The position numbers and the translations under genes were made by a program. Positions 1 through 46,346 of a stretch of DNA of 46,346 nt are shown in pieces. Position 1 is the stretch's first letter. Each line of letters opens with the position of its first letter. The notes beneath the pieces are model-generated. The model saw only the letters and a list, made by a program, of their open reading frames with translations. It did no database searches and had not been told where the DNA came from. The stretch is from a virus: positions 1 through 46,346 of IMG/VR virus record IMGVR_UViG_3300022602_003849. One strand, 5' to 3'.

Positions 1-61
1 CGTCCCGCCTGCGCAGCGATCCCCTACAGCTGCCTATGGGGCCTCTGGGATCTTGCCTTGT

Positions 62-135
62 TGGTACCGCCTAGTGGAATTGAACCACTGTGTCGAGTTC
101 CACAAACTCGCGTTCTACCATTGAACCAAGGCGGC
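62..135 (-). tRNA. tRNA-His (GTG), CCA encoded
   Basis: Cloverleaf on the minus strand. The acceptor is GCCGCCT paired with AGGCGGT (first pair G1-U72), the anticodon stem CGAGT/ACTCG closes a TTGTGGA loop with anticodon GTG, the variable loop is ACAC, the T arm is AGTGG-TTCAATT-CCACT, and A73 is followed by an encoded CCA. The base before G1 is T, so there is no encoded G-1. Most bacterial tRNA-His have G-1 and C73; lack of G-1 together with A73 is known from a clade of Alphaproteobacteria. It is the last gene of a minus-strand tRNA region. Confidence 0.93.
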
Positions 136-143
136 ATCTGGGT

Positions 144-213
144 TTGGACCAGCCGTGTGCGCACCCGCTGTGGTTCAGAGCCATGCGCTGCGCTGCCTCT
201 ACCGCTGGTCCAA
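144..213 (-). ncRNA. tRNA-sized structured element A
   Basis: A 70-nt segment ends in a perfect 10-bp inverted repeat (TTGGACCAGC and GCTGGTCCAA). Inside are GGTAGA directly after the 5' arm, as in tRNA D-loops, and a GCGCA/TGCGC stem. It lies 8 nt upstream of tRNA-His on the same strand and 3 nt from element B. I could not fold a normal T arm or a 5-bp anticodon stem, so I do not call it a tRNA. It could be a degenerate tRNA or a processed small RNA comparable to the stable non-tRNA species of the T4 tRNA cluster. Confidence 0.45.
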
Positions 214-216
214 GAT

Positions 217-290
217 TGATGAGCATCGCCGTGGTTCACACAGATGTCCGGGTCATGGCCGGGCTGTGATCCTTCTACCGCTAGCTCAAA
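217..290 (-). ncRNA. tRNA-sized structured element B
   Basis: This 74-nt element shares with element A the string GCGGTAGA near its 5' end and GAACCAC in its 3' half. The outer pairing is TGAGC/GCTCA. Inside are CACAG/CTGTG and CCGG/CCGG pairings. No convincing T arm or anticodon arm is visible. The shared layout with element A suggests a common origin. Strand is assigned from the GGTAGA string and the neighbouring tRNAs. Confidence 0.38.
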
Positions 291-296
291 CTGGGC

Positions 297-349
297 GGGA
301 GCTCAACAGCGACGTTGAGTCACAGCTGGAGTTTCCGTCCAGCTCTCCC
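297..349 (-). ncRNA. Perfect three-way-junction element C
   Basis: Three fully paired helices are visible: closing stem GGGAG/CTCCC, a 6-bp hairpin CTCAAC/GTTGAG with a 6-nt loop, and a 7-bp hairpin AGCTGGA/TCCAGCT with a 7-nt loop. A further small hairpin (GTTGA-TGA-TCAAC, 350-362) follows and covers the stop codon of the neighbouring gene. There is no U-run, so it is not a simple terminator. The strand is not proven, because the inverted repeats fold either way; minus fits the neighbours. Confidence 0.4.
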
Positions 350-357
350 GTTGATGA

Positions 358-672
358 TCAACCTGGTATTTCTGGCTTCTTGTCTTGGTATTTCTCAAAC
401 TTTTTCTGGTCAGCAGGCTCAAATTTGGTGCCAGCTGCCACTGCGCAGAAGTGGTCTGTGGTCTCCTCCATCAGCACTGTCCATGTGCTGGTCTTGGGGC
501 TCACCAACATGACCATGTGGTGATTCTGCGGATCAAGAAACTCTGCGAATGCTATCTCGCCGTACTGCTGGTTCAGATAGGGAAATATCTTGTCAGCGCC
601 GGCACAGCGTGAAACACTGTCTTCTGCCACGGCAGTGCTGCTGATCAGCAGCAATGGTACTAGGTATTTCAT
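358..672 (-). CDS. Small secreted protein, unknown function
   Basis: A 104-residue product starting at an ATG with a GGGAGG ribosome-binding site 8 nt upstream; a longer GTG start at 690 is less likely because it would bury that site. The first ~17 residues (MKYLVPLLLISSTAVA) look like a cleavable signal peptide ending at Ala-x-Ala-like residues. The mature part has two Cys, is charged near the C terminus (KKFEKYQDKK) and has no membrane segment, so a periplasmic location is likely. I do not recognise the family. Its stop codon overlaps a small hairpin next to structured element C. Confidence 0.75.
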   Translation of the reverse strand: MKYLVPLLLISSTAVAEDSVSRCAGADKIFPYLNQQYGEIAFAEFLDPQNHHMVMLVSPKTSTWTVLMEETTDHFCAVAAGTKFEPADQKKFEKYQDKKPEIPG

Positions 673-725
673 GTGTGTGCCCTCCCGCACGTGATAGGTA
701 TTGTTTACTAATTAACCTATTTACT

Positions 726-800
726 TGGTTGGCACAGTTGGATTTGAACCAACGACTTCTGTCTTATCAGGACAGTACTCTACCACTGAGTTATGCGCCA
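726..800 (-). tRNA. tRNA-Ile (GAT), CCA encoded
   Basis: The acceptor TGGCGCA pairs with TGTGCCA, with A73 and an encoded CCA. The D arm is ACTCA-GTGGTA-GAGT, the anticodon stem CTGTC/GACAG closes loop CTGATAA (anticodon GAT), and the T arm is GTTGG-TTCAAAT-CCAAC. Its 5' end overlaps the last 21 nt of a small ORF on the same strand. Confidence 0.95.
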
Positions 801-983
801 AAAAGTTTCTATTATCCCACAATAGCGTCCGCTGGGATCTGGTGATTCGCTTTGCTCAAAACAGATATCTGGACGCTGCTCTAATATCTCGTTGATCACA
901 TGTGTCCACACAGCCATGTTAAATTGTGTGTATGTGGTCACCGTGCCTTGCTCATTGGTGTTTATGATCAGATATCCCTGCAT
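780..983 (-). CDS. 67-residue hypothetical protein overlapping tRNA-Ile
   Basis: The ATG is preceded by GGAGA with about 8 nt spacing, which is a good ribosome-binding site. The product starts MQGYLIINTNEQG and is mixed in composition with no signal peptide or membrane segment. It fills the gap between tRNA-Glu and tRNA-Ile and its stop lies 21 nt inside the tRNA-Ile gene. Maturation of the tRNA 5' end would cut off the stop codon of the message. Function is unknown. The coding call rests on the ribosome-binding site and the protein-like composition. Confidence 0.55.
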   Translation of the reverse strand: MQGYLIINTNEQGTVTTYTQFNMAVWTHVINEILEQRPDICFEQSESPDPSGRYCGIIETFWRITQW

Positions 984-998
984 GTGTGTCTCCAAGAA

Positions 999-1074
999 TG
1001 GTGCTCCCAACCGGATTCGAACCGGTGTGTTCCACGTGAAAGGCGGATATCCTAGGCCGCTAGATGATGGGAGC
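999..1074 (-). tRNA. tRNA-Glu (TTC), CCA encoded
   Basis: The acceptor GCTCCCA pairs with TGGGAGC, with A73 and CCA. The anticodon stem TCCGC/GTGGA closes loop CTTTCAC (anticodon TTC), and the T arm is ACCGG-TTCGAAT-CCGGT. All arms pair well. Confidence 0.95.
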
Positions 1075-1579
1075 ATACGTTGTGTTGCCGCAACGGATAG
1101 AGAAGCGCATCATCGATCACCACGTCGTGGCCAATGCGCTTGTCTATCAACCTGGGTTTTTAGTCCCACACAAGGGATTCCATCACCAGGGCCGCCCGTT
1201 TGCCAGAAGTTTATAGTGCCCGGCGAGGACCACGTTTCCCCATGTACCACACTCGGCGATCAACAGCTGGATTATCAGTCCCGCTTCACACCAATAAAAA
1301 ACCCCCGAATCTTTCGATTCTGGGGGTGTTTTGGAATAATTGTGCTGCTTTTGGCTGCTACACTATCCTCTACACCCCTCTGCTGGCAATTCCACGCCGC
1401 GATCTAAGCCACAGAGCTGGACTCCAGCTATTGCCAGCCAAATGGTATTGGGCATGGCTTGATAGCTGTGCTGCTGTGTAAAGCTGGTTGATTTAGGCGC
1501 GAATGTTGTCATCATGAGTTATTTATACAGCCTGTGTGATAAACGTCAACCGAAAAGATGAAAAATCAAAGTTTTTTGT
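1075..1579. other. Gene-free region with inverted repeats
   Basis: I see no convincing gene in this ~500-bp stretch. It holds a nested inverted repeat at 1103-1141 (AAGCGCAT/ATGCGCTT around CCACG-T-CGTGG), a small GTTG-CCG-CAAC hairpin near 1084-1094, further short complementary runs between 1148 and 1290, a strong terminator at 1295-1326, and a palindrome-like AGCTGGACTCCAGCT near 1418-1432 that reuses the stem sequence of element C. The nested repeat may be another structured RNA of the tRNA region. Confidence 0.5.
1295..1326 (-). terminator. Rho-independent terminator
   Basis: The stem is CCCCCGAATC paired with GATTC-T-GGGGG, with one bulged base and a TTTC loop. On the minus strand it is followed by six T residues. 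It would end transcription from the minus-strand genes at 1.6-2.8 kb before the tRNA region, which would then need its own promoter. Confidence 0.85.
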
Positions 1580-1888
1580 TTAATCGCTGCTGAGAACCCT
1601 GAGAATACGATGCTGATCCCACTGGTCATACGCATCTTTTTCAGCTACTTTGATATTGAATCCCATGCCGGTGGCATGTGCCAGCATCCAATCATAGCCG
1701 TCCAACCAGCTTTCTACTTCTTCCAAGCTGAGGAAGGACACTGCGCCACGCTTGCTGTGATCAAGCACCTTGAGCACGCTGGGGGCCATGGTAATCTTGT
1801 GTCGGTCCACGTTCATTATGAAGCCGCGATCCATGGCTCGATTGCGCAGCTTTTCCCAACGTTCCAGTTCACTGAGTTTGTCTGTCAT
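1580..1888 (-). CDS. Hypothetical protein, 102 aa
   Basis: A soluble, charged product starting MTDKLSELERWEKLRNRAMD. It has an amphipathic helical N terminus, a Trp-rich middle (VESWLDGYDWML) and no signal peptide or membrane segment. I recognise no domain. It lies 21 nt after the stop of the glucosaminidase gene on the same strand and is probably co-transcribed with it, ending before the terminator at 1295-1326. Confidence 0.75.
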   Translation of the reverse strand: MTDKLSELERWEKLRNRAMDRGFIMNVDRHKITMAPSVLKVLDHSKRGAVSFLSLEEVESWLDGYDWMLAHATGMGFNIKVAEKDAYDQWDQHRILRVLSSD

Positions 1889-1909
1889 GCACCAATGATA
1901 GGCAGGTGA

Positions 1910-2782
1910 TCAATTGGTGTCAAGTTTATTCAGACCACGACCTTGTATGATGCTGTGCAGCTGCTGACCATAACCACCCTTGGTGCTGTAGCTGCCCAGG
2001 CTCTTGACCAACTGTGCACCCTGCAGTGGCCGGTTCTTGGATCTCAGCTCTGCTCGGGCTGACCTGAATGGTTCATAAGCAGGATGCGTGTTGAGATTGC
2101 GCATGTAGGCACGCACGCTGTCTTGGGGACTATCAAACGCACGATACTTCTCACCGTACTGACCTGTGGCACTGGGTGCCTCTGGATCAAAAGTCTTTTG
2201 GCCATAGAACACGTTGGCCTGCTGTGCCAGAGGCTGCTGCCCCCAACCGCTTTCCACTGCTGCTTGTGCTAGTGCCATGCTGCGTGGCACAATGTCTACT
2301 TTGGCCAGCAGATCCTGCAGGCTGTCTGCCTTGTAGTATTCACGCATGCCTTCCAGCCAATCTGCCTGTGCCTTGGTCAGTGATTTCTGCTTGCTCAGCT
2401 GTGTCAATGCTTGGCGTTGCTTGCGTATCTCCGCGTTCTCAGCGTCTATCAAAGGCAGCACCACCCGGGCAAAGGTGCTGACGCGTGTCTTGGCATCCTT
2501 GCTATCTAACCCCTTGAGCTCAGCTGGAAAATTTGGATTATTCTGTGCCTTTTGAGGCTCTGCCTGGTGCTGTGCTTTGTCCACTGCATCAGACGAAGGG
2601 GCAGTTTTCACAGCCTGAGCTGGTTGTGTGATCGCCGTGGGATCAGGTGCCTTGCTTAGCATGCTGTTGGCACCTAATCCTGCACCTATGAGGCCAGCGC
2701 CTATGACACCAGCCTTGGCAAGGTCTCGCAAGCTGGCTTCGTCTAGGTCATCAGTGTGTTCAAGTAGCTCAAGCATGCGCAT
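1910..2782 (-). CDS. Glucosaminidase-type peptidoglycan hydrolase
   Basis: A 290-residue protein whose C-terminal ~125 residues resemble the FlgJ/Bax-type glucosaminidase fold. The motif ALAQAAVESGWG contains the expected catalytic Glu (residue 177 from this start), followed by NVFYGQKTF and the YRAFDSPQDSVRAYM region typical of this family. The N terminus has a Gly/Ala-rich hydrophobic stretch (about residues 21-41) and a Pro/Ala/Gln-rich linker, so it may be membrane-attached or packaged in the virion. Start: the frame extends to 2812, but a late-promoter motif at 2790-2797 lies inside that extension, so the ATG at 2782, 7 nt after the motif, fits better. It cleaves peptidoglycan during entry or lysis (family knowledge). 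Confidence 0.8.
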   Translation of the reverse strand: MRMLELLEHTDDLDEASLRDLAKAGVIGAGLIGAGLGANSMLSKAPDPTAITQPAQAVKTAPSSDAVDKAQHQAEPQKAQNNPNFPAELKGLDSKDAKTRVSTFARVVLPLIDAENAEIRKQRQALTQLSKQKSLTKAQADWLEGMREYYKADSLQDLLAKVDIVPRSMALAQAAVESGWGQQPLAQQANVFYGQKTFDPEAPSATGQYGEKYRAFDSPQDSVRAYMRNLNTHPAYEPFRSARAELRSKNRPLQGAQLVKSLGSYSTKGGYGQQLHSIIQGRGLNKLDTN

Positions 2783-2789
2783 GGTCAGA

Positions 2790-2797
2790 TATTTATG
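2790..2797 (-). promoter_or_regulatory. T4-type late promoter, CATAAATA
   Basis: CATAAATATCTGACC lies directly before the ATG of the glucosaminidase gene. It matches the NATAAATA late-promoter consensus of T4-type phages. The small gap to the ATG implies a very short or absent leader. Confidence 0.6.
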
Positions 2798-2809
2798 GTG
2801 CGCACCCTC

Positions 2810-2817
2810 CATAAATA
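2810..2817 (+). promoter_or_regulatory. T4-type late promoter, CATAAATA
   Basis: CATAAATATCCTGC lies 24 nt before the first fibre gene and is followed by an AGGAAA ribosome-binding site (2831-2836). It diverges from the minus-strand copy 12 bp away. Confidence 0.65.
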
Positions 2818-2841
2818 TCCTGCATCACACAGGAAACATTG

Positions 2842-5800
2842 ATGGTTACCACGGTCAATTATATCACAGGTCCCACAGGTTCGCAGGGCCCCACTGGTCC
2901 CTATGGATTGGACAGCCAAGTCACAGGACCAACTGGAGATATGGGCGACACTGGTCCCACAGGATCAACCGGTCCCACTGGCTACGGCGCTACTGGTCCA
3001 ACCGGGCTCAGAGGTGAGACAGGTCCAACTGGTCCTCTTGGTGGACCAACTGGAGCACAGGGCGGTGTGGGTGCGCCGGGAGCCACAGGCCCCACAGGGG
3101 CACGCGGTTATATTGGTCCCACTGGCCCAGGCGTGGGCGAGACAGGCGCCACTGGCCCAAGTGGTCAAAACGGCACAGATGGTTCAACTGGACCAACTGG
3201 ACAGCGAGGCGAGACTGGACCAACTGGACCTCTGGGCGGACCAACTGGCCCACAGGGTCCCAGAGGCTATCAGGGCACGCAGGGCATCACAGGACCCATG
3301 GGTGACATGGGCCGCACAGGTCCCACTGGTCCACTGGGTGGACCCACAGGTGCAACAGGACCAACTGGCAATGTGACCGGACCGCGCGGCGAACAAGGCA
3401 TCAGGGGCAGCACAGGACCCACAGGTCCTCTGGGCGGTCCGACTGGCTCAACTGGTCCCACTGGCGTCAGCATAACTGGTCCCGCAGGCCGCACTGGTCC
3501 TACTGGCACTGCCAGCACAGTACCAGGTCCTACTGGACCTGCAGGTATTGGCGCAACAGGTCCAACGGGTCCCGCAGGCATAGCCAACACTGGTAACATA
3601 ACCTTCACTGGTACTACCATAGGTACCACCACTGGCCAAGACATAGCACTGAGCACCAACGGTCAGAACTGGTACTTTGGCCAGGATGGCAGCTTCTCTG
3701 TGCCCAGCAGCTTGCCTGTGACCTTCACAGTAGAGCTCACGCCTGAATACTTCCGCCCTCATACAGGGCACACTGTGCTGAACCTCACGGGCAATGCTTG
3801 GACCTATAGCGTGAGCTTTGCGGTAGATGACTATGGGCATGTGCATGCCTTCAACAACAACACCCAAACTTGGCCCAGCAATCCTGGCTACGTCAACGGT
3901 GATACCTTCGTGTATGGTCCAAGCGTCACGGGCATAGCTGACTTCAACTTTACCATGTTTGTGAGCAGCATACAAGACTTTGGCAGTCACTGGTCGGTTA
4001 CTGCGAGTGGACAACCGCCTGAGGTGCCTGCGAGCATAGCCAGCCCTTCGGTGCTCAAGTTCATCGCTGATGGCGCAGCCTGGATACTCAGCGGTGATGG
4101 TAACCTCACGCTGCCAGATGATGGATATGTACAGACCTACAATGGCAACATCACCCTGCTGGCTGCTGGCAATCGTCCATGGATCTTTGGCTCAGACGGC
4201 GTGTTGACCATGCCAGACGGCGTTAATGGTGGCAACGGTGCTATCAATTTCACCTGGGAGGGGAATAACTGGGCAAGCATTTCCTCTTCGGAAAGCACTT
4301 TGAACTTATACAGTTTAGATGTAGTAAGCGGTAACCCAAAAACAAATGTCAGGATTGGATTTGATGTTGAACTAACAACTAATCTGCTTGATTCTGCTTA
4401 CACTTGGACATTTGGCACAGATGGCACCCTCACGCTGCCCACCTCAGGTAACATTGTCACTGCCAGTGGTGATCTCAACATCACCAGCACCAGTGGTTGG
4501 GTCAACATCACCAGCGGCCCCCACACTTTCACCTTTGATGCTGATAGCGTGGGTAGGTTCATCATGCCCACACAGGGCGTGATAGCAGGCAATGAGGATG
4601 GTGTGCGAGTGTTCGCAGGAAACCTTGCCACAGAGACTGGCAACGTGTGGACCTTTGGCTATGGTGGGACGCTAGAAATACCAGACAAGGGCATCATCAG
4701 GACGCAGAACTGGGACAGCTTCTCGTTGCAGTCAGACAACACCAACATAACCATAATACCCAATGTTGACAATACACAGGGATGGACCTTTGGCTACAAC
4801 GGCATACTCACGCTGCCCCGCAGCAATTATCTACAGACCATTGACACAAACTTAACAGTGGGTAGCCAAGGTACTGTGCGCATCAACAGCAATGCCGCCA
4901 CTGACAGTGGTACCTACGGTTGGCTGTTTGGCTCAGACGGTAGCACCACCTTCCCCAATGGCGCCAAGATCAACGGCAGCATTGCAGGCCAGTTCGCCAC
5001 AGACAACACTGTGACCACCAGCTTGGATCTGCGCGATACCAGCGGGCGTGGTTACTACACAGACACCAACGGTTACACGCTGCGCAGCAACGGCAGCTAC
5101 AGCTGGACCTTTGGACCCAACGGTGAGCTGAACCTGCCAGTATCCGCTACTGGCAAGGGGCTGATCCAGATGACTGGTGACATCAGCTTGCTGGCCACTG
5201 CTCGGACCTTCGTGTTTGGCGCAGATGGTAGCCTGACATTCCCCAACGTGAACACCAGGAGTGGCGCAGGCGTAGGCCAGATATTTGATGGACCCAGCTG
5301 GCGAGCTGGCCTCAACATGGTGGGTGCCGCTGACCAAAGCCCCATACGCATCTACAACCCAGGCACCGATGGCAAGGGCTTTGGAGCCAGCGCTGTGTAC
5401 ATCCAGCACGACAACGTGCAGATCATCACCAACAACACCAATCCGGGCGGCCCAGGTAATACATGGTATTTTGATAACCACGGAAACCTAACGCTGCCTG
5501 CCAGCGGCAGTGTAACCTTCCCTGATTCAACCATACAGACCACAGCCTATCAGCGCACTACTGGCAACTGGAACGTGGCCATAGGATCCAACACCTACAG
5601 CTTTACTGTGCCTGTGAATGGAACCTATGTGATGTGGGTCAGAGGCAACATACCTAATGGCATCATAGCATGGAACGCCACTGCCACCGTTACCAACACC
5701 AACGTGCCTGTGGTAGGACAACAGTTTGCTTGGAACTACACAGGCGGTGGCACGCCGCTAGAGTTCACGGCCATACCTGCGCAATTCGTTGGCACAGCTG

Positions 5801-5916
5801 GCGTCATCGTAAACAGTAATCCCAGCGTGGGCAGCACCACAAACCAGTTCAGCTTCACCATCAACAACACCAGTGGTTCAGCACAGACCGTGTACTGGGG
5901 CTATGTCACACAATGA
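2842..5916 (+). CDS. Collagen-like tail fibre 1 with WxFGxDG repeats
   Basis: A 1024-residue structural protein. Residues ~9-255 are Gly-X-Y repeats dominated by GPT triplets, which would form a collagen-like triple helix. The rest is a beta-rich shaft with about twelve copies of a W-x-F-G-x-D-G-x-L-x-L-P-like motif (for example [39 protein letters not shown]), spaced irregularly. The last ~130 residues form a different Thr/Asn-rich tip domain. The ATG at 2842 follows AGGAAA at 5-nt spacing. A late promoter lies just upstream. It is probably an adhesin or tail fibre; which virion part carries it is not shown. Bases ~4255-4405 are visibly more AT-rich than the rest of the gene. Confidence 0.88.
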
Positions 5917-5922
5917 TCTTGA

Positions 5923-5930
5923 TATAAATG
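5923..5930 (+). promoter_or_regulatory. Late-promoter-like TATAAATG
   Basis: GATATAAATGGATC lies just after the fibre 1 stop and 58 nt before the small basic gene. It has one mismatch to TATAAATA. Confidence 0.4.
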
Positions 5931-5988
5931 GATCAAATCCTTAACATTGGCTATCGCTAGCTGCGATACTCAAACAAGGAGACGATAC

Positions 5989-6102
5989 ATGGCAGATCCC
6001 ATGAGCAAGAAGAAGCCCAAGAAACCCAAACTCAAGGAAAGCGTGGCCAATCCACCGCGCACAGCTAGTGCTGTACAGCCAGCTAAATCAGGTAAGAAAT
6101 AA
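5989..6102 (+). CDS. 37-residue Lys/Pro-rich basic protein
   Basis: The ATG is preceded by a strong AAGGAGA ribosome-binding site. The product starts MADPMSKKKPKKPKLKES and ends KSGKK, with about 11 Lys in 37 residues, no hydrophobic segment and probably no stable fold. Small basic late proteins can bind nucleic acid or be packaged, but nothing here proves that. It lies between fibre 1 and the radical-SAM gene and has its own promoter-like sequence. Confidence 0.7.
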   Translation: MADPMSKKKPKKPKLKESVANPPRTASAVQPAKSGKK

Positions 6103-6135
6103 GGTAAAAAGCATGGTCCATGTGTGCCATTAACC

Positions 6136-6143
6136 AATAAATA
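6136..6143 (+). promoter_or_regulatory. T4-type late promoter, AATAAATA
   Basis: AATAAATATCTGC lies 19 nt before the ATG at 6163. The open frame runs through it from 6124, which argues that the real start is downstream, at 6163, where GAGGG provides a ribosome-binding site. Confidence 0.6.
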
Positions 6144-6162
6144 TCTGCTATTGAGGGCACAC

Positions 6163-7353
6163 ATGGACACCTATTGCGCACGAAGTTGGAATTATTTTCT
6201 AGTTGATCTTGATACAATGGATCACAAGATGTGCTGCAAGACCAAATGGTCACCGATGGAGCCAGGCAAGGATTGGTTTAACGGTCCAGCTATGGTAGAG
6301 AGGCGACAATACCATCTTTCTGGTAAACAGCATTCTGATTGCGAACACTGCTGGGATTTAGAAAATCAAAACCAATGGAGTCCTCGCACAGGTATTGCAC
6401 GACCGGATCCCATACCAGACAGTCTCACAAGTTATGATAACGGCATGCTTGAGATTCTGCTCGGTAACACCTGTGACATGGCCTGTAGATATTGCGATTC
6501 AAGATATAGCTCTGTGTGGGCTGCAAGGAAAAACGATACCATACATAGCAAAAGCTATCGTTCAAATCTGCATTCTGATGATAAATCGCATTTGGTATTG
6601 CAACAATTTTACGATTGGTTAGAGATCGAAAAATACAAGTTATCTAATATATTATTCACAGGTGGCGAACCATTATTAATGGATAACCTGTACGATATTC
6701 TAGATAGATTTAATTTTAAAAACATACGTGTGCAATTTAATACCAATCTCAATACACCCGAACATTATCTAAGCAAGCTTGAAACTGCCATTGATAGGTT
6801 ATTAGCCGATGGTAATAGTGTTATATTTCGCGTGAGCATTGACGGAGTAGGTCAACAGAATGATTGGCAAAGACAGGGTAGTAACTGGACAAGATTGCAG
6901 GACAATTGGTTAAGAATAGGATCAAAGAAAGTTCAGATGAAAGCAGCATTAACAGTTACTCCGTTAACATTAGAAGGCATGCCTGCTGTAGCAGATTTTG
7001 TTTTAGATAGCAACGACCGATTGGCACATGAACCAGTGTTCGAGATACCAAACGTGCTGACTTGGCCGCGATCATTAAATGTTGTAGAATGGTTTGGATC
7101 ATTTAAGGATGAGATATCTAGGTTTGATGCTGTATTAGACAAGCAACGGGATTACGGTCAAAAACCTAAAATCAAGAGCCAGTGTGCTGGCTGGTTATCT
7201 CTACCATCTAATCCGCCTTCTTATAAACAGGTATTATCATTAGTCCAGTTCTGCGATGACAGTCAATCAAGGTGGGGCGGAAATGATTGGCGTTCGATTT
7301 ATCCAAAGACAGCAGAAATAGCCCAGCGTGTATTAGACGCTGGGCAGCCATAA
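6163..7353 (+). CDS. Twitch-type radical SAM enzyme
   Basis: A 396-residue protein. The radical-SAM cluster motif CDMACRYC supplies Cys104, 108 and 111, followed by the SAM-binding FTGGEP (~158). Ahead of it lies a Cys-bearing twitch-like region (Cys5, Cys24-Cys25, CEHCW at 60-64) expected to hold an auxiliary Fe-S cluster. Radical-SAM proteins of this kind generate a 5'-deoxyadenosyl radical; many act on peptides or sugars, but the substrate here is unknown. It is the only such gene outside the 26.7-43.5 kb island. Its base composition is clearly more AT-rich than the flanking fibre and membrane-protein genes, suggesting separate acquisition. An 8-bp hairpin lies in its last codons (7321-7345). 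Confidence 0.85.
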   Translation: MDTYCARSWNYFLVDLDTMDHKMCCKTKWSPMEPGKDWFNGPAMVERRQYHLSGKQHSDCEHCWDLENQNQWSPRTGIARPDPIPDSLTSYDNGMLEILLGNTCDMACRYCDSRYSSVWAARKNDTIHSKSYRSNLHSDDKSHLVLQQFYDWLEIEKYKLSNILFTGGEPLLMDNLYDILDRFNFKNIRVQFNTNLNTPEHYLSKLETAIDRLLADGNSVIFRVSIDGVGQQNDWQRQGSNWTRLQDNWLRIGSKKVQMKAALTVTPLTLEGMPAVADFVLDSNDRLAHEPVFEIPNVLTWPRSLNVVEWFGSFKDEISRFDAVLDKQRDYGQKPKIKSQCAGWLSLPSNPPSYKQVLSLVQFCDDSQSRWGGNDWRSIYPKTAEIAQRVLDAGQP

Positions 7354-7392
7354 TCTGATAAATTAGCATGTGTGCATTTATGGAGATCTCAC

Positions 7393-7941
7393 ATGGCATT
7401 GAAAGACAAGACTGGTAAGGTATTGAGCCGCAGCGAAGGCGAAGCAGTGATGAAAGGCCGCGGGGCCATAACCATCAGCGTGCTGGCAGCACTATTAGCC
7501 ATCGGAACTCTCATCGCCAATGGAGTCAGCAGCAAAGTGCTGACAAACACTCTCAAGATTAACGATGTCTACAACTTCTACCAAGCCAAGAGCATCAAGC
7601 AGAACCTGGCCGAATATGCCCTAGACGATGCGCTGGCACGCAAGGATGAGGCCAAAGCAAACGAGATACGCGCCAAGATTGCCAGTTATGAGAGCGATCC
7701 CAAGACCAACGAAGGCAAGCGTGAACTGTTGGCCAAAGCCAAAGGTCTAGAGGAAGAGCGAGATGCTGCCAAGGCACGCGGTCCATACTTCAGCTTCTCT
7801 AGCGCAGCACTACAGATAGCCATAGTGCTGAGCAGCACTGCTATACTAGCTGTGAGCATGGAGATGCTGTGGGCCAGCATTGGCATGGGAATCTTGGGTG
7901 CTCTATTACTGGCCAACGCCATCTGGGGCATATTCATCTAA
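7393..7941 (+). CDS. DUF4337-like membrane protein
   Basis: A 182-residue protein with a hydrophobic segment near residues 28-50, a charged helical middle containing NFYQAKSIKQNL, and a long hydrophobic C terminus (~132-182) that probably makes two membrane passes. This layout and the YQAKSIKQ motif match my memory of the DUF4337 family, whose function is not known. The ATG at 7393 has GGAG about 7 nt upstream; an earlier in-frame start at 7372 lacks such a site. It precedes two further small genes on the same strand. Confidence 0.72.
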   Translation: MALKDKTGKVLSRSEGEAVMKGRGAITISVLAALLAIGTLIANGVSSKVLTNTLKINDVYNFYQAKSIKQNLAEYALDDALARKDEAKANEIRAKIASYESDPKTNEGKRELLAKAKGLEEERDAAKARGPYFSFSSAALQIAIVLSSTAILAVSMEMLWASIGMGILGALLLANAIWGIFI

Positions 7942-7992
7942 GGCTTGCGATTGCTGTGCTCCTAGGGCATAATCAGCTGTGGGAGCTTAATC

Positions 7993-8244
7993 ATGATCAA
8001 TAATTTCTACGTAGCAGGACACACACCCAGCTACAACTTTGGCTGGGTTACCAAGAATGAAGTGTTCGGAGGGGTTGACTATACCCTGAACATCGATCAG
8101 CAGATGCTGGCCGATCTGCAGTGGCTACGAGAACTACGAACCAAGATTGCCCGCGAGGAAGATATCAGACGAGACAATCCAGCAGCAGCAGAAGCCTATC
8201 TGCAGTATCAGACAGTGTTGAGATTGGTCGCAGAGACAGCGTAA
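7993..8244 (+). CDS. Hypothetical protein, 83 aa
   Basis: The ATG follows GGGAG with about 8-nt spacing. The product begins MINNFYVAGHTPSYNFGWVT and has a helical, charged C-terminal half (LRTKIAREEDIRRDN). There is no signal peptide or membrane segment and no family I recognise. Its TAA shares one base with the ATG of the next gene (TAATG), so the two are probably translationally coupled. Confidence 0.75.
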   Translation: MINNFYVAGHTPSYNFGWVTKNEVFGGVDYTLNIDQQMLADLQWLRELRTKIAREEDIRRDNPAAAEAYLQYQTVLRLVAETA

Positions 8245-8624
8245 TGACCAACATGGCTATATTATCATACATGACCTTGCTGCTGATCAAGCACAGCATA
8301 GCCGATCTCATGATGCAGGGCCGCATACCAGGTGGAGACACTGCCAAATTACCGTTGTTCAGCTACAAGAACTGGGTGCACAGCTGTGACCATGCGCTGT
8401 TGAGTCTGGCGGTAACCATACCTTTTGCCGGATTAGAGCTAGCAGTACTGCTGTGCTTAGCAGAATTTGCCTGCCATTATGTGATAGATCACCTCAAGAG
8501 CCGTATGCGCTTTGCATTGCACTTGACCACAGTTGACAGAGAATTTTGGTATCTACAGGGTTTGGACCAGATAGCGCACACGCTTTGGTATTCTTGTATG
8601 GCGTATATCGTGGTGGGTCAATAA
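8244..8624 (+). CDS. DUF3307-like membrane protein
   Basis: A 126-residue protein with hydrophobic segments near residues 5-20, 45-75 and 108-125. The pattern LLIKHSIADLMMQ, then SCDHALLSLAV, then CHYVIDHLKSR resembles DUF3307 membrane proteins, which carry conserved His and Asp in such helices. The start at 8244 is chosen because it overlaps the previous stop (TAATG); the frame stays open upstream to 8121 but only as a shadow of the 83-aa gene. The role is unknown. Confidence 0.7.
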   Translation: MTNMAILSYMTLLLIKHSIADLMMQGRIPGGDTAKLPLFSYKNWVHSCDHALLSLAVTIPFAGLELAVLLCLAEFACHYVIDHLKSRMRFALHLTTVDREFWYLQGLDQIAHTLWYSCMAYIVVGQ

Positions 8625-8644
8625 CTATTTTGAACCAAGGGTAG

Positions 8645-12423
<3,779 letters not shown>

Positions 12424-12461
12424 TGATGCATCCTTTGGTGAGATAGTATGCAGTAATTATG

Positions 12462-13160
12462 TTAGAAGTTTCGCATAGGGTCAAGCTGCCAGACCAGATA
12501 CTGAGGCGCTTTGGTAGGTATGTTGCGCTCTATTATCATGTTCTGCAACACTGCTTCGGGCTTGTCTGCAGATTCGATTCTCCGCCCGAGATCTCCGATG
12601 CTACCGTAGTTCCAAGCTGCATGCATCATTGGTGCAGATGCCACGCCAAACTGGTCGCACATCCATTGTTCATCTGCTGGTACATGCGGTGCATGGGGTG
12701 CTAAAACACCGTGTACATGCGGTGCTGCATAGGCATTGCTATCAAACCATTCGGGTAAGAATTGTCCAAGCTGGATAGCAATGTCTGTGCGAGTATGAAC
12801 GATGTAGTGGTAATCATCTGCTTGTGCTATCATGTCCAACGCAGTCTTGCTTTGGTAATACATGTTAAACACAGGCCGTATCTCAGCACCATTTGGTAGG
12901 TTTTTGATCTTAGTAGCACGCTCTATCTGTGCATCTGTCGGTTCTGTCTGCATGATTATGTTGTCAAACATATCCATAGACAGCAGTTCTGATGCACGAT
13001 TGGCCTTCCATGTGCGCCATGTAGCGAGATAGGTAGTTACAGTTGCATTCTGGATGTTAGCCATCTGAGCCATGAATTCACTGCAACGAGCTACAGTGCT
13101 TTGCACGCTTGGGCGGACGGGTCCTCTAAACAATACAGCTATCTTTACCTTGTCGTCCAT
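12462..13160 (-). CDS. Glycosyltransferase-like protein
   Basis: A 232-residue protein. It starts with a beta strand and loop, VKIAVLFRGPVRPS, and has YIVHTRTDIAI in the middle. Both features recur in the protein at 38039-38788 (AVLLRGHRRTW and LVMDTRSDIWL). This pairing of an N-terminal hRG-x-x-R loop with a later TRxD motif is what I associate with GT-A-like capsule or surface-glycan transferases; the Asp could bind metal and nucleotide sugar. The ATG at 13160 has AGGG 5 nt upstream; a GTG at 13166 is an alternative. It follows an upstream gap and lies 38 nt before the ferredoxin start on the same strand. Confidence 0.6.
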   Translation of the reverse strand: MDDKVKIAVLFRGPVRPSVQSTVARCSEFMAQMANIQNATVTTYLATWRTWKANRASELLSMDMFDNIIMQTEPTDAQIERATKIKNLPNGAEIRPVFNMYYQSKTALDMIAQADDYHYIVHTRTDIAIQLGQFLPEWFDSNAYAAPHVHGVLAPHAPHVPADEQWMCDQFGVASAPMMHAAWNYGSIGDLGRRIESADKPEAVLQNMIIERNIPTKAPQYLVWQLDPMRNF

Positions 13161-13213
13161 GTTCACCCTTGCTCCGATATTACATATTATTGTGCCGCCT
13201 GAGTCTAGTGATT

Positions 13214-13221
13214 ACTAAATA
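13214..13221 (+). promoter_or_regulatory. Possible late promoter ACTAAATA
   Basis: ACTAAATAG lies about 55 nt before the GNAT gene, in the gap between divergent genes. It deviates from NATAAATA at one core position and lacks the TCTGC extension. Confidence 0.3.
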
Positions 13222-13275
13222 GATCACTTTAGGACCTGGGTATAAGAGTGATCCAGGAGCAGGGGGTTTCATGCA

Positions 13276-13806
13276 GTGTACAACCTACCGCTATCTGGCA
13301 CAGAGCCAGCTCACTTCCGACGTGCCACCTTCGTTGACATGCACCATGTCTGGCACATCGTTTACCATGCCTACGCAGCTTACATACCGCTGCTAGGCCG
13401 CACGCCTCCCACGTTCCTCGAACCCTTTGATCAGCACATCACAGCCAAGAACCTGTGGCTGCTTGACGATGCCACGGGCGTGAACGCCATGGTCGTGCTC
13501 ACACCCAGTGATGATCATCTGATGATACAAGCACTGTGTGTGAATCCTGAGCATCAGGGACAAGGGCTTGGTCAACAGACGTTGGCATTTGCAGAAGCCA
13601 AGGCTCGCGAGCTGGGCTATGATGAACTGAGATTATACACCAACAGCAAGATGTCACGCAACCTCAGGATATACCGTCAGTGGGGCTTCCGTGAGACACA
13701 TCGCGAGAGCTATGACTGGGGCAAGCGTGTGCACATGCGCAAGCTGCTCAAGGCTGCCAGGATCATCAGAATGCGTCAGCGAGACGAGATTCCAGTAGCT
13801 GCCTGA
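13276..13806 (+). CDS. GNAT-family N-acetyltransferase
   Basis: A 176-residue protein with the GNAT core. The acetyl-CoA-binding motif A is ALCVNPEHQGQGLGQQTLAF, and motif B follows near LYTNSKMSRNLRIYRQWGF. Length and layout are typical of single-domain GNAT enzymes. The start is a GTG at 13276 with a G-rich stretch (GGAGCAGGGGG) upstream; an ATG at 13271 is in the wrong frame. The substrate is unknown. Its last 41 nt overlap the end of the convergent exonuclease gene. Confidence 0.85.
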   Translation: MYNLPLSGTEPAHFRRATFVDMHHVWHIVYHAYAAYIPLLGRTPPTFLEPFDQHITAKNLWLLDDATGVNAMVVLTPSDDHLMIQALCVNPEHQGQGLGQQTLAFAEAKARELGYDELRLYTNSKMSRNLRIYRQWGFRETHRESYDWGKRVHMRKLLKAARIIRMRQRDEIPVAA

Positions 13807-14584
13807 CGTTCTCAGCGAGATCGCGATCATAACCGGCATCTGCGTCATTGAGTGCTGGTAGATTCTTCAGCGCCCAGACCCAATAGTCATCTGGGATCTC
13901 AGTGAGTGCCACGCCGCGATACTTGCCAATGGGCCATGTGGCAATGGGAATCACGCTCCAACAGAGATCATGCAGCTGCTTGCCCACGTCAGCACCAAGG
14001 CTAAGCAGGTCTTTCTGCACTGCAATACCCATGAGCTTCTCTAACAGCAGCGCACAAATCAAAGTGTCAGCACCCGCCCTATGGCTAACGTGATCATCAG
14101 GTACAGGTAGATCAAGAAGATATCTAAGGTAATTGAGTCCATACTCGATATCTCCAAAATCATGCGCCAATATGTGCTTGCTGAGACGCCAGGTACAGAT
14201 CCATTCTGACTGGTTGCGTGAGCTAGCCACGTCAGCGTGGCTGCCGCAGCGATCCCAGGCTGTGGCCAGCACAGTTTGATCATAACTGCAGTTGTGTGCT
14301 ACGAAGTATCTAGCACCGTCCCAGTTTAGCATGTCTTTGATTTCACTGACACATTGATCCCAATAGGGCTGATCTTTGATCATCCTAGGCCCAATGTTGT
14401 TCTTGGCGCTGGCAGCCGGTGGGATGCCATTGCGTGCGTTGAACAATCTATCTCTGATCACCCAACCGTCGCGATCGTTGAAGCGAGCAGCAGCCAGCTC
14501 CACGATCTCAGCTTGATCGGCGATTAAGTTGGTGGTTTCGGTATCAAGTACCGTGACTTCTCGGAGGAATTTACGTGTGCTCAT
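13766..14584 (-). CDS. DEDDh 3'-5' exonuclease (DnaQ/ExoX-like)
   Basis: A 272-residue protein with all four DEDDh catalytic residues in order: Asp14 and Glu16 in VLDTETT, Asp102 in AHNCSYDQ, and His168 with Asp173 in SHRAGADT. The region after ~180 is specific to this protein and includes WPIGKYRGVALTEIPDDYWVWAL, similar to a C-terminal element of ExoX- and DnaQ-like exonucleases that contacts DNA. It removes nucleotides from 3' ends of DNA or RNA. It may serve in host DNA breakdown or repair; T4 carries the analogous DexA. Confidence 0.88.
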   Translation of the reverse strand: MSTRKFLREVTVLDTETTNLIADQAEIVELAAARFNDRDGWVIRDRLFNARNGIPPAASAKNNIGPRMIKDQPYWDQCVSEIKDMLNWDGARYFVAHNCSYDQTVLATAWDRCGSHADVASSRNQSEWICTWRLSKHILAHDFGDIEYGLNYLRYLLDLPVPDDHVSHRAGADTLICALLLEKLMGIAVQKDLLSLGADVGKQLHDLCWSVIPIATWPIGKYRGVALTEIPDDYWVWALKNLPALNDADAGYDRDLAENVRQLLESRLADAF

Positions 14585-14620
14585 GCTAGAAATATAGCAT
14601 GATTAGGCCCTGCTGTCTAC

Positions 14621-14628
14621 CATAAATA
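14621..14628 (+). promoter_or_regulatory. T4-type late promoter, CATAAATA
   Basis: CATAAATAAGTGC lies about 60 nt upstream of the homing endonuclease gene and in the gap between divergent genes. Confidence 0.5.
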
Positions 14629-14688
14629 AGTGCGCAGTTCACGGGATTGGCGTCCCCAACTGCTCTACTGCTTATAGGAGCAACAGCT

Positions 14689-15318
14689 ATGATATTTAAT
14701 AGGAACAACCATCCGCCTGGTCATTACGTTTATGCGTATCTGCGGAAATCAGACACAACCCCATATTATATTGGTAAAGGCATTGCCAAAAGAGCTTGGG
14801 AAAAGCATCGCTTGCCAATCCCTTCTGACGATACACTTATCATGATTATAGAGCATGGCTTAACAAATCAGCAAGCGCTTGATCTTGAGATAAAGTTAAT
14901 CAAAGAATATGGACGAATAGATATAGGTACAGGAATCTTACGGAATTTAACAGACGGTGGTGGTTATAATAGATCAGGAAGGCCACATTTACAGGAAACT
15001 AAGGATAAAATATCAGCGGCGAAAAAAGGAAACCAGTCACCGCTCAAAGGTCGCAAAAGACCGCAGGACGTTATTGATAAAATACGTCAAGCACTGATAG
15101 GACATAATGTTTCTGAAACCGCACGTCAAAAAATGTCAGACGCTCGCAAAAGATATGTAACTTCAGACGAGACGAAGTCTAAATTATCAGCAGCAGGTAA
15201 AGGTCGCATAGTAACCGAGGAAACCAGAACTAAACTATCTGCTAAGCTTAAAGGCAGAGTCTTCACTCCAGAGTGGCGCGCAAAATTATCAGCAGCACGC
15301 CGTAATATTACTGAATAA
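14689..15318 (+). CDS. GIY-YIG homing endonuclease with NUMOD3 repeats
   Basis: A 209-residue protein. The N-terminal GIY-YIG nuclease domain has YVYAYLRK and PYYIGKG, then a conserved Arg/His stretch and a Glu (ALDLEIKLIKEYG). The C-terminal half contains about four copies of a Lys/Ser-rich NUMOD3 motif (KDKISAAKKG, KSKLSAAGKG, RTKLSAKLKG, RAKLSAARR) that binds DNA. The ATG at 14689 has AGGAG about 8 nt upstream; the longer frame from 14647 is not needed. It is a freestanding mobile endonuclease of the T4 Seg type and likely inserted between two late genes. It is much more AT-rich than its neighbours. Its 3' end overlaps the convergent gene by 11 nt. Confidence 0.9.
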   Translation: MIFNRNNHPPGHYVYAYLRKSDTTPYYIGKGIAKRAWEKHRLPIPSDDTLIMIIEHGLTNQQALDLEIKLIKEYGRIDIGTGILRNLTDGGGYNRSGRPHLQETKDKISAAKKGNQSPLKGRKRPQDVIDKIRQALIGHNVSETARQKMSDARKRYVTSDETKSKLSAAGKGRIVTEETRTKLSAKLKGRVFTPEWRAKLSAARRNITE

Positions 15319-15784
15319 AAAACGTATATTGATTGAAATACTCAAAACGTAGGTAATAGGCATTTTGAGTATTATCAATATTGTTGATATTCAACCAATA
15401 CGCAGGGATGTCACCGGTACCCAATTGGTTCACATTAAGCGGCCAAGCTGCTTGAGCCTGTTTGACTTGGTTGGTGGGTAACGTGTCAGCATAGTAGCAC
15501 ACGGTATTGCCTAAACCGTTGAGATTTATACGATTACCCGCGAATCCTGGGGGTATCACGTTGATACCGTTGGGATCTATGCTGAGCCACATCAGCATGG
15601 TACCCTGCTGTTGGCTCCAGAAGGTGCTTTGGTTCGCAGCTATCACGCACTGCTGCCATTCTGGGGCCAGGCGCATGGGCCAACAATCCGTCTGAGATTG
15701 GGGTATGGTGTATTGGTTTGTAGGGCTATAGTCCTGTCGGATGTTCACGCCCGGCTGTGTGAGAGGTAGAGGATAGTATACCAT
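15308..15784 (-). CDS. Hypothetical, possibly structural protein, 158 aa
   Basis: The product is rich in Asn, Gln, Tyr and Pro (for example [16 protein letters not shown] and [19 protein letters not shown]) and has few charged residues. It resembles phage structural or fibre-associated proteins in composition, but I recognise no domain. The late-promoter motif CATAAATATCTGC ends directly before its ATG, leaving no room for a ribosome-binding site, so it may be translated from a leaderless message. It is divergent from fibre 3, with back-to-back late promoters. Confidence 0.75.
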
Positions 15785-15789
15785 GCAGA

Positions 15790-15797
15790 TATTTATG
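15790..15797 (-). promoter_or_regulatory. T4-type late promoter, CATAAATA
   Basis: CATAAATATCTGC is followed immediately by the ATG at 15784 on the minus strand. The same arrangement occurs before the superoxide dismutase gene. Confidence 0.65.
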
Positions 15798-15798
15798 G

Positions 15799-15806
15799 GC
15801 TAAATA
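15799..15806 (+). promoter_or_regulatory. Late-promoter-like GCTAAATA
   Basis: GCTAAATATCCAAG lies 25 nt before the ATG of fibre 3 and is separated by one base from the minus-strand promoter. Confidence 0.55.
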
Positions 15807-15831
15807 TCCAAGATCAATCTGGCGAGTGCTC

Positions 15832-17622
15832 ATGAGCGTTTATTCTTATCCTGTCGTGAATCTACAAGGGCCTACTGGCCCTACTGGCCCGCTGGGCGGT
15901 CCTACTGGCCCTGCTGGCACTCCCGGCACAGCAGTAAACACCGGTGCAACTGGTCCAACAGGCGTGCAAGGTCCACAGGGTTTACCTGGAACTGCTGCCA
16001 ACACTGGTGCTACTGGTCCCACAGGCATACGCGGAGCAACTGGCGTGCCGGGAGCAGCTACCAACACTGGCGCCACTGGTCCCACGGGCCCTACCGGCCC
16101 TACTGGACATCAAGGGGTGCCGGGTACTGCTGTGAACACTGGTGCTACTGGCCCTACTGGGCCAACTGGTCCAACGGGTGCTACCGGCACAGTGGCCAGT
16201 GGATCACAGGTATTTGTTACCAATCCAACACCCAGTGTTGACACAACTAGCGGCGCATTAATCGTCACTGGTGGCGCGGGCATAGGCGGCAACGTAAACG
16301 CGGGTGGCAGCGATCATTATTTCGCAGGCAATCTCAATGTCAGCAGCAATCTGTCAGTGCCGGGCGGCAACATCACGCTGAGCAATACCGGTAGAAACAT
16401 CATATCATGGGGCACTGCTGGTGTAGCTGCCCCTACTTTCACTACACGTTCAGCCGGAACTAAGCTGATGTTATTCCCTGGTGTTGCAGCCGGTTCTGTA
16501 GACTATGGTATAGGTATAGAAGCTAGCACCCTGTGGTATAGCATACCCACTGCTGTGAACACACGCCAATTCAAGTGGTATGCAGGTACTACCAACATCA
16601 TGCGCCTCAGCGGGCAGGGTAATCTACTAGTTGGACCAACAACACTGGCATCCGGCAGCACGGCTACTATAGTTGTAGATGGTGCAGGCACTAATGCTGG
16701 CGGCATACAGTTTGCAAATAGCGTCTCTGGCGGCAGCAACATTGGTGTCGGCTTTGGCAATGCTATGGTGTTCTCAAATTATACTGGTGCAATTGGTGCT
16801 GAGACGTATGTTGAGCGCATGCGAATAGACGGCAACGGCAACGTTGGCATAGGCAGCACACAGCCCCAGGCAGCATTGGTTGTAAGTGGCGGCAGCGGCT
16901 CAGCGCCATTGGATGTTATGTTCGTAAACCCCGGAGCTTACAATGCTCAGCTTACCTTACAGGATGCTGGAGGTTCTTGGGTTACTGGAACATTTGATAC
17001 ACAATATTATCTCTACAGCAATGGTGCCAACCAGCTCACCATCGACGCTAACGGTAACACTGCTATACTTTCGACTGCGGCTAGCACCAGCACCGGTACA
17101 GGTGCACTCCTGGTGAGTGGAGGTGTTGGTATAGCAGGCAACATAAACGTAGGTGGATCCCAGCAAACATTAGCAGGCAACGTTTTGGTTGGTTATTCTA
17201 CTAGCAACGGAAACTATCTGCTCCAGGTTAATAGCCAGATATTTGCAACCAGCGCCACTATAGCAACCTCTGATCAGCGTTACAAAGACAACATCACATC
17301 TCTGGGTTCGACATTAGACATAGTGCTGAACTTGAATCCTGTTACCTTTGATTGGAAATCTCATCCAGTTCACAACTTCACTAGCGGGACCAAGGTTGGT
17401 TTCATTGCACAAGAAGTACAGCAAGTTCTCAACACTGCGTCTTATAAAGATAACATTGTATATGAGAATCAGACCATCATGCCAGATGGTACACCAGAAC
17501 CATATCTAGGTTTAAGCGAAAGCTCGCTGATACCGTTATTAGTAAAGGCCTTGCAGGAAATCAATGCTAAACACGATACATTGGCCGCTGAATTCAAAGC
17601 CTATAAAGAATTGCATCCATGA
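15832..17622 (+). CDS. Collagen-like tail fibre 3 with S74 chaperone
   Basis: A 596-residue fibre. Residues ~12-125 are GPT-rich collagen repeats; two TxxGALxVxGGxGIxGNxNxGG motifs follow, around a beta-rich shaft with [11 protein letters not shown]-type repeats. The C terminus is an intramolecular chaperone of the Peptidase_S74 family: it starts SDQRYKDNI, with Ser480 and Lys485 in the spacing of the known Ser-Lys autocleavage dyad, and ends in a likely coiled coil ([20 protein letters not shown]). The chaperone trimerises the fibre and cuts itself off (family knowledge). The ATG at 15832 is preferred over GTG 15826. Its stop overlaps the next small ORF (ATGA). Confidence 0.92.
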
Positions 17623-17696
17623 AAAAACAGCAACTAGATAGACATTACAACTACATAGTTGATATAATCACTGATCGCATGAGGTATCAATGGTAA
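17619..17696 (+). CDS. 25-residue mini-ORF coupled to fibre 3
   Basis: The ATG overlaps the fibre 3 stop (ATGA) and the frame ends 7 nt inside the next gene. The product is [20 protein letters not shown] plus five residues, an amphipathic helix-like peptide. The overlaps on both sides suggest translational coupling. No family is recognised, and a chance ORF is possible. Confidence 0.4.
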
Positions 17697-17899
17697 CTGC
17701 AATCCCAGCCACAGGAACAGCCATCAGGATGGGCGGCGTCTGGGCGGCATACACAGCAGGCGCGCTACCTCCTGCAAGCACCAATGTAAGCCTCAATGCC
17801 ACTCTAGGTGTGACCAAGAGTGGACTGCGCACAGCTGGCCAGATTACCCCGCTTAGTGCCACGTTCGGCGGCAGGGTTGGTCCATTCAATTACGTCTGA
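17690..17899 (+). CDS. Hypothetical protein, 69 aa
   Basis: The product is small, Ala/Gly/Thr-rich and nearly uncharged ([20 protein letters not shown] onward, ending FGGRVGPFNYV). GAGG lies about 6 nt before the ATG. The composition resembles a short structural or capsid-decorating protein, but this is a guess from its place after a fibre gene. Its start overlaps the 25-residue ORF. Confidence 0.6.
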   Translation: MVTAIPATGTAIRMGGVWAAYTAGALPPASTNVSLNATLGVTKSGLRTAGQITPLSATFGGRVGPFNYV

Positions 17900-17958
17900 T
17901 AACTTGACCTTACATCTAACCGCGTCTAAACTCTGTGTAGTTTACACCGGAGATTACT

Positions 17959-18678
17959 ATGGACATCGCAAAGACCCGAGAGCTGTTGGATAGCATTCCC
18001 AGCAGGACTGATTACGAATGGCGCAATTTTGAGATAGAATCTCAGGGTAGTTGGCATAGGCAAATGAGACATGTGCTGAGGCAAAAAGAACAGCTCACTG
18101 ATGCTGTTGAACGTGTATCCGCTGAGATGGATCTCGCAGAATACCAACTATCAAGGATAGTAGATACCAAGGAACAGGCCATAAAGGCTCGCATAGTCGC
18201 AGCCAACAACAACGGGCTAGCAAGAGAACGCAGCGATATGCTGCAGCAATTGGCGCAGATTGATGCCTGGCTAGCAACCTACGACGAGAGCGAGTTTGAC
18301 GATGTCGTCCGCGGTCTTGAACTTAATGAAGGTGATAGCTGGAGCGAAACGCTTGGTCGTGAAATTGGTGTTGAAGTGCTCAGCGACAAGCAGGCCAGTA
18401 AAGATACCCTGATGCAGGCTGCTATGTTACCTTTGGCAGATTATAAGAAGAGCGTGATCATCACCAATCAGTTTGCCAGCTTCCTCAAGAAGACTGCCGA
18501 GCAAGCAGAAAACAGCGTAGCAGTTAATCGTCCTGCTAGCATGCCAACTCAGGCACCAGAGCCAACACCAGATGCAGTAGCTGAGATGGCAGAACTGCGC
18601 GATAAGATGGTTGGTGCAGTGGCTGCAGTAGAAGAAGATAACAAAGACGAAAAGAAGAAAAAGAAAAAGAAGAAATAA
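17959..18678 (+). CDS. Coiled-coil protein with poly-Lys tail
   Basis: A 239-residue, mostly helical protein. Residues ~25-115 have coiled-coil character (QKEQLTDAVERVSAEMDLAE and following), and a Pro/Thr-rich linker at ~185-205 is followed by an acidic-to-basic C terminus ending in nine Lys out of ten. There is no signal peptide or membrane segment. A GGAG-like site (CCGGAGATTACT) precedes the ATG. The function is unknown; the Lys tail could bind nucleic acid. It lies 2 nt before the glycosyltransferase gene and is probably co-transcribed with it. Confidence 0.78.
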   Translation: MDIAKTRELLDSIPSRTDYEWRNFEIESQGSWHRQMRHVLRQKEQLTDAVERVSAEMDLAEYQLSRIVDTKEQAIKARIVAANNNGLARERSDMLQQLAQIDAWLATYDESEFDDVVRGLELNEGDSWSETLGREIGVEVLSDKQASKDTLMQAAMLPLADYKKSVIITNQFASFLKKTAEQAENSVAVNRPASMPTQAPEPTPDAVAEMAELRDKMVGAVAAVEEDNKDEKKKKKKKK

Positions 18679-18680
18679 CA

Positions 18681-19343
18681 ATGGCCGGGATGCTGCGCAA
18701 GGCCATAGGTTCTCGTACTTCTGTTAAGGTAAGCGTCTGCGTGCCCTGTCGCGATACAGTGCACGCAGCGTTTGCGTTCGATCTTGCCAAGATGATGCAG
18801 TATTGCCAGCTTATTGGCATAGATGTTACTCCTCATTTCTGCATAGGTACGCTGATTGTGAACCAGCGAGACCAGTTAGCAGAAATGGCACTAGACGCAG
18901 ACAGCACTCACATATTATGGCTTGACAGTGACATGATGTTCCCGCCTGATACGTTGCAACGTTTGCTAGCACATGACAAACCTTTGGTAGCTGGTAACTA
19001 TGTCACGAGACAATATCCGCACAAGACCGTAGCCTATCGTGAGATGCATGATTGGCGCAGCTACGTGATCAATGATGGCAAACAGGATCTGATCAAGGTA
19101 GCTGCCGTGGGCATGGGCTGCATGCTGGTCCACACTGATGTGATCAAGCAGATGGCACGTCCTCGTTTCCAGACTGAATGGATCCCTGAGACCCAAGACC
19201 ATATGGGTGAGGATTTTTATTTCTGTAAGCAGGCAAAATCGCTTGGCTTTGAAATATTGATAGATGATGCATTGAGCCGCGAACTGCAGCATCTCGGTAC
19301 GGTTAGCTTCAACCATAGCATGGTCAAGCGCGGATTGTTATAA
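18681..19343 (+). CDS. GT-A glycosyltransferase (GT2-like)
   Basis: A 220-residue protein with a GT-A nucleotide-sugar fold. It has an N-terminal strand VSVCVPCRDTVHAAF, the metal-binding DxD as LWLDSDMMFP near residue 77, a GNYVTRQ acceptor-side region, and an acidic GEDFYFCKQAK that matches the catalytic-base region of GT2-like enzymes. It should transfer a sugar from a nucleotide donor; the acceptor is not known. It lies among fibre and late genes, so a virion protein or surface glycan is plausible. Start ATG 18681 follows the previous stop directly. Confidence 0.82.
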   Translation: MAGMLRKAIGSRTSVKVSVCVPCRDTVHAAFAFDLAKMMQYCQLIGIDVTPHFCIGTLIVNQRDQLAEMALDADSTHILWLDSDMMFPPDTLQRLLAHDKPLVAGNYVTRQYPHKTVAYREMHDWRSYVINDGKQDLIKVAAVGMGCMLVHTDVIKQMARPRFQTEWIPETQDHMGEDFYFCKQAKSLGFEILIDDALSRELQHLGTVSFNHSMVKRGLL

Positions 19344-19346
19344 CCA

Positions 19347-19354
19347 GTTAAATA
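19347..19354 (+). promoter_or_regulatory. Possible late promoter GTTAAATA
   Basis: GTTAAATACTGGC lies 15 nt before the ATG of the 121-residue gene and is followed by AGAGG as a ribosome-binding site. It differs from NATAAATA at one position. Confidence 0.42.
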
Positions 19355-19369
19355 CTGGCAGAGGTCACC

Positions 19370-19735
19370 ATGGCATTCCAAATTTTTAATGAACTTAAAC
19401 CGCCACAGTACAATACTCTGCGCATGTACACTGCGCCGTACGGTAGCAATCTGGGGGCTACTGGCACTCTGCTCATGGTTAATCAGGGTAATCCAGAAGT
19501 TAATGATGGTAATCTCGCCCTCGATCTCGGCAGAGACAGTGATTATGTGCGCGTCGGTGTCAGTGGCAATCTGCAGCTATATCAGTCTGGCTACTTGATG
19601 TATGACACGCAAGTACCACCAAATCACATGACCCAACTGCAGAGCATAAACCTTGCTAGTGGTCAGAGCTTGTTCGTTTATAGTCAAAAAGGTTATACAA
19701 GCTTTGTGTTTACCGGATCAACTGTTACCGTTTAA
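19370..19735 (+). CDS. Hypothetical, probably virion-associated protein
   Basis: A 121-residue beta-rich product (MAFQIFNELKPPQYNTLRMY onward, ending FVFTGSTVTV) with few charges and alternating hydrophobic residues, as in small phage structural proteins. AGAGG precedes the ATG. It has a late-promoter-like motif upstream. No family is recognised. It converges with the 72-residue minus-strand gene, overlapping by 4 nt. Confidence 0.72.
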   Translation: MAFQIFNELKPPQYNTLRMYTAPYGSNLGATGTLLMVNQGNPEVNDGNLALDLGRDSDYVRVGVSGNLQLYQSGYLMYDTQVPPNHMTQLQSINLASGQSLFVYSQKGYTSFVFTGSTVTV

Positions 19736-19950
19736 TTGACTTCTTTACCATCGCTGTAGAATTCTAAAAGACCCAATCGCATGATGAAGGGACTGCGCTT
19801 GTTCTTGCGCCGCATCTTCATCACGAACCCTGTGGGCATCTCTACTTCCAGTTCAGCCAATTCCTTGCGTATAATCACGCCCTTGACCCGCCTGGCTGTG
19901 TCACTGCACTCTATGTACACGCGATTCTTCTGAGGTTTTTCCTTGATCAT
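19732..19950 (-). CDS. Hypothetical basic protein, 72 aa
   Basis: The product has a likely small beta-barrel pattern (RVYIECSDTARRVKGVIIRK and following) and a basic MKMRRKNKRSPF stretch, so nucleic-acid binding is possible. The ribosome-binding site TAGGAG lies about 9 nt before the ATG. No family is recognised. It lies 37 nt after the S8 protease stop on the other side of the same strand order, so the two minus-strand genes may share a message. Confidence 0.68.
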   Translation of the reverse strand: MIKEKPQKNRVYIECSDTARRVKGVIIRKELAELEVEMPTGFVMKMRRKNKRSPFIMRLGLLEFYSDGKEVN

Positions 19951-19987
19951 CGATCGGATCTCCTACAGCAGTGTGTGCTCAGAGATC

Positions 19988-22030
19988 TCAGAACTGTAAA
20001 TTCCATCTCAACATAGCAACAGCGTCTGGCGCAGCGTATGCGTTGCCATCTGGTTGTAACCGGACACCTGCAGCTAGGTTCAGCTTGTTGCCTTCGGCAA
20101 ACTTGTTGGTCCAATAGGCCTGGATGTCAGTCTCAGTGCCAGTGCCTGTGAGGTTCAGGCTTTGGCTTTGGTAGCTGATGTTGCCATCCATGTCACGGCT
20201 CATGGGTATGTTCAGTGCTGCGCTGCCATTCACTGTATGGTTTGGCATGCTGACCACCAATCCCAGCCGGTCACCGTTGGTGAACACTGCGGTCTTGCTA
20301 AATCCCACAGCGGCGCTGGCCAGCATCACATCATCCACGCTGCTGACCAAGGCATTCAAACCATTTAGCTTGCTGTAGCCAATGCTGCCGCTGAGATCCA
20401 ATCCCCAACCCAGGCCCAGATTCCAATCATGATCTAAAGCAATGAACGCAGTGTCTGCGCCAGTGGCCATGCTGCTACCTGCTGCTACCTGCTGTCCGTA
20501 GATGCTGTTCTCTTCGTGAACCATGCCAATCTGTAGATCGCCCCAGTGATACAGCGCACCAACAGTGCTGGGCTGACCTGTGGTGCCCAGGAATGCCGTA
20601 TCATCGCTGCTGTTGCTGGCATGCGTGCTGAACCATGTGGTCATGTTGGGAGTGTTTACCACCATCTTTTGGTCAAGTCCCATGCTGAGATAAGGGTTGC
20701 CCAATCCGGGTACCGCAGTTGGTACCGCGTCTCTGTACACGTTGGCATCATTTACTATGCCCAAGCGCCATCCACCTGGCACGTCGGTCATGATCTGATC
20801 AGCACCAAAGCGTGCCATCTGCACATCCATGTTGACCCAGCTGCTGCCGGTACCAACCATGTTAGAAAGGCTAACGCTGTAAGCACGACCATAATCATCC
20901 AGCACCATCATGCTGTTGCCAGCTGTTGATATCTTGCCAAATCCCGCAGGGAGGCTGAGTCCGCTCTGTGCCAATGGCACAGTGCTGCCAGTCACAGTTG
21001 CACCAGTAGGAACCACCACGGTGCCCTGTGGTGCAGTGGCAGCAGCCAGATTCATCATGCCCTGTCCGTAGATGTTGGAGTTGGCATAGATGCCAGTCTT
21101 GGTGGCTGTTTTTAATAGTATGCTGGTGATCTGAGCTCCAGTTAGATAGGGCCATTCTTGTTCCAGCAGCGCAACACCACCTGCTACCATTGGGGCAGCA
21201 AAGCTAGTACCGCTACCTATGGCCATCTGTGTACCATATATACCCAGCACGTTGCTGCCTGGTGCTGCCAAGCAATAAACCTTGGCGATGCCGCACTGGT
21301 TGCTGTAGCTAGCGATAGCACCGTTGGTATCCGTGGCCACTGCCACCAACCACGTACCTGTGAGCTTGCTGTCTATGCTGGGCAGCGTGGCATAGTAGTC
21401 AGGGCTGGTGGTACCATAATTGCCTGCGGCAAAAACCGTGACCACACCTCGTGCTGCAGCAGCCTCATAGGCTGCGATGGTCCTAGCATTTTGGGTCAGC
21501 ACCGTCTGGGTGTTAACTTGGCTCTGCATGAGGTTGCTGCCCCAGCTGTTGTTAAACACCCTGGCACCATTGTTGGTAGCAAACGTGATACCGTTGGCCA
21601 ACTGTTGATCAGTCCATGTGCCCGACCCTGTGCTGTCCATGACCCGGATGGGCATGATCTTGGCACTTGATGCCACGCCGTACATGGTCATCTGTCCTGG
21701 CTGTGTCTGCGTGTTGGCGGCGATGATGCTGCTAACAAAAGTACCGTGCCCATTGCCGTCGCTGTTTACAGTACCACCCGTGTAGATGTTGTAACTGGGA
21801 CCCGCTGTGTTGCCCAGGAACTTGTAACTATTGGTAAGACCGGTGTCAAATACAGCAACCGTGACACCCTTGCCTGTCAATCCTCTGGACTGCGCTGCAC
21901 TGAGATTTATCGCAGGCAACGCCCAACTCACATAATATTGACCGATGGGCACGTAATAGCCCTGTGTAAATGTCTGTGCAGCGGCCGGACCAGCTAGCAA
22001 AAGCAACATAATAGCAATGAAATTACGCAT
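19988..22030 (-). CDS. Secreted S8 subtilase with OMP-like C terminus
   Basis: A 680-residue protein. Residues 1-19 are a signal peptide (MRNFIAIMLLLLAGPAAAQ). The peptidase S8 domain (~30-335) has the full triad: Asp62 in AVFDTGL, His95 in NGHGTFVS and Ser276 in SGTSFAAPMVAGG, plus oxyanion Asn204 in AAGN. The C-terminal ~300 residues are beta-rich with alternating aromatic residues and end in Phe (MLRWNLQF), as in autotransporter barrels and other outer-membrane proteins. Together this matches subtilisin-like autotransporters, which display a protease on the outer surface. The ribosome-binding site CGGAGA precedes the ATG. Such a gene is unexpected in a phage; it could remodel host surface proteins or receptors during infection (inference). 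Confidence 0.88.
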   Translation of the reverse strand: MRNFIAIMLLLLAGPAAAQTFTQGYYVPIGQYYVSWALPAINLSAAQSRGLTGKGVTVAVFDTGLTNSYKFLGNTAGPSYNIYTGGTVNSDGNGHGTFVSSIIAANTQTQPGQMTMYGVASSAKIMPIRVMDSTGSGTWTDQQLANGITFATNNGARVFNNSWGSNLMQSQVNTQTVLTQNARTIAAYEAAAARGVVTVFAAGNYGTTSPDYYATLPSIDSKLTGTWLVAVATDTNGAIASYSNQCGIAKVYCLAAPGSNVLGIYGTQMAIGSGTSFAAPMVAGGVALLEQEWPYLTGAQITSILLKTATKTGIYANSNIYGQGMMNLAAATAPQGTVVVPTGATVTGSTVPLAQSGLSLPAGFGKISTAGNSMMVLDDYGRAYSVSLSNMVGTGSSWVNMDVQMARFGADQIMTDVPGGWRLGIVNDANVYRDAVPTAVPGLGNPYLSMGLDQKMVVNTPNMTTWFSTHASNSSDDTAFLGTTGQPSTVGALYHWGDLQIGMVHEENSIYGQQVAAGSSMATGADTAFIALDHDWNLGLGWGLDLSGSIGYSKLNGLNALVSSVDDVMLASAAVGFSKTAVFTNGDRLGLVVSMPNHTVNGSAALNIPMSRDMDGNISYQSQSLNLTGTGTETDIQAYWTNKFAEGNKLNLAAGVRLQPDGNAYAAPDAVAMLRWNLQF

Positions 22031-22093
22031 GTTTCTCTCCGATTACCCTGTTATATTAGCACAGATTTCGCAGAGCACAAGCGAAATCTCTGC

Positions 22094-22101
22094 GATAAAT
22101 A
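22094..22101 (+). promoter_or_regulatory. T4-type late promoter, GATAAATA
   Basis: GATAAATATCTGC is followed at once by the ATG of the superoxide dismutase gene, leaving 5 nt. No ribosome-binding site fits. Confidence 0.62.
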
Positions 22102-22106
22102 TCTGC

Positions 22107-22646
22107 ATGAAACTCACCCAGCTCAACGAAACCAAAGAAAAACTAACCCTTGAACCCTTGCCATATGCTCGCGATGCGCTAGAGCCTGTGATGAGCAAGA
22201 AGACCGTGATTTATCATTATGATCACCTCACCAAAGGCTATGTAGATAGATTTAACTCGGGCGAAGGCGACCCGGCGTTTAACGAAGCTGGCGCATTCTT
22301 GCATGCCATATTCTGGGCACAGTTCCGCGCACCTAAGACACCAAACCGTCCTATTGGTGCAGCTCTCAAGCTGATCGAGGACAACTACGACAGCTATGAA
22401 GATTTCAAGGATCAGATAATCAAAGCTGCCAAGACCATACAAGGGTCAGGCTGGGTATATCTAAGCAAAAGCGGCGAGATAAAGACCATACCCAATCATA
22501 AGATCAAGCGGGACATCCTAATTGCCATAGACTTCTGGGAGCATACCTACGCCCTGGACTATGAATGGGACAAGGATTCATTCCTCAGCAAGATCTGGCG
22601 TTGCATAGACTGGACAGTAATAAACCACCGCCTAAGCGGTAGATAA
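22107..22646 (+). CDS. Fe/Mn superoxide dismutase
   Basis: A 179-residue protein with the Fe/Mn SOD layout: LPYARDALEPVMS helix, then YHYDH, LHAIFW, GSGWVYL and IDFWEHTYALDYEWD. The four metal ligands are all present (His37, His66, Asp142, His146), as is the gateway Tyr45. The usual second gateway His, four residues after the first ligand, is replaced by Leu41. It is slightly shorter than typical (~195). It converts superoxide to peroxide and oxygen in the cytoplasm; in this phage it could protect Fe-S and radical enzymes. The start at 22107 is chosen because the late promoter sits directly upstream; the frame is open to 22017 but runs through it. Confidence 0.85.
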   Translation: MKLTQLNETKEKLTLEPLPYARDALEPVMSKKTVIYHYDHLTKGYVDRFNSGEGDPAFNEAGAFLHAIFWAQFRAPKTPNRPIGAALKLIEDNYDSYEDFKDQIIKAAKTIQGSGWVYLSKSGEIKTIPNHKIKRDILIAIDFWEHTYALDYEWDKDSFLSKIWRCIDWTVINHRLSGR

Positions 22647-22674
22647 TATATCTGCACCTCATTAGGCCTAGCTA

Positions 22675-22682
22675 TATAAATG
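22675..22682 (+). promoter_or_regulatory. Late-promoter-like TATAAATG
   Basis: TATATAAATG lies 35 nt before the amidinotransferase start. A perfect 8-bp hairpin (TGTGTTTT-TGAT-AAAACACA, 22681-22700) follows at once, then an AAGGA ribosome-binding site, so the hairpin would form the 5' end of the leader. Confidence 0.42.
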
Positions 22683-22717
22683 TGTTTTTGATAAAACACA
22701 ATCTATGAAGGAAAAAC

Positions 22718-23965
22718 ATGACGTCTGGATACAATTTTTGGTGCAACTGGCATCCATTGAAAACGGTAATGCTCGGCGAATGTTATACAGCCAGCTATTT
22801 TAACGGAATAAAAAATGACCGTATCAGATCAGCGCTACAGCGCATAGCCGACGAAACACAAGAAGATCTAGAAAACTTCAAGACTGTTTTAGAAACATAC
22901 GGTGCAAGAGTATTGCGTCCTAAACTTAGTCCTCACAGAAGCATACTTGATGACATGAACGACCGAGGACAAGTACATGGTAATCAAGGTGTGCCTAGAA
23001 GTCCACTACAGGTACGCGATGCACAAATAGTGATAGGACAAACATTATTCATCACCAATTATACAGATCATCCTAGCATACTGCAGGAACTGGATAGATA
23101 TGAGAATGACCCGAATCGCTACGTTAATCTCAGCATCCCTATAGCTCACGAATCTGATGAGTTTAAGAAGACAGTGAGATGCATACCAGATTGGAGATGG
23201 GAACATGTAGCTGACAGCAGTTGGGGCAGCTATGACGATTATATGCAAAGTGATTATTTTAATAACATTGATCAATCTATCGCCGCAAGCGTGCTTAAAT
23301 TTCACTATAGTCTATTACCTAGTATAGATGCACCGTGCATGACTTTGGTTGGTAGAGATCTCTATCTTGATTACTACGATTCAAACCAGCATAAACCGTT
23401 GCATCCCTTGCAGATAGATGCAATCACACAGCATACAGATGTTAGGATAAACGGATTGACCATAGGTGGTCACAACGATGGAACTTTCCACACCTTGAAA
23501 CCTGGTGCTATACTCAGCTTAAGAGGAATACAGAATTATACAGGTACCTTTCCTGGTTGGGATGTGTGTTATCTCGAAAACGAAAGCTGGTCTAAGATGG
23601 ATGGTTTCCTGCAGATGAAGAAAAAGGTCAACGGCAAGTGGTGGGTACCGGGCGAAGAAGACAACGACCAATTCACAGATTTCGTAGAGACTTGGCTCAA
23701 AGACTGGGTAGGCTATGCAGAAGAATCGGTCTTTGACGTCAATGTGTTGATGTTAGATGAGCAGCACGTTTGCGTTAGTAATTATAATGAAACAGCCTTT
23801 CAATTTTTCAAGAAACACAAGATTGAACCTATCATCGTACCTTGGCGACATAGATATTTCTGGGATGGCGGCCTGCATTGCATCACCTTGGATCTCTATA
23901 GAGATGGCCAACAAGAAGATTACTTCCCAGATAGGAAAGAGCCAGTGTTTGACCAGGGTTATTGA
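22718..23965 (+). CDS. Amidinotransferase (AGAT/StrB1-like)
   Basis: A 415-residue protein of the amidinotransferase family. The N terminus CNWHPLKTVMLG, the VRDAQIVIG strand (~99-107), GGHNDGTFH (His252, Asp254) and GGLHCITLDL with Cys388 match the propeller enzymes that move an amidino group from arginine to an amine through a Cys-amidino intermediate. Length and motif order fit glycine or inosamine amidinotransferases rather than arginine deiminase; the acceptor is unknown. AAGGA precedes the ATG. Its stop overlaps the start of the next gene (TGATG). In antibiotic and sugar pathways such enzymes build guanidino groups, which fits the other small-molecule genes here. Confidence 0.85.
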   Translation: MTSGYNFWCNWHPLKTVMLGECYTASYFNGIKNDRIRSALQRIADETQEDLENFKTVLETYGARVLRPKLSPHRSILDDMNDRGQVHGNQGVPRSPLQVRDAQIVIGQTLFITNYTDHPSILQELDRYENDPNRYVNLSIPIAHESDEFKKTVRCIPDWRWEHVADSSWGSYDDYMQSDYFNNIDQSIAASVLKFHYSLLPSIDAPCMTLVGRDLYLDYYDSNQHKPLHPLQIDAITQHTDVRINGLTIGGHNDGTFHTLKPGAILSLRGIQNYTGTFPGWDVCYLENESWSKMDGFLQMKKKVNGKWWVPGEEDNDQFTDFVETWLKDWVGYAEESVFDVNVLMLDEQHVCVSNYNETAFQFFKKHKIEPIIVPWRHRYFWDGGLHCITLDLYRDGQQEDYFPDRKEPVFDQGY

Positions 23966-24387
23966 TGTACGCTCGCATTGATCTCTCGCGCACGAATTAC
24001 GCTCTTCTATCAAATGTAGCCAAGATGTCTTATCCAGACATCGACCTGCTACAAGATCTGTATCAGATCTATTGTACCTATAAAAAATTTAACAGCGTTA
24101 TGCCTATCTTTCCCAGCGAATATACCGATCCAAACAACGATGTATTGGTATACACTCAGCATGACACAGTGATAGCGTTCAGCTTGCTGCGCAGATATGA
24201 TTCTGACAATGTAGAAGCCATACAGTTTGCCTGGGATTACGCTGACCCAAGCTTGAGGTTAGGAATACGCAGCCTCGAGCACGAGTGCGCATATTACAAG
24301 TCCCAGGGTTATCGCTATCTATATCTGGGAGATGCAGACGAATACAAGACACATATGCAGGGCTTTGAGCTGTTAGGTCCTGCCTGA
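23965..24387 (+). CDS. GNAT-like acyl/aminoacyl transferase
   Basis: A 140-residue protein. The segment IQFAWDYADPSLRLGIRSLE followed by YKSQGYRYLYLGD resembles the C-terminal GNAT-like half of bacterial aminoacyl-tRNA-protein transferases and related FemX-type acyltransferases; the N-terminal half of those enzymes is absent. The start overlaps the amidinotransferase stop (TGATG), so the pair is translationally coupled and may act on one product. The substrate is unknown. It overlaps the convergent gene by 15 nt. Confidence 0.62.
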   Translation: MYARIDLSRTNYALLSNVAKMSYPDIDLLQDLYQIYCTYKKFNSVMPIFPSEYTDPNNDVLVYTQHDTVIAFSLLRRYDSDNVEAIQFAWDYADPSLRLGIRSLEHECAYYKSQGYRYLYLGDADEYKTHMQGFELLGPA

Positions 24388-24888
24388 TCTCCAGCTGACA
24401 ACCTGATCCAGATAGTCCTTGGTCCAGCGATCATAATAATGTAGCATCTTGAGCTTCCTGCTGGCTAGATCCAACTTGCTCAATCTCTGCATCATTAGCA
24501 AATTATATCTCCCGTTGTTGAAACTGAGCCCTAGCTGTTGTTCTGGCACCGACTTGTGATCATCTAGGAAAACTAGATCGCGTGGCATGTATTCCTGATT
24601 TACTGCATCCATCAGCGACCAGAGGCTATCTGGTGTGATAGTGTCGGGCAGTATGAATACCTGCACATCGACACTGTCATCCCAGGCCTCAGCAGCTGCA
24701 ATTATCTCTTGGAGCGGATCATTGCCAACCGTTTGGAATCTGACCTTACCATCCAGATAGGCTTTACGTGCGAACGGGCACTTGCTAAGCCCGCCCAGCT
24801 GCTCATGGGGCACGCTGAGATCTTTTACTATCCAATCTATTAGATATGATTCAGCTGCCGCATGATTCATGTTACATGATCCTGTCAT
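24373..24888 (-). CDS. Hypothetical protein, 171 aa
   Basis: A soluble protein with [16 protein letters not shown] early on, then [13 protein letters not shown], a strand [10 protein letters not shown] and LVFLDDHKS near the middle, ending in a basic helix ([20 protein letters not shown]). The CPFA and ILPD pattern is reminiscent of DUF1415-like proteins, but I cannot confirm that. The start is taken at 24888 because the ATGA overlaps the sigma factor stop, indicating coupling; an internal ATG at 24870 is an alternative. It is the last gene of the sigma operon. Confidence 0.68.
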
Positions 24889-26363
24889 TGGTCTGTGATA
24901 GCACTGAGCAGGTCGCGGGCACGCTGTGGATTCTTCAACCGGCTCAGTGCCTTGTTTTCAATCTGACGCACACGCTCACGAGTCACGTTAAAGCGGTTAC
25001 CGATCTCCTCCAACGTGTATTCACGCATGGTACCGATACCGAAGCGCATGCGCAGCACCCGCTCTTCTCTGCTGCTGAGACCTTCTAGGATCTCGCTGAT
25101 CACTTCGTTGACCTCAGATTTTGCAATCTGCTCAAAGGCATTCTCGGCTTCGGTATCCTCGATGAGGTTGCCCAGCTTGCCTTCTTCCTCGTCGCCCACT
25201 GGCGTCTCCAGCGAGATTGGATCCTTGGCTACTCGCAGTGTGCGATTGATCTTATCCACGTCACAGCCCAAGATCTTGGCCAGCTCTTCATTGCTGGGAT
25301 CTCGTCCAGTTACGAACACATGTTCTTTGGTCGCCTTCTGTATCTTCTTCAGCGTATCAAGTACATGCGACGGGATGCGTATGGTGCGATTGCTTTCTGT
25401 GGCTGCCTTGATGATGGCCTGCCGGATCCACCAAGTAGCATAAGTGCTGAAACGATAACCCAGCTGCCACTTGAATTTCTCCACGGCTTTGAGCAAGCCG
25501 ATGTTGCCTTCTTGTATCAGGTCCAGCAGCTGGCCTCCGTTGTTGTTTTGGTTGTACTTCTTAGCAACCGAGATCACCAAGCGCAGATTGGCCTTGGTCA
25601 TGGCTGCGATTGCTTCATCCTTGATCTTGGCCTGATGCCGCAGCACACGCACCGCAGTCCGCAGTTCTGCTACAGGCAATCCCGCTTGATCAGCCTGCTC
25701 CTGCATCATGCCTACCCAGTTGCCGATCTCGTTGGCTTTCTGCTTGAGCTTGTCCCAGCTCTTGCCCCTGGTGCCCTGTAGCCAGTGCATGTCCTCATGA
25801 CCAACATAACGTTCAAGGAAATCATTTCTATCTATACCACAATCAAGCGCCATGCGCATCAATGCACCGTCGCCTTCCAAGAGTCGCTTGTTGGTATCCT
25901 GCAGTCGTTCCATGATCTGTCCGATGCTAACCGGCAGCAGATGCAGCTCGTTAAATGCCGCTATAAGGTCATCCTTGGCTGCTTTCTCAGTAGTATCGCT
26001 GAGATATTGAGCACAAAGCTCGCGCACGCCGTTCAGCTGCACTTGAATATCATCGCTGAGGTTACCATCTTCGTCGCTTTCCAGATCAAATACCTCGTCA
26101 ATTGCTTTATTGCCCTGTTGGATCTCGCCTATCCACGCATCAATGGTCTGCACGGTCATTGGCACAGCAAATAGCGTGTCCATGATGGTCTTCTTGCTGC
26201 TTTCGATGGTCTTGCTGATCTCAACTTCTTTGGCGTGATTTAACAGCGGGGTCTTGCCAACTTCCTTGAGATACAAGCGAACTGGATCCTGTGATCCGCC
26301 ATCTGCTGCTAGCTTGATCTTGCCGTCACCTGACAATTTCGCTTTAGTTGTTGCTTTAGCCAT
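24885..26363 (-). CDS. RpoD-like sigma-70 factor
   Basis: A 492-residue sigma factor with region 1.2 ([16 protein letters not shown], ~26-41), a long non-conserved region (~60-250), region 2 ([12 protein letters not shown] to TIRIP, ~259-330), region 3 and region 4.2 with TRERVRQIE (~460-468). Region 1.1 is missing. Region 4.2 keeps the Arg, Glu and Gln residues that read the -35 TTGACA. In region 2.4 (WWIRQAI, 311-317) Gln315 matches E. coli Gln437, but the Thr440 position is Ile318; region 2.1-2.2 has a small insertion ([11 protein letters not shown]). It should replace or compete with host sigma on RNA polymerase. AAGGGG precedes the ATG. Phage sigma factors are usually short; one this long is unusual. 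Confidence 0.9.
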
Positions 26364-26450
26364 GAGTACTCTGCCCCTTGTGTGATGTGATATTCCTCAG
26401 CAAGCGGTAAACTAGCATGCCGAGCTATGGTTGTCAAGTGGAAAATTCCG

Positions 26451-26609
26451 TCAACCGCCCCGTGGGCCAGCCTTGCGTATCACGTTCTTGGGTGCGTTGT
26501 AACGATTTTGCTTGTGCGAGTTCTTGAAATCACTGCGTAAATTCTTTGGATCTGGTTTGGTTATCTTGGGTAATATGATGTTGGTTTTTGGTTTGTTACC
26601 ATCCGTCAT
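26451..26609 (-). CDS. 52-residue basic protein upstream of sigma
   Basis: The product begins MTDGNKPKTNIILPKITKPD and is rich in Lys, Asn and Pro (FKNSHKQNRYNAPKNVIRKA), with a strongly basic and probably disordered character. GGGAG lies 7 nt before the ATG. It is the first gene of the sigma operon (about 88 nt before the sigma start) and could bind RNA, DNA or RNA polymerase. No family is recognised. Confidence 0.65.
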   Translation of the reverse strand: MTDGNKPKTNIILPKITKPDPKNLRSDFKNSHKQNRYNAPKNVIRKAGPRGG

Positions 26610-26713
26610 CTGGTGCTCCCGCCCTGGTTACCATATGTATATATGTGCGCAACCAGGTGCGTTCAAGTGGCTGAGTGTAATAATTCTTGGTAGCGATAAC
26701 ACGGATCCTGCGT

Positions 26714-26719
26714 ATATAA
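26714..26719 (+). promoter_or_regulatory. TATAAT box directly before the radical-SAM island
   Basis: A perfect TATAAT lies 6 nt before the first ATG of the island. No good -35 box is present at 16-18 bp (the best is GCGATA-like). Transcription would begin at or next to the start codon, so the message could be leaderless. Given the T-to-I change in sigma region 2.4 and the absence of a ribosome-binding site, this site deserves testing. Confidence 0.45.
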
Positions 26720-26725
26720 TGTAGC

Positions 26726-28099
26726 ATGGCAGATAGACAGCGAATAGATGAACTAGCTCCCCTCATGGACTCAATCAGTCCAACTTTCTGCATGGCCAAG
26801 TGGCATCACACTACAATATATCTACACACTGGCGAGACACACAGCTGCTACCATCCAGCTCCGCATGCCATAGATATCAAACGTATAGGCATGAACCCAT
26901 CTGCACTGCACAACACTGAATACAAGAAGAGCGAGCGCAGGCAGATGATGGCAGGTGGCAAACCACCCGGCTGTGACTACTGCTGGAAGATCGAGGACAT
27001 GGGTCCTGAGTACGTCAGCGACCGGCACATACGCAACAGCACCATCTATCGTCCAGAACGCTTGGAAGAGATCCGGCAGCGTGGTGCCAGCTTCGACGTC
27101 AAACCAGAATACGTGGAGATCAGCTTTGGCAACGAGTGCAATTTCAAATGCGGATATTGCCATCCCAAGAGCAGCAGCAAGTTCTATAACGAGATCCGAG
27201 ACCACGGCCCCTACACCAGTGTCAAGAATCATCGCTGCGACATAGACTGGATGACGATCTATGAAGAAGATGGTAATCCCTTCGTGGATGCTTGGTGGCA
27301 GTGGTGGCCGCAGATACGCGACACCGTGAACATCATGCGTGTCACGGGTGGCGAACCCCTACTGCACAAGAGCACATGGAAGCTGTTGGATGATCTACTT
27401 GAGAATCCCATGCCCAATCTGGAGCTGAACATCAACAGCAATCTGGGAGTCAAGCCCATACTGGTGGAGCGCATGAGCCGCAAGGTCAGAGAGCTCATGG
27501 ACAGTGGCTGCATCAAGAGCTTCAGCCTGTTCACCAGCTTGGACACCTGGGGTCCGCAGGCAGAATACATACGCACAGGGTTGGACTTGGCAATCTGGGA
27601 ACAGAACCTGGACACTTACATGAGATTGAGCGGACAGATAGTCAGCTTCATGATCACGTTCAATGCGCTGAGCGTGCCCAACTTCCAGAGCCTGCTGGCC
27701 AAGCTGCTGGAATGGCGTGCTCGTTACGCACCCGCAGATGATCCCAGACCCAAGATCCGCAATGTGCGATTTGACACGCCCTATCTCAGGGAACCTCTGC
27801 AGTATGACATCAACATACTGCCCAAGGCAGAATTCATGCCCTACATGCACTCAGCGCTGGCATTCATGGAAGCGCATGAAGCCGACGAAGACAAGCAGGC
27901 ATTTGGAAGTTTGGAAGTAGACAAGTTCCGCAGAGTGGTTAAGTACATGGAGACTACCAACTATGATGCTGACAAGCTGTTGGAAGGTCGCAGGGATTTC
28001 CATGCTTGGTTTACAGAGATTGACAAACGCAGGAACACCAATTTCTGCAGTGTCTTTCCAGAATTGTCTCAATTTTTTCAAGCATGCGGGCAGACATGA
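26726..28099 (+). CDS. Twitch-type radical SAM enzyme
   Basis: A 457-residue protein and first gene of the island. The radical-SAM cluster motif CNFKCGYC gives Cys138, 142 and 145, and VTGGEP (~205) contacts SAM. The N-terminal twitch-like region has Cys22, Cys41, Cys83 and Cys86 (FCMAKW, CDYCW), expected to bind an auxiliary cluster. The C-terminal third is specific. It generates a 5'-deoxyadenosyl radical; the substrate is unknown, although enzymes with this N-terminal layout often act on peptides or bound sugars. It overlaps the next gene by 4 nt (ATGA). Confidence 0.87.
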   Translation: MADRQRIDELAPLMDSISPTFCMAKWHHTTIYLHTGETHSCYHPAPHAIDIKRIGMNPSALHNTEYKKSERRQMMAGGKPPGCDYCWKIEDMGPEYVSDRHIRNSTIYRPERLEEIRQRGASFDVKPEYVEISFGNECNFKCGYCHPKSSSKFYNEIRDHGPYTSVKNHRCDIDWMTIYEEDGNPFVDAWWQWWPQIRDTVNIMRVTGGEPLLHKSTWKLLDDLLENPMPNLELNINSNLGVKPILVERMSRKVRELMDSGCIKSFSLFTSLDTWGPQAEYIRTGLDLAIWEQNLDTYMRLSGQIVSFMITFNALSVPNFQSLLAKLLEWRARYAPADDPRPKIRNVRFDTPYLREPLQYDINILPKAEFMPYMHSALAFMEAHEADEDKQAFGSLEVDKFRRVVKYMETTNYDADKLLEGRRDFHAWFTEIDKRRNTNFCSVFPELSQFFQACGQT

Positions 28100-30582
28100 T
28101 CAGTAATCTTTTGGCAAACGGAAACCATTTCTGCATGGCACCTTGGGTACACATGCATTTCTGGCCCAATGGTAACGTGATCCCTTGCTGTGTCAGTGAC
28201 ACACGCACACCAGTTGGCAATACCAATTCCAACACGCTAGAAGAGATATGGAATGGATCAGACATGAGGCAGCTGCGCCTCAACATGCTAGCTGATGTTC
28301 CCAGTGCTATATGCTCACGCTGCTATGACCAGGAAAAATCCAATGTTTATACACTTAGGCGGCATCTCAACGAAGCATATGCTCATCATCAACATCGAGC
28401 AGCAACTACCATAGCGGATGGTACTGTACCAGAGGTGAACATGGCTTATCTGGACGTGCGATTCAGCAATATCTGTAACCTACGCTGCCGTTCATGCTGT
28501 CACGATCTCAGCAGTAGTTGGTATGACGACTGGAAGGTCATGCATCCGGAGTATGACCAGCCTCGCATACTCAACATCAACAAGAGTGGCGACTTTTGGT
28601 CTCAGCTGCTGCCATATCTTAACCAAGCTGAGGAAGTATACTTTGCTGGCGGCGAAAGCCTGATGACAGAAGAACACTATCAGATATTAGACCATTGGAT
28701 AGCCACTGGTCACACCAAGGTGCGCATACGCTATACTACCAACTTCACAGTGCTGGACTACAAGAAGCGAGATCTGTTTGAGCTGTGGAAGCATTTTCCA
28801 AACATCGCCGTGACAGCTAGCCTTGATGCAAGTGGCAAGCGGGGAGAGTATCTGCGCAAGAACACAGTGTGGGACAGCATCCTAGAAAATCGCAGGCGCA
28901 TGCTCAGAGAAATACCTCATGTAGAATTCCATATCACGCCAACCGTGAGCTTGATGAATGTGCAGCATCTACCAGACTTTCACAGAGAATGGATAGAGCT
29001 GGGGCTGCTTGAACCAGATAATGTGCGCATCAACATACTCGAATTGCCGGAACACAGCAGCGTCAAGACCTTGCCAGCCGGGCTCAAAGATAAGGTTAGG
29101 ACACGTTTGGGACAACACATGGATTGGTTACGTACCCTTGCAGTCAAACAAGACAGTCTTGATGCCTGGCAGAGCATCTTGAATGTCATGGACAGCGAAG
29201 ACTATAGCCATCATCTCAAGGATTGGTACAAGGACACTGCCAAGCTCGACCAGCTGAGGAATGAAAACATTTGGACTGTTTTCCCTGAGCTCAGAGAACT
29301 CAATCCCAGTTTCTGTAGCCTACCTTGGGTAAATCTCAATACCACTCCCATGGGACAGTGCAAGCTCTGCTGCAACATCAGTGACTTCAAGGTGATGTAT
29401 GCACAAGGCGACGAAAGAAATGGCAAAGTCAAGCGAGTGTTCAATTGGGGCGCTGATGATATTGAAAGCATATGGAACAGCATCTACATGGTAGACGTGC
29501 GCACTCACATGCTGGAAGGACAACAGATAAAGGATTGCGGCGAATGTTATGCCAGTGAATCTATCGGCGCAAAGAGTGCACGGCAGGCAGCCAACGACAA
29601 ATTTCAAATCAAAGATCCGCAACCAAAAGCCAAATCATTGCCAATAAGCCTTGAGCTGAGGCTCAGCAACAGGTGCAATCTAACCTGTGTATCGTGTTGG
29701 AGTGGTAGCAGTCATAGCATTGCGGCTGAAAGACAAACAGCACTGGCAGCAGATGATATGCCAGCTTGGTTACATGCAGAATGGAACAATGATATCAGCA
29801 TAAACTTTGACCGTGCTCGTGGGTTTGATAGCGATATCAATTATATAAATCAACCTATGAGCATGGAAAATTTCCTTGCAGTGGCACCGACCTTGGAGCG
29901 CTTATACATCACAGGTGGTGAACCCACCATGGATGCCAACATATATGCCTATCTTGAAGCACTGGCAGATTGTGGAAACACCCAATGCCATGTGAGCTTT
30001 ACTACAAATTGTACACTGTGGAACGAAAAGCTGATGAATGCTCTCAGTAAATTCCCTCACAACGAAATACAGCTAAGCATTGATGGGCATGAAGACATGG
30101 ATGAGTATCTAAGATATCCAACCAAATGGCCAGATGTACACTATAATGTGGAACGATACATGACAGATTCTCGCGTCGATACGCTGCGTATCTTCACTGT
30201 TTACAGTGCTATTAATGCAGCACAGCTAGCACCGCTGTTGCACTATGTCATAAACACTGCCAACAGGTTGAGCCGCAAGGTGATATGGTGGCCTATACTG
30301 CTGACCTATCCCAGCTATCATCGTGTACAGATCCTTGAAGCTCACACACGCAGCAAGATAGCATCGGATCTAGAAGCTGCAATGCTTGATCAAACGAGAT
30401 GGCACGAGGCCTATTGTGATCATCGACATGGTCTTGACCAAGTGCTATTGGCTTTAAAGGATCCCTGCGACGACAGTGCTGCTGATAATAGGTTGCGCCT
30501 GATCCAGCATCTGGATACCCTGGATAGGATAAGGAATCAAAACTGGCGGCAACAGCTTCCATTATTAAGTGAGGTCATATGA
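28096..30582 (+). CDS. Double radical SAM protein, two twitch modules
   Basis: An 828-residue fusion of two complete modules. Module 1 has FCMAPWVHM and PCC near residues 12-32, CSRC at ~73, the cluster motif CNLRCRSC (Cys127, 131, 134) and FAGGES. Module 2 begins at residue ~406 with FCSLPWVNL, then LCC and CGEC, the cluster motif CNLTCVSC (Cys527, 531, 534) and ITGGEP. Each should bind one radical cluster plus an auxiliary cluster. Two active sites in one chain suggest successive steps on one substrate. The ATG at 28096 overlaps the previous stop; ATG 28084 is an alternative. Module 1 has GGES instead of the usual GGEP. Confidence 0.88.
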   Translation: MISNLLANGNHFCMAPWVHMHFWPNGNVIPCCVSDTRTPVGNTNSNTLEEIWNGSDMRQLRLNMLADVPSAICSRCYDQEKSNVYTLRRHLNEAYAHHQHRAATTIADGTVPEVNMAYLDVRFSNICNLRCRSCCHDLSSSWYDDWKVMHPEYDQPRILNINKSGDFWSQLLPYLNQAEEVYFAGGESLMTEEHYQILDHWIATGHTKVRIRYTTNFTVLDYKKRDLFELWKHFPNIAVTASLDASGKRGEYLRKNTVWDSILENRRRMLREIPHVEFHITPTVSLMNVQHLPDFHREWIELGLLEPDNVRINILELPEHSSVKTLPAGLKDKVRTRLGQHMDWLRTLAVKQDSLDAWQSILNVMDSEDYSHHLKDWYKDTAKLDQLRNENIWTVFPELRELNPSFCSLPWVNLNTTPMGQCKLCCNISDFKVMYAQGDERNGKVKRVFNWGADDIESIWNSIYMVDVRTHMLEGQQIKDCGECYASESIGAKSARQAANDKFQIKDPQPKAKSLPISLELRLSNRCNLTCVSCWSGSSHSIAAERQTALAADDMPAWLHAEWNNDISINFDRARGFDSDINYINQPMSMENFLAVAPTLERLYITGGEPTMDANIYAYLEALADCGNTQCHVSFTTNCTLWNEKLMNALSKFPHNEIQLSIDGHEDMDEYLRYPTKWPDVHYNVERYMTDSRVDTLRIFTVYSAINAAQLAPLLHYVINTANRLSRKVIWWPILLTYPSYHRVQILEAHTRSKIASDLEAAMLDQTRWHEAYCDHRHGLDQVLLALKDPCDDSAADNRLRLIQHLDTLDRIRNQNWRQQLPLLSEVI

Positions 30583-31550
30583 GACAGCTGGCTGCAGTGG
30601 AGTGGGATCAAGATCCTGTGTTATTTCTAACTTGGCAAACCAGTGACGTTTGTAACTTTCGTTGCAGTTATTGCAACCAAGGTAACTGGGGCGGTCGCCA
30701 ACCCAATGAAGATGTGCACACCTATCAGCGCAACATCGGAGCTATCCTCGACAGGATGCGACCGCATGGTTATCAAAAGATCAAGCTGTTCCTCAGTGGT
30801 GGGGAACCCACGCATTGGCAAGGTCTGATACCAATGCTGCAATGGTTTAACAGCCTTGCAGGCTGGCAGGTTACCGTAGCAGTAAACACCAATCTATCAA
30901 GACCCACACTGTGGTGGGAAAGATTCTATCATTATTTTGATGATGTGGTAGCCAGTTATCATCCAGAGTGGGTCAAGCATGATCTTTTCATGGCCAACGC
31001 AAAACTTCTAAGCACCAGCGTGAACTATCTGGCAGTGCGCATGATGATGGAAGAAAACCAATGGGACAATCAGATCTTGCGTGGAGATCAGATATACGAT
31101 GCATTGCCAAATGTCTATTTGGAATATGTACCAATACTAGGGGAAATGACCACCAGCGCTATGCCTTATGTTTACAATGATAAACGCAAAGCCACATGGT
31201 TAGAAAATAACAATCTCAGGATCAAGCAAACAGCAGACAAACCGCGGAACAGAGTGGGTGGTACAGGCACGTTGGAACGCTACAGCGACGGCACTGTGCA
31301 ATCTATCAACAGCAATAGATTGGCAGCTGAACGCCGTAATTTTTTCCAAGGTTGGACATGCGACATTGGCAGCAGCATCAATATAGGAATAGATGGTAGT
31401 ATCACTTTGGCCAGCTGTGGTGTCAGTGGAGTCATAGGTAATATCAATGGCGAAATAATGCTAGATGATATGCCCAGCAGTGTGGTTTGTAGCAAGCATC
31501 ACTGCCATTGTGGTACCGATATTTGCATACCAAAAAGGGCACCTGCATGA
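30579..31550 (+). CDS. Radical SAM enzyme with C-terminal Cys cluster
   Basis: A 323-residue protein. The cluster motif CNFRCSYC gives Cys25, 29 and 32 very close to the N terminus, with LSGGEP near residue 77. The C terminus is Cys-rich (TCDIGSSINIG, ASCGVSG, CSKHHCHCGTDIC), which resembles a SPASM or twitch extension with an auxiliary cluster. Here the auxiliary Cys lie after the barrel, unlike the neighbouring genes where they lie before it. The start overlaps the previous stop (ATGA), so it is coupled to the double protein. The substrate is unknown. Confidence 0.86.
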   Translation: MRQLAAVEWDQDPVLFLTWQTSDVCNFRCSYCNQGNWGGRQPNEDVHTYQRNIGAILDRMRPHGYQKIKLFLSGGEPTHWQGLIPMLQWFNSLAGWQVTVAVNTNLSRPTLWWERFYHYFDDVVASYHPEWVKHDLFMANAKLLSTSVNYLAVRMMMEENQWDNQILRGDQIYDALPNVYLEYVPILGEMTTSAMPYVYNDKRKATWLENNNLRIKQTADKPRNRVGGTGTLERYSDGTVQSINSNRLAAERRNFFQGWTCDIGSSINIGIDGSITLASCGVSGVIGNINGEIMLDDMPSSVVCSKHHCHCGTDICIPKRAPA

Positions 31551-32701
31551 CCAACACTCGATGCTCACTGCCGTGGCAAAGTCTAAGCGTGGACAATCAA
31601 GGTCGCAGCAGGATCTGTTGCAACAGCGATGCACATTACAGAGGTAATGTTCACTATAAATTAGCAGATTGCAGCACCGTGTCTGAAGCTATGAACACAC
31701 CCTATCACAAATCTGTGCGACAAAGCATGCTGCAAGGTGAGCGCCACGAAAGCTGCAAGAAGTGCTGGGACATGGAGGATAGCGGCGGTCGCAGTTTCAG
31801 GCAGATATGGAACGAGATTCTGCCACAGACAGACGAAATCACGCCTCAGTATCTTGATATCACGCTGGGCAACAAGTGCAATTTAACCTGCAGGATGTGC
31901 AATGAAGTAAACAGCCACCTGTGGCACATAGACAATGCCAAATTAGGTTGGGTAACTGATACAGAACTCAGCAATACATTCTGGTTTGAGGATGAAGTTA
32001 CCAAAGATCTACTGATGAACGCAGCTCACAGTGCCTCTCACATAAACTTCCTCGGCGGAGAACCACTGATAGTAGGCGAACAAGTTGCATTGTTAGAACG
32101 CTGCATAGAACTTGGCCGTGCAGATCAAATACAGCTCAGTTATAACAGCAACATGACCGTGCTGCGGCCTCGTCAGATGGAGCTTTGGCAGCATTTTAAA
32201 GGTGTGAATCTCTGCGTGAGCATTGACGGTGTTGGCACACAAAATGATTACATACGACAGAACAGTCGTTGGTCTGATATATTGCATAATCTGGAGCTGA
32301 TACATCTAAATTGTGCTAACGTGCGCATGACAGTGCATGCTACCTTTGGAGTTTACAATGCGCTGTCCTTGCATGAGTTGGTGGCGTGGAGCGATGCTCG
32401 GCCATGGTTTGGCGGGCGTTTACCTTGGTTAAACATGGTGTATCGCCCTCATAACCAAGATCCGCGCTGCCTACCCCAAGAGGTCAAACAGCTGATAGCG
32501 GCAAGGATCCGAGCCTGTATCAAATATCGCAATTTTGACCAAAGCTATGATAGTTATATTGGAGCAATCAATCACATGATGCAGCCCAGTATAAGCCCAA
32601 CCCATTGGCAGGAATTCTGGCAAGCGGTTGATCAATTGGATGCCTTCAAAAAGACCAATATAGCAGAATGTTTACCAGAACTGGCGAGATTCAGACCATG
32701 A
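31547..32701 (+). CDS. Twitch-type radical SAM enzyme
   Basis: A 384-residue protein. The twitch-like N terminus has CSLPWQSLS, Cys24-Cys25 and CKKCW (70-74); the radical-SAM motif CNLTCRMC gives Cys111, 115 and 118, followed by FLGGEP. The layout closely matches the genes at 6163 and 26726 and module 2 of the double protein, so these arose by duplication. The start at 31547 is chosen because it overlaps the previous stop (ATGA); the frame is open to 31508. The substrate is unknown. Confidence 0.87.
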   Translation: MTNTRCSLPWQSLSVDNQGRSRICCNSDAHYRGNVHYKLADCSTVSEAMNTPYHKSVRQSMLQGERHESCKKCWDMEDSGGRSFRQIWNEILPQTDEITPQYLDITLGNKCNLTCRMCNEVNSHLWHIDNAKLGWVTDTELSNTFWFEDEVTKDLLMNAAHSASHINFLGGEPLIVGEQVALLERCIELGRADQIQLSYNSNMTVLRPRQMELWQHFKGVNLCVSIDGVGTQNDYIRQNSRWSDILHNLELIHLNCANVRMTVHATFGVYNALSLHELVAWSDARPWFGGRLPWLNMVYRPHNQDPRCLPQEVKQLIAARIRACIKYRNFDQSYDSYIGAINHMMQPSISPTHWQEFWQAVDQLDAFKKTNIAECLPELARFRP

Positions 32702-33954
32702 CTGTGCATTGGGTTTTTGATGATCCACAGCGGTTCATAACCATGAGCGCTTGTGAACACACAGTGTATAGCCCAGATGGACAAAACAACGACGGGCGTT
32801 GGAACATCAGCAACATACATTGGTATTGGCGCAACGCACAACAATGGTATAGCCGAGATGTATCTTGGCAAGCACATGGACTGGATGATAGGCCAAACCG
32901 CTATGTATATCCCATAGGGGCATTCAGCGGGCCCACTTGGTGGTCGGGCCTGCCCAGCAATGGTTGGGGTCATCCCAGCATGTTTGAAATAATACCTGCA
33001 GTGGTCCTAGAGGATGCGCGACAGGGTAAAGTGCTGCTGTTGATTGATAATCTCAATGAAGGTTTTCATATGCCCATGCTGTGGCGTTTCTTGCACAGTG
33101 AATGCAGCAGGCTTGGTATAAATCCACGCTGCCTAGCATATGTGCATAGTAACACCAAAGACGAACAAGCTTATAACATATGGTGCGATGATCTGGGAAT
33201 CTCAGATAGGTTCCATAACATAGCGTTCTGCCACCTCATGTACCAGCAGCGTGTGGCTTTACCAACCTACGGTACTGTGAACTGGGAGCAGCAGCTATCT
33301 CACAAGTCTCACAATATTGACAGCATAAGAATATATAATTGTCTCAACAGGCGCTCGCATCGCCACAGAGAATATCTATTCCTAAGATTGCTGGAGATGG
33401 ATTTGGTTAAGCACGGTTTGGTCAGCTGTGATAAACTGCACTGGGACTGGACTGACAGTGATATCAAACCCATGACCATGGTCAGGGCACAAGGACTCTT
33501 ACCCATAGTGGTTGATGATCACGATTTTTACAACAACAAAGCCATGCATGGCAACCCTGACATCTATCTCAACAGCTGGTTAAGTGTGATCACAGAGACG
33601 CATGCCAATGATGATCCCTATCATTTATTTGTTAGCGAAAAAGTATGGAAACCCATCTATTTCATGCAGCCTTTCATGACGCTGGGCAACCTAGGCTGTG
33701 ATCAACAGCTGCGCGAATGGGGCTACCAAACATACTGGGACATGGATCACCTGTCGTTTGAAAGCAAAGTATCTCAGATATGCCTCGAATTAAAGCGCAT
33801 GAGGCAGATGAGTCAAAATCAACTCATGGATTGGTATCAGAGATTGGAAGAAAAATGCCAACATAACAAAACTCTGTTTATGAAGCAAGACTTCTTTGAT
33901 AGCCCAGCAGCTGACCGCATTGTCAAAGCCTATGTAGGTTTATTGCCATGCTGA
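32698..33954 (+). CDS. Glycosyltransferase-like protein, paralogue 1 of 4
   Basis: A 418-residue protein. The shared C-terminal core reads SVITETHAND, then FVSEKVWKPIYFMQPFMTLGN and LREWGYQTYWDMD. An upstream element NCLNRRSHRHREYLFLRLLE is also shared with the paralogues at 33948, 39167 and 43509. The SEKVWKP plus HPFM-x-x-G pattern resembles the donor-binding half of GT-B or GT10-like enzymes, so a nucleotide-sugar transferase is the best guess; no direct proof exists. The start overlaps the radical-SAM stop (ATGA). The terminal DESYD found in the other three copies reads DMDHL here. Confidence 0.6.
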   Translation: MTVHWVFDDPQRFITMSACEHTVYSPDGQNNDGRWNISNIHWYWRNAQQWYSRDVSWQAHGLDDRPNRYVYPIGAFSGPTWWSGLPSNGWGHPSMFEIIPAVVLEDARQGKVLLLIDNLNEGFHMPMLWRFLHSECSRLGINPRCLAYVHSNTKDEQAYNIWCDDLGISDRFHNIAFCHLMYQQRVALPTYGTVNWEQQLSHKSHNIDSIRIYNCLNRRSHRHREYLFLRLLEMDLVKHGLVSCDKLHWDWTDSDIKPMTMVRAQGLLPIVVDDHDFYNNKAMHGNPDIYLNSWLSVITETHANDDPYHLFVSEKVWKPIYFMQPFMTLGNLGCDQQLREWGYQTYWDMDHLSFESKVSQICLELKRMRQMSQNQLMDWYQRLEEKCQHNKTLFMKQDFFDSPAADRIVKAYVGLLPC

Positions 33955-35213
33955 ATTTTGTCTTTGAACGGTTTGAAGACACACCAATGCGTGCACGCAC
34001 TAACATGGCTGCCTGCACTGACCGTATCGCAGGCAATGACCACAGCAGTGATTGGCCTCGCTTCAGTGAAAGTGGTTTGCTAGCTTATCTATCTGCTGCT
34101 AACTTTGAATTTTCTGAGTGCACCTTGGGTGATAGGCCTGCCCGCTATGTATATGCTACCAGCACATACAATGGTCCGCATTATTGGGCAGGCTGGTCTG
34201 GTAACGACCAGGGCTTTAGAAGCCTGTTTGAATTCATACCCGATGTGGTCTGCAATGATTGCAGATCAGGACACGCAGTGTTGCTCATAGATCAACTCAT
34301 GGAAGGTTATAGCCACGATAGTCTATACGAATTCTTCCATGCTGAGCTAGAAAGACTATCACTGCCAGCCAGATGTTTGATCTACGTGAGCGGCAATCAC
34401 AGAGAATCTCAACGATATCACAGATGGTTGACCACACAAGATCAGAAACAGCCCATAGTGATGCTGAGCCTGCCACACTTAGAATTTATAAGCCGTGGTT
34501 TTTTCCAAAAACAAATTCAGCTAAATTGGCAAGATTATGCTCATCATCTCAACCAGTCTACGACCAGACCACTGTTATATAATTGTCTGAATCGTGTGAA
34601 CCGATATCATAGGAATCTCATGTTCATGCATCTGTGGCAGGCCAACCTCTTGGAGCACGGCCTTGTGAGCTGTGAGAAACTGGACTGGGCTTGGCATTTG
34701 GCACAGAACGGATGGAGCCATGAACAGATCGCAGCAGCCAAATCATGTTTGCCGCGCATCATAGATTTTGATGATTTCAATAACAATCCAGCCATGGATA
34801 TCGCACAGCATATCTATCAGCACACAAGGATTAGCGTGATCACCGAAACCCTGGGCGACGATGCAGCAGATCAGTTGTTTGTCACAGAGAAACCGTTCAA
34901 GAGCATATACATGCTGCATCCGTTCATGGTGCTTGGACAACAGGGACATCTAGCACAGCTGCGCGACTGGGGATATGAAACGTTTGGTGATTTTTGGGAC
35001 GAGAGCTACGATCACATGCCCAACATGGCACAGCGTGCAGCAGCTATAACTGCAAACCTTTGCCAGCTCAGAGACAACAGAGATCTCTATGAGCTGCATC
35101 GCGATCTGAGACATATTTGTGAGCATAACCAAAACAATTTCCTCAGTCGGTCAGCTGATACACCATATCTCAGGACGTTGATACAGGCATTGTATGCTGC
35201 GTTGGATAACTAG
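33948..35213 (+). CDS. Glycosyltransferase-like protein, paralogue 2 of 4
   Basis: A 421-residue protein that is clearly paralogous to its neighbour. It shares the N-terminal half (RYVYATSTYNGPHYWAGW against RYVYPIGAFSGPTWWSGL), NCLNRVNRYHRNLMFMHL, SVITETLGDDAADQLFVTEK, HPFMVLGQQGHLAQLRDWGY and DFWDESYDH. The family is probably GT-B-like (inference from the TEK and HPF-x-x-x-G pattern). It overlaps the previous gene by 7 nt and ends 3 nt before the B12-type radical-SAM gene. The N-terminal region binds the unknown acceptor in this model. Confidence 0.62.
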   Translation: MLNFVFERFEDTPMRARTNMAACTDRIAGNDHSSDWPRFSESGLLAYLSAANFEFSECTLGDRPARYVYATSTYNGPHYWAGWSGNDQGFRSLFEFIPDVVCNDCRSGHAVLLIDQLMEGYSHDSLYEFFHAELERLSLPARCLIYVSGNHRESQRYHRWLTTQDQKQPIVMLSLPHLEFISRGFFQKQIQLNWQDYAHHLNQSTTRPLLYNCLNRVNRYHRNLMFMHLWQANLLEHGLVSCEKLDWAWHLAQNGWSHEQIAAAKSCLPRIIDFDDFNNNPAMDIAQHIYQHTRISVITETLGDDAADQLFVTEKPFKSIYMLHPFMVLGQQGHLAQLRDWGYETFGDFWDESYDHMPNMAQRAAAITANLCQLRDNRDLYELHRDLRHICEHNQNNFLSRSADTPYLRTLIQALYAALDN

Positions 35214-35216
35214 GCA

Positions 35217-37136
35217 ATGAGCTTGACCAAAGTATACATGGCACAGATCAACAACAGCTTTGGAGGGCATGCATTCTTGCCTTACAGCGTTGGATTGCTT
35301 TGGGCACATGCTGTGTCTAATCCTGATATCGCTGCTAGCCATGAGCTGGGAGGACTGTTGTTTCTCAGAGAACCATTGGACAAAGCCATGTCAAAGATAG
35401 TGGATCCTGACGTTTTAGCACTCAGCTGCTATCTATGGAATTGGAACTACAACATGGCTTTGGCCAGACTAGTCAAAATCTCATATCCACGCTGCGTGAT
35501 TGTACTCGGAGGGCCGGAAGTTCCCAGCAGCGGATTCGTCGATGACGAAATCTTGATAGCCGATTATTTGGTGCACGACGAGGGTGAGGTGACGTTCACA
35601 GAGTTGCTGAGGATGATCAGAGACGGCAGCGATCCCAGTACAGTGCTTGGAATAAGCTATCGCAAAGATGGTACGCCACGCAAGACTGCACAAAGACCGA
35701 GATTATCTGATCTGTCTGTGATACCTAGCCCATATCTCACCGGGGTGTTTGACCAACTCATGCAGCAGCATTCAAACATTGCATGGCATGCCAGCCAAGA
35801 GACACACCGAGGTTGTCCATACAGTTGTACCTTCTGCGATTGGGGCAGTGCCGTGTACACAAAGATACGCCAGTTTGATCAGCCACGACTGATCAACGAG
35901 TACGAATGGTTTGGCACCAAACAGATCGATCTGCTCTATAACTGTGATGCCAACTACGGCATCCACAAGCGGGATTTGTATCTCACTGCGGCCATGGTGG
36001 ATGCCAAGCGCAGGCATGGCGGATATCCCAACAAGTTCCGTGCAGCTTATGCCAAGAAGAGCGACGACAAGGTGTTTGATATAGCCAGCATGTTAAACAG
36101 CGCCGGTATGAGCAAGGGTGTTACACTGAGCTTGCAGAGCCTAGATGATAACACCCTGGAGTTGATCAAGCGCAAGAACATTGCCATGGCTGATTTTCAA
36201 AAGTTAGCAGCCAGATACCGCTCAGCCGGAATACCAACATACACTGAGCTAATAGTTGGCCTGCCTGGTGAAACGCTGGCCACTTACACAGCTGGTATTG
36301 AACGTGTGCTACAAGGCGGGCAGCATGACAATCTCAACATCTATCCCTGCATGCTGCTGCGCAACTCAGAGATGGCTGATCCCGCGCACATGGCCACACA
36401 TGGCATGGTCAAGCTGCGAGTGCCGCTCATGGACAACCACAGCAGCACGCGACCCGACGAGATACCAGAGTTCAACGACATAGTGATAGCCACTGCCAGC
36501 ATGCCGCACGCAGATTGGCAGCAGGCCTGGCGCCTCAGCTGGATCATTCAGTCGCTGCACTGCCTGGGACTGACACAGTACTTGGCCATGGACTACTGGC
36601 GGGTGCATGGCAGCTACGTGGAGTTCTACCATCGCCTGCTGCGTGCCTACCGAGGCACGCCCACGCTGCTGGGACAGCAGATCGCTCGAGCTGATCTCAG
36701 CCTTGAGCGCATGCTGTCGGGCGCTGCGGATCTGGGACAGCACGACAGCAGGTTCGGTGACGTCAACTGGCCAGTGGAAGAGCTGACCTTCCTGCAGCTG
36801 CGCACCGAGGCAGCCCAGTTCTATGCACAGCTGGTACCGTTCCTGCGAGCCTGGATGACAGATGATCACATTGCCGATGCCCTACGCTTCCAGCAGGCTT
36901 GGATCCTGGGTCCAGACCATCATCAGCACGACCTGGTGTGCCTTGACCATGACATACCACGGATGATAGCCGCAGCGTTGCAATCCAAGCCCGAGACAGT
37001 GATCAAACAGCGCACAGAGCTTTGGTTTAGGTCAGATAACTATTACACCTGTCCACAGACCTGGGCACGACAGATCGTGTGGTATGGTCGCAAGCAGGTG
37101 CTGCACAAGAGGAGAGCAGAACATGTGGATGGTTGA
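35217..37136 (+). CDS. B12-binding-type radical SAM enzyme (YgiQ-like)
   Basis: A 639-residue protein. The N-terminal ~190 residues form a Rossmann-like B12-binding-type domain (ALSCYLWNWNYN, VIVLGGPEVPS, VHDEGEVTF); the DxHxxG motif of classical cobalamin binders is missing, as in many relatives. The radical-SAM motif CPYSCTFC gives Cys200, 204 and 207, with HRGC just ahead and LIVGLPGE near residue ~348. It is a paralogue of the gene at 41566. Such enzymes often methylate or rearrange unreactive carbons. The last codons (ARQIVWYGRKQVLHKR) recur at 38952-39065 in a remnant. Composition becomes more GC-rich in its second half. Confidence 0.85.
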   Translation: MSLTKVYMAQINNSFGGHAFLPYSVGLLWAHAVSNPDIAASHELGGLLFLREPLDKAMSKIVDPDVLALSCYLWNWNYNMALARLVKISYPRCVIVLGGPEVPSSGFVDDEILIADYLVHDEGEVTFTELLRMIRDGSDPSTVLGISYRKDGTPRKTAQRPRLSDLSVIPSPYLTGVFDQLMQQHSNIAWHASQETHRGCPYSCTFCDWGSAVYTKIRQFDQPRLINEYEWFGTKQIDLLYNCDANYGIHKRDLYLTAAMVDAKRRHGGYPNKFRAAYAKKSDDKVFDIASMLNSAGMSKGVTLSLQSLDDNTLELIKRKNIAMADFQKLAARYRSAGIPTYTELIVGLPGETLATYTAGIERVLQGGQHDNLNIYPCMLLRNSEMADPAHMATHGMVKLRVPLMDNHSSTRPDEIPEFNDIVIATASMPHADWQQAWRLSWIIQSLHCLGLTQYLAMDYWRVHGSYVEFYHRLLRAYRGTPTLLGQQIARADLSLERMLSGAADLGQHDSRFGDVNWPVEELTFLQLRTEAAQFYAQLVPFLRAWMTDDHIADALRFQQAWILGPDHHQHDLVCLDHDIPRMIAAALQSKPETVIKQRTELWFRSDNYYTCPQTWARQIVWYGRKQVLHKRRAEHVDG

Positions 37137-37233
37137 CTGGCTGCTGGCACCTTACAGGCGCTGGCAGCAACATCGGCGCTATAGGCAACGCCTGGCAGAG
37201 CTGCGCAAGCGCGATCCGTTCATATACCGATGA
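37123..37233 (+). CDS. 36-residue small protein, copy 1
   Basis: The product begins MWMVDWLLAPYRRWQQHRRY and ends ELRKRDPFIYR: a short hydrophobic N terminus followed by a very basic helix. The ATG lies inside the end of the radical-SAM gene and the stop overlaps the next ATG (ATGA), so it is coupled on both sides. A second copy at 39052 shares about 21 of 36 residues in the same order. Two conserved copies behind the same gene end argue strongly that it is translated. It could be a membrane-surface peptide or an accessory of the radical-SAM enzyme (inference). Confidence 0.72.
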   Translation: MWMVDWLLAPYRRWQQHRRYRQRLAELRKRDPFIYR

Positions 37234-38042
37234 ACAACCGGAGGCTCATAGCATTCGGAGACAGCTGGACCTGGGGCAGCGAGCTGCGCGATCCCCAGAT
37301 ACCGGGTTCGCGCGAGGACTTTGACCCCCGCGACGATCAATACCGCTTGGATCATGCATGGCCCAGCTGCCTCGGTCGTGCGCTGAACAGGGATCAGGTG
37401 ATCAACCTGGGTCGACCTGCCTGCAGCAACGACAGCATACTGCGTGCGCTCACTGAGTGGCTGGCAGGTTCGGGACACCTGCAGGGCCATGGCAACAGCC
37501 GTGACTTGGTGTGCATAGGTTGGACCAGCCCTGAGCGCAGGGATTTTTGGTTCCACGACGTGGATCAACCTGGCTGCGAAGACAGAGGTTGGCTGACCAT
37601 GTACCCCATGTGGACTCACACCTACAGGCACGCAGCCATCAACAGGTTCAGCAGGGAGTACGTGCAGCACTGGTGGCATGCCGCGGAATACATGCATCGC
37701 TACATCAACACCATACACCGCGCACAGCAGCTGCTGGATCATGCGGGCGTGGACTACTGCATGTTCCAAGCCATCTACCACTATCATGCGGTGCTGATAG
37801 AGCAGTGGAACGACCAGCTGTACCAAGCGCAGCACGAGCAGAGCATCAGCGACGCTGATCGCATGATATGGCAGCTGATAGATGCTGGTCGGTTCATGCA
37901 CAAGGACCAGCCCATGGCCACCTTCCACAACCACATACTGGCCCATCGCCCTGCCAGCCAAGTGCTGCTGATATCGCATCCCAACGCGCTGGGCCACCAG
38001 ATATGGGCTGACCACATGCGAGCATGGTTGTCCAGCAGATGA
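37230..38042 (+). CDS. SGNH-family hydrolase or esterase
   Basis: A 270-residue protein. The N-terminal block I motif FGDSWTWG has Ser12 as nucleophile; an Asn-rich block II-III region follows (NLGRPACSND), and the C-terminal SHPNALGHQIWADHM has the expected His of block V. SGNH enzymes remove or transfer acyl groups on sugars and other esters. The role fits trimming of a modified glycan made by the neighbouring enzymes. The start overlaps the small ORF stop and the end overlaps the next gene (ATGA). It lies in a GC-rich segment. Confidence 0.8.
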   Translation: MNNRRLIAFGDSWTWGSELRDPQIPGSREDFDPRDDQYRLDHAWPSCLGRALNRDQVINLGRPACSNDSILRALTEWLAGSGHLQGHGNSRDLVCIGWTSPERRDFWFHDVDQPGCEDRGWLTMYPMWTHTYRHAAINRFSREYVQHWWHAAEYMHRYINTIHRAQQLLDHAGVDYCMFQAIYHYHAVLIEQWNDQLYQAQHEQSISDADRMIWQLIDAGRFMHKDQPMATFHNHILAHRPASQVLLISHPNALGHQIWADHMRAWLSSR

Positions 38043-38788
38043 GAGCCGCGGTGCTACTGCGTGGCCACAGGCGCACCTGGGACCTCTGCCGCGATGCCAT
38101 GGTACGCACCATGGATCAGCTGTGCCTGACCACTCACTACTACATATGCCACTGGCGCAGCGGCAGCAACCCATGGCCCATGCGATCGCATGCGGGCATG
38201 CACATCAAGCATGCTGAGCTGACCGGTCCAGAGCACTGGGACCTCGAGGATTCCATGAACTGCTTCACGGCCCCCAGCTGGCAGGCACAGCGCTGCTATC
38301 GTGCCATGATGGCCACTGGCATCAGCTACGACTTGGTCATGGACACCAGATCAGACATATGGCTGGAGCCAGCAGCAGCCCAGCCTCAGCTGCCTCAGCC
38401 GGGCGAGATACACAGCACCAGACTGCTGGACCCATGGCACGACAGCAGCATGCCGGGCATGGAGGACCACCTGTTCGTGGCAGATCCTCAGACCATGGGC
38501 CTGTGGTGCCAGAGGCACCTGCATCCCCGCTATGACATCAGGTACAACCACTGCATACTCTGTAACCACTGCAGCGAGCAGGGCTTGGTGCCTCGCCAGA
38601 TAGACTGGCTGGTTTCGCGCTTCGTGCGCCCCAATGCCGCTGCCCATCAGCCGCTGGATGCCCAGCAGGTCCACCTCGCACACATGGACTGGAACCGCAT
38701 GACACGCGAGCTGCGCCTGGCGCACTGCGCAGCCGCAGGCATAGACCACACAGAGTATGACGCTCCCTATCATCTTGGCACCGCGTGA
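38039..38788 (+). CDS. Glycosyltransferase-like protein
   Basis: A 249-residue protein. It has the same signature as the gene at 12462-13160: an N-terminal AVLLRGHRRTW and a later YDLVMDTRSDIWL. The acidic TRSD may bind metal and nucleotide sugar, as in GT-A enzymes; this is a motif-level guess. The start overlaps the SGNH gene (ATGA); an in-frame ATG at 38024 is less likely. It is GC-rich and Cys/His/Trp-rich (HCILCNHCSEQG). It is followed by a deletion scar rather than an intact gene. Confidence 0.6.
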   Translation: MRAAVLLRGHRRTWDLCRDAMVRTMDQLCLTTHYYICHWRSGSNPWPMRSHAGMHIKHAELTGPEHWDLEDSMNCFTAPSWQAQRCYRAMMATGISYDLVMDTRSDIWLEPAAAQPQLPQPGEIHSTRLLDPWHDSSMPGMEDHLFVADPQTMGLWCQRHLHPRYDIRYNHCILCNHCSEQGLVPRQIDWLVSRFVRPNAAAHQPLDAQQVHLAHMDWNRMTRELRLAHCAAAGIDHTEYDAPYHLGTA

Positions 38789-38844
38789 CATTTGCTGAAT
38801 CGCCACAGAGAGCCGCATAATTACACCATACACGGAGGACGGGC

Positions 38845-38946
38845 ATGCGAGTTGGTATGATAGGACTGGGCAAGCTGGGCTTGCCAGCAGCAGAGGCCAT
38901 GGCAGCAGTGCATGATGTCATGGGCCTGTGGTCGCCCGACCTGTGA
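38845..38946 (+). pseudogene. Truncated nucleotide-sugar dehydrogenase, N-terminal fragment
   Basis: After a good GGAGG ribosome-binding site an ATG opens a 33-residue frame: MRVGMIGLGKLGLPAAEAMA followed by AVHDVMG. It matches the first 27 residues of the intact enzyme at 40403 (VIGLGKLGLPVAEAMARSHDVMG), including the GLGKLGLP nucleotide-binding loop. After that the frame changes to LWSPDL and stops. It is a remnant of a second dehydrogenase gene. The NAD-binding loop alone cannot be active. Confidence 0.85.
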
Positions 38947-38951
38947 GAGTG

Positions 38952-39065
38952 ATGTTTGCAGCAGACAACTATTACAGCAACAGCAGTGATTGGGCTAGGC
39001 AAATAGTCTGGTACGGTAGAAAACAAGCATTACACAAGAGGAGGATAGACTATGTGGTTGATTAG
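38952..39065 (+). pseudogene. Truncated B12-type radical SAM gene, C-terminal fragment
   Basis: The 37-residue frame contains DNYYSNSSDWARQIVWYGRK and ALHKRR, matching the last ~33 residues of the gene at 35217 (SDNYYTCPQTWARQIVWYGR and VLHKRR). The rest of the gene, some 600 codons, is absent. It begins 5 nt after the dehydrogenase fragment stop. Together the two fragments form a deletion scar of a dehydrogenase-radical-SAM pair. The next small gene starts inside its end, exactly as in the intact copy. Confidence 0.85.
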
Positions 39066-39162
39066 TTGGTTACTTACACCTTGGCGCCGTTACAAGCAGC
39101 ATCGGGCTTTCAAGAAACGCATGGCAGAACTGCGCCGCCGCGATCCATTCATCTACAAGTGA
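39052..39162 (+). CDS. 36-residue small protein, copy 2
   Basis: The product begins MWLISWLLTPWRRYKQHRAF and ends ELRRRDPFIYK. It has the same length and layout as copy 1 at 37123: hydrophobic start, basic helix and RDPFIY end. Despite the loss of the gene in front of it, this copy has no stop or frameshift, so it is probably still under selection. GAGGA just upstream could serve as its ribosome-binding site. It lies 4 nt before the glycosyltransferase-like gene. Confidence 0.72.
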   Translation: MWLISWLLTPWRRYKQHRAFKKRMAELRRRDPFIYK

Positions 39163-39166
39163 TCGC

Positions 39167-40378
39167 ATGCCATCGTTGATTCGGGCTCGTCCGCCTAGCA
39201 TAGTCTATGAAGACCTTGACAATCGTCGCAATCTGCTAGCCTGTAACCAGTGGGCCACTGAAGGCATTAGGCCCTTGCATGATTCTTGGGTGCATGCACA
39301 GCTTACCACAGCTTGGCCCGCTTACAGCGTGGCCAATCGGCCAAGGCACTATGTGTTTCCCATTGGCTGTTTCAACAATCCCCAGATGTGGGCTAAGGAA
39401 CCTTTTGCCTACGTACCAGAATCCGTTATGCGTGATGCGCAGCATGGTCGAGTGCTGTTGATATTTGACCAGAGCCAAGAAGGCAACGCAGATCCTGACC
39501 TCTGGTCGTGGTTCTATGCCACTGCGCACAGGTGGCAGATCAATCCTTCACAGATCATCTACATGACCAGTGATCATTTAGCCGAAAAATCACATATTTC
39601 TTGGTGTGATTTCAACGCAGTAAATCTACAGGTTACTGTGATTAGCACCCTGTTTAATCTACACGCCATCACTGACATGCTGCGCAAGCGAGGCGTTGAG
39701 CCCGTGCACTACGATCAATGGCTGCAGGCCAAGCATAGTGGCACCAGCCTGTACAACTGCCTCAACAGGGTCACACATGCCCATCGCCGTTGGCTGTTCC
39801 TCAAGCTGTTTGAGCAGGGTTTGGTGCCGCAGGGGTTGATCAGCATGGACAGCTTCACTGACGTGCCTGCGCTGCCAGATGGCACGCTGTTGGACGATAG
39901 CCTAGTGCGCCGCGTGCAGGGTCTGCTGCCCATGGTAGTAGACAAGGCTGATTTCACAGAGAACCACTTCAACGATCTCAATCCAGACATCTATCTGCGC
40001 AGCTGGGTCACAGTGGTCACTGAAACCTACGTTGATGATGCGCAGCTGCTGATAGGCGAGAAGGTGTTCAAGCCCATGCTGTGTTCTAGCCCCTTCATGA
40101 TACTGGGCAATCCTGGCACGCTTGCACGCTTGCGCGAGCTGGGCTTTGAAACCTTTGGCATGCTCTGGGACGAAAGCTATGATCAGTTGCATACCACTGC
40201 TAGGATGGATGCTATGGTTGCACAGCTGCAGCAGCTGAACCAGATCACAGATCTGGCACAGCACTTCAGGCGAGCAGAATCTGCGCTGCGACACAATCAT
40301 GCGCTGGCCTGGCAGCTGTGGACTGGCAGCAGAGATTATCAGAGGTTACTTGCTATTTGGCGCGATTTGGCAGCATAA
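39167..40378 (+). CDS. Glycosyltransferase-like protein, paralogue 3 of 4
   Basis: A 403-residue protein with the family signatures: RHYVFPIGCFNNPQMW near residue 60, NCLNRVTHAHRRWLFLKLFE, VVTETYVDDAQLLIGEKVFKPM, SPFMILGNPGTLARLRELGF and MLWDESYDQ. It belongs with the genes at 32698, 33948 and 43509. Function is inferred as GT-B/GT10-like sugar transfer. It follows the small ORF copy 2 by 4 nt and precedes the intact dehydrogenase by 24 nt. Confidence 0.62.
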   Translation: MPSLIRARPPSIVYEDLDNRRNLLACNQWATEGIRPLHDSWVHAQLTTAWPAYSVANRPRHYVFPIGCFNNPQMWAKEPFAYVPESVMRDAQHGRVLLIFDQSQEGNADPDLWSWFYATAHRWQINPSQIIYMTSDHLAEKSHISWCDFNAVNLQVTVISTLFNLHAITDMLRKRGVEPVHYDQWLQAKHSGTSLYNCLNRVTHAHRRWLFLKLFEQGLVPQGLISMDSFTDVPALPDGTLLDDSLVRRVQGLLPMVVDKADFTENHFNDLNPDIYLRSWVTVVTETYVDDAQLLIGEKVFKPMLCSSPFMILGNPGTLARLRELGFETFGMLWDESYDQLHTTARMDAMVAQLQQLNQITDLAQHFRRAESALRHNHALAWQLWTGSRDYQRLLAIWRDLAA

Positions 40379-40402
40379 AGTAAGATGTAAAAGGATGATG
40401 CA

Positions 40403-41569
40403 ATGAAAGCAAGCGTTATAGGTTTAGGCAAGCTGGGCTTGCCAGTAGCAGAAGCAATGGCTAGATCACACGATGTCATGGGCATAGATGTCAAGCCAGT
40501 CAGCACACAGTTGGTCAGGCAGGGCAACATGGAGCAGATAGTTGTCCACGGTGACATCATATTCATTGCTGTGCAGACACCACATGATCCAGCTTACGAC
40601 GGCAGCGCGCCAACCAGCCATTTGCCTAACAAGGATTTTGATTACAGCACGGTGATCTCTGTGTTGGATCAATTGGACAAGCTGGACATTGACGGCAAGA
40701 CCGTGGTTCTGATCAGCACTGTGCTGCCAGGTACCACTCGCAGGCAGCTAGCCAAGCATCTAACCAAGGCCAATCTCGTGTACAATCCCTATCTCATCGC
40801 CATGGGCACGGTGGCCTACGACATGGTCAATCCCGAGATGATCATGATAGGCACGGCCACTGGCCGCGATGACATGATCGTGCAGCAGCTGATCAGCTTC
40901 TACAAGCCACTGATGCAGAACAATCCCCGCACGGTGGTTGGCACCTGGGAAGAGATGGAAAGCACCAAGATATTCTACAACACCTTCATATCGGCCAAGC
41001 TCAGCCTGGTTAACATGATACAGGATGTAGCCGAGCGCATAGGCAACATGGACGTTGACGTGGTTGCCAAGGCACTAGCCGACAGCACCTATCGCATCAC
41101 TGGTCCTGCTTACATGAAACCCGGCATGGGCGACGGTGGACCCTGCCATCCGAGAGACAACATCGCGCTGCGCTACATGGCAGAGAAGCTGAAACTAGGC
41201 TACGACCTCTTTGACAGCATCATGCGTGCTCGCGAGGTGCAGGCAGAGAACATCGCACGCGAGCTGGTCAGCCACCGGCTGCCAGTGGTGATACTGGGCA
41301 AGAGCTTCAAGCCAGGCGTGCCCTACACTGACGGCAGCTACGGCATGTTGGTAGGACACTATTGCCAGTCTCTGGGAGCTGATGTATCCTACGATTCTGT
41401 GTCATCCGAACCTGCAGCCTATCTACTAGGACATCAGGGCTATTACACCCAGCAGCTAGATGAGATGGCACAGGGCAGCGTGGTGGTGGATCCGTGGCGT
41501 AGCAGCAAGGTCCCAGATGGTATCATCTACATACCCTATGGTAATACCAGAGAAATTCCAAGCGTATGA
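40403..41569 (+). CDS. UDP-glucose/GDP-mannose-type dehydrogenase
   Basis: A 388-residue nucleotide-sugar dehydrogenase. The N-terminal Rossmann motif is GLGKLGLPVAE (7-17), followed by FIAVQTP and LISTVLPGTT, an active-site helix with FYNTFISAKLSLVN, and the catalytic Cys248 in GGPCHPRDN (usual motif GG-S-C-F-P-K-D). The C-terminal domain carries ILGKSFKPGVPYTDGS for the nucleotide sugar. It oxidises a nucleotide hexose to the uronic acid with two NAD+. AAAGGATGATGCA precedes the ATG. Its stop overlaps the radical-SAM start (ATGA). A truncated second copy lies at 38845. Confidence 0.88.
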   Translation: MKASVIGLGKLGLPVAEAMARSHDVMGIDVKPVSTQLVRQGNMEQIVVHGDIIFIAVQTPHDPAYDGSAPTSHLPNKDFDYSTVISVLDQLDKLDIDGKTVVLISTVLPGTTRRQLAKHLTKANLVYNPYLIAMGTVAYDMVNPEMIMIGTATGRDDMIVQQLISFYKPLMQNNPRTVVGTWEEMESTKIFYNTFISAKLSLVNMIQDVAERIGNMDVDVVAKALADSTYRITGPAYMKPGMGDGGPCHPRDNIALRYMAEKLKLGYDLFDSIMRAREVQAENIARELVSHRLPVVILGKSFKPGVPYTDGSYGMLVGHYCQSLGADVSYDSVSSEPAAYLLGHQGYYTQQLDEMAQGSVVVDPWRSSKVPDGIIYIPYGNTREIPSV

Positions 41570-43527
41570 CCAAACGTCTCAACCTTGTGCAGCCAAATTT
41601 CGCACAAGGGCCACGGGAGCTCAATGCCTATTATCTACCCTACAGTGCAGGGGTGCTGTGGAGCTATGCCAAGAGCATTCCAACTATCGCTGATACCTGG
41701 GAACTGGACAGGCTGGCTTGGCGTAGAGATCCAATTGATCGTGTGTACAAGCAGTTAGCAGAATGTGACGTCATTGGTTTCAGTACCTATGTCTGGAACA
41801 AGAATTATAATTACGAATTAGCCAGGCGTATCAAGGATTACAATCCCAGCTGCACCATAGTGTTCGGTGGTCCAGAACCTCCAGTTGATCGCGAAGATAT
41901 ATTCCAGCTGCATCCCTATATCGATGTTGTGGTCAAACACGAAGGCGAGAAGGCCTTTGCTGATATCCTGGAGCATGGAGTAGGCCCATGGGTCAGAGGC
42001 ATAATCGAAAACGATGGCGGTTGGCCGCAGTCCTGGGGAGAACCGCAGCGCATAAAACAGCTGGATCACATACCAAGCCCCTACACAACAGGCGTCTTTG
42101 ATAGGATAATGGCTGACAATCCTGAAATCATATGGAATGCCACGCTGGAGACCAACAGAGGATGTCCTTATCAATGCACGTTCTGCGATTGGGGTAGCTT
42201 AACCTACAACAAGATCAAGAAGTTTGATCTACAGCGCGTGTTCAATGACATAGAATGGATAGGCGAGAATGAGTGCGATTGGATGAGCATAACTGATGCC
42301 AACTTTGGCATGTTTGTAGCTCGCGATGATCTCATAGCCGAAAAGGTCATAGACACGCAGGATCGATTGGGCTATCCTCGTCGCATGGGATTGAGCTGGG
42401 CCAAGAATCAAAAGTCAGAAGTGGTCAAGCTGGCAAAGAAACTAACCACCAGGGGTTTTAACAACGGGCTCACGCTCAGCGTGCAGAGCTTAGACGATCA
42501 TGTGCTGACCGAGATCAAGAGACAGAACCTGGAGATCAATAAGCTTAACGAAGTGTTTGATCTGTGCCAGCGAGAAGGCGTGACCGTGAACACTGAGCTA
42601 ATACTTGGGTTGCCAGGTGAGACTGTCAACAGCTGGCGGCGTAATGTCTGGGGTTTGTTGGAAATAAACCAACACAGCGGCATAGAGTTCTTCCAGGCAC
42701 AGCTTTTGGAAAACGCAGAGATGAATCTCACGCAGCGTGAGGTACATGCTATTACCAGCATCGCAGTGTGCGATTACCTCAGCGGGAACGACGACGGTGA
42801 TGGTATAGCAGAATCTGTTGAAGTGGTTACCAGCACCCGGGATCTATCACTAGAAGACATGCTGGCCTGCCAGGAATTTAGTTGGTTCATCAACACCTGG
42901 CACATCAATGGCATCAGCCAATGGTACAGCAGATTCCTCAACAGATCGCTGGGCATCAGCTACGAGGAATTCTACACGGGTTTCCAAGCCTGGCTGCAAG
43001 ACCACGCTGATTGGTGGCGCAGTGAACGGCAATTGGTCATGGATGCCTATCGCAGTTGGATGACCACTGGCAGCATCAGCGTTGATCCCGTGGCAGGTGT
43101 GAAGATACACGGCTGGAACCTCATCCATCTCAGCAATCTACGCATGCATGCCCACAACAGCTACCAACAGTATCTTTCAGCCGTGGAGATCTACGCAGAG
43201 TCCGCCTATGGGCACCTGTTGGAATCCGCAGTGCCCGCAGATTCAATGATCAGGCCTCTGTTGGATATGAGAAAGCTTACCAATGCCTATGTGGTACGGT
43301 ATACCAGCATCACACAGTACCCCATGCAGGTACACACAGATAGCAACATCTTGGATTTCATCATATCCGAAAGAGACTTGATCTACAAGCAGGATCCCTA
43401 TCAATTGGATTTCCCAGAAGACAAGCGCATGAGCCTCACTGTTTTCATGCAGAACATCTATTATGCACGACGCCGTAATTTCGGCAAGGCACAGATGTTA
43501 CTGGGCCATCAGAGATCAGAAAAATAA
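41566..43527 (+). CDS. B12-binding-type radical SAM enzyme, second copy
   Basis: A 653-residue paralogue of the gene at 35217. The cluster motif CPYQCTFC gives Cys200, 204 and 207, at exactly the same positions. The N-terminal B12-type domain has VFGGPEPPVD and VKHEGEKAF and again lacks DxHxxG; LILGLPGETV lies near residue 347. Its C terminus (NIYYARRRNFGKAQML) is similar in kind to, but clearly diverged from, that of the first copy. It is coupled to the dehydrogenase (ATGA), suggesting that the nucleotide uronic acid or a derived glycan is its substrate (inference). The end overlaps the convergent gene by 19 nt. Confidence 0.86.
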   Translation: MTKRLNLVQPNFAQGPRELNAYYLPYSAGVLWSYAKSIPTIADTWELDRLAWRRDPIDRVYKQLAECDVIGFSTYVWNKNYNYELARRIKDYNPSCTIVFGGPEPPVDREDIFQLHPYIDVVVKHEGEKAFADILEHGVGPWVRGIIENDGGWPQSWGEPQRIKQLDHIPSPYTTGVFDRIMADNPEIIWNATLETNRGCPYQCTFCDWGSLTYNKIKKFDLQRVFNDIEWIGENECDWMSITDANFGMFVARDDLIAEKVIDTQDRLGYPRRMGLSWAKNQKSEVVKLAKKLTTRGFNNGLTLSVQSLDDHVLTEIKRQNLEINKLNEVFDLCQREGVTVNTELILGLPGETVNSWRRNVWGLLEINQHSGIEFFQAQLLENAEMNLTQREVHAITSIAVCDYLSGNDDGDGIAESVEVVTSTRDLSLEDMLACQEFSWFINTWHINGISQWYSRFLNRSLGISYEEFYTGFQAWLQDHADWWRSERQLVMDAYRSWMTTGSISVDPVAGVKIHGWNLIHLSNLRMHAHNSYQQYLSAVEIYAESAYGHLLESAVPADSMIRPLLDMRKLTNAYVVRYTSITQYPMQVHTDSNILDFIISERDLIYKQDPYQLDFPEDKRMSLTVFMQNIYYARRRNFGKAQMLLGHQRSEK

Positions 43528-44711
43528 CGGCCGATATCAGGGCTATGATTGGTTCGTTCATGTGCTGAATTCAGTACTGCGAGGTTATGTCGGCATATAT
43601 CGCGGCTTTCGTCAATGAATCTAGAGAATCTATCTGAGGACCAAGCAGCTATGTCTGCGATCAGATCAACCACTGCTGATAAGCGTTGCTGGTGATCGAG
43701 GATGCTGTCGTAGCTTTCATCCCACCAATCACTGAACGTCTTATAACCATCTCGTTTCAGTGCGGCAAGGCACCCAGCTGTTCCGACTATGATGAAAGCT
43801 TGCGCGTAACGCATGGGATGGTAGGTCTTTTCACTGATGAACACTCTATTAGCATGGAACAGCGTTTCGGTGACCACACTTATACCAGTTTGTAGATATA
43901 ATTGGTCAATTGAACTACCAAAATGATTGGCAATGAGATTGGATTCTTGGTCATCTGTATCTAATATCATTGGTAGGCTGTTATACAGTTGATCAATGCC
44001 ATTGATAATCATCTGGCTGTCTGGTAGCTCGGCACACTGTTCCCTGACTATTGAAGCTGCGTTGCTTCCTTCGCAATCCCTGGCAAAGCTTAGATAGAAA
44101 TCTTCCAGCAGCCCTGCCTTGTTAAGCATCACTAACAGCTGGAAACGATGTGCTCTAAAGCGGCGATTGAAGCATAGGAAACGCCTACGCACTTGCCTTG
44201 CAATAGTGATTGGTTGTTGCTGTTGCCAGCTACAGCTGATGCTTTCAAATGCCCTGACGTGCAGAGGCAAGAATGGCAATCCCGCATCTCGCATATCATC
44301 CTTTATATCGTGTGAACCTCCTGCAAATATTACTCGATCAGCAGGTATGCCGTAGCTTTGCATATAATCTGTGAACCTGTGATTAGGATAGGGTATGAAA
44401 CCCTCGAGGCTAAGGTTAATCAGCAAGAAACCTCTAGCCTGCAGCAGGCCATCCATCAGCAGAGGGTTTCGAACGAACGGATCTAGTATCTGCCATCCTG
44501 GCATGAAATCTCTGTCTGTATAAAAATAGTTCAGCTCATATAGCCATCTATCACGGACTGTTAGCTCTGCTATTGTTTTCCTAGCCAAGCGTTGGTCTAA
44601 ACCAAGATGCAGCTCCAATTGACTGTAATCTTCTTGACCAGTTGGATACCAGTTTACAGCAGGTTTATCATTGTAAATCAGAGAATGATATGGCAGATAG
44701 ATCTTTTCCAT
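43509..44711 (-). CDS. Glycosyltransferase-like protein, paralogue 4 of 4
   Basis: A 400-residue protein and the most diverged paralogue. It keeps CFNRRFRAHRFQLLVMLNKA, SVVTETLFHANRVFISEKTYHPM, AFIIVGTAGCLAALKRDGY and DWWDESYDS. The frame is open to 44876, but that part overlaps the start of the carbamoyltransferase gene; the ATG at 44711 (MEKIYLPYHSLIY) is the sensible start. It is the only island gene on the minus strand and more AT-rich than its neighbours, which suggests separate insertion. Activity is inferred as for the other three. Confidence 0.62.
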   Translation of the reverse strand: MEKIYLPYHSLIYNDKPAVNWYPTGQEDYSQLELHLGLDQRLARKTIAELTVRDRWLYELNYFYTDRDFMPGWQILDPFVRNPLLMDGLLQARGFLLINLSLEGFIPYPNHRFTDYMQSYGIPADRVIFAGGSHDIKDDMRDAGLPFLPLHVRAFESISCSWQQQQPITIARQVRRRFLCFNRRFRAHRFQLLVMLNKAGLLEDFYLSFARDCEGSNAASIVREQCAELPDSQMIINGIDQLYNSLPMILDTDDQESNLIANHFGSSIDQLYLQTGISVVTETLFHANRVFISEKTYHPMRYAQAFIIVGTAGCLAALKRDGYKTFSDWWDESYDSILDHQQRLSAVVDLIADIAAWSSDRFSRFIDESRDICRHNLAVLNSAHERTNHSPDIGRYFSDL

Positions 44712-44716
44712 TAGGA

Positions 44717-44726
44717 TACTTATAAT
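44717..44726. promoter_or_regulatory. Divergent promoter-like element
   Basis: The 32-bp gap between divergent starts holds TATAAT on the plus strand (44721-44726, 17 nt before the carbamoyltransferase ATG, followed by GAGGTGG). On the minus strand it reads TATAAGTA, one mismatch from TATAAATA, ending 5 nt before the ATG at 44711. One short sequence may thus serve both genes. Confidence 0.4.
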
Positions 44727-44743
44727 TGTAAAAGAGGTGGTAC

Positions 44744-46219
44744 ATGATAACTTGGGGCATATCAGCAGGTGGTCACGACGCAGCGATCTCAGTGCTGCGA
44801 GACGGTGAGATAGTGCTTGCTGCCCACAGCGAGCGCTACAGCAGGCGCAAGAACGATCCCCAGCTGTGCTGGCCACTGATCCGAGAAGCGTTCATGCACG
44901 GTGAACCCAACACCATCATATGGCACGAACGACCTTGGCTGCTGAAGACTCGCGCTGCCTATGCAGGACAGTGGGATGAGGTGTGGGGTCCCAGTGTAAA
45001 GGATCATCTCAAGGGCAAATTTCTAGACAAGGTTCCCCTGCGCACTGTGTTGCATCATCACAGCCATGCTGCAGGTGGTTATTATACCAGCGGGTTCAGG
45101 GATGCTGTGATCATCGTGGTAGATGCCATAGGCGAGTGGGACACTCTCAGCATCTGGGAAGGTCGTGACCACGAAGTCTACAAGCGTGCCAGCATCAGCT
45201 ATCCCAACAGCCTTGGCCTGTTCTACACAGCCATGACACAGCGCTGTGGTTTCAAACCCAACGAAGAAGAATACATCATGATGGGCCTGGCAGCACTGGG
45301 AGATCCGCTGCGTCTGGCGCAGCAGATGCGCGATGACCTCATCGAAGTCACAGACAGTTGGCCTTTCTTCAAGCTGCGGCACAACCTGCACAGAGGCTGT
45401 CAATGGTGGCTGCCTGAAGAGACCAATGCAGCAGACATCGCTGCTGCAGCACAGCAGATATTCACCACTATCATGGTCAGCATCTGTGCCTATGCTCGCG
45501 ACCTCGTGGGCAGCAACAATCTGGTGCTCAGCGGCGGCTGTGCGCTGAACTGCGTGACCAACAGCATGCTGGTCTACAGCAATATCTGGGACCGCGTGTG
45601 GATCATGCCCAATCCCGGCGATGCCGGCAACAGCCTGGGTGCTGCATTAGCCTACCACGGGGAACATATCAAGTGGCAAGGACCCTATCTGGGCCACAAC
45701 ATCACGGGCGACTATCCTGTGCAGCGTGCGCTGTCAGTGCTGGGCCTGGGACAGCTGGTTGGCATAGCCAACGGTCGCGCAGAGTTCGGACCACGTGCGT
45801 TTGGTAACCGCAGCCTGCTGGGAGATCCCAGAGATCCAGACATCAAGCACAAGATGAATGTGGCCAAGAAGCGCGAGAGCTTCAGACCGTTCGCGCCAGT
45901 GATCATAGAAGAACTGGCAGGCAGCTACTTTGATGTTCTGGGACAGGATCACAGCTACATGCAGTACACCGTGCGCTGCAAGAGTCCTGATCTCTATCCT
46001 GGCATCGTGCATGTGGATGGTACCAGCAGGCTGCAGACAGTGAACCGGCATCAGCATCCAAAACTCTGGGAGCTGTTGGTGCGTTGGTACAACATGACTG
46101 AATGTCCCATGTTGGTCAATACCAGCTTGAATATCAAAGGTCAGCCCCTGGTTAACACAGAGGCTGACGCAGAAGCATTTACCAGTGAATACGGTATCCC
46201 GGTGTTCTGCCGAGATTAA
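44744..46219 (+). CDS. NodU/CmcH-family carbamoyltransferase
   Basis: A 491-residue O-carbamoyltransferase. The N-terminal ASKHA-type domain has GISAGGHDAAISVL (5-18), the metal-binding HHHSHAAGG (104-112), VVDAIGEWDT and LSGGCALNC near residue 265; the C-terminal domain has AEFGPRAFGNRSLLGDP, which binds carbamoyl-adenylate. All landmark motifs are present, so it is likely active. The family moves a carbamoyl group from carbamoyl phosphate with ATP to a hydroxyl of a sugar or other molecule. Relatives are common in T4-type marine phages. GAGGTGG precedes the ATG. Its stop overlaps the convergent gene (TTAA). The acceptor may be the product of the radical-SAM and sugar genes. Confidence 0.9.
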   Translation: MITWGISAGGHDAAISVLRDGEIVLAAHSERYSRRKNDPQLCWPLIREAFMHGEPNTIIWHERPWLLKTRAAYAGQWDEVWGPSVKDHLKGKFLDKVPLRTVLHHHSHAAGGYYTSGFRDAVIIVVDAIGEWDTLSIWEGRDHEVYKRASISYPNSLGLFYTAMTQRCGFKPNEEEYIMMGLAALGDPLRLAQQMRDDLIEVTDSWPFFKLRHNLHRGCQWWLPEETNAADIAAAAQQIFTTIMVSICAYARDLVGSNNLVLSGGCALNCVTNSMLVYSNIWDRVWIMPNPGDAGNSLGAALAYHGEHIKWQGPYLGHNITGDYPVQRALSVLGLGQLVGIANGRAEFGPRAFGNRSLLGDPRDPDIKHKMNVAKKRESFRPFAPVIIEELAGSYFDVLGQDHSYMQYTVRCKSPDLYPGIVHVDGTSRLQTVNRHQHPKLWELLVRWYNMTECPMLVNTSLNIKGQPLVNTEADAEAFTSEYGIPVFCRD

Positions 46220-46346
46220 CCCATCTTGGCTATCTTTTCCTGACCGCGCGTCCAAGCTGTCACGCCCAGTATGGCGCCAAAGGCCAAGTGTATGAGTCCA
46301 CCATTGGCCAGCGTGAGGCTCTGCCACTGCGTGTAGGCCACAGTTG
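46216..46346 (-). CDS. Partial small membrane protein, C-terminal end
   Basis: A minus-strand frame enters at the window edge and ends at 46216. The visible ~42 residues read TVAYTQWQSLTLANGGLIHL then AFGAILGVTAWTRGQEKIAK and MG. A single hydrophobic segment (GGLIHLAFGAILGVTAW) and a basic tail suggest a membrane protein. The longer frame on the same strand from 46327 to 45734 is a shadow of the carbamoyltransferase. The family is not recognisable from this fragment. Confidence 0.55.
   Translation of the reverse strand, partial: TVAYTQWQSLTLANGGLIHLAFGAILGVTAWTRGQEKIAKMG

Follow-up and report, generated by a model that had tools for sequence, protein, structure and literature searches.

The window, a 46,346-nucleotide stretch of DNA from an uncultured aquatic virus (IMGVR_UViG_3300022602_003849), carries between positions 26726 and 46219 an island in which radical-SAM genes are packed among predicted genes of sugar modification and transfer. 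The question raised by this locus is what a phage would make with such a set of enzymes, and to what the product would be attached. As set out below, the compact gene set very probably serves to make an unusual sugar and to join it to some acceptor.

Organization of the island and its predicted enzymes

The island comprises six genes that encode seven radical-SAM domains, all of which retain the CxxxCxxC motif, together with four paralogues of a glycosyltransferase-like family (DESYD), an SGNH protein, a GT-like protein, a sugar dehydrogenase and a carbamoyltransferase, and thus contains every gene that the earlier note had listed. The ATGA overlaps described there are confirmed, with some corrections. 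Seven overlaps are exact (28096, 30579, 31547, 32698, 37230, 38039, and 41566), but several ORFs had to be shifted to their ATGA start codon, two small ORFs had been missed (in the 93-bp gap preceding the SGNH gene and the 378-bp gap preceding DESYD3), and one DESYD gene lies on the minus strand. The features, with corrected starts, are as follows.

6124..7353, +, eighth radical-SAM gene, N-twitch type, outside the island among tail-fibre-like genes (NF033640, 187 bits)
22718..23965, +, pentein (amidinotransferase-like), upstream of the island
26726..28099, +, N_TwiA, N-twitch radical-SAM protein (NF033640, 321.9 bits)
28096..30582, +, double N-twitch radical-SAM protein with two complete domains (NF033640, 656.4 bits in two stretches; ATG at 28096 gives the ATGA overlap, longer ORF from 28084)
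30579..31550, +, radical-SAM protein of a fourth type (phrog_13987/STM4011-like)
31547..32701, +, N-twitch radical-SAM protein (NF033640, 331.3 bits; ATGA overlap; listed ORF from TTG at 31508)
32698..33954, +, DESYD1, predicted GT-B glycosyltransferase (alignment, family model; listed ORF from 32668)
33948..35213, +, DESYD2, predicted GT-B glycosyltransferase (alignment, family model)
35217..37136, +, B12_1, cobalamin-binding radical-SAM enzyme, relative of KedN5-type C-methyltransferases (PF04055, NF033712)
37129..37233, +, microprotein 1, 34 residues, C terminus RKRDPFIYR (its stop codon and the SGNH start codon share an ATGA)
37230..38042, +, SGNH/DUF6071 hydrolase-like protein, predicted to transfer or remove acyl groups (PF19547, 64.7 bits)
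38039..38788, +, GT-like protein with a DTRSD motif (function predicted from the motif only)
38845..39026, +, decayed duplicate of a dehydrogenase start (38845-38928), then a B12_1 end (38961-39026)
39052..39162, +, microprotein 2, 36 residues, C terminus RRRDPFIYK (preceded by AGGAGG)
39167..40378, +, DESYD3, predicted GT-B glycosyltransferase (sequence used for the structure model)
40403..41569, +, nucleotide-sugar (UDP-glucose type) dehydrogenase (PF03721 and PF00984 above cut-off)
41566..43527, +, B12_2, cobalamin-binding radical-SAM enzyme (best solved relative TokK)
43509..44711, -, DESYD4, predicted GT-B glycosyltransferase of a separate, older clade (alignment)
44744..46219, +, carbamoyltransferase, NodU/TobZ/NovN family (PF02543 and PF16861 above cut-off)

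The genes form one overlapping, transcription-unit-like block. Upstream, the pentein gene sits 2.8 kb from N_TwiA with a sigma gene in between. A search for RNA elements brought only tRNAs to threshold, with no B12 or SAM riboswitch found, and a search for a sigma-70 promoter or terminator ahead of the island gave nothing above chance.

All four N-twitch genes match NF033640 across the full profile and above its curated cut-off of 170 bits. The cysteines C138, C142 and C145 of the CxxxCxxC motif and the N-terminal C22, C41, C83 and C86 are invariant in the alignment (A4). N_TwiA is the most conserved gene of the module, with 50-91% identity among 47 phage homologues and 134 positions conserved at 97% or more. 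Its AF2 model (pLDDT 89.7) gave ambiguous fold matches (AprD4 at 3.6e-4 but with a TM-score of 0.31; also SkfB and viperin), and assignment of a substrate from the fold search was dropped for this reason. Both B12 proteins align with the C-methylases TokK, CysS and KedN5 over the B12 and radical-SAM domains. In B12_1 the radical-SAM match exceeds its cut-off (PF04055, 37.9 bits) and the B12-binding match falls under it (24.0 bits). The two proteins score 264 (B12_1) and 241 bits against the 700-bit cut-off of NF033712, and are therefore relatives of the KedN5 family rather than members; C-methylation is predicted from homology to TokK and CysS (2e-71 and 2e-46, respectively, for B12_2).

DESYD matched no Pfam family in any of 87 members. 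The AlphaFold model of DESYD3 (pLDDT 93.2) has mostly nucleotide-sugar GT-B enzymes as its best PDB matches, including TPS (1.3e-4), BshA (2e-4), UDP-GlcNAc 2-epimerase and FUT13, with TM-scores that are low (at most ∼0.44 by query length among the top matches). By its modelled fold, DESYD resembles the GT-B glycosyltransferases and is predicted to be one. A DESYD-like fold is also predicted in Mimivirus LCMiAC02.

The N-terminal and central domains of the dehydrogenase score above cut-off (67.8 and 64.7 bits), and its catalytic Cys (GGPCHPRD) and Lys align with those of solved enzymes; the protein missed the TIGR03026 subfamily cut-off (152.3 versus 189.8 bits), and a profile search did not detect the C-terminal UDP-binding domain PF03720. 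The carbamoyltransferase contains both expected domains (PF02543, 135.8 bits; PF16861, 163 bits) and matches NovN (5e-61) and TobZ (∼1e-39), relatives that act on sugars. For the GT-like protein at 38039..38788, Pfam and PHROG searches gave no match.

Recurrence of the gene set

The earlier note had named homologues scattered without conserved co-occurrence as an outcome that would count against a shared pathway. The outcome was the opposite: among IMG/VR loci, DESYD is present in 42 of the 79 for which the B12 radical-SAM gene served as seed, compared with 3 of 80 control loci seeded on terminase (p=4e-13). The genes co-occur beyond chance, in favor of the shared pathway. The set recurs in many related viruses and hardly ever in bacteria: only 2 bacterial genomes out of 398 have an N_Twi protein scoring above cut-off, and DESYD has one match in 85,000 prokaryotic genomes versus at least 502 in IMG/VR viral contigs. 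N_TwiA and DESYD are almost confined to uncultured aquatic phages and essentially absent from cultured ones, although some cultured phages have partial sets, such as the N-twitch genes of Vibrio phages K566/K567. A cellular origin of DESYD was considered and rejected; the one bacterial match (locus L168) lies in a chromosomal GT cluster next to a 2OG oxygenase. The island is best read as an accessory module for glycosylation, carried by aquatic tailed phages.

Loci differ in which genes they carry, and the region as a whole is hypervariable, as would be expected if unrelated or mixed accessory genes were merely parked there with no shared pathway. That reading is hardly credible, given that the genes co-occur strongly in pairs, keep their order, overlap, and form fusions. 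DESYD is fused to a UDP-glucose-type dehydrogenase in three loci and to an SDR epimerase/dehydratase in others, and a BFVD entry adds a further fusion. Sugar-biosynthesis partners recur in island loci, namely DegT aminotransferase, SDR, cytidylyltransferase-cupin, carbamoyltransferase and amidinotransferase; relatives of the pentein occur in many of these loci and in Campylobacter phage clusters. A single pathway for making a heavily modified sugar and attaching it, as first proposed, is therefore supported, because the genes co-occur, lie in an operon-like arrangement, and include DESYD proteins, which model as GT-B enzymes and in other loci are fused to nucleotide-sugar enzymes.

Two copies of a previously unannotated microprotein of ∼37 residues, with the C terminus RDPFIYK, lie in the window. 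It has no Pfam match, was absent from the 398 bacterial genomes searched, and was not found in six carbamoyltransferase regions of cultured phages or single viruses. In these phages it usually overlaps carbamoyltransferase genes. Its invariant C terminus, the similarity of N-twitch proteins to peptide maturases, and the likeness of the carbamoyltransferase, C-methylase, amidinotransferase and aminoglycoside-type radical-SAM relatives to antibiotic tailoring sets could indicate that the island turns the microprotein or another precursor into a free product, either a small molecule or a modified peptide, of antibiotic, cofactor or RiPP type. However, the microprotein accompanies the carbamoyltransferase (102 of 119 loci), in most cases with no N-twitch gene found within the sequence examined, no exporter or peptidase recurs across 96 loci, and each locus has several GTs; such a product is improbable. 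The HypE tail in HypF provides an analogy for the microprotein as a possible partner or acceptor of the carbamoyltransferase.

Proposed pathway and its acceptor

We tentatively favor a cytosolic pathway in which an oxidized, C-methylated and carbamoylated sugar is made and attached, probably to tail fibres. From the families of its enzymes, the dehydrogenase would oxidize a UDP-sugar, giving a uronate; methyl groups would be placed on unreactive carbons by the B12 radical-SAM enzymes, and the N-twitch enzymes would make further carbon-centred changes. The SGNH protein and the carbamoyltransferase would add or remove acyl and carbamoyl groups, and DESYD, as predicted GT-B glycosyltransferases, would hand the sugar or sugars to the acceptor. 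The putative acceptors are virion tail-fibre or adhesin proteins, whose modification, in the cytosol and late in infection, would alter adsorption or shield the fibre.

Genomic context favors a cytosolic acceptor beside tail-fibre genes, to the extent that gene order can suggest one. The order tail fibre-GT-GT-GT-N_TwiA-DESYD-SGNH is kept in ∼15 nonredundant T4-like loci, and in 8 of 14 records baseplate gp25 is followed on the same strand, after 34-57 kb, by DESYD. Exploratory analysis revealed late-type ATAAATA motifs before some tail genes and a median gap of about -1 where GT and radical-SAM genes follow tail genes. In the window itself the island is divergent from the sigma-factor gene and not directly behind tail genes, and gp25 was not detected in the window's lineage. 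Collagen-like GPT repeats, an idea taken from BclA, were abandoned as a general target: of 26 island records only 11 have collagen-like fibres, and control loci that lack DESYD also contain Thr-rich collagen (in L262 and L276 the Y position is about as rich in Thr). No particular fibre is thus singled out.

The main rival keeps the sugar pathway and makes the acceptor a host surface glycan (LPS O-chain or capsule), with the receptor altered so as to block superinfection or shield the progeny when the cell lyses. Surface glycans often contain carbamoylated and uronate sugars, and HTVC008M carries GT, methyltransferase, carbamoyltransferase, UDP-glucose dehydrogenase and 2OG oxygenase genes in one run. 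GT and UDP-glucose dehydrogenase genes beside pelagimyophage tail fibres have been read this way (PMC7029224). Across 96 loci, however, no flippase, polymerase, anchor or ABC exporter recurs, and three or more hydrophobic segments are found in only 16 of 1722 genes; the window island has no membrane segment and lacks the polytopic flippase and membrane GT of a gtr-type O-antigen module. Host export machinery could compensate for this, and soluble GTs might also act on host lipid-linked glycans. Tight packing after tail-fibre genes suits late expression better than early exclusion, and we consider a host-glycan acceptor possible but unlikely.

Modification of phage DNA or RNA, by base glycosylation or hypermodification, has precedents in the glycosylated bases of T4-type phages and in the QueE-like radical-SAM enzymes that serve deazaguanine DNA modification, and the radical-SAM genes give weak QueE profile matches. 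It is nevertheless very improbable here: no DNA-modification family was matched among the island genes, nor any sequence sign of a viral DNA glycosylation system, the module, in the loci that allow placement, lies near tail genes and not near replication genes, and, with DESYD present in 2 of 11 large contigs chosen neutrally, it is accessory.

A fuller version of the tail-fibre pathway is doubtful: a virus-only pathway around N_TwiA and DESYD, displaying on tail fibres a uronate-type sugar, C-methylated and carbamoylated, that is not known from cells, with the microprotein, by analogy, as partner or acceptor of the carbamoyltransferase. If the tail-fibre pathway is correct, phages would clothe their own adsorption apparatus with sugars from chemistry otherwise known in antibiotic biosynthesis, an extra layer in phage-host recognition overlooked by genome annotation. 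Functions would follow for the virus-restricted DESYD family (at least 502 genes in IMG/VR), the N-twitch radical-SAM proteins and the carbamoyltransferase-linked microprotein.

Comparison with known systems

The initial impression that dense radical-SAM sets were without precedent in phages is not supported, in view of two groups. Campylobacter phages CP220 and CPt10 carry 11-12 radical-SAM genes, with an interchangeable cluster of about five plus a glycine amidinotransferase (PMC2853527), of which the window pentein is a distant relative. In CPt10 the cluster lies within ∼20 kb of baseplate and tail-fibre genes; its radical-SAM genes, however, match the window set weakly (rSAM_C type, 20-27 bits), and DESYD, B12-radical-SAM, dehydrogenase and carbamoyltransferase genes were not detected there. 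The hypervariable host-recognition clusters of pelagimyophages and cyanomyophages, behind baseplate/VrlC, carry tail fibres, GTs, UDP-glucose 6-dehydrogenase and radical-SAM cassettes; the available text of that report mentions the radical-SAM genes in passing and does not describe DESYD, an N_TwiA core or the microprotein (PMC7029224).

The carbamoyltransferase is kin to sugar carbamoylators of the NodU/TobZ/NovN O-carbamoyltransferases, with the difference that the phage clade is usually coupled to the microprotein. A comparable arrangement, likened by description, is the SxtI-SxtJ-SxtK set, in which the very small SxtK (165-bp gene) accompanies a NodU-type carbamoyltransferase as its proposed partner (PMC2679770), whereas the phage microprotein is without a Pfam match. 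Giant DNA viruses likewise encode their own sugar synthesis and transfer, but these are eukaryotic viruses with another enzyme set, as far as the available text goes (PMC4691112); attachment of sugars to tail fibres would be a new way of virus self-decoration.

Gene content of the island and its surroundings

The earlier note had read a dense set of radical-SAM enzymes with glycosyltransferase (GT)-like proteins as one pathway that makes and attaches a modified sugar or residue, and all of the genes it named were recovered in the 46,346-base IMG/VR virus record by hmmscan and translation. Six genes of the island (26726–46219) hold seven radical-SAM domains, all with the CxxxCxxC motif. Four domains in three genes exceed the curated cut-off of NF033640 (N_Twi_rSAM), one is of the phrog_13987 type and two of the proteins are B12-binding, with exact ATGA overlaps at seven island junctions. 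Upstream of the island lie:

6124–7353, an eighth radical-SAM gene
22718–23965, a pentein/amidinotransferase-like gene with solved relatives HsvA, SxtG, AGAT and StrB1

The second B12-binding protein, B12_2, matches the C-methylases TokK (2e-71) and CysS (2e-46). For the carbamoyltransferase the matches are NovN (5e-61), GdmN and TobZ, and the catalytic Cys and Lys of the nucleotide-sugar dehydrogenase (NDH) line up with solved enzymes. A decayed duplicate at 38845–39026, composed of the dehydrogenase start and the end of the first B12-binding gene (B12_1), is a scar left by gene duplication within the island.

Neighboring genes have matches in phage families of exonuclease subunits, sigma factors, endolysins and tail fibres, and collagen and S74 fibre genes are present. 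The long, Thr-rich collagen-like fibre proteins (2839–5916, 8678–12082 and 15826–17622, one with an S74 chaperone) have lengths strongly unlike those in the close relative IMGVR 3300021138_001972 (G001, 87 kb). A NUMOD3 homing-endonuclease-like gene (14647–15318) sits amid the tail-fibre genes. The window also encodes a subtilase with a signal-like N terminus and what by eye may be a C-terminal barrel (19988–22030, minus strand), an Fe/Mn superoxide dismutase (22017–22646) and a full-length RpoD-like sigma factor that has regions 1.2 through 4 as well as the non-essential region (24885–26363, minus strand). Gene order in G001 matches across most of the window, with most island proteins 54–92% identical, the exceptions being DESYD4 (46%) and DESYD1 (42%); 3300009182_004229 likewise keeps much of the order. 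Near the island in G001 (19157–20311; 19157–20000 in locus L172) is a gene with an S-adenosylmethionine synthetase-like N terminus by eye which, if it is such an enzyme, would supply SAM.

Co-occurrence of module genes and the DESYD family

Viral contigs with 10-kb flanks were compared around DESYD, B12 and terminase seeds, each list being the best 80 with near-duplicates included (96 nonredundant seeded loci). DESYD-seeded loci (n = 79) carried N_Twi in 65, NDH in 24, pentein in 15, B12 in 14 and carbamoyltransferase in 11; the B12-seeded loci (n = 79) carried DESYD in 42, N_Twi in 32, NDH in 20, pentein in 14 and carbamoyltransferase in 13. Terminase-seeded controls (n = 80), shorter in total (927 versus about 1,310 kb), held DESYD in three, N_Twi in 12 and the other four in none (DESYD in B12-seeded loci versus control, Fisher p = 4e-13). 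Since only two of 11 large contigs picked on terminase alone carry DESYD, the module is accessory. Module genes in other loci include DegT aminotransferases, cytidylyltransferase-cupin proteins, SDRs, 2OG oxygenases and extra SGNH proteins.

The constant core of the module is N_TwiA, the N-twitch radical-SAM gene, whose 47 homologues share 50–91% identity and 134 near-invariant positions. At query TM-scores of about 0.3, its model resembles SkfB, viperin and AprD4, the last an enzyme whose substrate is an aminoglycoside sugar; this comparison does not decide the reaction. Bacterial tandem N_Twi_rSAM genes on contig C19 of G109 (4283–9859, partly in L187) have weak similarity to the phage ones.

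The 87 aligned DESYD members share the motifs CLNRR-x-R-HR, LP-D, SVxET, F-SEK-FKP and DESYD, with four invariant columns, and no Pfam family was found for them. IMG/VR contains at least 502 relatives, against one match among 84,980 prokaryotic genomes, a ratio that is approximate because the genome-scan patterns were slightly stricter; none occurs in 50,697 phage records. The only bacterial member found (L168, 4940–6229) lies on a chromosomal contig, next to two GT-like genes and a gene resembling 2OG oxygenases. The AlphaFold model (pLDDT 93.2, pTM 0.91) matches mostly nucleotide-sugar GT-B enzymes in the PDB, at low TM-scores, so that a GT-B fold is predicted with good backing but membership in one particular family is not. 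DESYD is fused to UDP-glucose-type dehydrogenases in three loci (L112, L079 and L070) and to SDR epimerase/dehydratases in two (L104 and L061). DESYD1–3 of the window are recent paralogues that fall in one clade (36 sequences, 32 loci, support 0.97); DESYD4 belongs to a different clade (support 0.98). The probable function is that the phage itself encodes the enzymes which make a modified sugar and transfer it.

A microprotein usually coupled to carbamoyltransferases

Two gaps in the island hold predicted, unannotated small genes:

37129–37233, microprotein before the SGNH hydrolase-like gene, 34 residues, ending RKRDPFIYR
39052–39162, microprotein before DESYD3, 36 residues, ending RRRDPFIYK

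Scanning IMG/VR for RDPFIYK-stop revealed at least 120 stretches; among the listed matches all but one yield an ORF with 70 residues or fewer, one of these being cut by the locus end. Carbamoyltransferase is present in 102 of the 119 listed loci, mostly overlapping the microprotein or directly after it. When 80 loci were seeded independently on the carbamoyltransferase, 53 had a DPF[IV]Y microprotein, which lay 60 bp or less upstream in 38; none was found in the 80 terminase loci or in 398 bacterial genomes. The 159 distinct sequences (37 residues at the median, with a mean net charge of about +8) are also conserved outside the search pattern, with E at −11 in 137 and K at −15 in 133. In aquatic phages, carbamoyltransferase genes are the usual partners of the microprotein. 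The window copies precede SGNH and DESYD3, not carbamoyltransferase, and the microprotein adjoins SGNH elsewhere too (L291 and L298).

Position beside tail genes, the acceptor and known systems

T4-like phages show one gene order in about 15 nonredundant loci, counted where TAIL57, the phrog_19602 gene or both were present: phrog_19602 tail fibre–TAIL57–GT–GT–GT-like–N_TwiA–[2OG]–DESYD–SGNH. The 118-kb record G006 has baseplate gp25 at 22 kb, baseplate wedge at 22–26 kb, a 6,552-residue protein as far as 45 kb, fibre-like genes as far as 51 kb and, at 54–77 kb, the module; DESYD lies 34–57 kb downstream of gp25 on the same strand in eight of 14 records with an over-cut-off gp25 match. Exploratory counts on small numbers gave tight packing from GTb to DESYD (median gaps near −1) and, in six loci, late-promoter-like ATAAATA motifs ahead of the fibre gene. 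In the window the module runs divergently from the sigma-factor gene, so here the reasoning is one of analogy to its relatives.

If the pathway reading holds, these positions slightly favor the tail fibre as acceptor, the main rival being a host-surface glycan. Across the 96 loci, simple hydropathy predicts at least three hydrophobic segments in only 16 of 1,722 genes, with no recurrent transporter family among them; as polytopic membrane proteins are nearly absent, an acceptor in the cytosol fits. A modified-sugar pathway acting on the tail fibre, taken as a whole, is proposed tentatively, at a little under even chances.

The Campylobacter phage modules (PMC2853527) are an already-known precedent for the island, as are the pelagimyophage host-recognition clusters (PMC7029224). 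For the pairing of a small protein with a neighboring NodU-type carbamoyltransferase, SxtK offers a precedent (PMC2679770).

Follow-up and report, generated by a model that had tools for sequence, protein, structure and literature searches.

This study identified a family of phage microproteins that share a C-terminal tail ending in the motif DPFIY, and the existence of this family and its link to phage carbamoyltransferases (CTs) are almost certain. The family is real and, as far as the searched libraries and literature show, undescribed. It is a widespread viral protein family with at least 173 distinct sequences and is missing from the family libraries, which probably reflects the small size of its members (only 30-50 aa). 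Phage carbamoyltransferases thus gain a partner module that was previously not known.

Two microprotein genes in a viral fragment

The window, by which we mean the whole stretch of 46,346 nucleotides that was analyzed, is a 46-kb IMG/VR virus record and represents a fragment (Table 1). The earlier note on this DNA had described two 36-codon ORFs that share an MW start, a WLL-x-P element, a basic helix, and RDPFIY near the C-terminus, and the two ORFs proved to be as described. Copy 1 (MWMVDWLLAPYRRWQQHRRYRQRLAELRKRDPFIYR) and copy 2 (MWLISWLLTPWRRYKQHRAFKKRMAELRRRDPFIYK) each comprise 36 codons and a stop, and are 61% identical to each other. Both begin inside the end of a radical-SAM (rSAM) frame with the same overlap: the start lies 14 nt ahead of the stop of a 639-codon ORF for copy 1 and of a 45-codon remnant for copy 2, which was confirmed to be intact behind this stump. 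Both copies have a strong Shine-Dalgarno sequence, positioned at a matching distance from the start (AAGAGGAG...ATG). The RDPFIY codon pattern was found twice in the window vs 0 times in 100 dinucleotide shuffles, and an ORF of the 36-aa type with the same rSAM overlap was also present in two other contigs, the rSAM proteins of which are 72% identical; the two ORFs are therefore not chance occurrences. Outside the overlap, the dN/dS was 0.26 between copies 1 and 2 and 0.12 when copy 1 was compared with its closest relative (relative A), indicating that synonymous and nonsynonymous changes did not occur at equal rates.

Table 1. Features of the window around the two microprotein genes and the carbamoyltransferase gene
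Feature	Position	Strand	Basis or remark
B12-binding radical-SAM protein (639 aa), gene shares its last 14 nt with copy 1	35217..37136	+	profile matches
Shine-Dalgarno region, copy 1 (GAGGAG)	37102..37122	+	sequence
Microprotein copy 1, 36 aa, ends RKRDPFIYR	37123..37233	+	72% identity to single copy of relative A (L364), same position
SGNH/DUF6071 hydrolase-like protein, start overlaps copy 1 (ATGA)	37230..38042	+	gene order A only
254-aa protein, glycosyltransferase-like by context, no Pfam match	38024..38788	+	gene order A
UDP-glucose dehydrogenase stub, homologous over 28 codons to ~38928	38845..38946	+	89% to relative A, 71% to the full copy of the window
Mosaic junction, gene order A / gene order B	38926..38930		gene orders of relatives; GC shift
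Remainder (3' end, 45 codons) of second radical-SAM gene, runs into copy 2 with 14-nt overlap	38928..39065	+	56% identity to radical-SAM C-terminus
Shine-Dalgarno region, copy 2 (AGGAGG)	39031..39051	+	sequence
Microprotein copy 2, 36 aa, ends RRRDPFIYK	39052..39162	+	75% identity to single copy of relative B (L362), same position
Glycosyltransferase-like protein (403 aa) immediately following copy 2, no Pfam match	39167..40378	+	gene order B; paralogues at 32668, 33948, 43509(-)
UDP-glucose dehydrogenase, full length	40403..41569	+	profile matches
Second B12-binding radical-SAM protein, 653 aa	41566..43527	+	profile matches
NodU/TobZ-type carbamoyltransferase, 491 aa	44744..46219	+	PF16861 6e-48, PF02543 3e-39, phrog_1601 4e-93

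The window also encodes four paralogous glycosyltransferase-like proteins that are about 27-34% identical (32668-33954, 33948-35213, 39167-40378, and 43509-44876 on the minus strand), and a Pfam and PHROG scan of those that were scanned yielded no match. A relative of these paralogues also precedes the peptide in L060, L093, and L117. The listed GTG start of the minus-strand paralogue overlaps the start of the CT gene; its true start is probably located further in, because in relative B the same minus-strand gene and the CT gene stand back to back without overlap. Elsewhere in the window, three long proteins with collagen-like (GPTGPTG) repeats, probably tail or fibre proteins, are encoded at 2839-5916, 8678-12082, and 15826-17622.

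Extent and conservation of the family

We searched viral contigs and bacterial and archaeal genomes for further members by using a degenerate DNA pattern for ELRx[KR]DPFIY. At least 120 stretches of viral contigs matched the pattern, and 257 billion bases of bacterial and archaeal genomes contained six matches, one of which (L125) was a true member. Two bacterial matches (L126 and L129) were rejected, as these 307- and 328-aa proteins, which resemble glycoside hydrolases, contain RDPFIY by chance close to their N-terminus, a trap for motif searches; in the three remaining bacterial matches, the motif was not seen in the translation scan. Membership was defined by a basic helix followed by a C-terminal DP[FY][IL]Y no more than 5 residues from the stop, and both copies of the window have these features. 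The distinct peptides of the family are mostly 33-40 aa long. Their C-terminal module consists of the basic helix and (E-L-R-K-R)-D-P-F-I-Y-(K/R), the N-terminus of the stand-alone members (30-50 aa) is variable, and 0 to 3 residues separate DPFIY from the stop.

Part of the motif had been written into the first pattern, and conservation was therefore measured again on sets obtained without it, namely through the CT profile and through aldolases. The results revealed that the D, the P, and the last Y were invariant in 99 of 99 tails found by HMM without the motif pattern, whereas the first aromatic residue was F in 93, Y in 4, and H in 2 of these tails and the aliphatic residue was I in 97 and L in 2. 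The third codon positions within the motif are free, and selection therefore acts on the protein. A Shine-Dalgarno sequence was present at 88 of 171 family starts vs 7% of random positions. The earlier note had proposed a separate functional peptide missed by annotation, and the large family recovered, which demonstrates conservation in related phages, together with the purifying selection and the Shine-Dalgarno enrichment, strongly supports this proposal.

The peptide has indeed been overlooked by annotation. A search for a matching family model returned nothing better than an E value of 0.03 in PHROGs and 0.1 in Pfam and no hit in NCBIfam, a PDB sequence search with the peptide gave no match up to E 10, and the string DPFIYK was not found in a literature search that covered 5.4 million papers. 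A tblastn search of the peptide against named phages also gave no match; this result was not taken as absence, because the low-complexity filter may mask the basic helix.

Association with carbamoyltransferases

CTs of the TobZ/NodU family carbamoylate hydroxyls. A NodU/TobZ-type CT was the commonest downstream neighbour in the peptide loci, usually with an ATGA overlap. Among the matches listed, a CT was present in 98 of 122 peptide loci as fetched and elsewhere in the record for 16 of the remaining 23 viral records, giving a total of 114 of 121, whereas random viral contigs contained neither a CT (0/44) nor a tail (0/44). The window likewise carries both, with its CT gene 5-7 kb from the peptide copies. 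In the reverse search, which started from the CT profile alone, a tail was found nearby in 66 of 80 CT loci (65 by HMM, plus L165), mostly directly upstream. The CT is upstream of the peptide in six loci (L005, L023, L041, L089, L090, and L118), and for a few tails, the contig, which is fragmentary, contains no CT. The tail module is thus genetically tied to one set of phage O-carbamoyltransferases of the NodU/CmcH/TobZ type.

The tail was mostly missing from a second CT set, formed by the nearest relatives of the CT of the window, in which 7 of 48 records contained it. On the CT tree, tail presence changed 11 times vs 43 times in shuffles. On the basis of these two findings, the tail belongs to particular CT lineages. 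The CT columns that separate CTs with and without a tail were considered as a possible binding site and rejected, since these columns follow the tree (11 vs 43).

The genes upstream of the peptide vary and include those encoding a DnaG-like primase, an SGNH/DUF6071 protein, a transketolase-like protein, a SPASM-type protein, and an aldolase. In L025, L033, and L064, as in many phages, the peptide-CT cassette is situated between a DnaG-like primase gene and a large replicative-helicase-like gene. An additional small ORF resembling a membrane protein is present in L197 (between 3738 and 3997) and, downstream of the peptide, in L036 and L082; it is located between tail and CT or immediately behind the tail.

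This distribution also bears on the suggestion of the earlier note that the peptide may be an accessory to the rSAM enzyme, and on the related reading that it is the substrate of this enzyme in the manner of a RiPP precursor. That the peptide and rSAM genes overlap, as they do in the window and three relatives, would suit such a role, as would the distant similarity of the rSAM protein to RiPP C-methyltransferases (TIGR03975, 2.5e-17, a score far below the cut-off of that model). However, among the matches listed, the rSAM type of the window occurred in only 3 of 121 peptide loci, vs a CT in 114 of 121 records, so that the constant association with a maturase expected of a RiPP precursor was not observed; moreover, copy 2 stands behind a mere rSAM remnant, and tails are present on enzymes that are not RiPP enzymes. 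The suggestion is largely refuted by this distribution, and we regard it as very improbable.

The 4-nt ATGA overlap with the next start, which is found in most loci, could alternatively indicate a cis-acting translation signal, in which pausing of the nascent chain or termination followed by reinitiation would link translation of the upstream gene to that of the CT at its start. Such coupling is difficult to reconcile with the six loci in which the CT is upstream and with the distance of the CT in the window, and the variable spacing between DPFIY and the stop (0-3 residues) and the free third codon positions also argue against it. A signal of this type is thus highly doubtful.

The tail as a separable module

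The tail was found not only in microproteins but also as the C-terminus of larger proteins, namely an SGNH/DUF6071 protein (L015), GatZ-like aldolases (L070 and L203), and a SnoaL-like protein (L202). We surveyed 74 viral GatZ-like aldolase loci, in which several contigs are near-copies and the counts are thus not independent. Where the CT was the next large gene (n=58), the tail was fused to the aldolase in 38 cases, encoded as a stand-alone peptide between the two genes in 15, and missing in 5; for aldolases without an adjoining CT (n=15), the corresponding numbers were 5, 4, and 6. The DPFIY tail is a conserved, selected, and exchangeable C-terminal module that occurs either alone or fused to the enzyme whose gene immediately precedes it. 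A short motif at the C-terminus can accordingly serve as an exchangeable unit in phage biosynthetic operons, and the natural fused and unfused pairs, that is, aldolases with and without the tail, make its function directly testable.

The earlier note had also considered a membrane anchor, and in this case the peptide would be a monotopic microprotein with an amphipathic N-terminus that holds the CT cluster at the host membrane. The hydrophobic moment is raised in the first 14 residues (mean z 1.38, 70% above 1, moderately amphipathic), an aromatic residue is present within the first 12 residues in 95% of the members, and the mean net charge is +8. Nevertheless, the whole-chain hydrophobic moment was not above that of shuffles, and an amphipathic or hydrophobic N-terminus, found in most members, was not found in those with acidic N-termini (L030, L111, L182, and L094) or in the enzyme-borne tails, which have no anchor. 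The proposal can therefore apply only to most N-termini and fails for the conserved C-terminal part, because some members are acidic N-terminally or are C-terminal tails of enzymes. As an account of the family, a membrane anchor appears improbable. An anchor alone, a RiPP precursor, and translational coupling each conflict with features that were tested.

Origin of the two copies

To trace how two copies came to lie in one window, we compared its gene order with those of two relatives, each of which has one copy. The order in relative A (L364) is rSAM, peptide, SGNH, glycosyltransferase, and UDP-glucose dehydrogenase, and that in relative B (L362) is rSAM, peptide, a glycosyltransferase-like gene homologous to the one at 39167, UDP-glucose dehydrogenase, rSAM, a glycosyltransferase-like gene, and carbamoyltransferase. 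The window follows order A, with copy 1, up to codon 28 of UDP-glucose dehydrogenase; from about 38928, it continues with the final 45 codons of an rSAM gene, followed by order B, comprising copy 2, glycosyltransferase, and UDP-glucose dehydrogenase. The GC content is 0.598 from about 36350-36400 to 38928 and 0.50-0.52 on either side. Judged from these gene orders, the two copies are orthologues brought together by a mosaic junction, and the rSAM stump is its scar.

The description of a duplicated gene in the earlier note is thus wrong as history, since two gene orders with matching flanking genes in A and B were joined. Tandem duplication was rejected because the copies are less similar to each other (61%) than copy 1 is to A (72%) or copy 2 to B (75%). 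That copy 2 is intact although only a stump precedes it follows from the joining of the two gene orders and calls for no further explanation. We also sought a recombination breakpoint within the main rSAM gene by its identity to A or B and found no clear switch along the gene, which is about equally distant from both throughout its length; the sampled relatives are therefore not the direct donors. One tail match per record was the rule (43 of 44 tail-bearing records). The L207 record (138.5 kb) is the only other one with two tail matches, the second of which is weak (E 2.8e-4).

Possible functions of the tail

The reading that we favour, tentatively and with a little less than even confidence, is that the tail is a docking tag for the CT pathway. 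In this reading, one component of the carbamoylation pathway would recognise the invariant DPFIY end, the simplest candidate being the CT or its complex. The cargo would be set by the variable N-terminal part and would be a membrane surface in the case of a short amphipathic N-terminus or the partner enzyme in the case of a fusion. In the window, both copies would presumably serve the CT at 44744. The co-occurrence of tail and CT (114 of 121 among the matches listed, and 66 of 80, vs 0/44 in random contigs) is consistent with docking, as are the separability of the module (38 fused and 15 stand-alone among the 58 aldolase-CT pairs, and further tails on SGNH and SnoaL-like proteins), the fact that CT and peptide may stand in either order, the invariance of D, P, and the last Y (99/99), the dN/dS of 0.12-0.26, and the single copy in 43 of 44 records.

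Other findings fit docking less well. AlphaFold2 was applied to read-through chains of L023 (CT then peptide) and L197 (peptide then CT), and the CT was predicted with a mean pLDDT of 88 and 87, respectively, whereas DPFIY remained disordered (pLDDT <50) in both chains and no cis docking was seen in these single chains with shallow alignments. Direct docking on the CT is therefore not supported by the prediction. In addition, the second CT set, which contains the nearest CT relatives of the window, mostly does without a tail (7/48 records), and a few fragmentary contigs carry a tail but no CT. Finally, the Tyr is invariant while F, Y, and H replace one another two places earlier, which hints at a requirement for the hydroxyl that docking does not demand.

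This last point leads to the main rival, an unlikely one in our estimate, according to which the peptide is a carrier or acceptor: the hydroxyl of the invariant DPFIY Tyr would be carbamoylated by the CT or would bear a sugar assembled by the glycosyltransferases, aldolase, and hydrolase encoded nearby, with the tail as a carrier-like domain, stand-alone or fused. Its fuller version, in which the tail is a ribosomally made carrier domain and the CT cluster assembles a carbamoylated group, with or without glycosylation, on the hydroxyl of its invariant Tyr, is somewhat less likely still. We know of no such carrier system from any virus, be it a free microprotein or a domain welded to a pathway enzyme. 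The invariance of the last Y (99/99) beside a varying first aromatic residue (F/Y/H) points to a carrier, as does the occurrence of the tail in both fused and stand-alone form, which is typical of carrier domains. CTs modify hydroxyls. A phage CT with 5-hydroxymethylcytosine as its target is known (PMC8670742), and carrier peptides of about 50 aa exist (TglA, PMC9016710). However, enzymes (aldolase, SGNH, and SnoaL-like) also carry the tail, the P and the D are as invariant as the Y, and the other CT set works without a tail. The docking tag remains our preferred, though tentative, explanation.

Comparison with known systems

A 5-hydroxymethylcytosine (5hmC) carbamoyltransferase is known from phage (PMC8670742), and the enzyme partner of the tail belongs to the same family as this enzyme and the other phage Nol-like carbamoyltransferases (phrog_1601; cyanophage and pelagiphage). 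Unlike the loci of our family, the CT neighbourhoods of HTVC008M, Mosig, C48C1, and AG-345-L05 contained no tail when checked. The gene co-occurring in the 5hmC system, thymidylate synthase, had a homologue in only 8 of 44 tail-bearing records; this co-occurrence was therefore rejected as a sign of 5hmC carbamoylation, and the known DNA-modification setting is not general here.

The carrier peptide LysW and the scaffold peptides TglA and PEARL are likewise ribosomal peptides of about 50 aa with a conserved C-terminus in a biosynthetic cluster, a likeness that is an analogy only; unlike them, the DPFIY tail is also fused to enzymes, and its C-terminal residue is variable. The RiPP precursors PqqA and MftA are short genes beside radical-SAM enzymes, as in the window, but the DPFIY family has no general rSAM association. 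The nearest GenBank example is marine virus AG-345-D19 (MH319727.1), a single-cell record without annotation in which the peptide is unmentioned; its CT is 45% identical to that of L025, and an ORF ending KLRKSDPYIYEE is located just upstream.

Follow-up and report, generated by a model that had tools for sequence, protein, structure and literature searches.

Gene organization of the locus

The window analysed here is the whole 46,346-nt stretch of the viral record IMGVR_UViG_3300022602_003849 (IMG/VR), and the genes of the locus described below lie on its plus strand. The locus starts with GTx428 (32668..33954), coding for a putative GT-B-like glycosyltransferase, and a second GTx paralogue, GTx421 (33948..35213). 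They are followed by rSAM1 (35217..37136), the left border gene, which encodes a predicted cobalamin (B12)-dependent radical SAM enzyme of the TokK/KedN5 kind, by sm1 (37123..37233), a 36-aa microprotein with the C-terminus RKRDPFIYR whose stop codon overlaps the next start in an ATGA, and by two cargo genes, an SGNH/DUF6071 hydrolase (37230..38042; PF19547, E 1e-17) and GT254 (38024..38788), a putative glycosyltransferase-like ORF. A dehydrogenase (DH) leader with the first 27 DH codons comes next (38789..38925; ATG at 38845), its short frame stopping at the TGA at 38946, and is joined at GGGC (38922..38925, a 4-nt overlap) to the 3' end of a second rSAM1 gene (~47 codons, 38922..39065). Further on are a second microprotein copy, sm2 (39052..39162; 36 aa, with a Shine-Dalgarno-like GAGGAGG upstream), the second cargo, GTx403 (39167..40378), the intact nucleotide-sugar dehydrogenase gene, which is the right border gene (40403..41569; PF03721/PF00984), and rSAM2 (41566..43527), coding for a second cobalamin radical SAM enzyme. 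The order from one radical SAM gene to the other (35217-43527) is the one that a previous sequence-only reading had described.

Regarding predicted functions, rSAM1 aligned with TokK (7kdx) over residues 12-587 with E 5e-104; its match to NF033712 (E 2e-78) was under the cutoff, and against the NCBIfam KedN5 model rSAM1 and rSAM2 reached 264 and 241 for a cutoff of 700. The GTx403 model (pLDDT 86.5) had GT-B enzymes as best Foldseek matches (E 1e-5, with a modest TM of 0.41), which suggests a GT-B fold and a putative glycosyltransferase. GT254 gave no match in Pfam, NCBIfam or PHROG, and its structure model, of low confidence (pLDDT 54), was left uninterpreted. By analogy, a glycan-tailoring role is likely for a locus that carries a DH and a carbamoyltransferase.

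Alleles of the island in related phages

Relatives were sought in viral contigs with rSAM1, DH and GTx403 as queries, and few close ones were found. They are designated A (contigs G001 and G002, 99.87% identical over 19.9 kb), B (G003) and C (G004, a 518-kb contig), W being the window. The order in A is GTx-rSAM1-sm-SGNH-GT254-DH, then four other radical-SAM stretches and a carbamoyltransferase; in B it is GTx-rSAM1-sm-GTx403-DH-rSAM2-GTx(reverse)-carbamoyltransferase, and in C it is GTx-sm-DH, with neither rSAM1 nor cargo. The interval between the small ORF and DH is hence occupied by SGNH and GT254 in A (A-type cargo), by GTx403 in B (B-type cargo), by nothing in C and by both cargos in tandem in the window, and these four are the only island states found. 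GTx421 is absent at the matching position in A, B and C, rSAM2 is present in B and has no counterpart in A, and alleles also differ among the relatives to the right of DH and elsewhere in the island. The claim that conserved borders surround swapped cargo is supported: in the comparison across related phages that went with it, the cargo changes from one phage to another while the two genes that enclose it stay the same; variable glycan genes are located between syntenic conserved genes of related phages, as in the host recognition clusters considered at the end. Among named phages, the only match was one to DH, of 68.7% over 9% of the query, in phage Bellamy.

The relatives also differ from the window outside the cassette region. 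The product of 28084-30582, an 832-aa protein, consists of two fused twitch-domain radical SAM units; the A contigs encode the two units separately, on either side of an rS_323 homologue. An ORF at 14689-15318, unmatched in both the A and the B contigs, has a weak similarity, below cutoff, to the group I intron endonuclease model TIGR01453 and probably encodes a homing endonuclease.

The scar and its joint

The ~220 nt from 38845 to 39065 form a scar in which the start of a DH gene is fused to the end of a gene of the rSAM1 type. The DH stub is 80% identical to the intact DH of the window over 66 nt, the rSAM end aligns with rSAM1 at residues 595-637 (E = 1.7e-12), and sm2, placed directly after the rSAM fragment, is a clear homologue of sm1; therefore, the repeats are not due to chance. 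Up to and including GGGC the sequence is identical to the A-type DH at 12 of 12 bases, after which only 1 of 12 coincides, and homology to the B-type rSAM1 tail starts at those same GGGC bases. No homology between the parents was visible at the joint beyond these 4 nt. Unrelated sequences sharing few bases are thus joined at 38922-38925, and ancestry changes there from A-like on the left to B-like on the right. The DH leader and the MRVGM start of the stub match A and not B, and the rSAM tail carries the pattern GPV..(R)PV.V.F, common to A and B and different from the window's own rSAM1. To judge from the bases on its two sides, the joint is an illegitimate (non-homologous) one.

Two other interpretations of the fused segment were rejected: a fusion protein across the scar, because the DH and rSAM frames differ, and an origin of the rSAM end from rSAM2, the two tails being unrelated. 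The repeated radical SAM end pointed out in the sequence-only reading is accordingly real as a repeat, but it derives from rSAM1 and not from rSAM2, whose C-terminus is unrelated. Likewise, the DH start and the rSAM end that had been taken as cassette borders are both present, but as fragments in different frames fused to each other, so that what looked like a pair of borders is a single scar. No other locus in the comparison had such fragments, which the window itself carries once, and an exact 30-mer across the junction had 0 matches in other viral contigs, the junction being seen in one contig.

Ancestry along the window

Almost everywhere along its length W has B as its nearest relative, the exception extending from GTx428 through GT254. 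The identity of W to B and to A is 92 and 85% for rS_457, 89 and 82% for the carbamoyltransferase gene carbT, and 87 and 74% for DH, where A and B share 74%. In GTx428, W is 43% identical to A and 42% to B, and A and B share 63%; the corresponding values for rSAM1 are 72, 71 and 77%. The small ORF sm1 is A-like (72%, versus 61% to B), and SGNH and GT254, 76 and 57% identical to A, are absent from B. On the other side of the scar, sm2 is 75% identical to B and 56% to A, GTx403 is 79% identical to B, and rSAM2 is 78% identical to B, its best A match (36%) falling in the rSAM1 of A. In bootstrapped distance quartets (1000 replicates) the grouping of W with B was supported by 967-1000 of 1000 replicates for rS_457, rS_832N, rS_323 and rS_397, the latter, which is the gene left of GTx428, reaching 1000/1000. 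The grouping had no clear support at GTx428, GTx421 (658/1000) and rSAM1 (160/1000), genes that were not strongly contrary to it either, and it was regained to the right of the scar, at DH (998/1000) and carbT (977/1000). The B-like affinity of both flanks and the discordance between them, found in quartets and identities alike, indicate that a foreign block most likely begins near 32.67 kb and extends to the scar. In the cargo, identity between the window and the A contigs is only 57-76%, and the donor itself lies outside the sampled contigs.

Base composition was also analysed. GC3 is 0.74-0.77 in SGNH and GT254, 0.40 in the rSAM tail and 0.47-0.52 in the upstream genes. A GC3 step within rSAM1, at ~36315, was reached in 1-2 of 500 shuffles and could correspond to a further crossover; as the left crossover of the block it was set aside, since the three-way identities keep the same affinity there.

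Two more changes of affinity were observed on the record. A full-length RpoD-like sigma factor gene (24885-26363, minus strand) has counterparts of 85-88% identity in the A and B contigs, and in its quartet A groups with B, contrary to the neighbouring genes. From position 1 to 3080 the window has 1 mismatch in 3080 nt relative to G003, and identity then falls to ~84% inside a collagen-like repeat gene; this switch at ~3080 could represent a recent exchange or an assembly switch.

The second of these bears on a possible chimera of two co-resident phages, produced by the assembler or by a chimeric read. An artefact of that kind would agree with a junction carried by a single contig and with another abrupt switch in the same contig, inside a repetitive gene. 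However, a simple join of A to B would leave an A-like left side, and here both flanks of the foreign DNA are B-like. Moreover, assemblers usually require a long shared k-mer, and the joined homologues share ~4 nt, far below the assembly k-mer, in a contig that contains no N. That the junction is an artefact is therefore unlikely.

Origin of the segment

The fragments, the sharp switch of homology, the B-like flanks around the discordant block and the alleles in relatives are all present in the DNA. We propose, with a probability of about 0.75, that the segment arose when two alleles of a hypervariable sugar-modification island recombined in a single illegitimate crossover, and that the product became fixed. 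The resident phage would have had the B-type order, rSAM1-sm-GTx403-DH-rSAM2, and, presumably during a co-infection, would have received a block of ~6.3 kb with the A-type order GTx428-GTx421-rSAM1-sm1-SGNH-GT254-DH start (about 32.67-38.925 kb). On its right side, the DH of this block, truncated after codon 27, would have been fused through GGGC to the resident rSAM1 at codon ~592; on its left side, the crossover would be near the border between rS_397 and GTx428, at a position that is not base-precise. A block may indeed enter by a homologous or homeologous event on one side and an illegitimate event on the other (PMC2327257), a mode of acquisition that fits this locus. The recombinant has an intact copy of every border gene alongside both cargos; therefore, the event was probably tolerated and widened the tailoring repertoire. 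The cargos would presumably serve in surface glycan tailoring, and their joint possession may have brought a selective benefit.

The same product would result from an internal deletion, if a tandem ancestor with a complete A-type DH followed by a B-type rSAM gene had lost the ~3 kb that lay between DH codon 27 and a point close to the rSAM end. Adjacency of DH and an rSAM gene does exist downstream in B, but the gene that adjoins DH there is rSAM2, whose tail is unrelated to that in the scar. As this route also demands an extra step and an ancestor absent from all relatives seen, we regard it as a minor possibility, of low probability compared with the crossover between alleles.

Cassette switching and recombination sites

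In the sequence-only reading the conserved borders were proposed to act as recombination sites in a locus similar to those of antigen variation. This part of the proposal was not supported. The only readable crossover joins DH codon 27 to an rSAM tail with GGGC alone in common; it is non-homologous and does not fall within homologous borders. The small ORF is conserved as a peptide and not as DNA, its codons varying freely, and a DNA-level recombination site within it was rejected. Each cargo is present in a single copy, silent copies are lacking, and the longest exact repeats are of 19 and 11 nt.

The geometry would permit an active, antigen-variation-like switch in which the two DH starts, or the two rSAM ends, recombine homologously: looping out the 1558 bp between the DH copies would yield the A order, and looping out the 1929 bp between the rSAM/sm copies the B order. 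Lambda Red is, in addition, able to recombine DNA diverged by 22% (PMC2327257). Nevertheless, the repeats are limited to 66 nt (80% identity) and ~195 nt (about 70%), with the exact runs given above; loss would run one way; silent copies are lacking; and the ten proteins examined at 33.9-46.2 kb of the window, which is part of a phage genome, include none in which a recombinase domain was recognized. Such a switch is very improbable, and the scar is a record of gene shuffling, not a switch.

The small ORF at the border

The small ORF ends in RDPFIYK or RDPFIYR in the window, in A, B and C and in many other phages, and the family was also present at loci L006, L035-L044 and L094-L374. Degenerate patterns gave at least 120 matches each in viral contigs, in forms with a TGA and with a TAA stop, and the TGA form was detected in one contig only of 84,980 species genomes. 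Among the matches listed, the gene that follows is a carbamoyltransferase in 84 of 116 cases (TGA) and 42 of 119 (TAA), and an SGNH hydrolase in 17 of 116 and 21 of 119, respectively. The frames of the small ORF and the next gene overlap or nearly touch; the ATGA overlap is in part a consequence of the TGA pattern, but tight spacing was also seen in the TAA set. The codons vary while the residues are constant, and therefore selection acts at the peptide level. The search pattern itself imposes D, P, F, I, Y and the last K, but K-15, E-11 and L-10, which are conserved as well, lie outside it. The small ORF belongs to no Pfam or PHROG family, it had no convincing match in named phages, where a low-complexity filter may hide some, and the strings RDPFIY, DPFIYK and DPFIYR were not found in any paper. 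It belongs to a large, phage-specific and possibly new family of microproteins.

As a guess, the microprotein could be a protein partner of the enzyme encoded after it. By extension, the interval from the small ORF to DH might be a recurrent acceptor of sugar-tailoring cassettes, in which the microprotein (RKRDPFIYK/R) works with whichever enzyme follows; we consider this idea tentative and rather doubtful. If true, modules would be exchanged downstream of a conserved protein partner. The border microprotein, unannotated in Pfam and PHROGs and widespread in viral contigs, is a concrete target for study.

Comparison with known systems

Among characterized enzymes, the closest to those of the locus are the TokK/KedN5 cobalamin radical SAM C-methyltransferases, rSAM1 matching TokK and both rSAM proteins scoring far under the KedN5 cutoff. 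At the level of the island, the pelagimyophage and cyanomyophage host recognition cluster (HRC) is a large hypervariable island with glycosyltransferases, and a UDP-glucose 6-dehydrogenase is one of the LPS genes of those phages; related genomes differ by added radical-SAM gene cassettes, and a glycan role has been argued for the pelagimyophage cluster (PMC7029224). The window resembles it in hypervariability, glycosyltransferases, DH and radical-SAM cassettes, a likeness in the gene content of a 46-kb fragment, and differs in that the point of a single crossover joining two cassette alleles is legible at single-base resolution.

Illegitimate exchange has also been proposed for the mosaicism of T4-related phages (PMC2993671). 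The non-homologous joining of modules between conserved genes is common to both cases, as a comparison of joint type and not an assignment to the T4 group, and in the window, beyond that case, both parental alleles are represented by relatives. The "ORFanage" of cyanophage S-PM2 is a plastic region proposed to gain DNA by illegitimate recombination and to lose it by deletion (PMC4503421); the deletion was observed in culture in S-PM2, whereas the gain in the window would follow from comparison. The way in which phages build mosaic loci for surface modification is as a rule deduced from the end products. In this locus the joint with its two fragments can be seen together with both parental arrangements and an empty allele, so that the claim of an illegitimate exchange with survival of intact functions is open to a base-by-base check. 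The locus is ordinary in kind, an instance of phage mosaicism in a hypervariable island, and unusually legible in detail.
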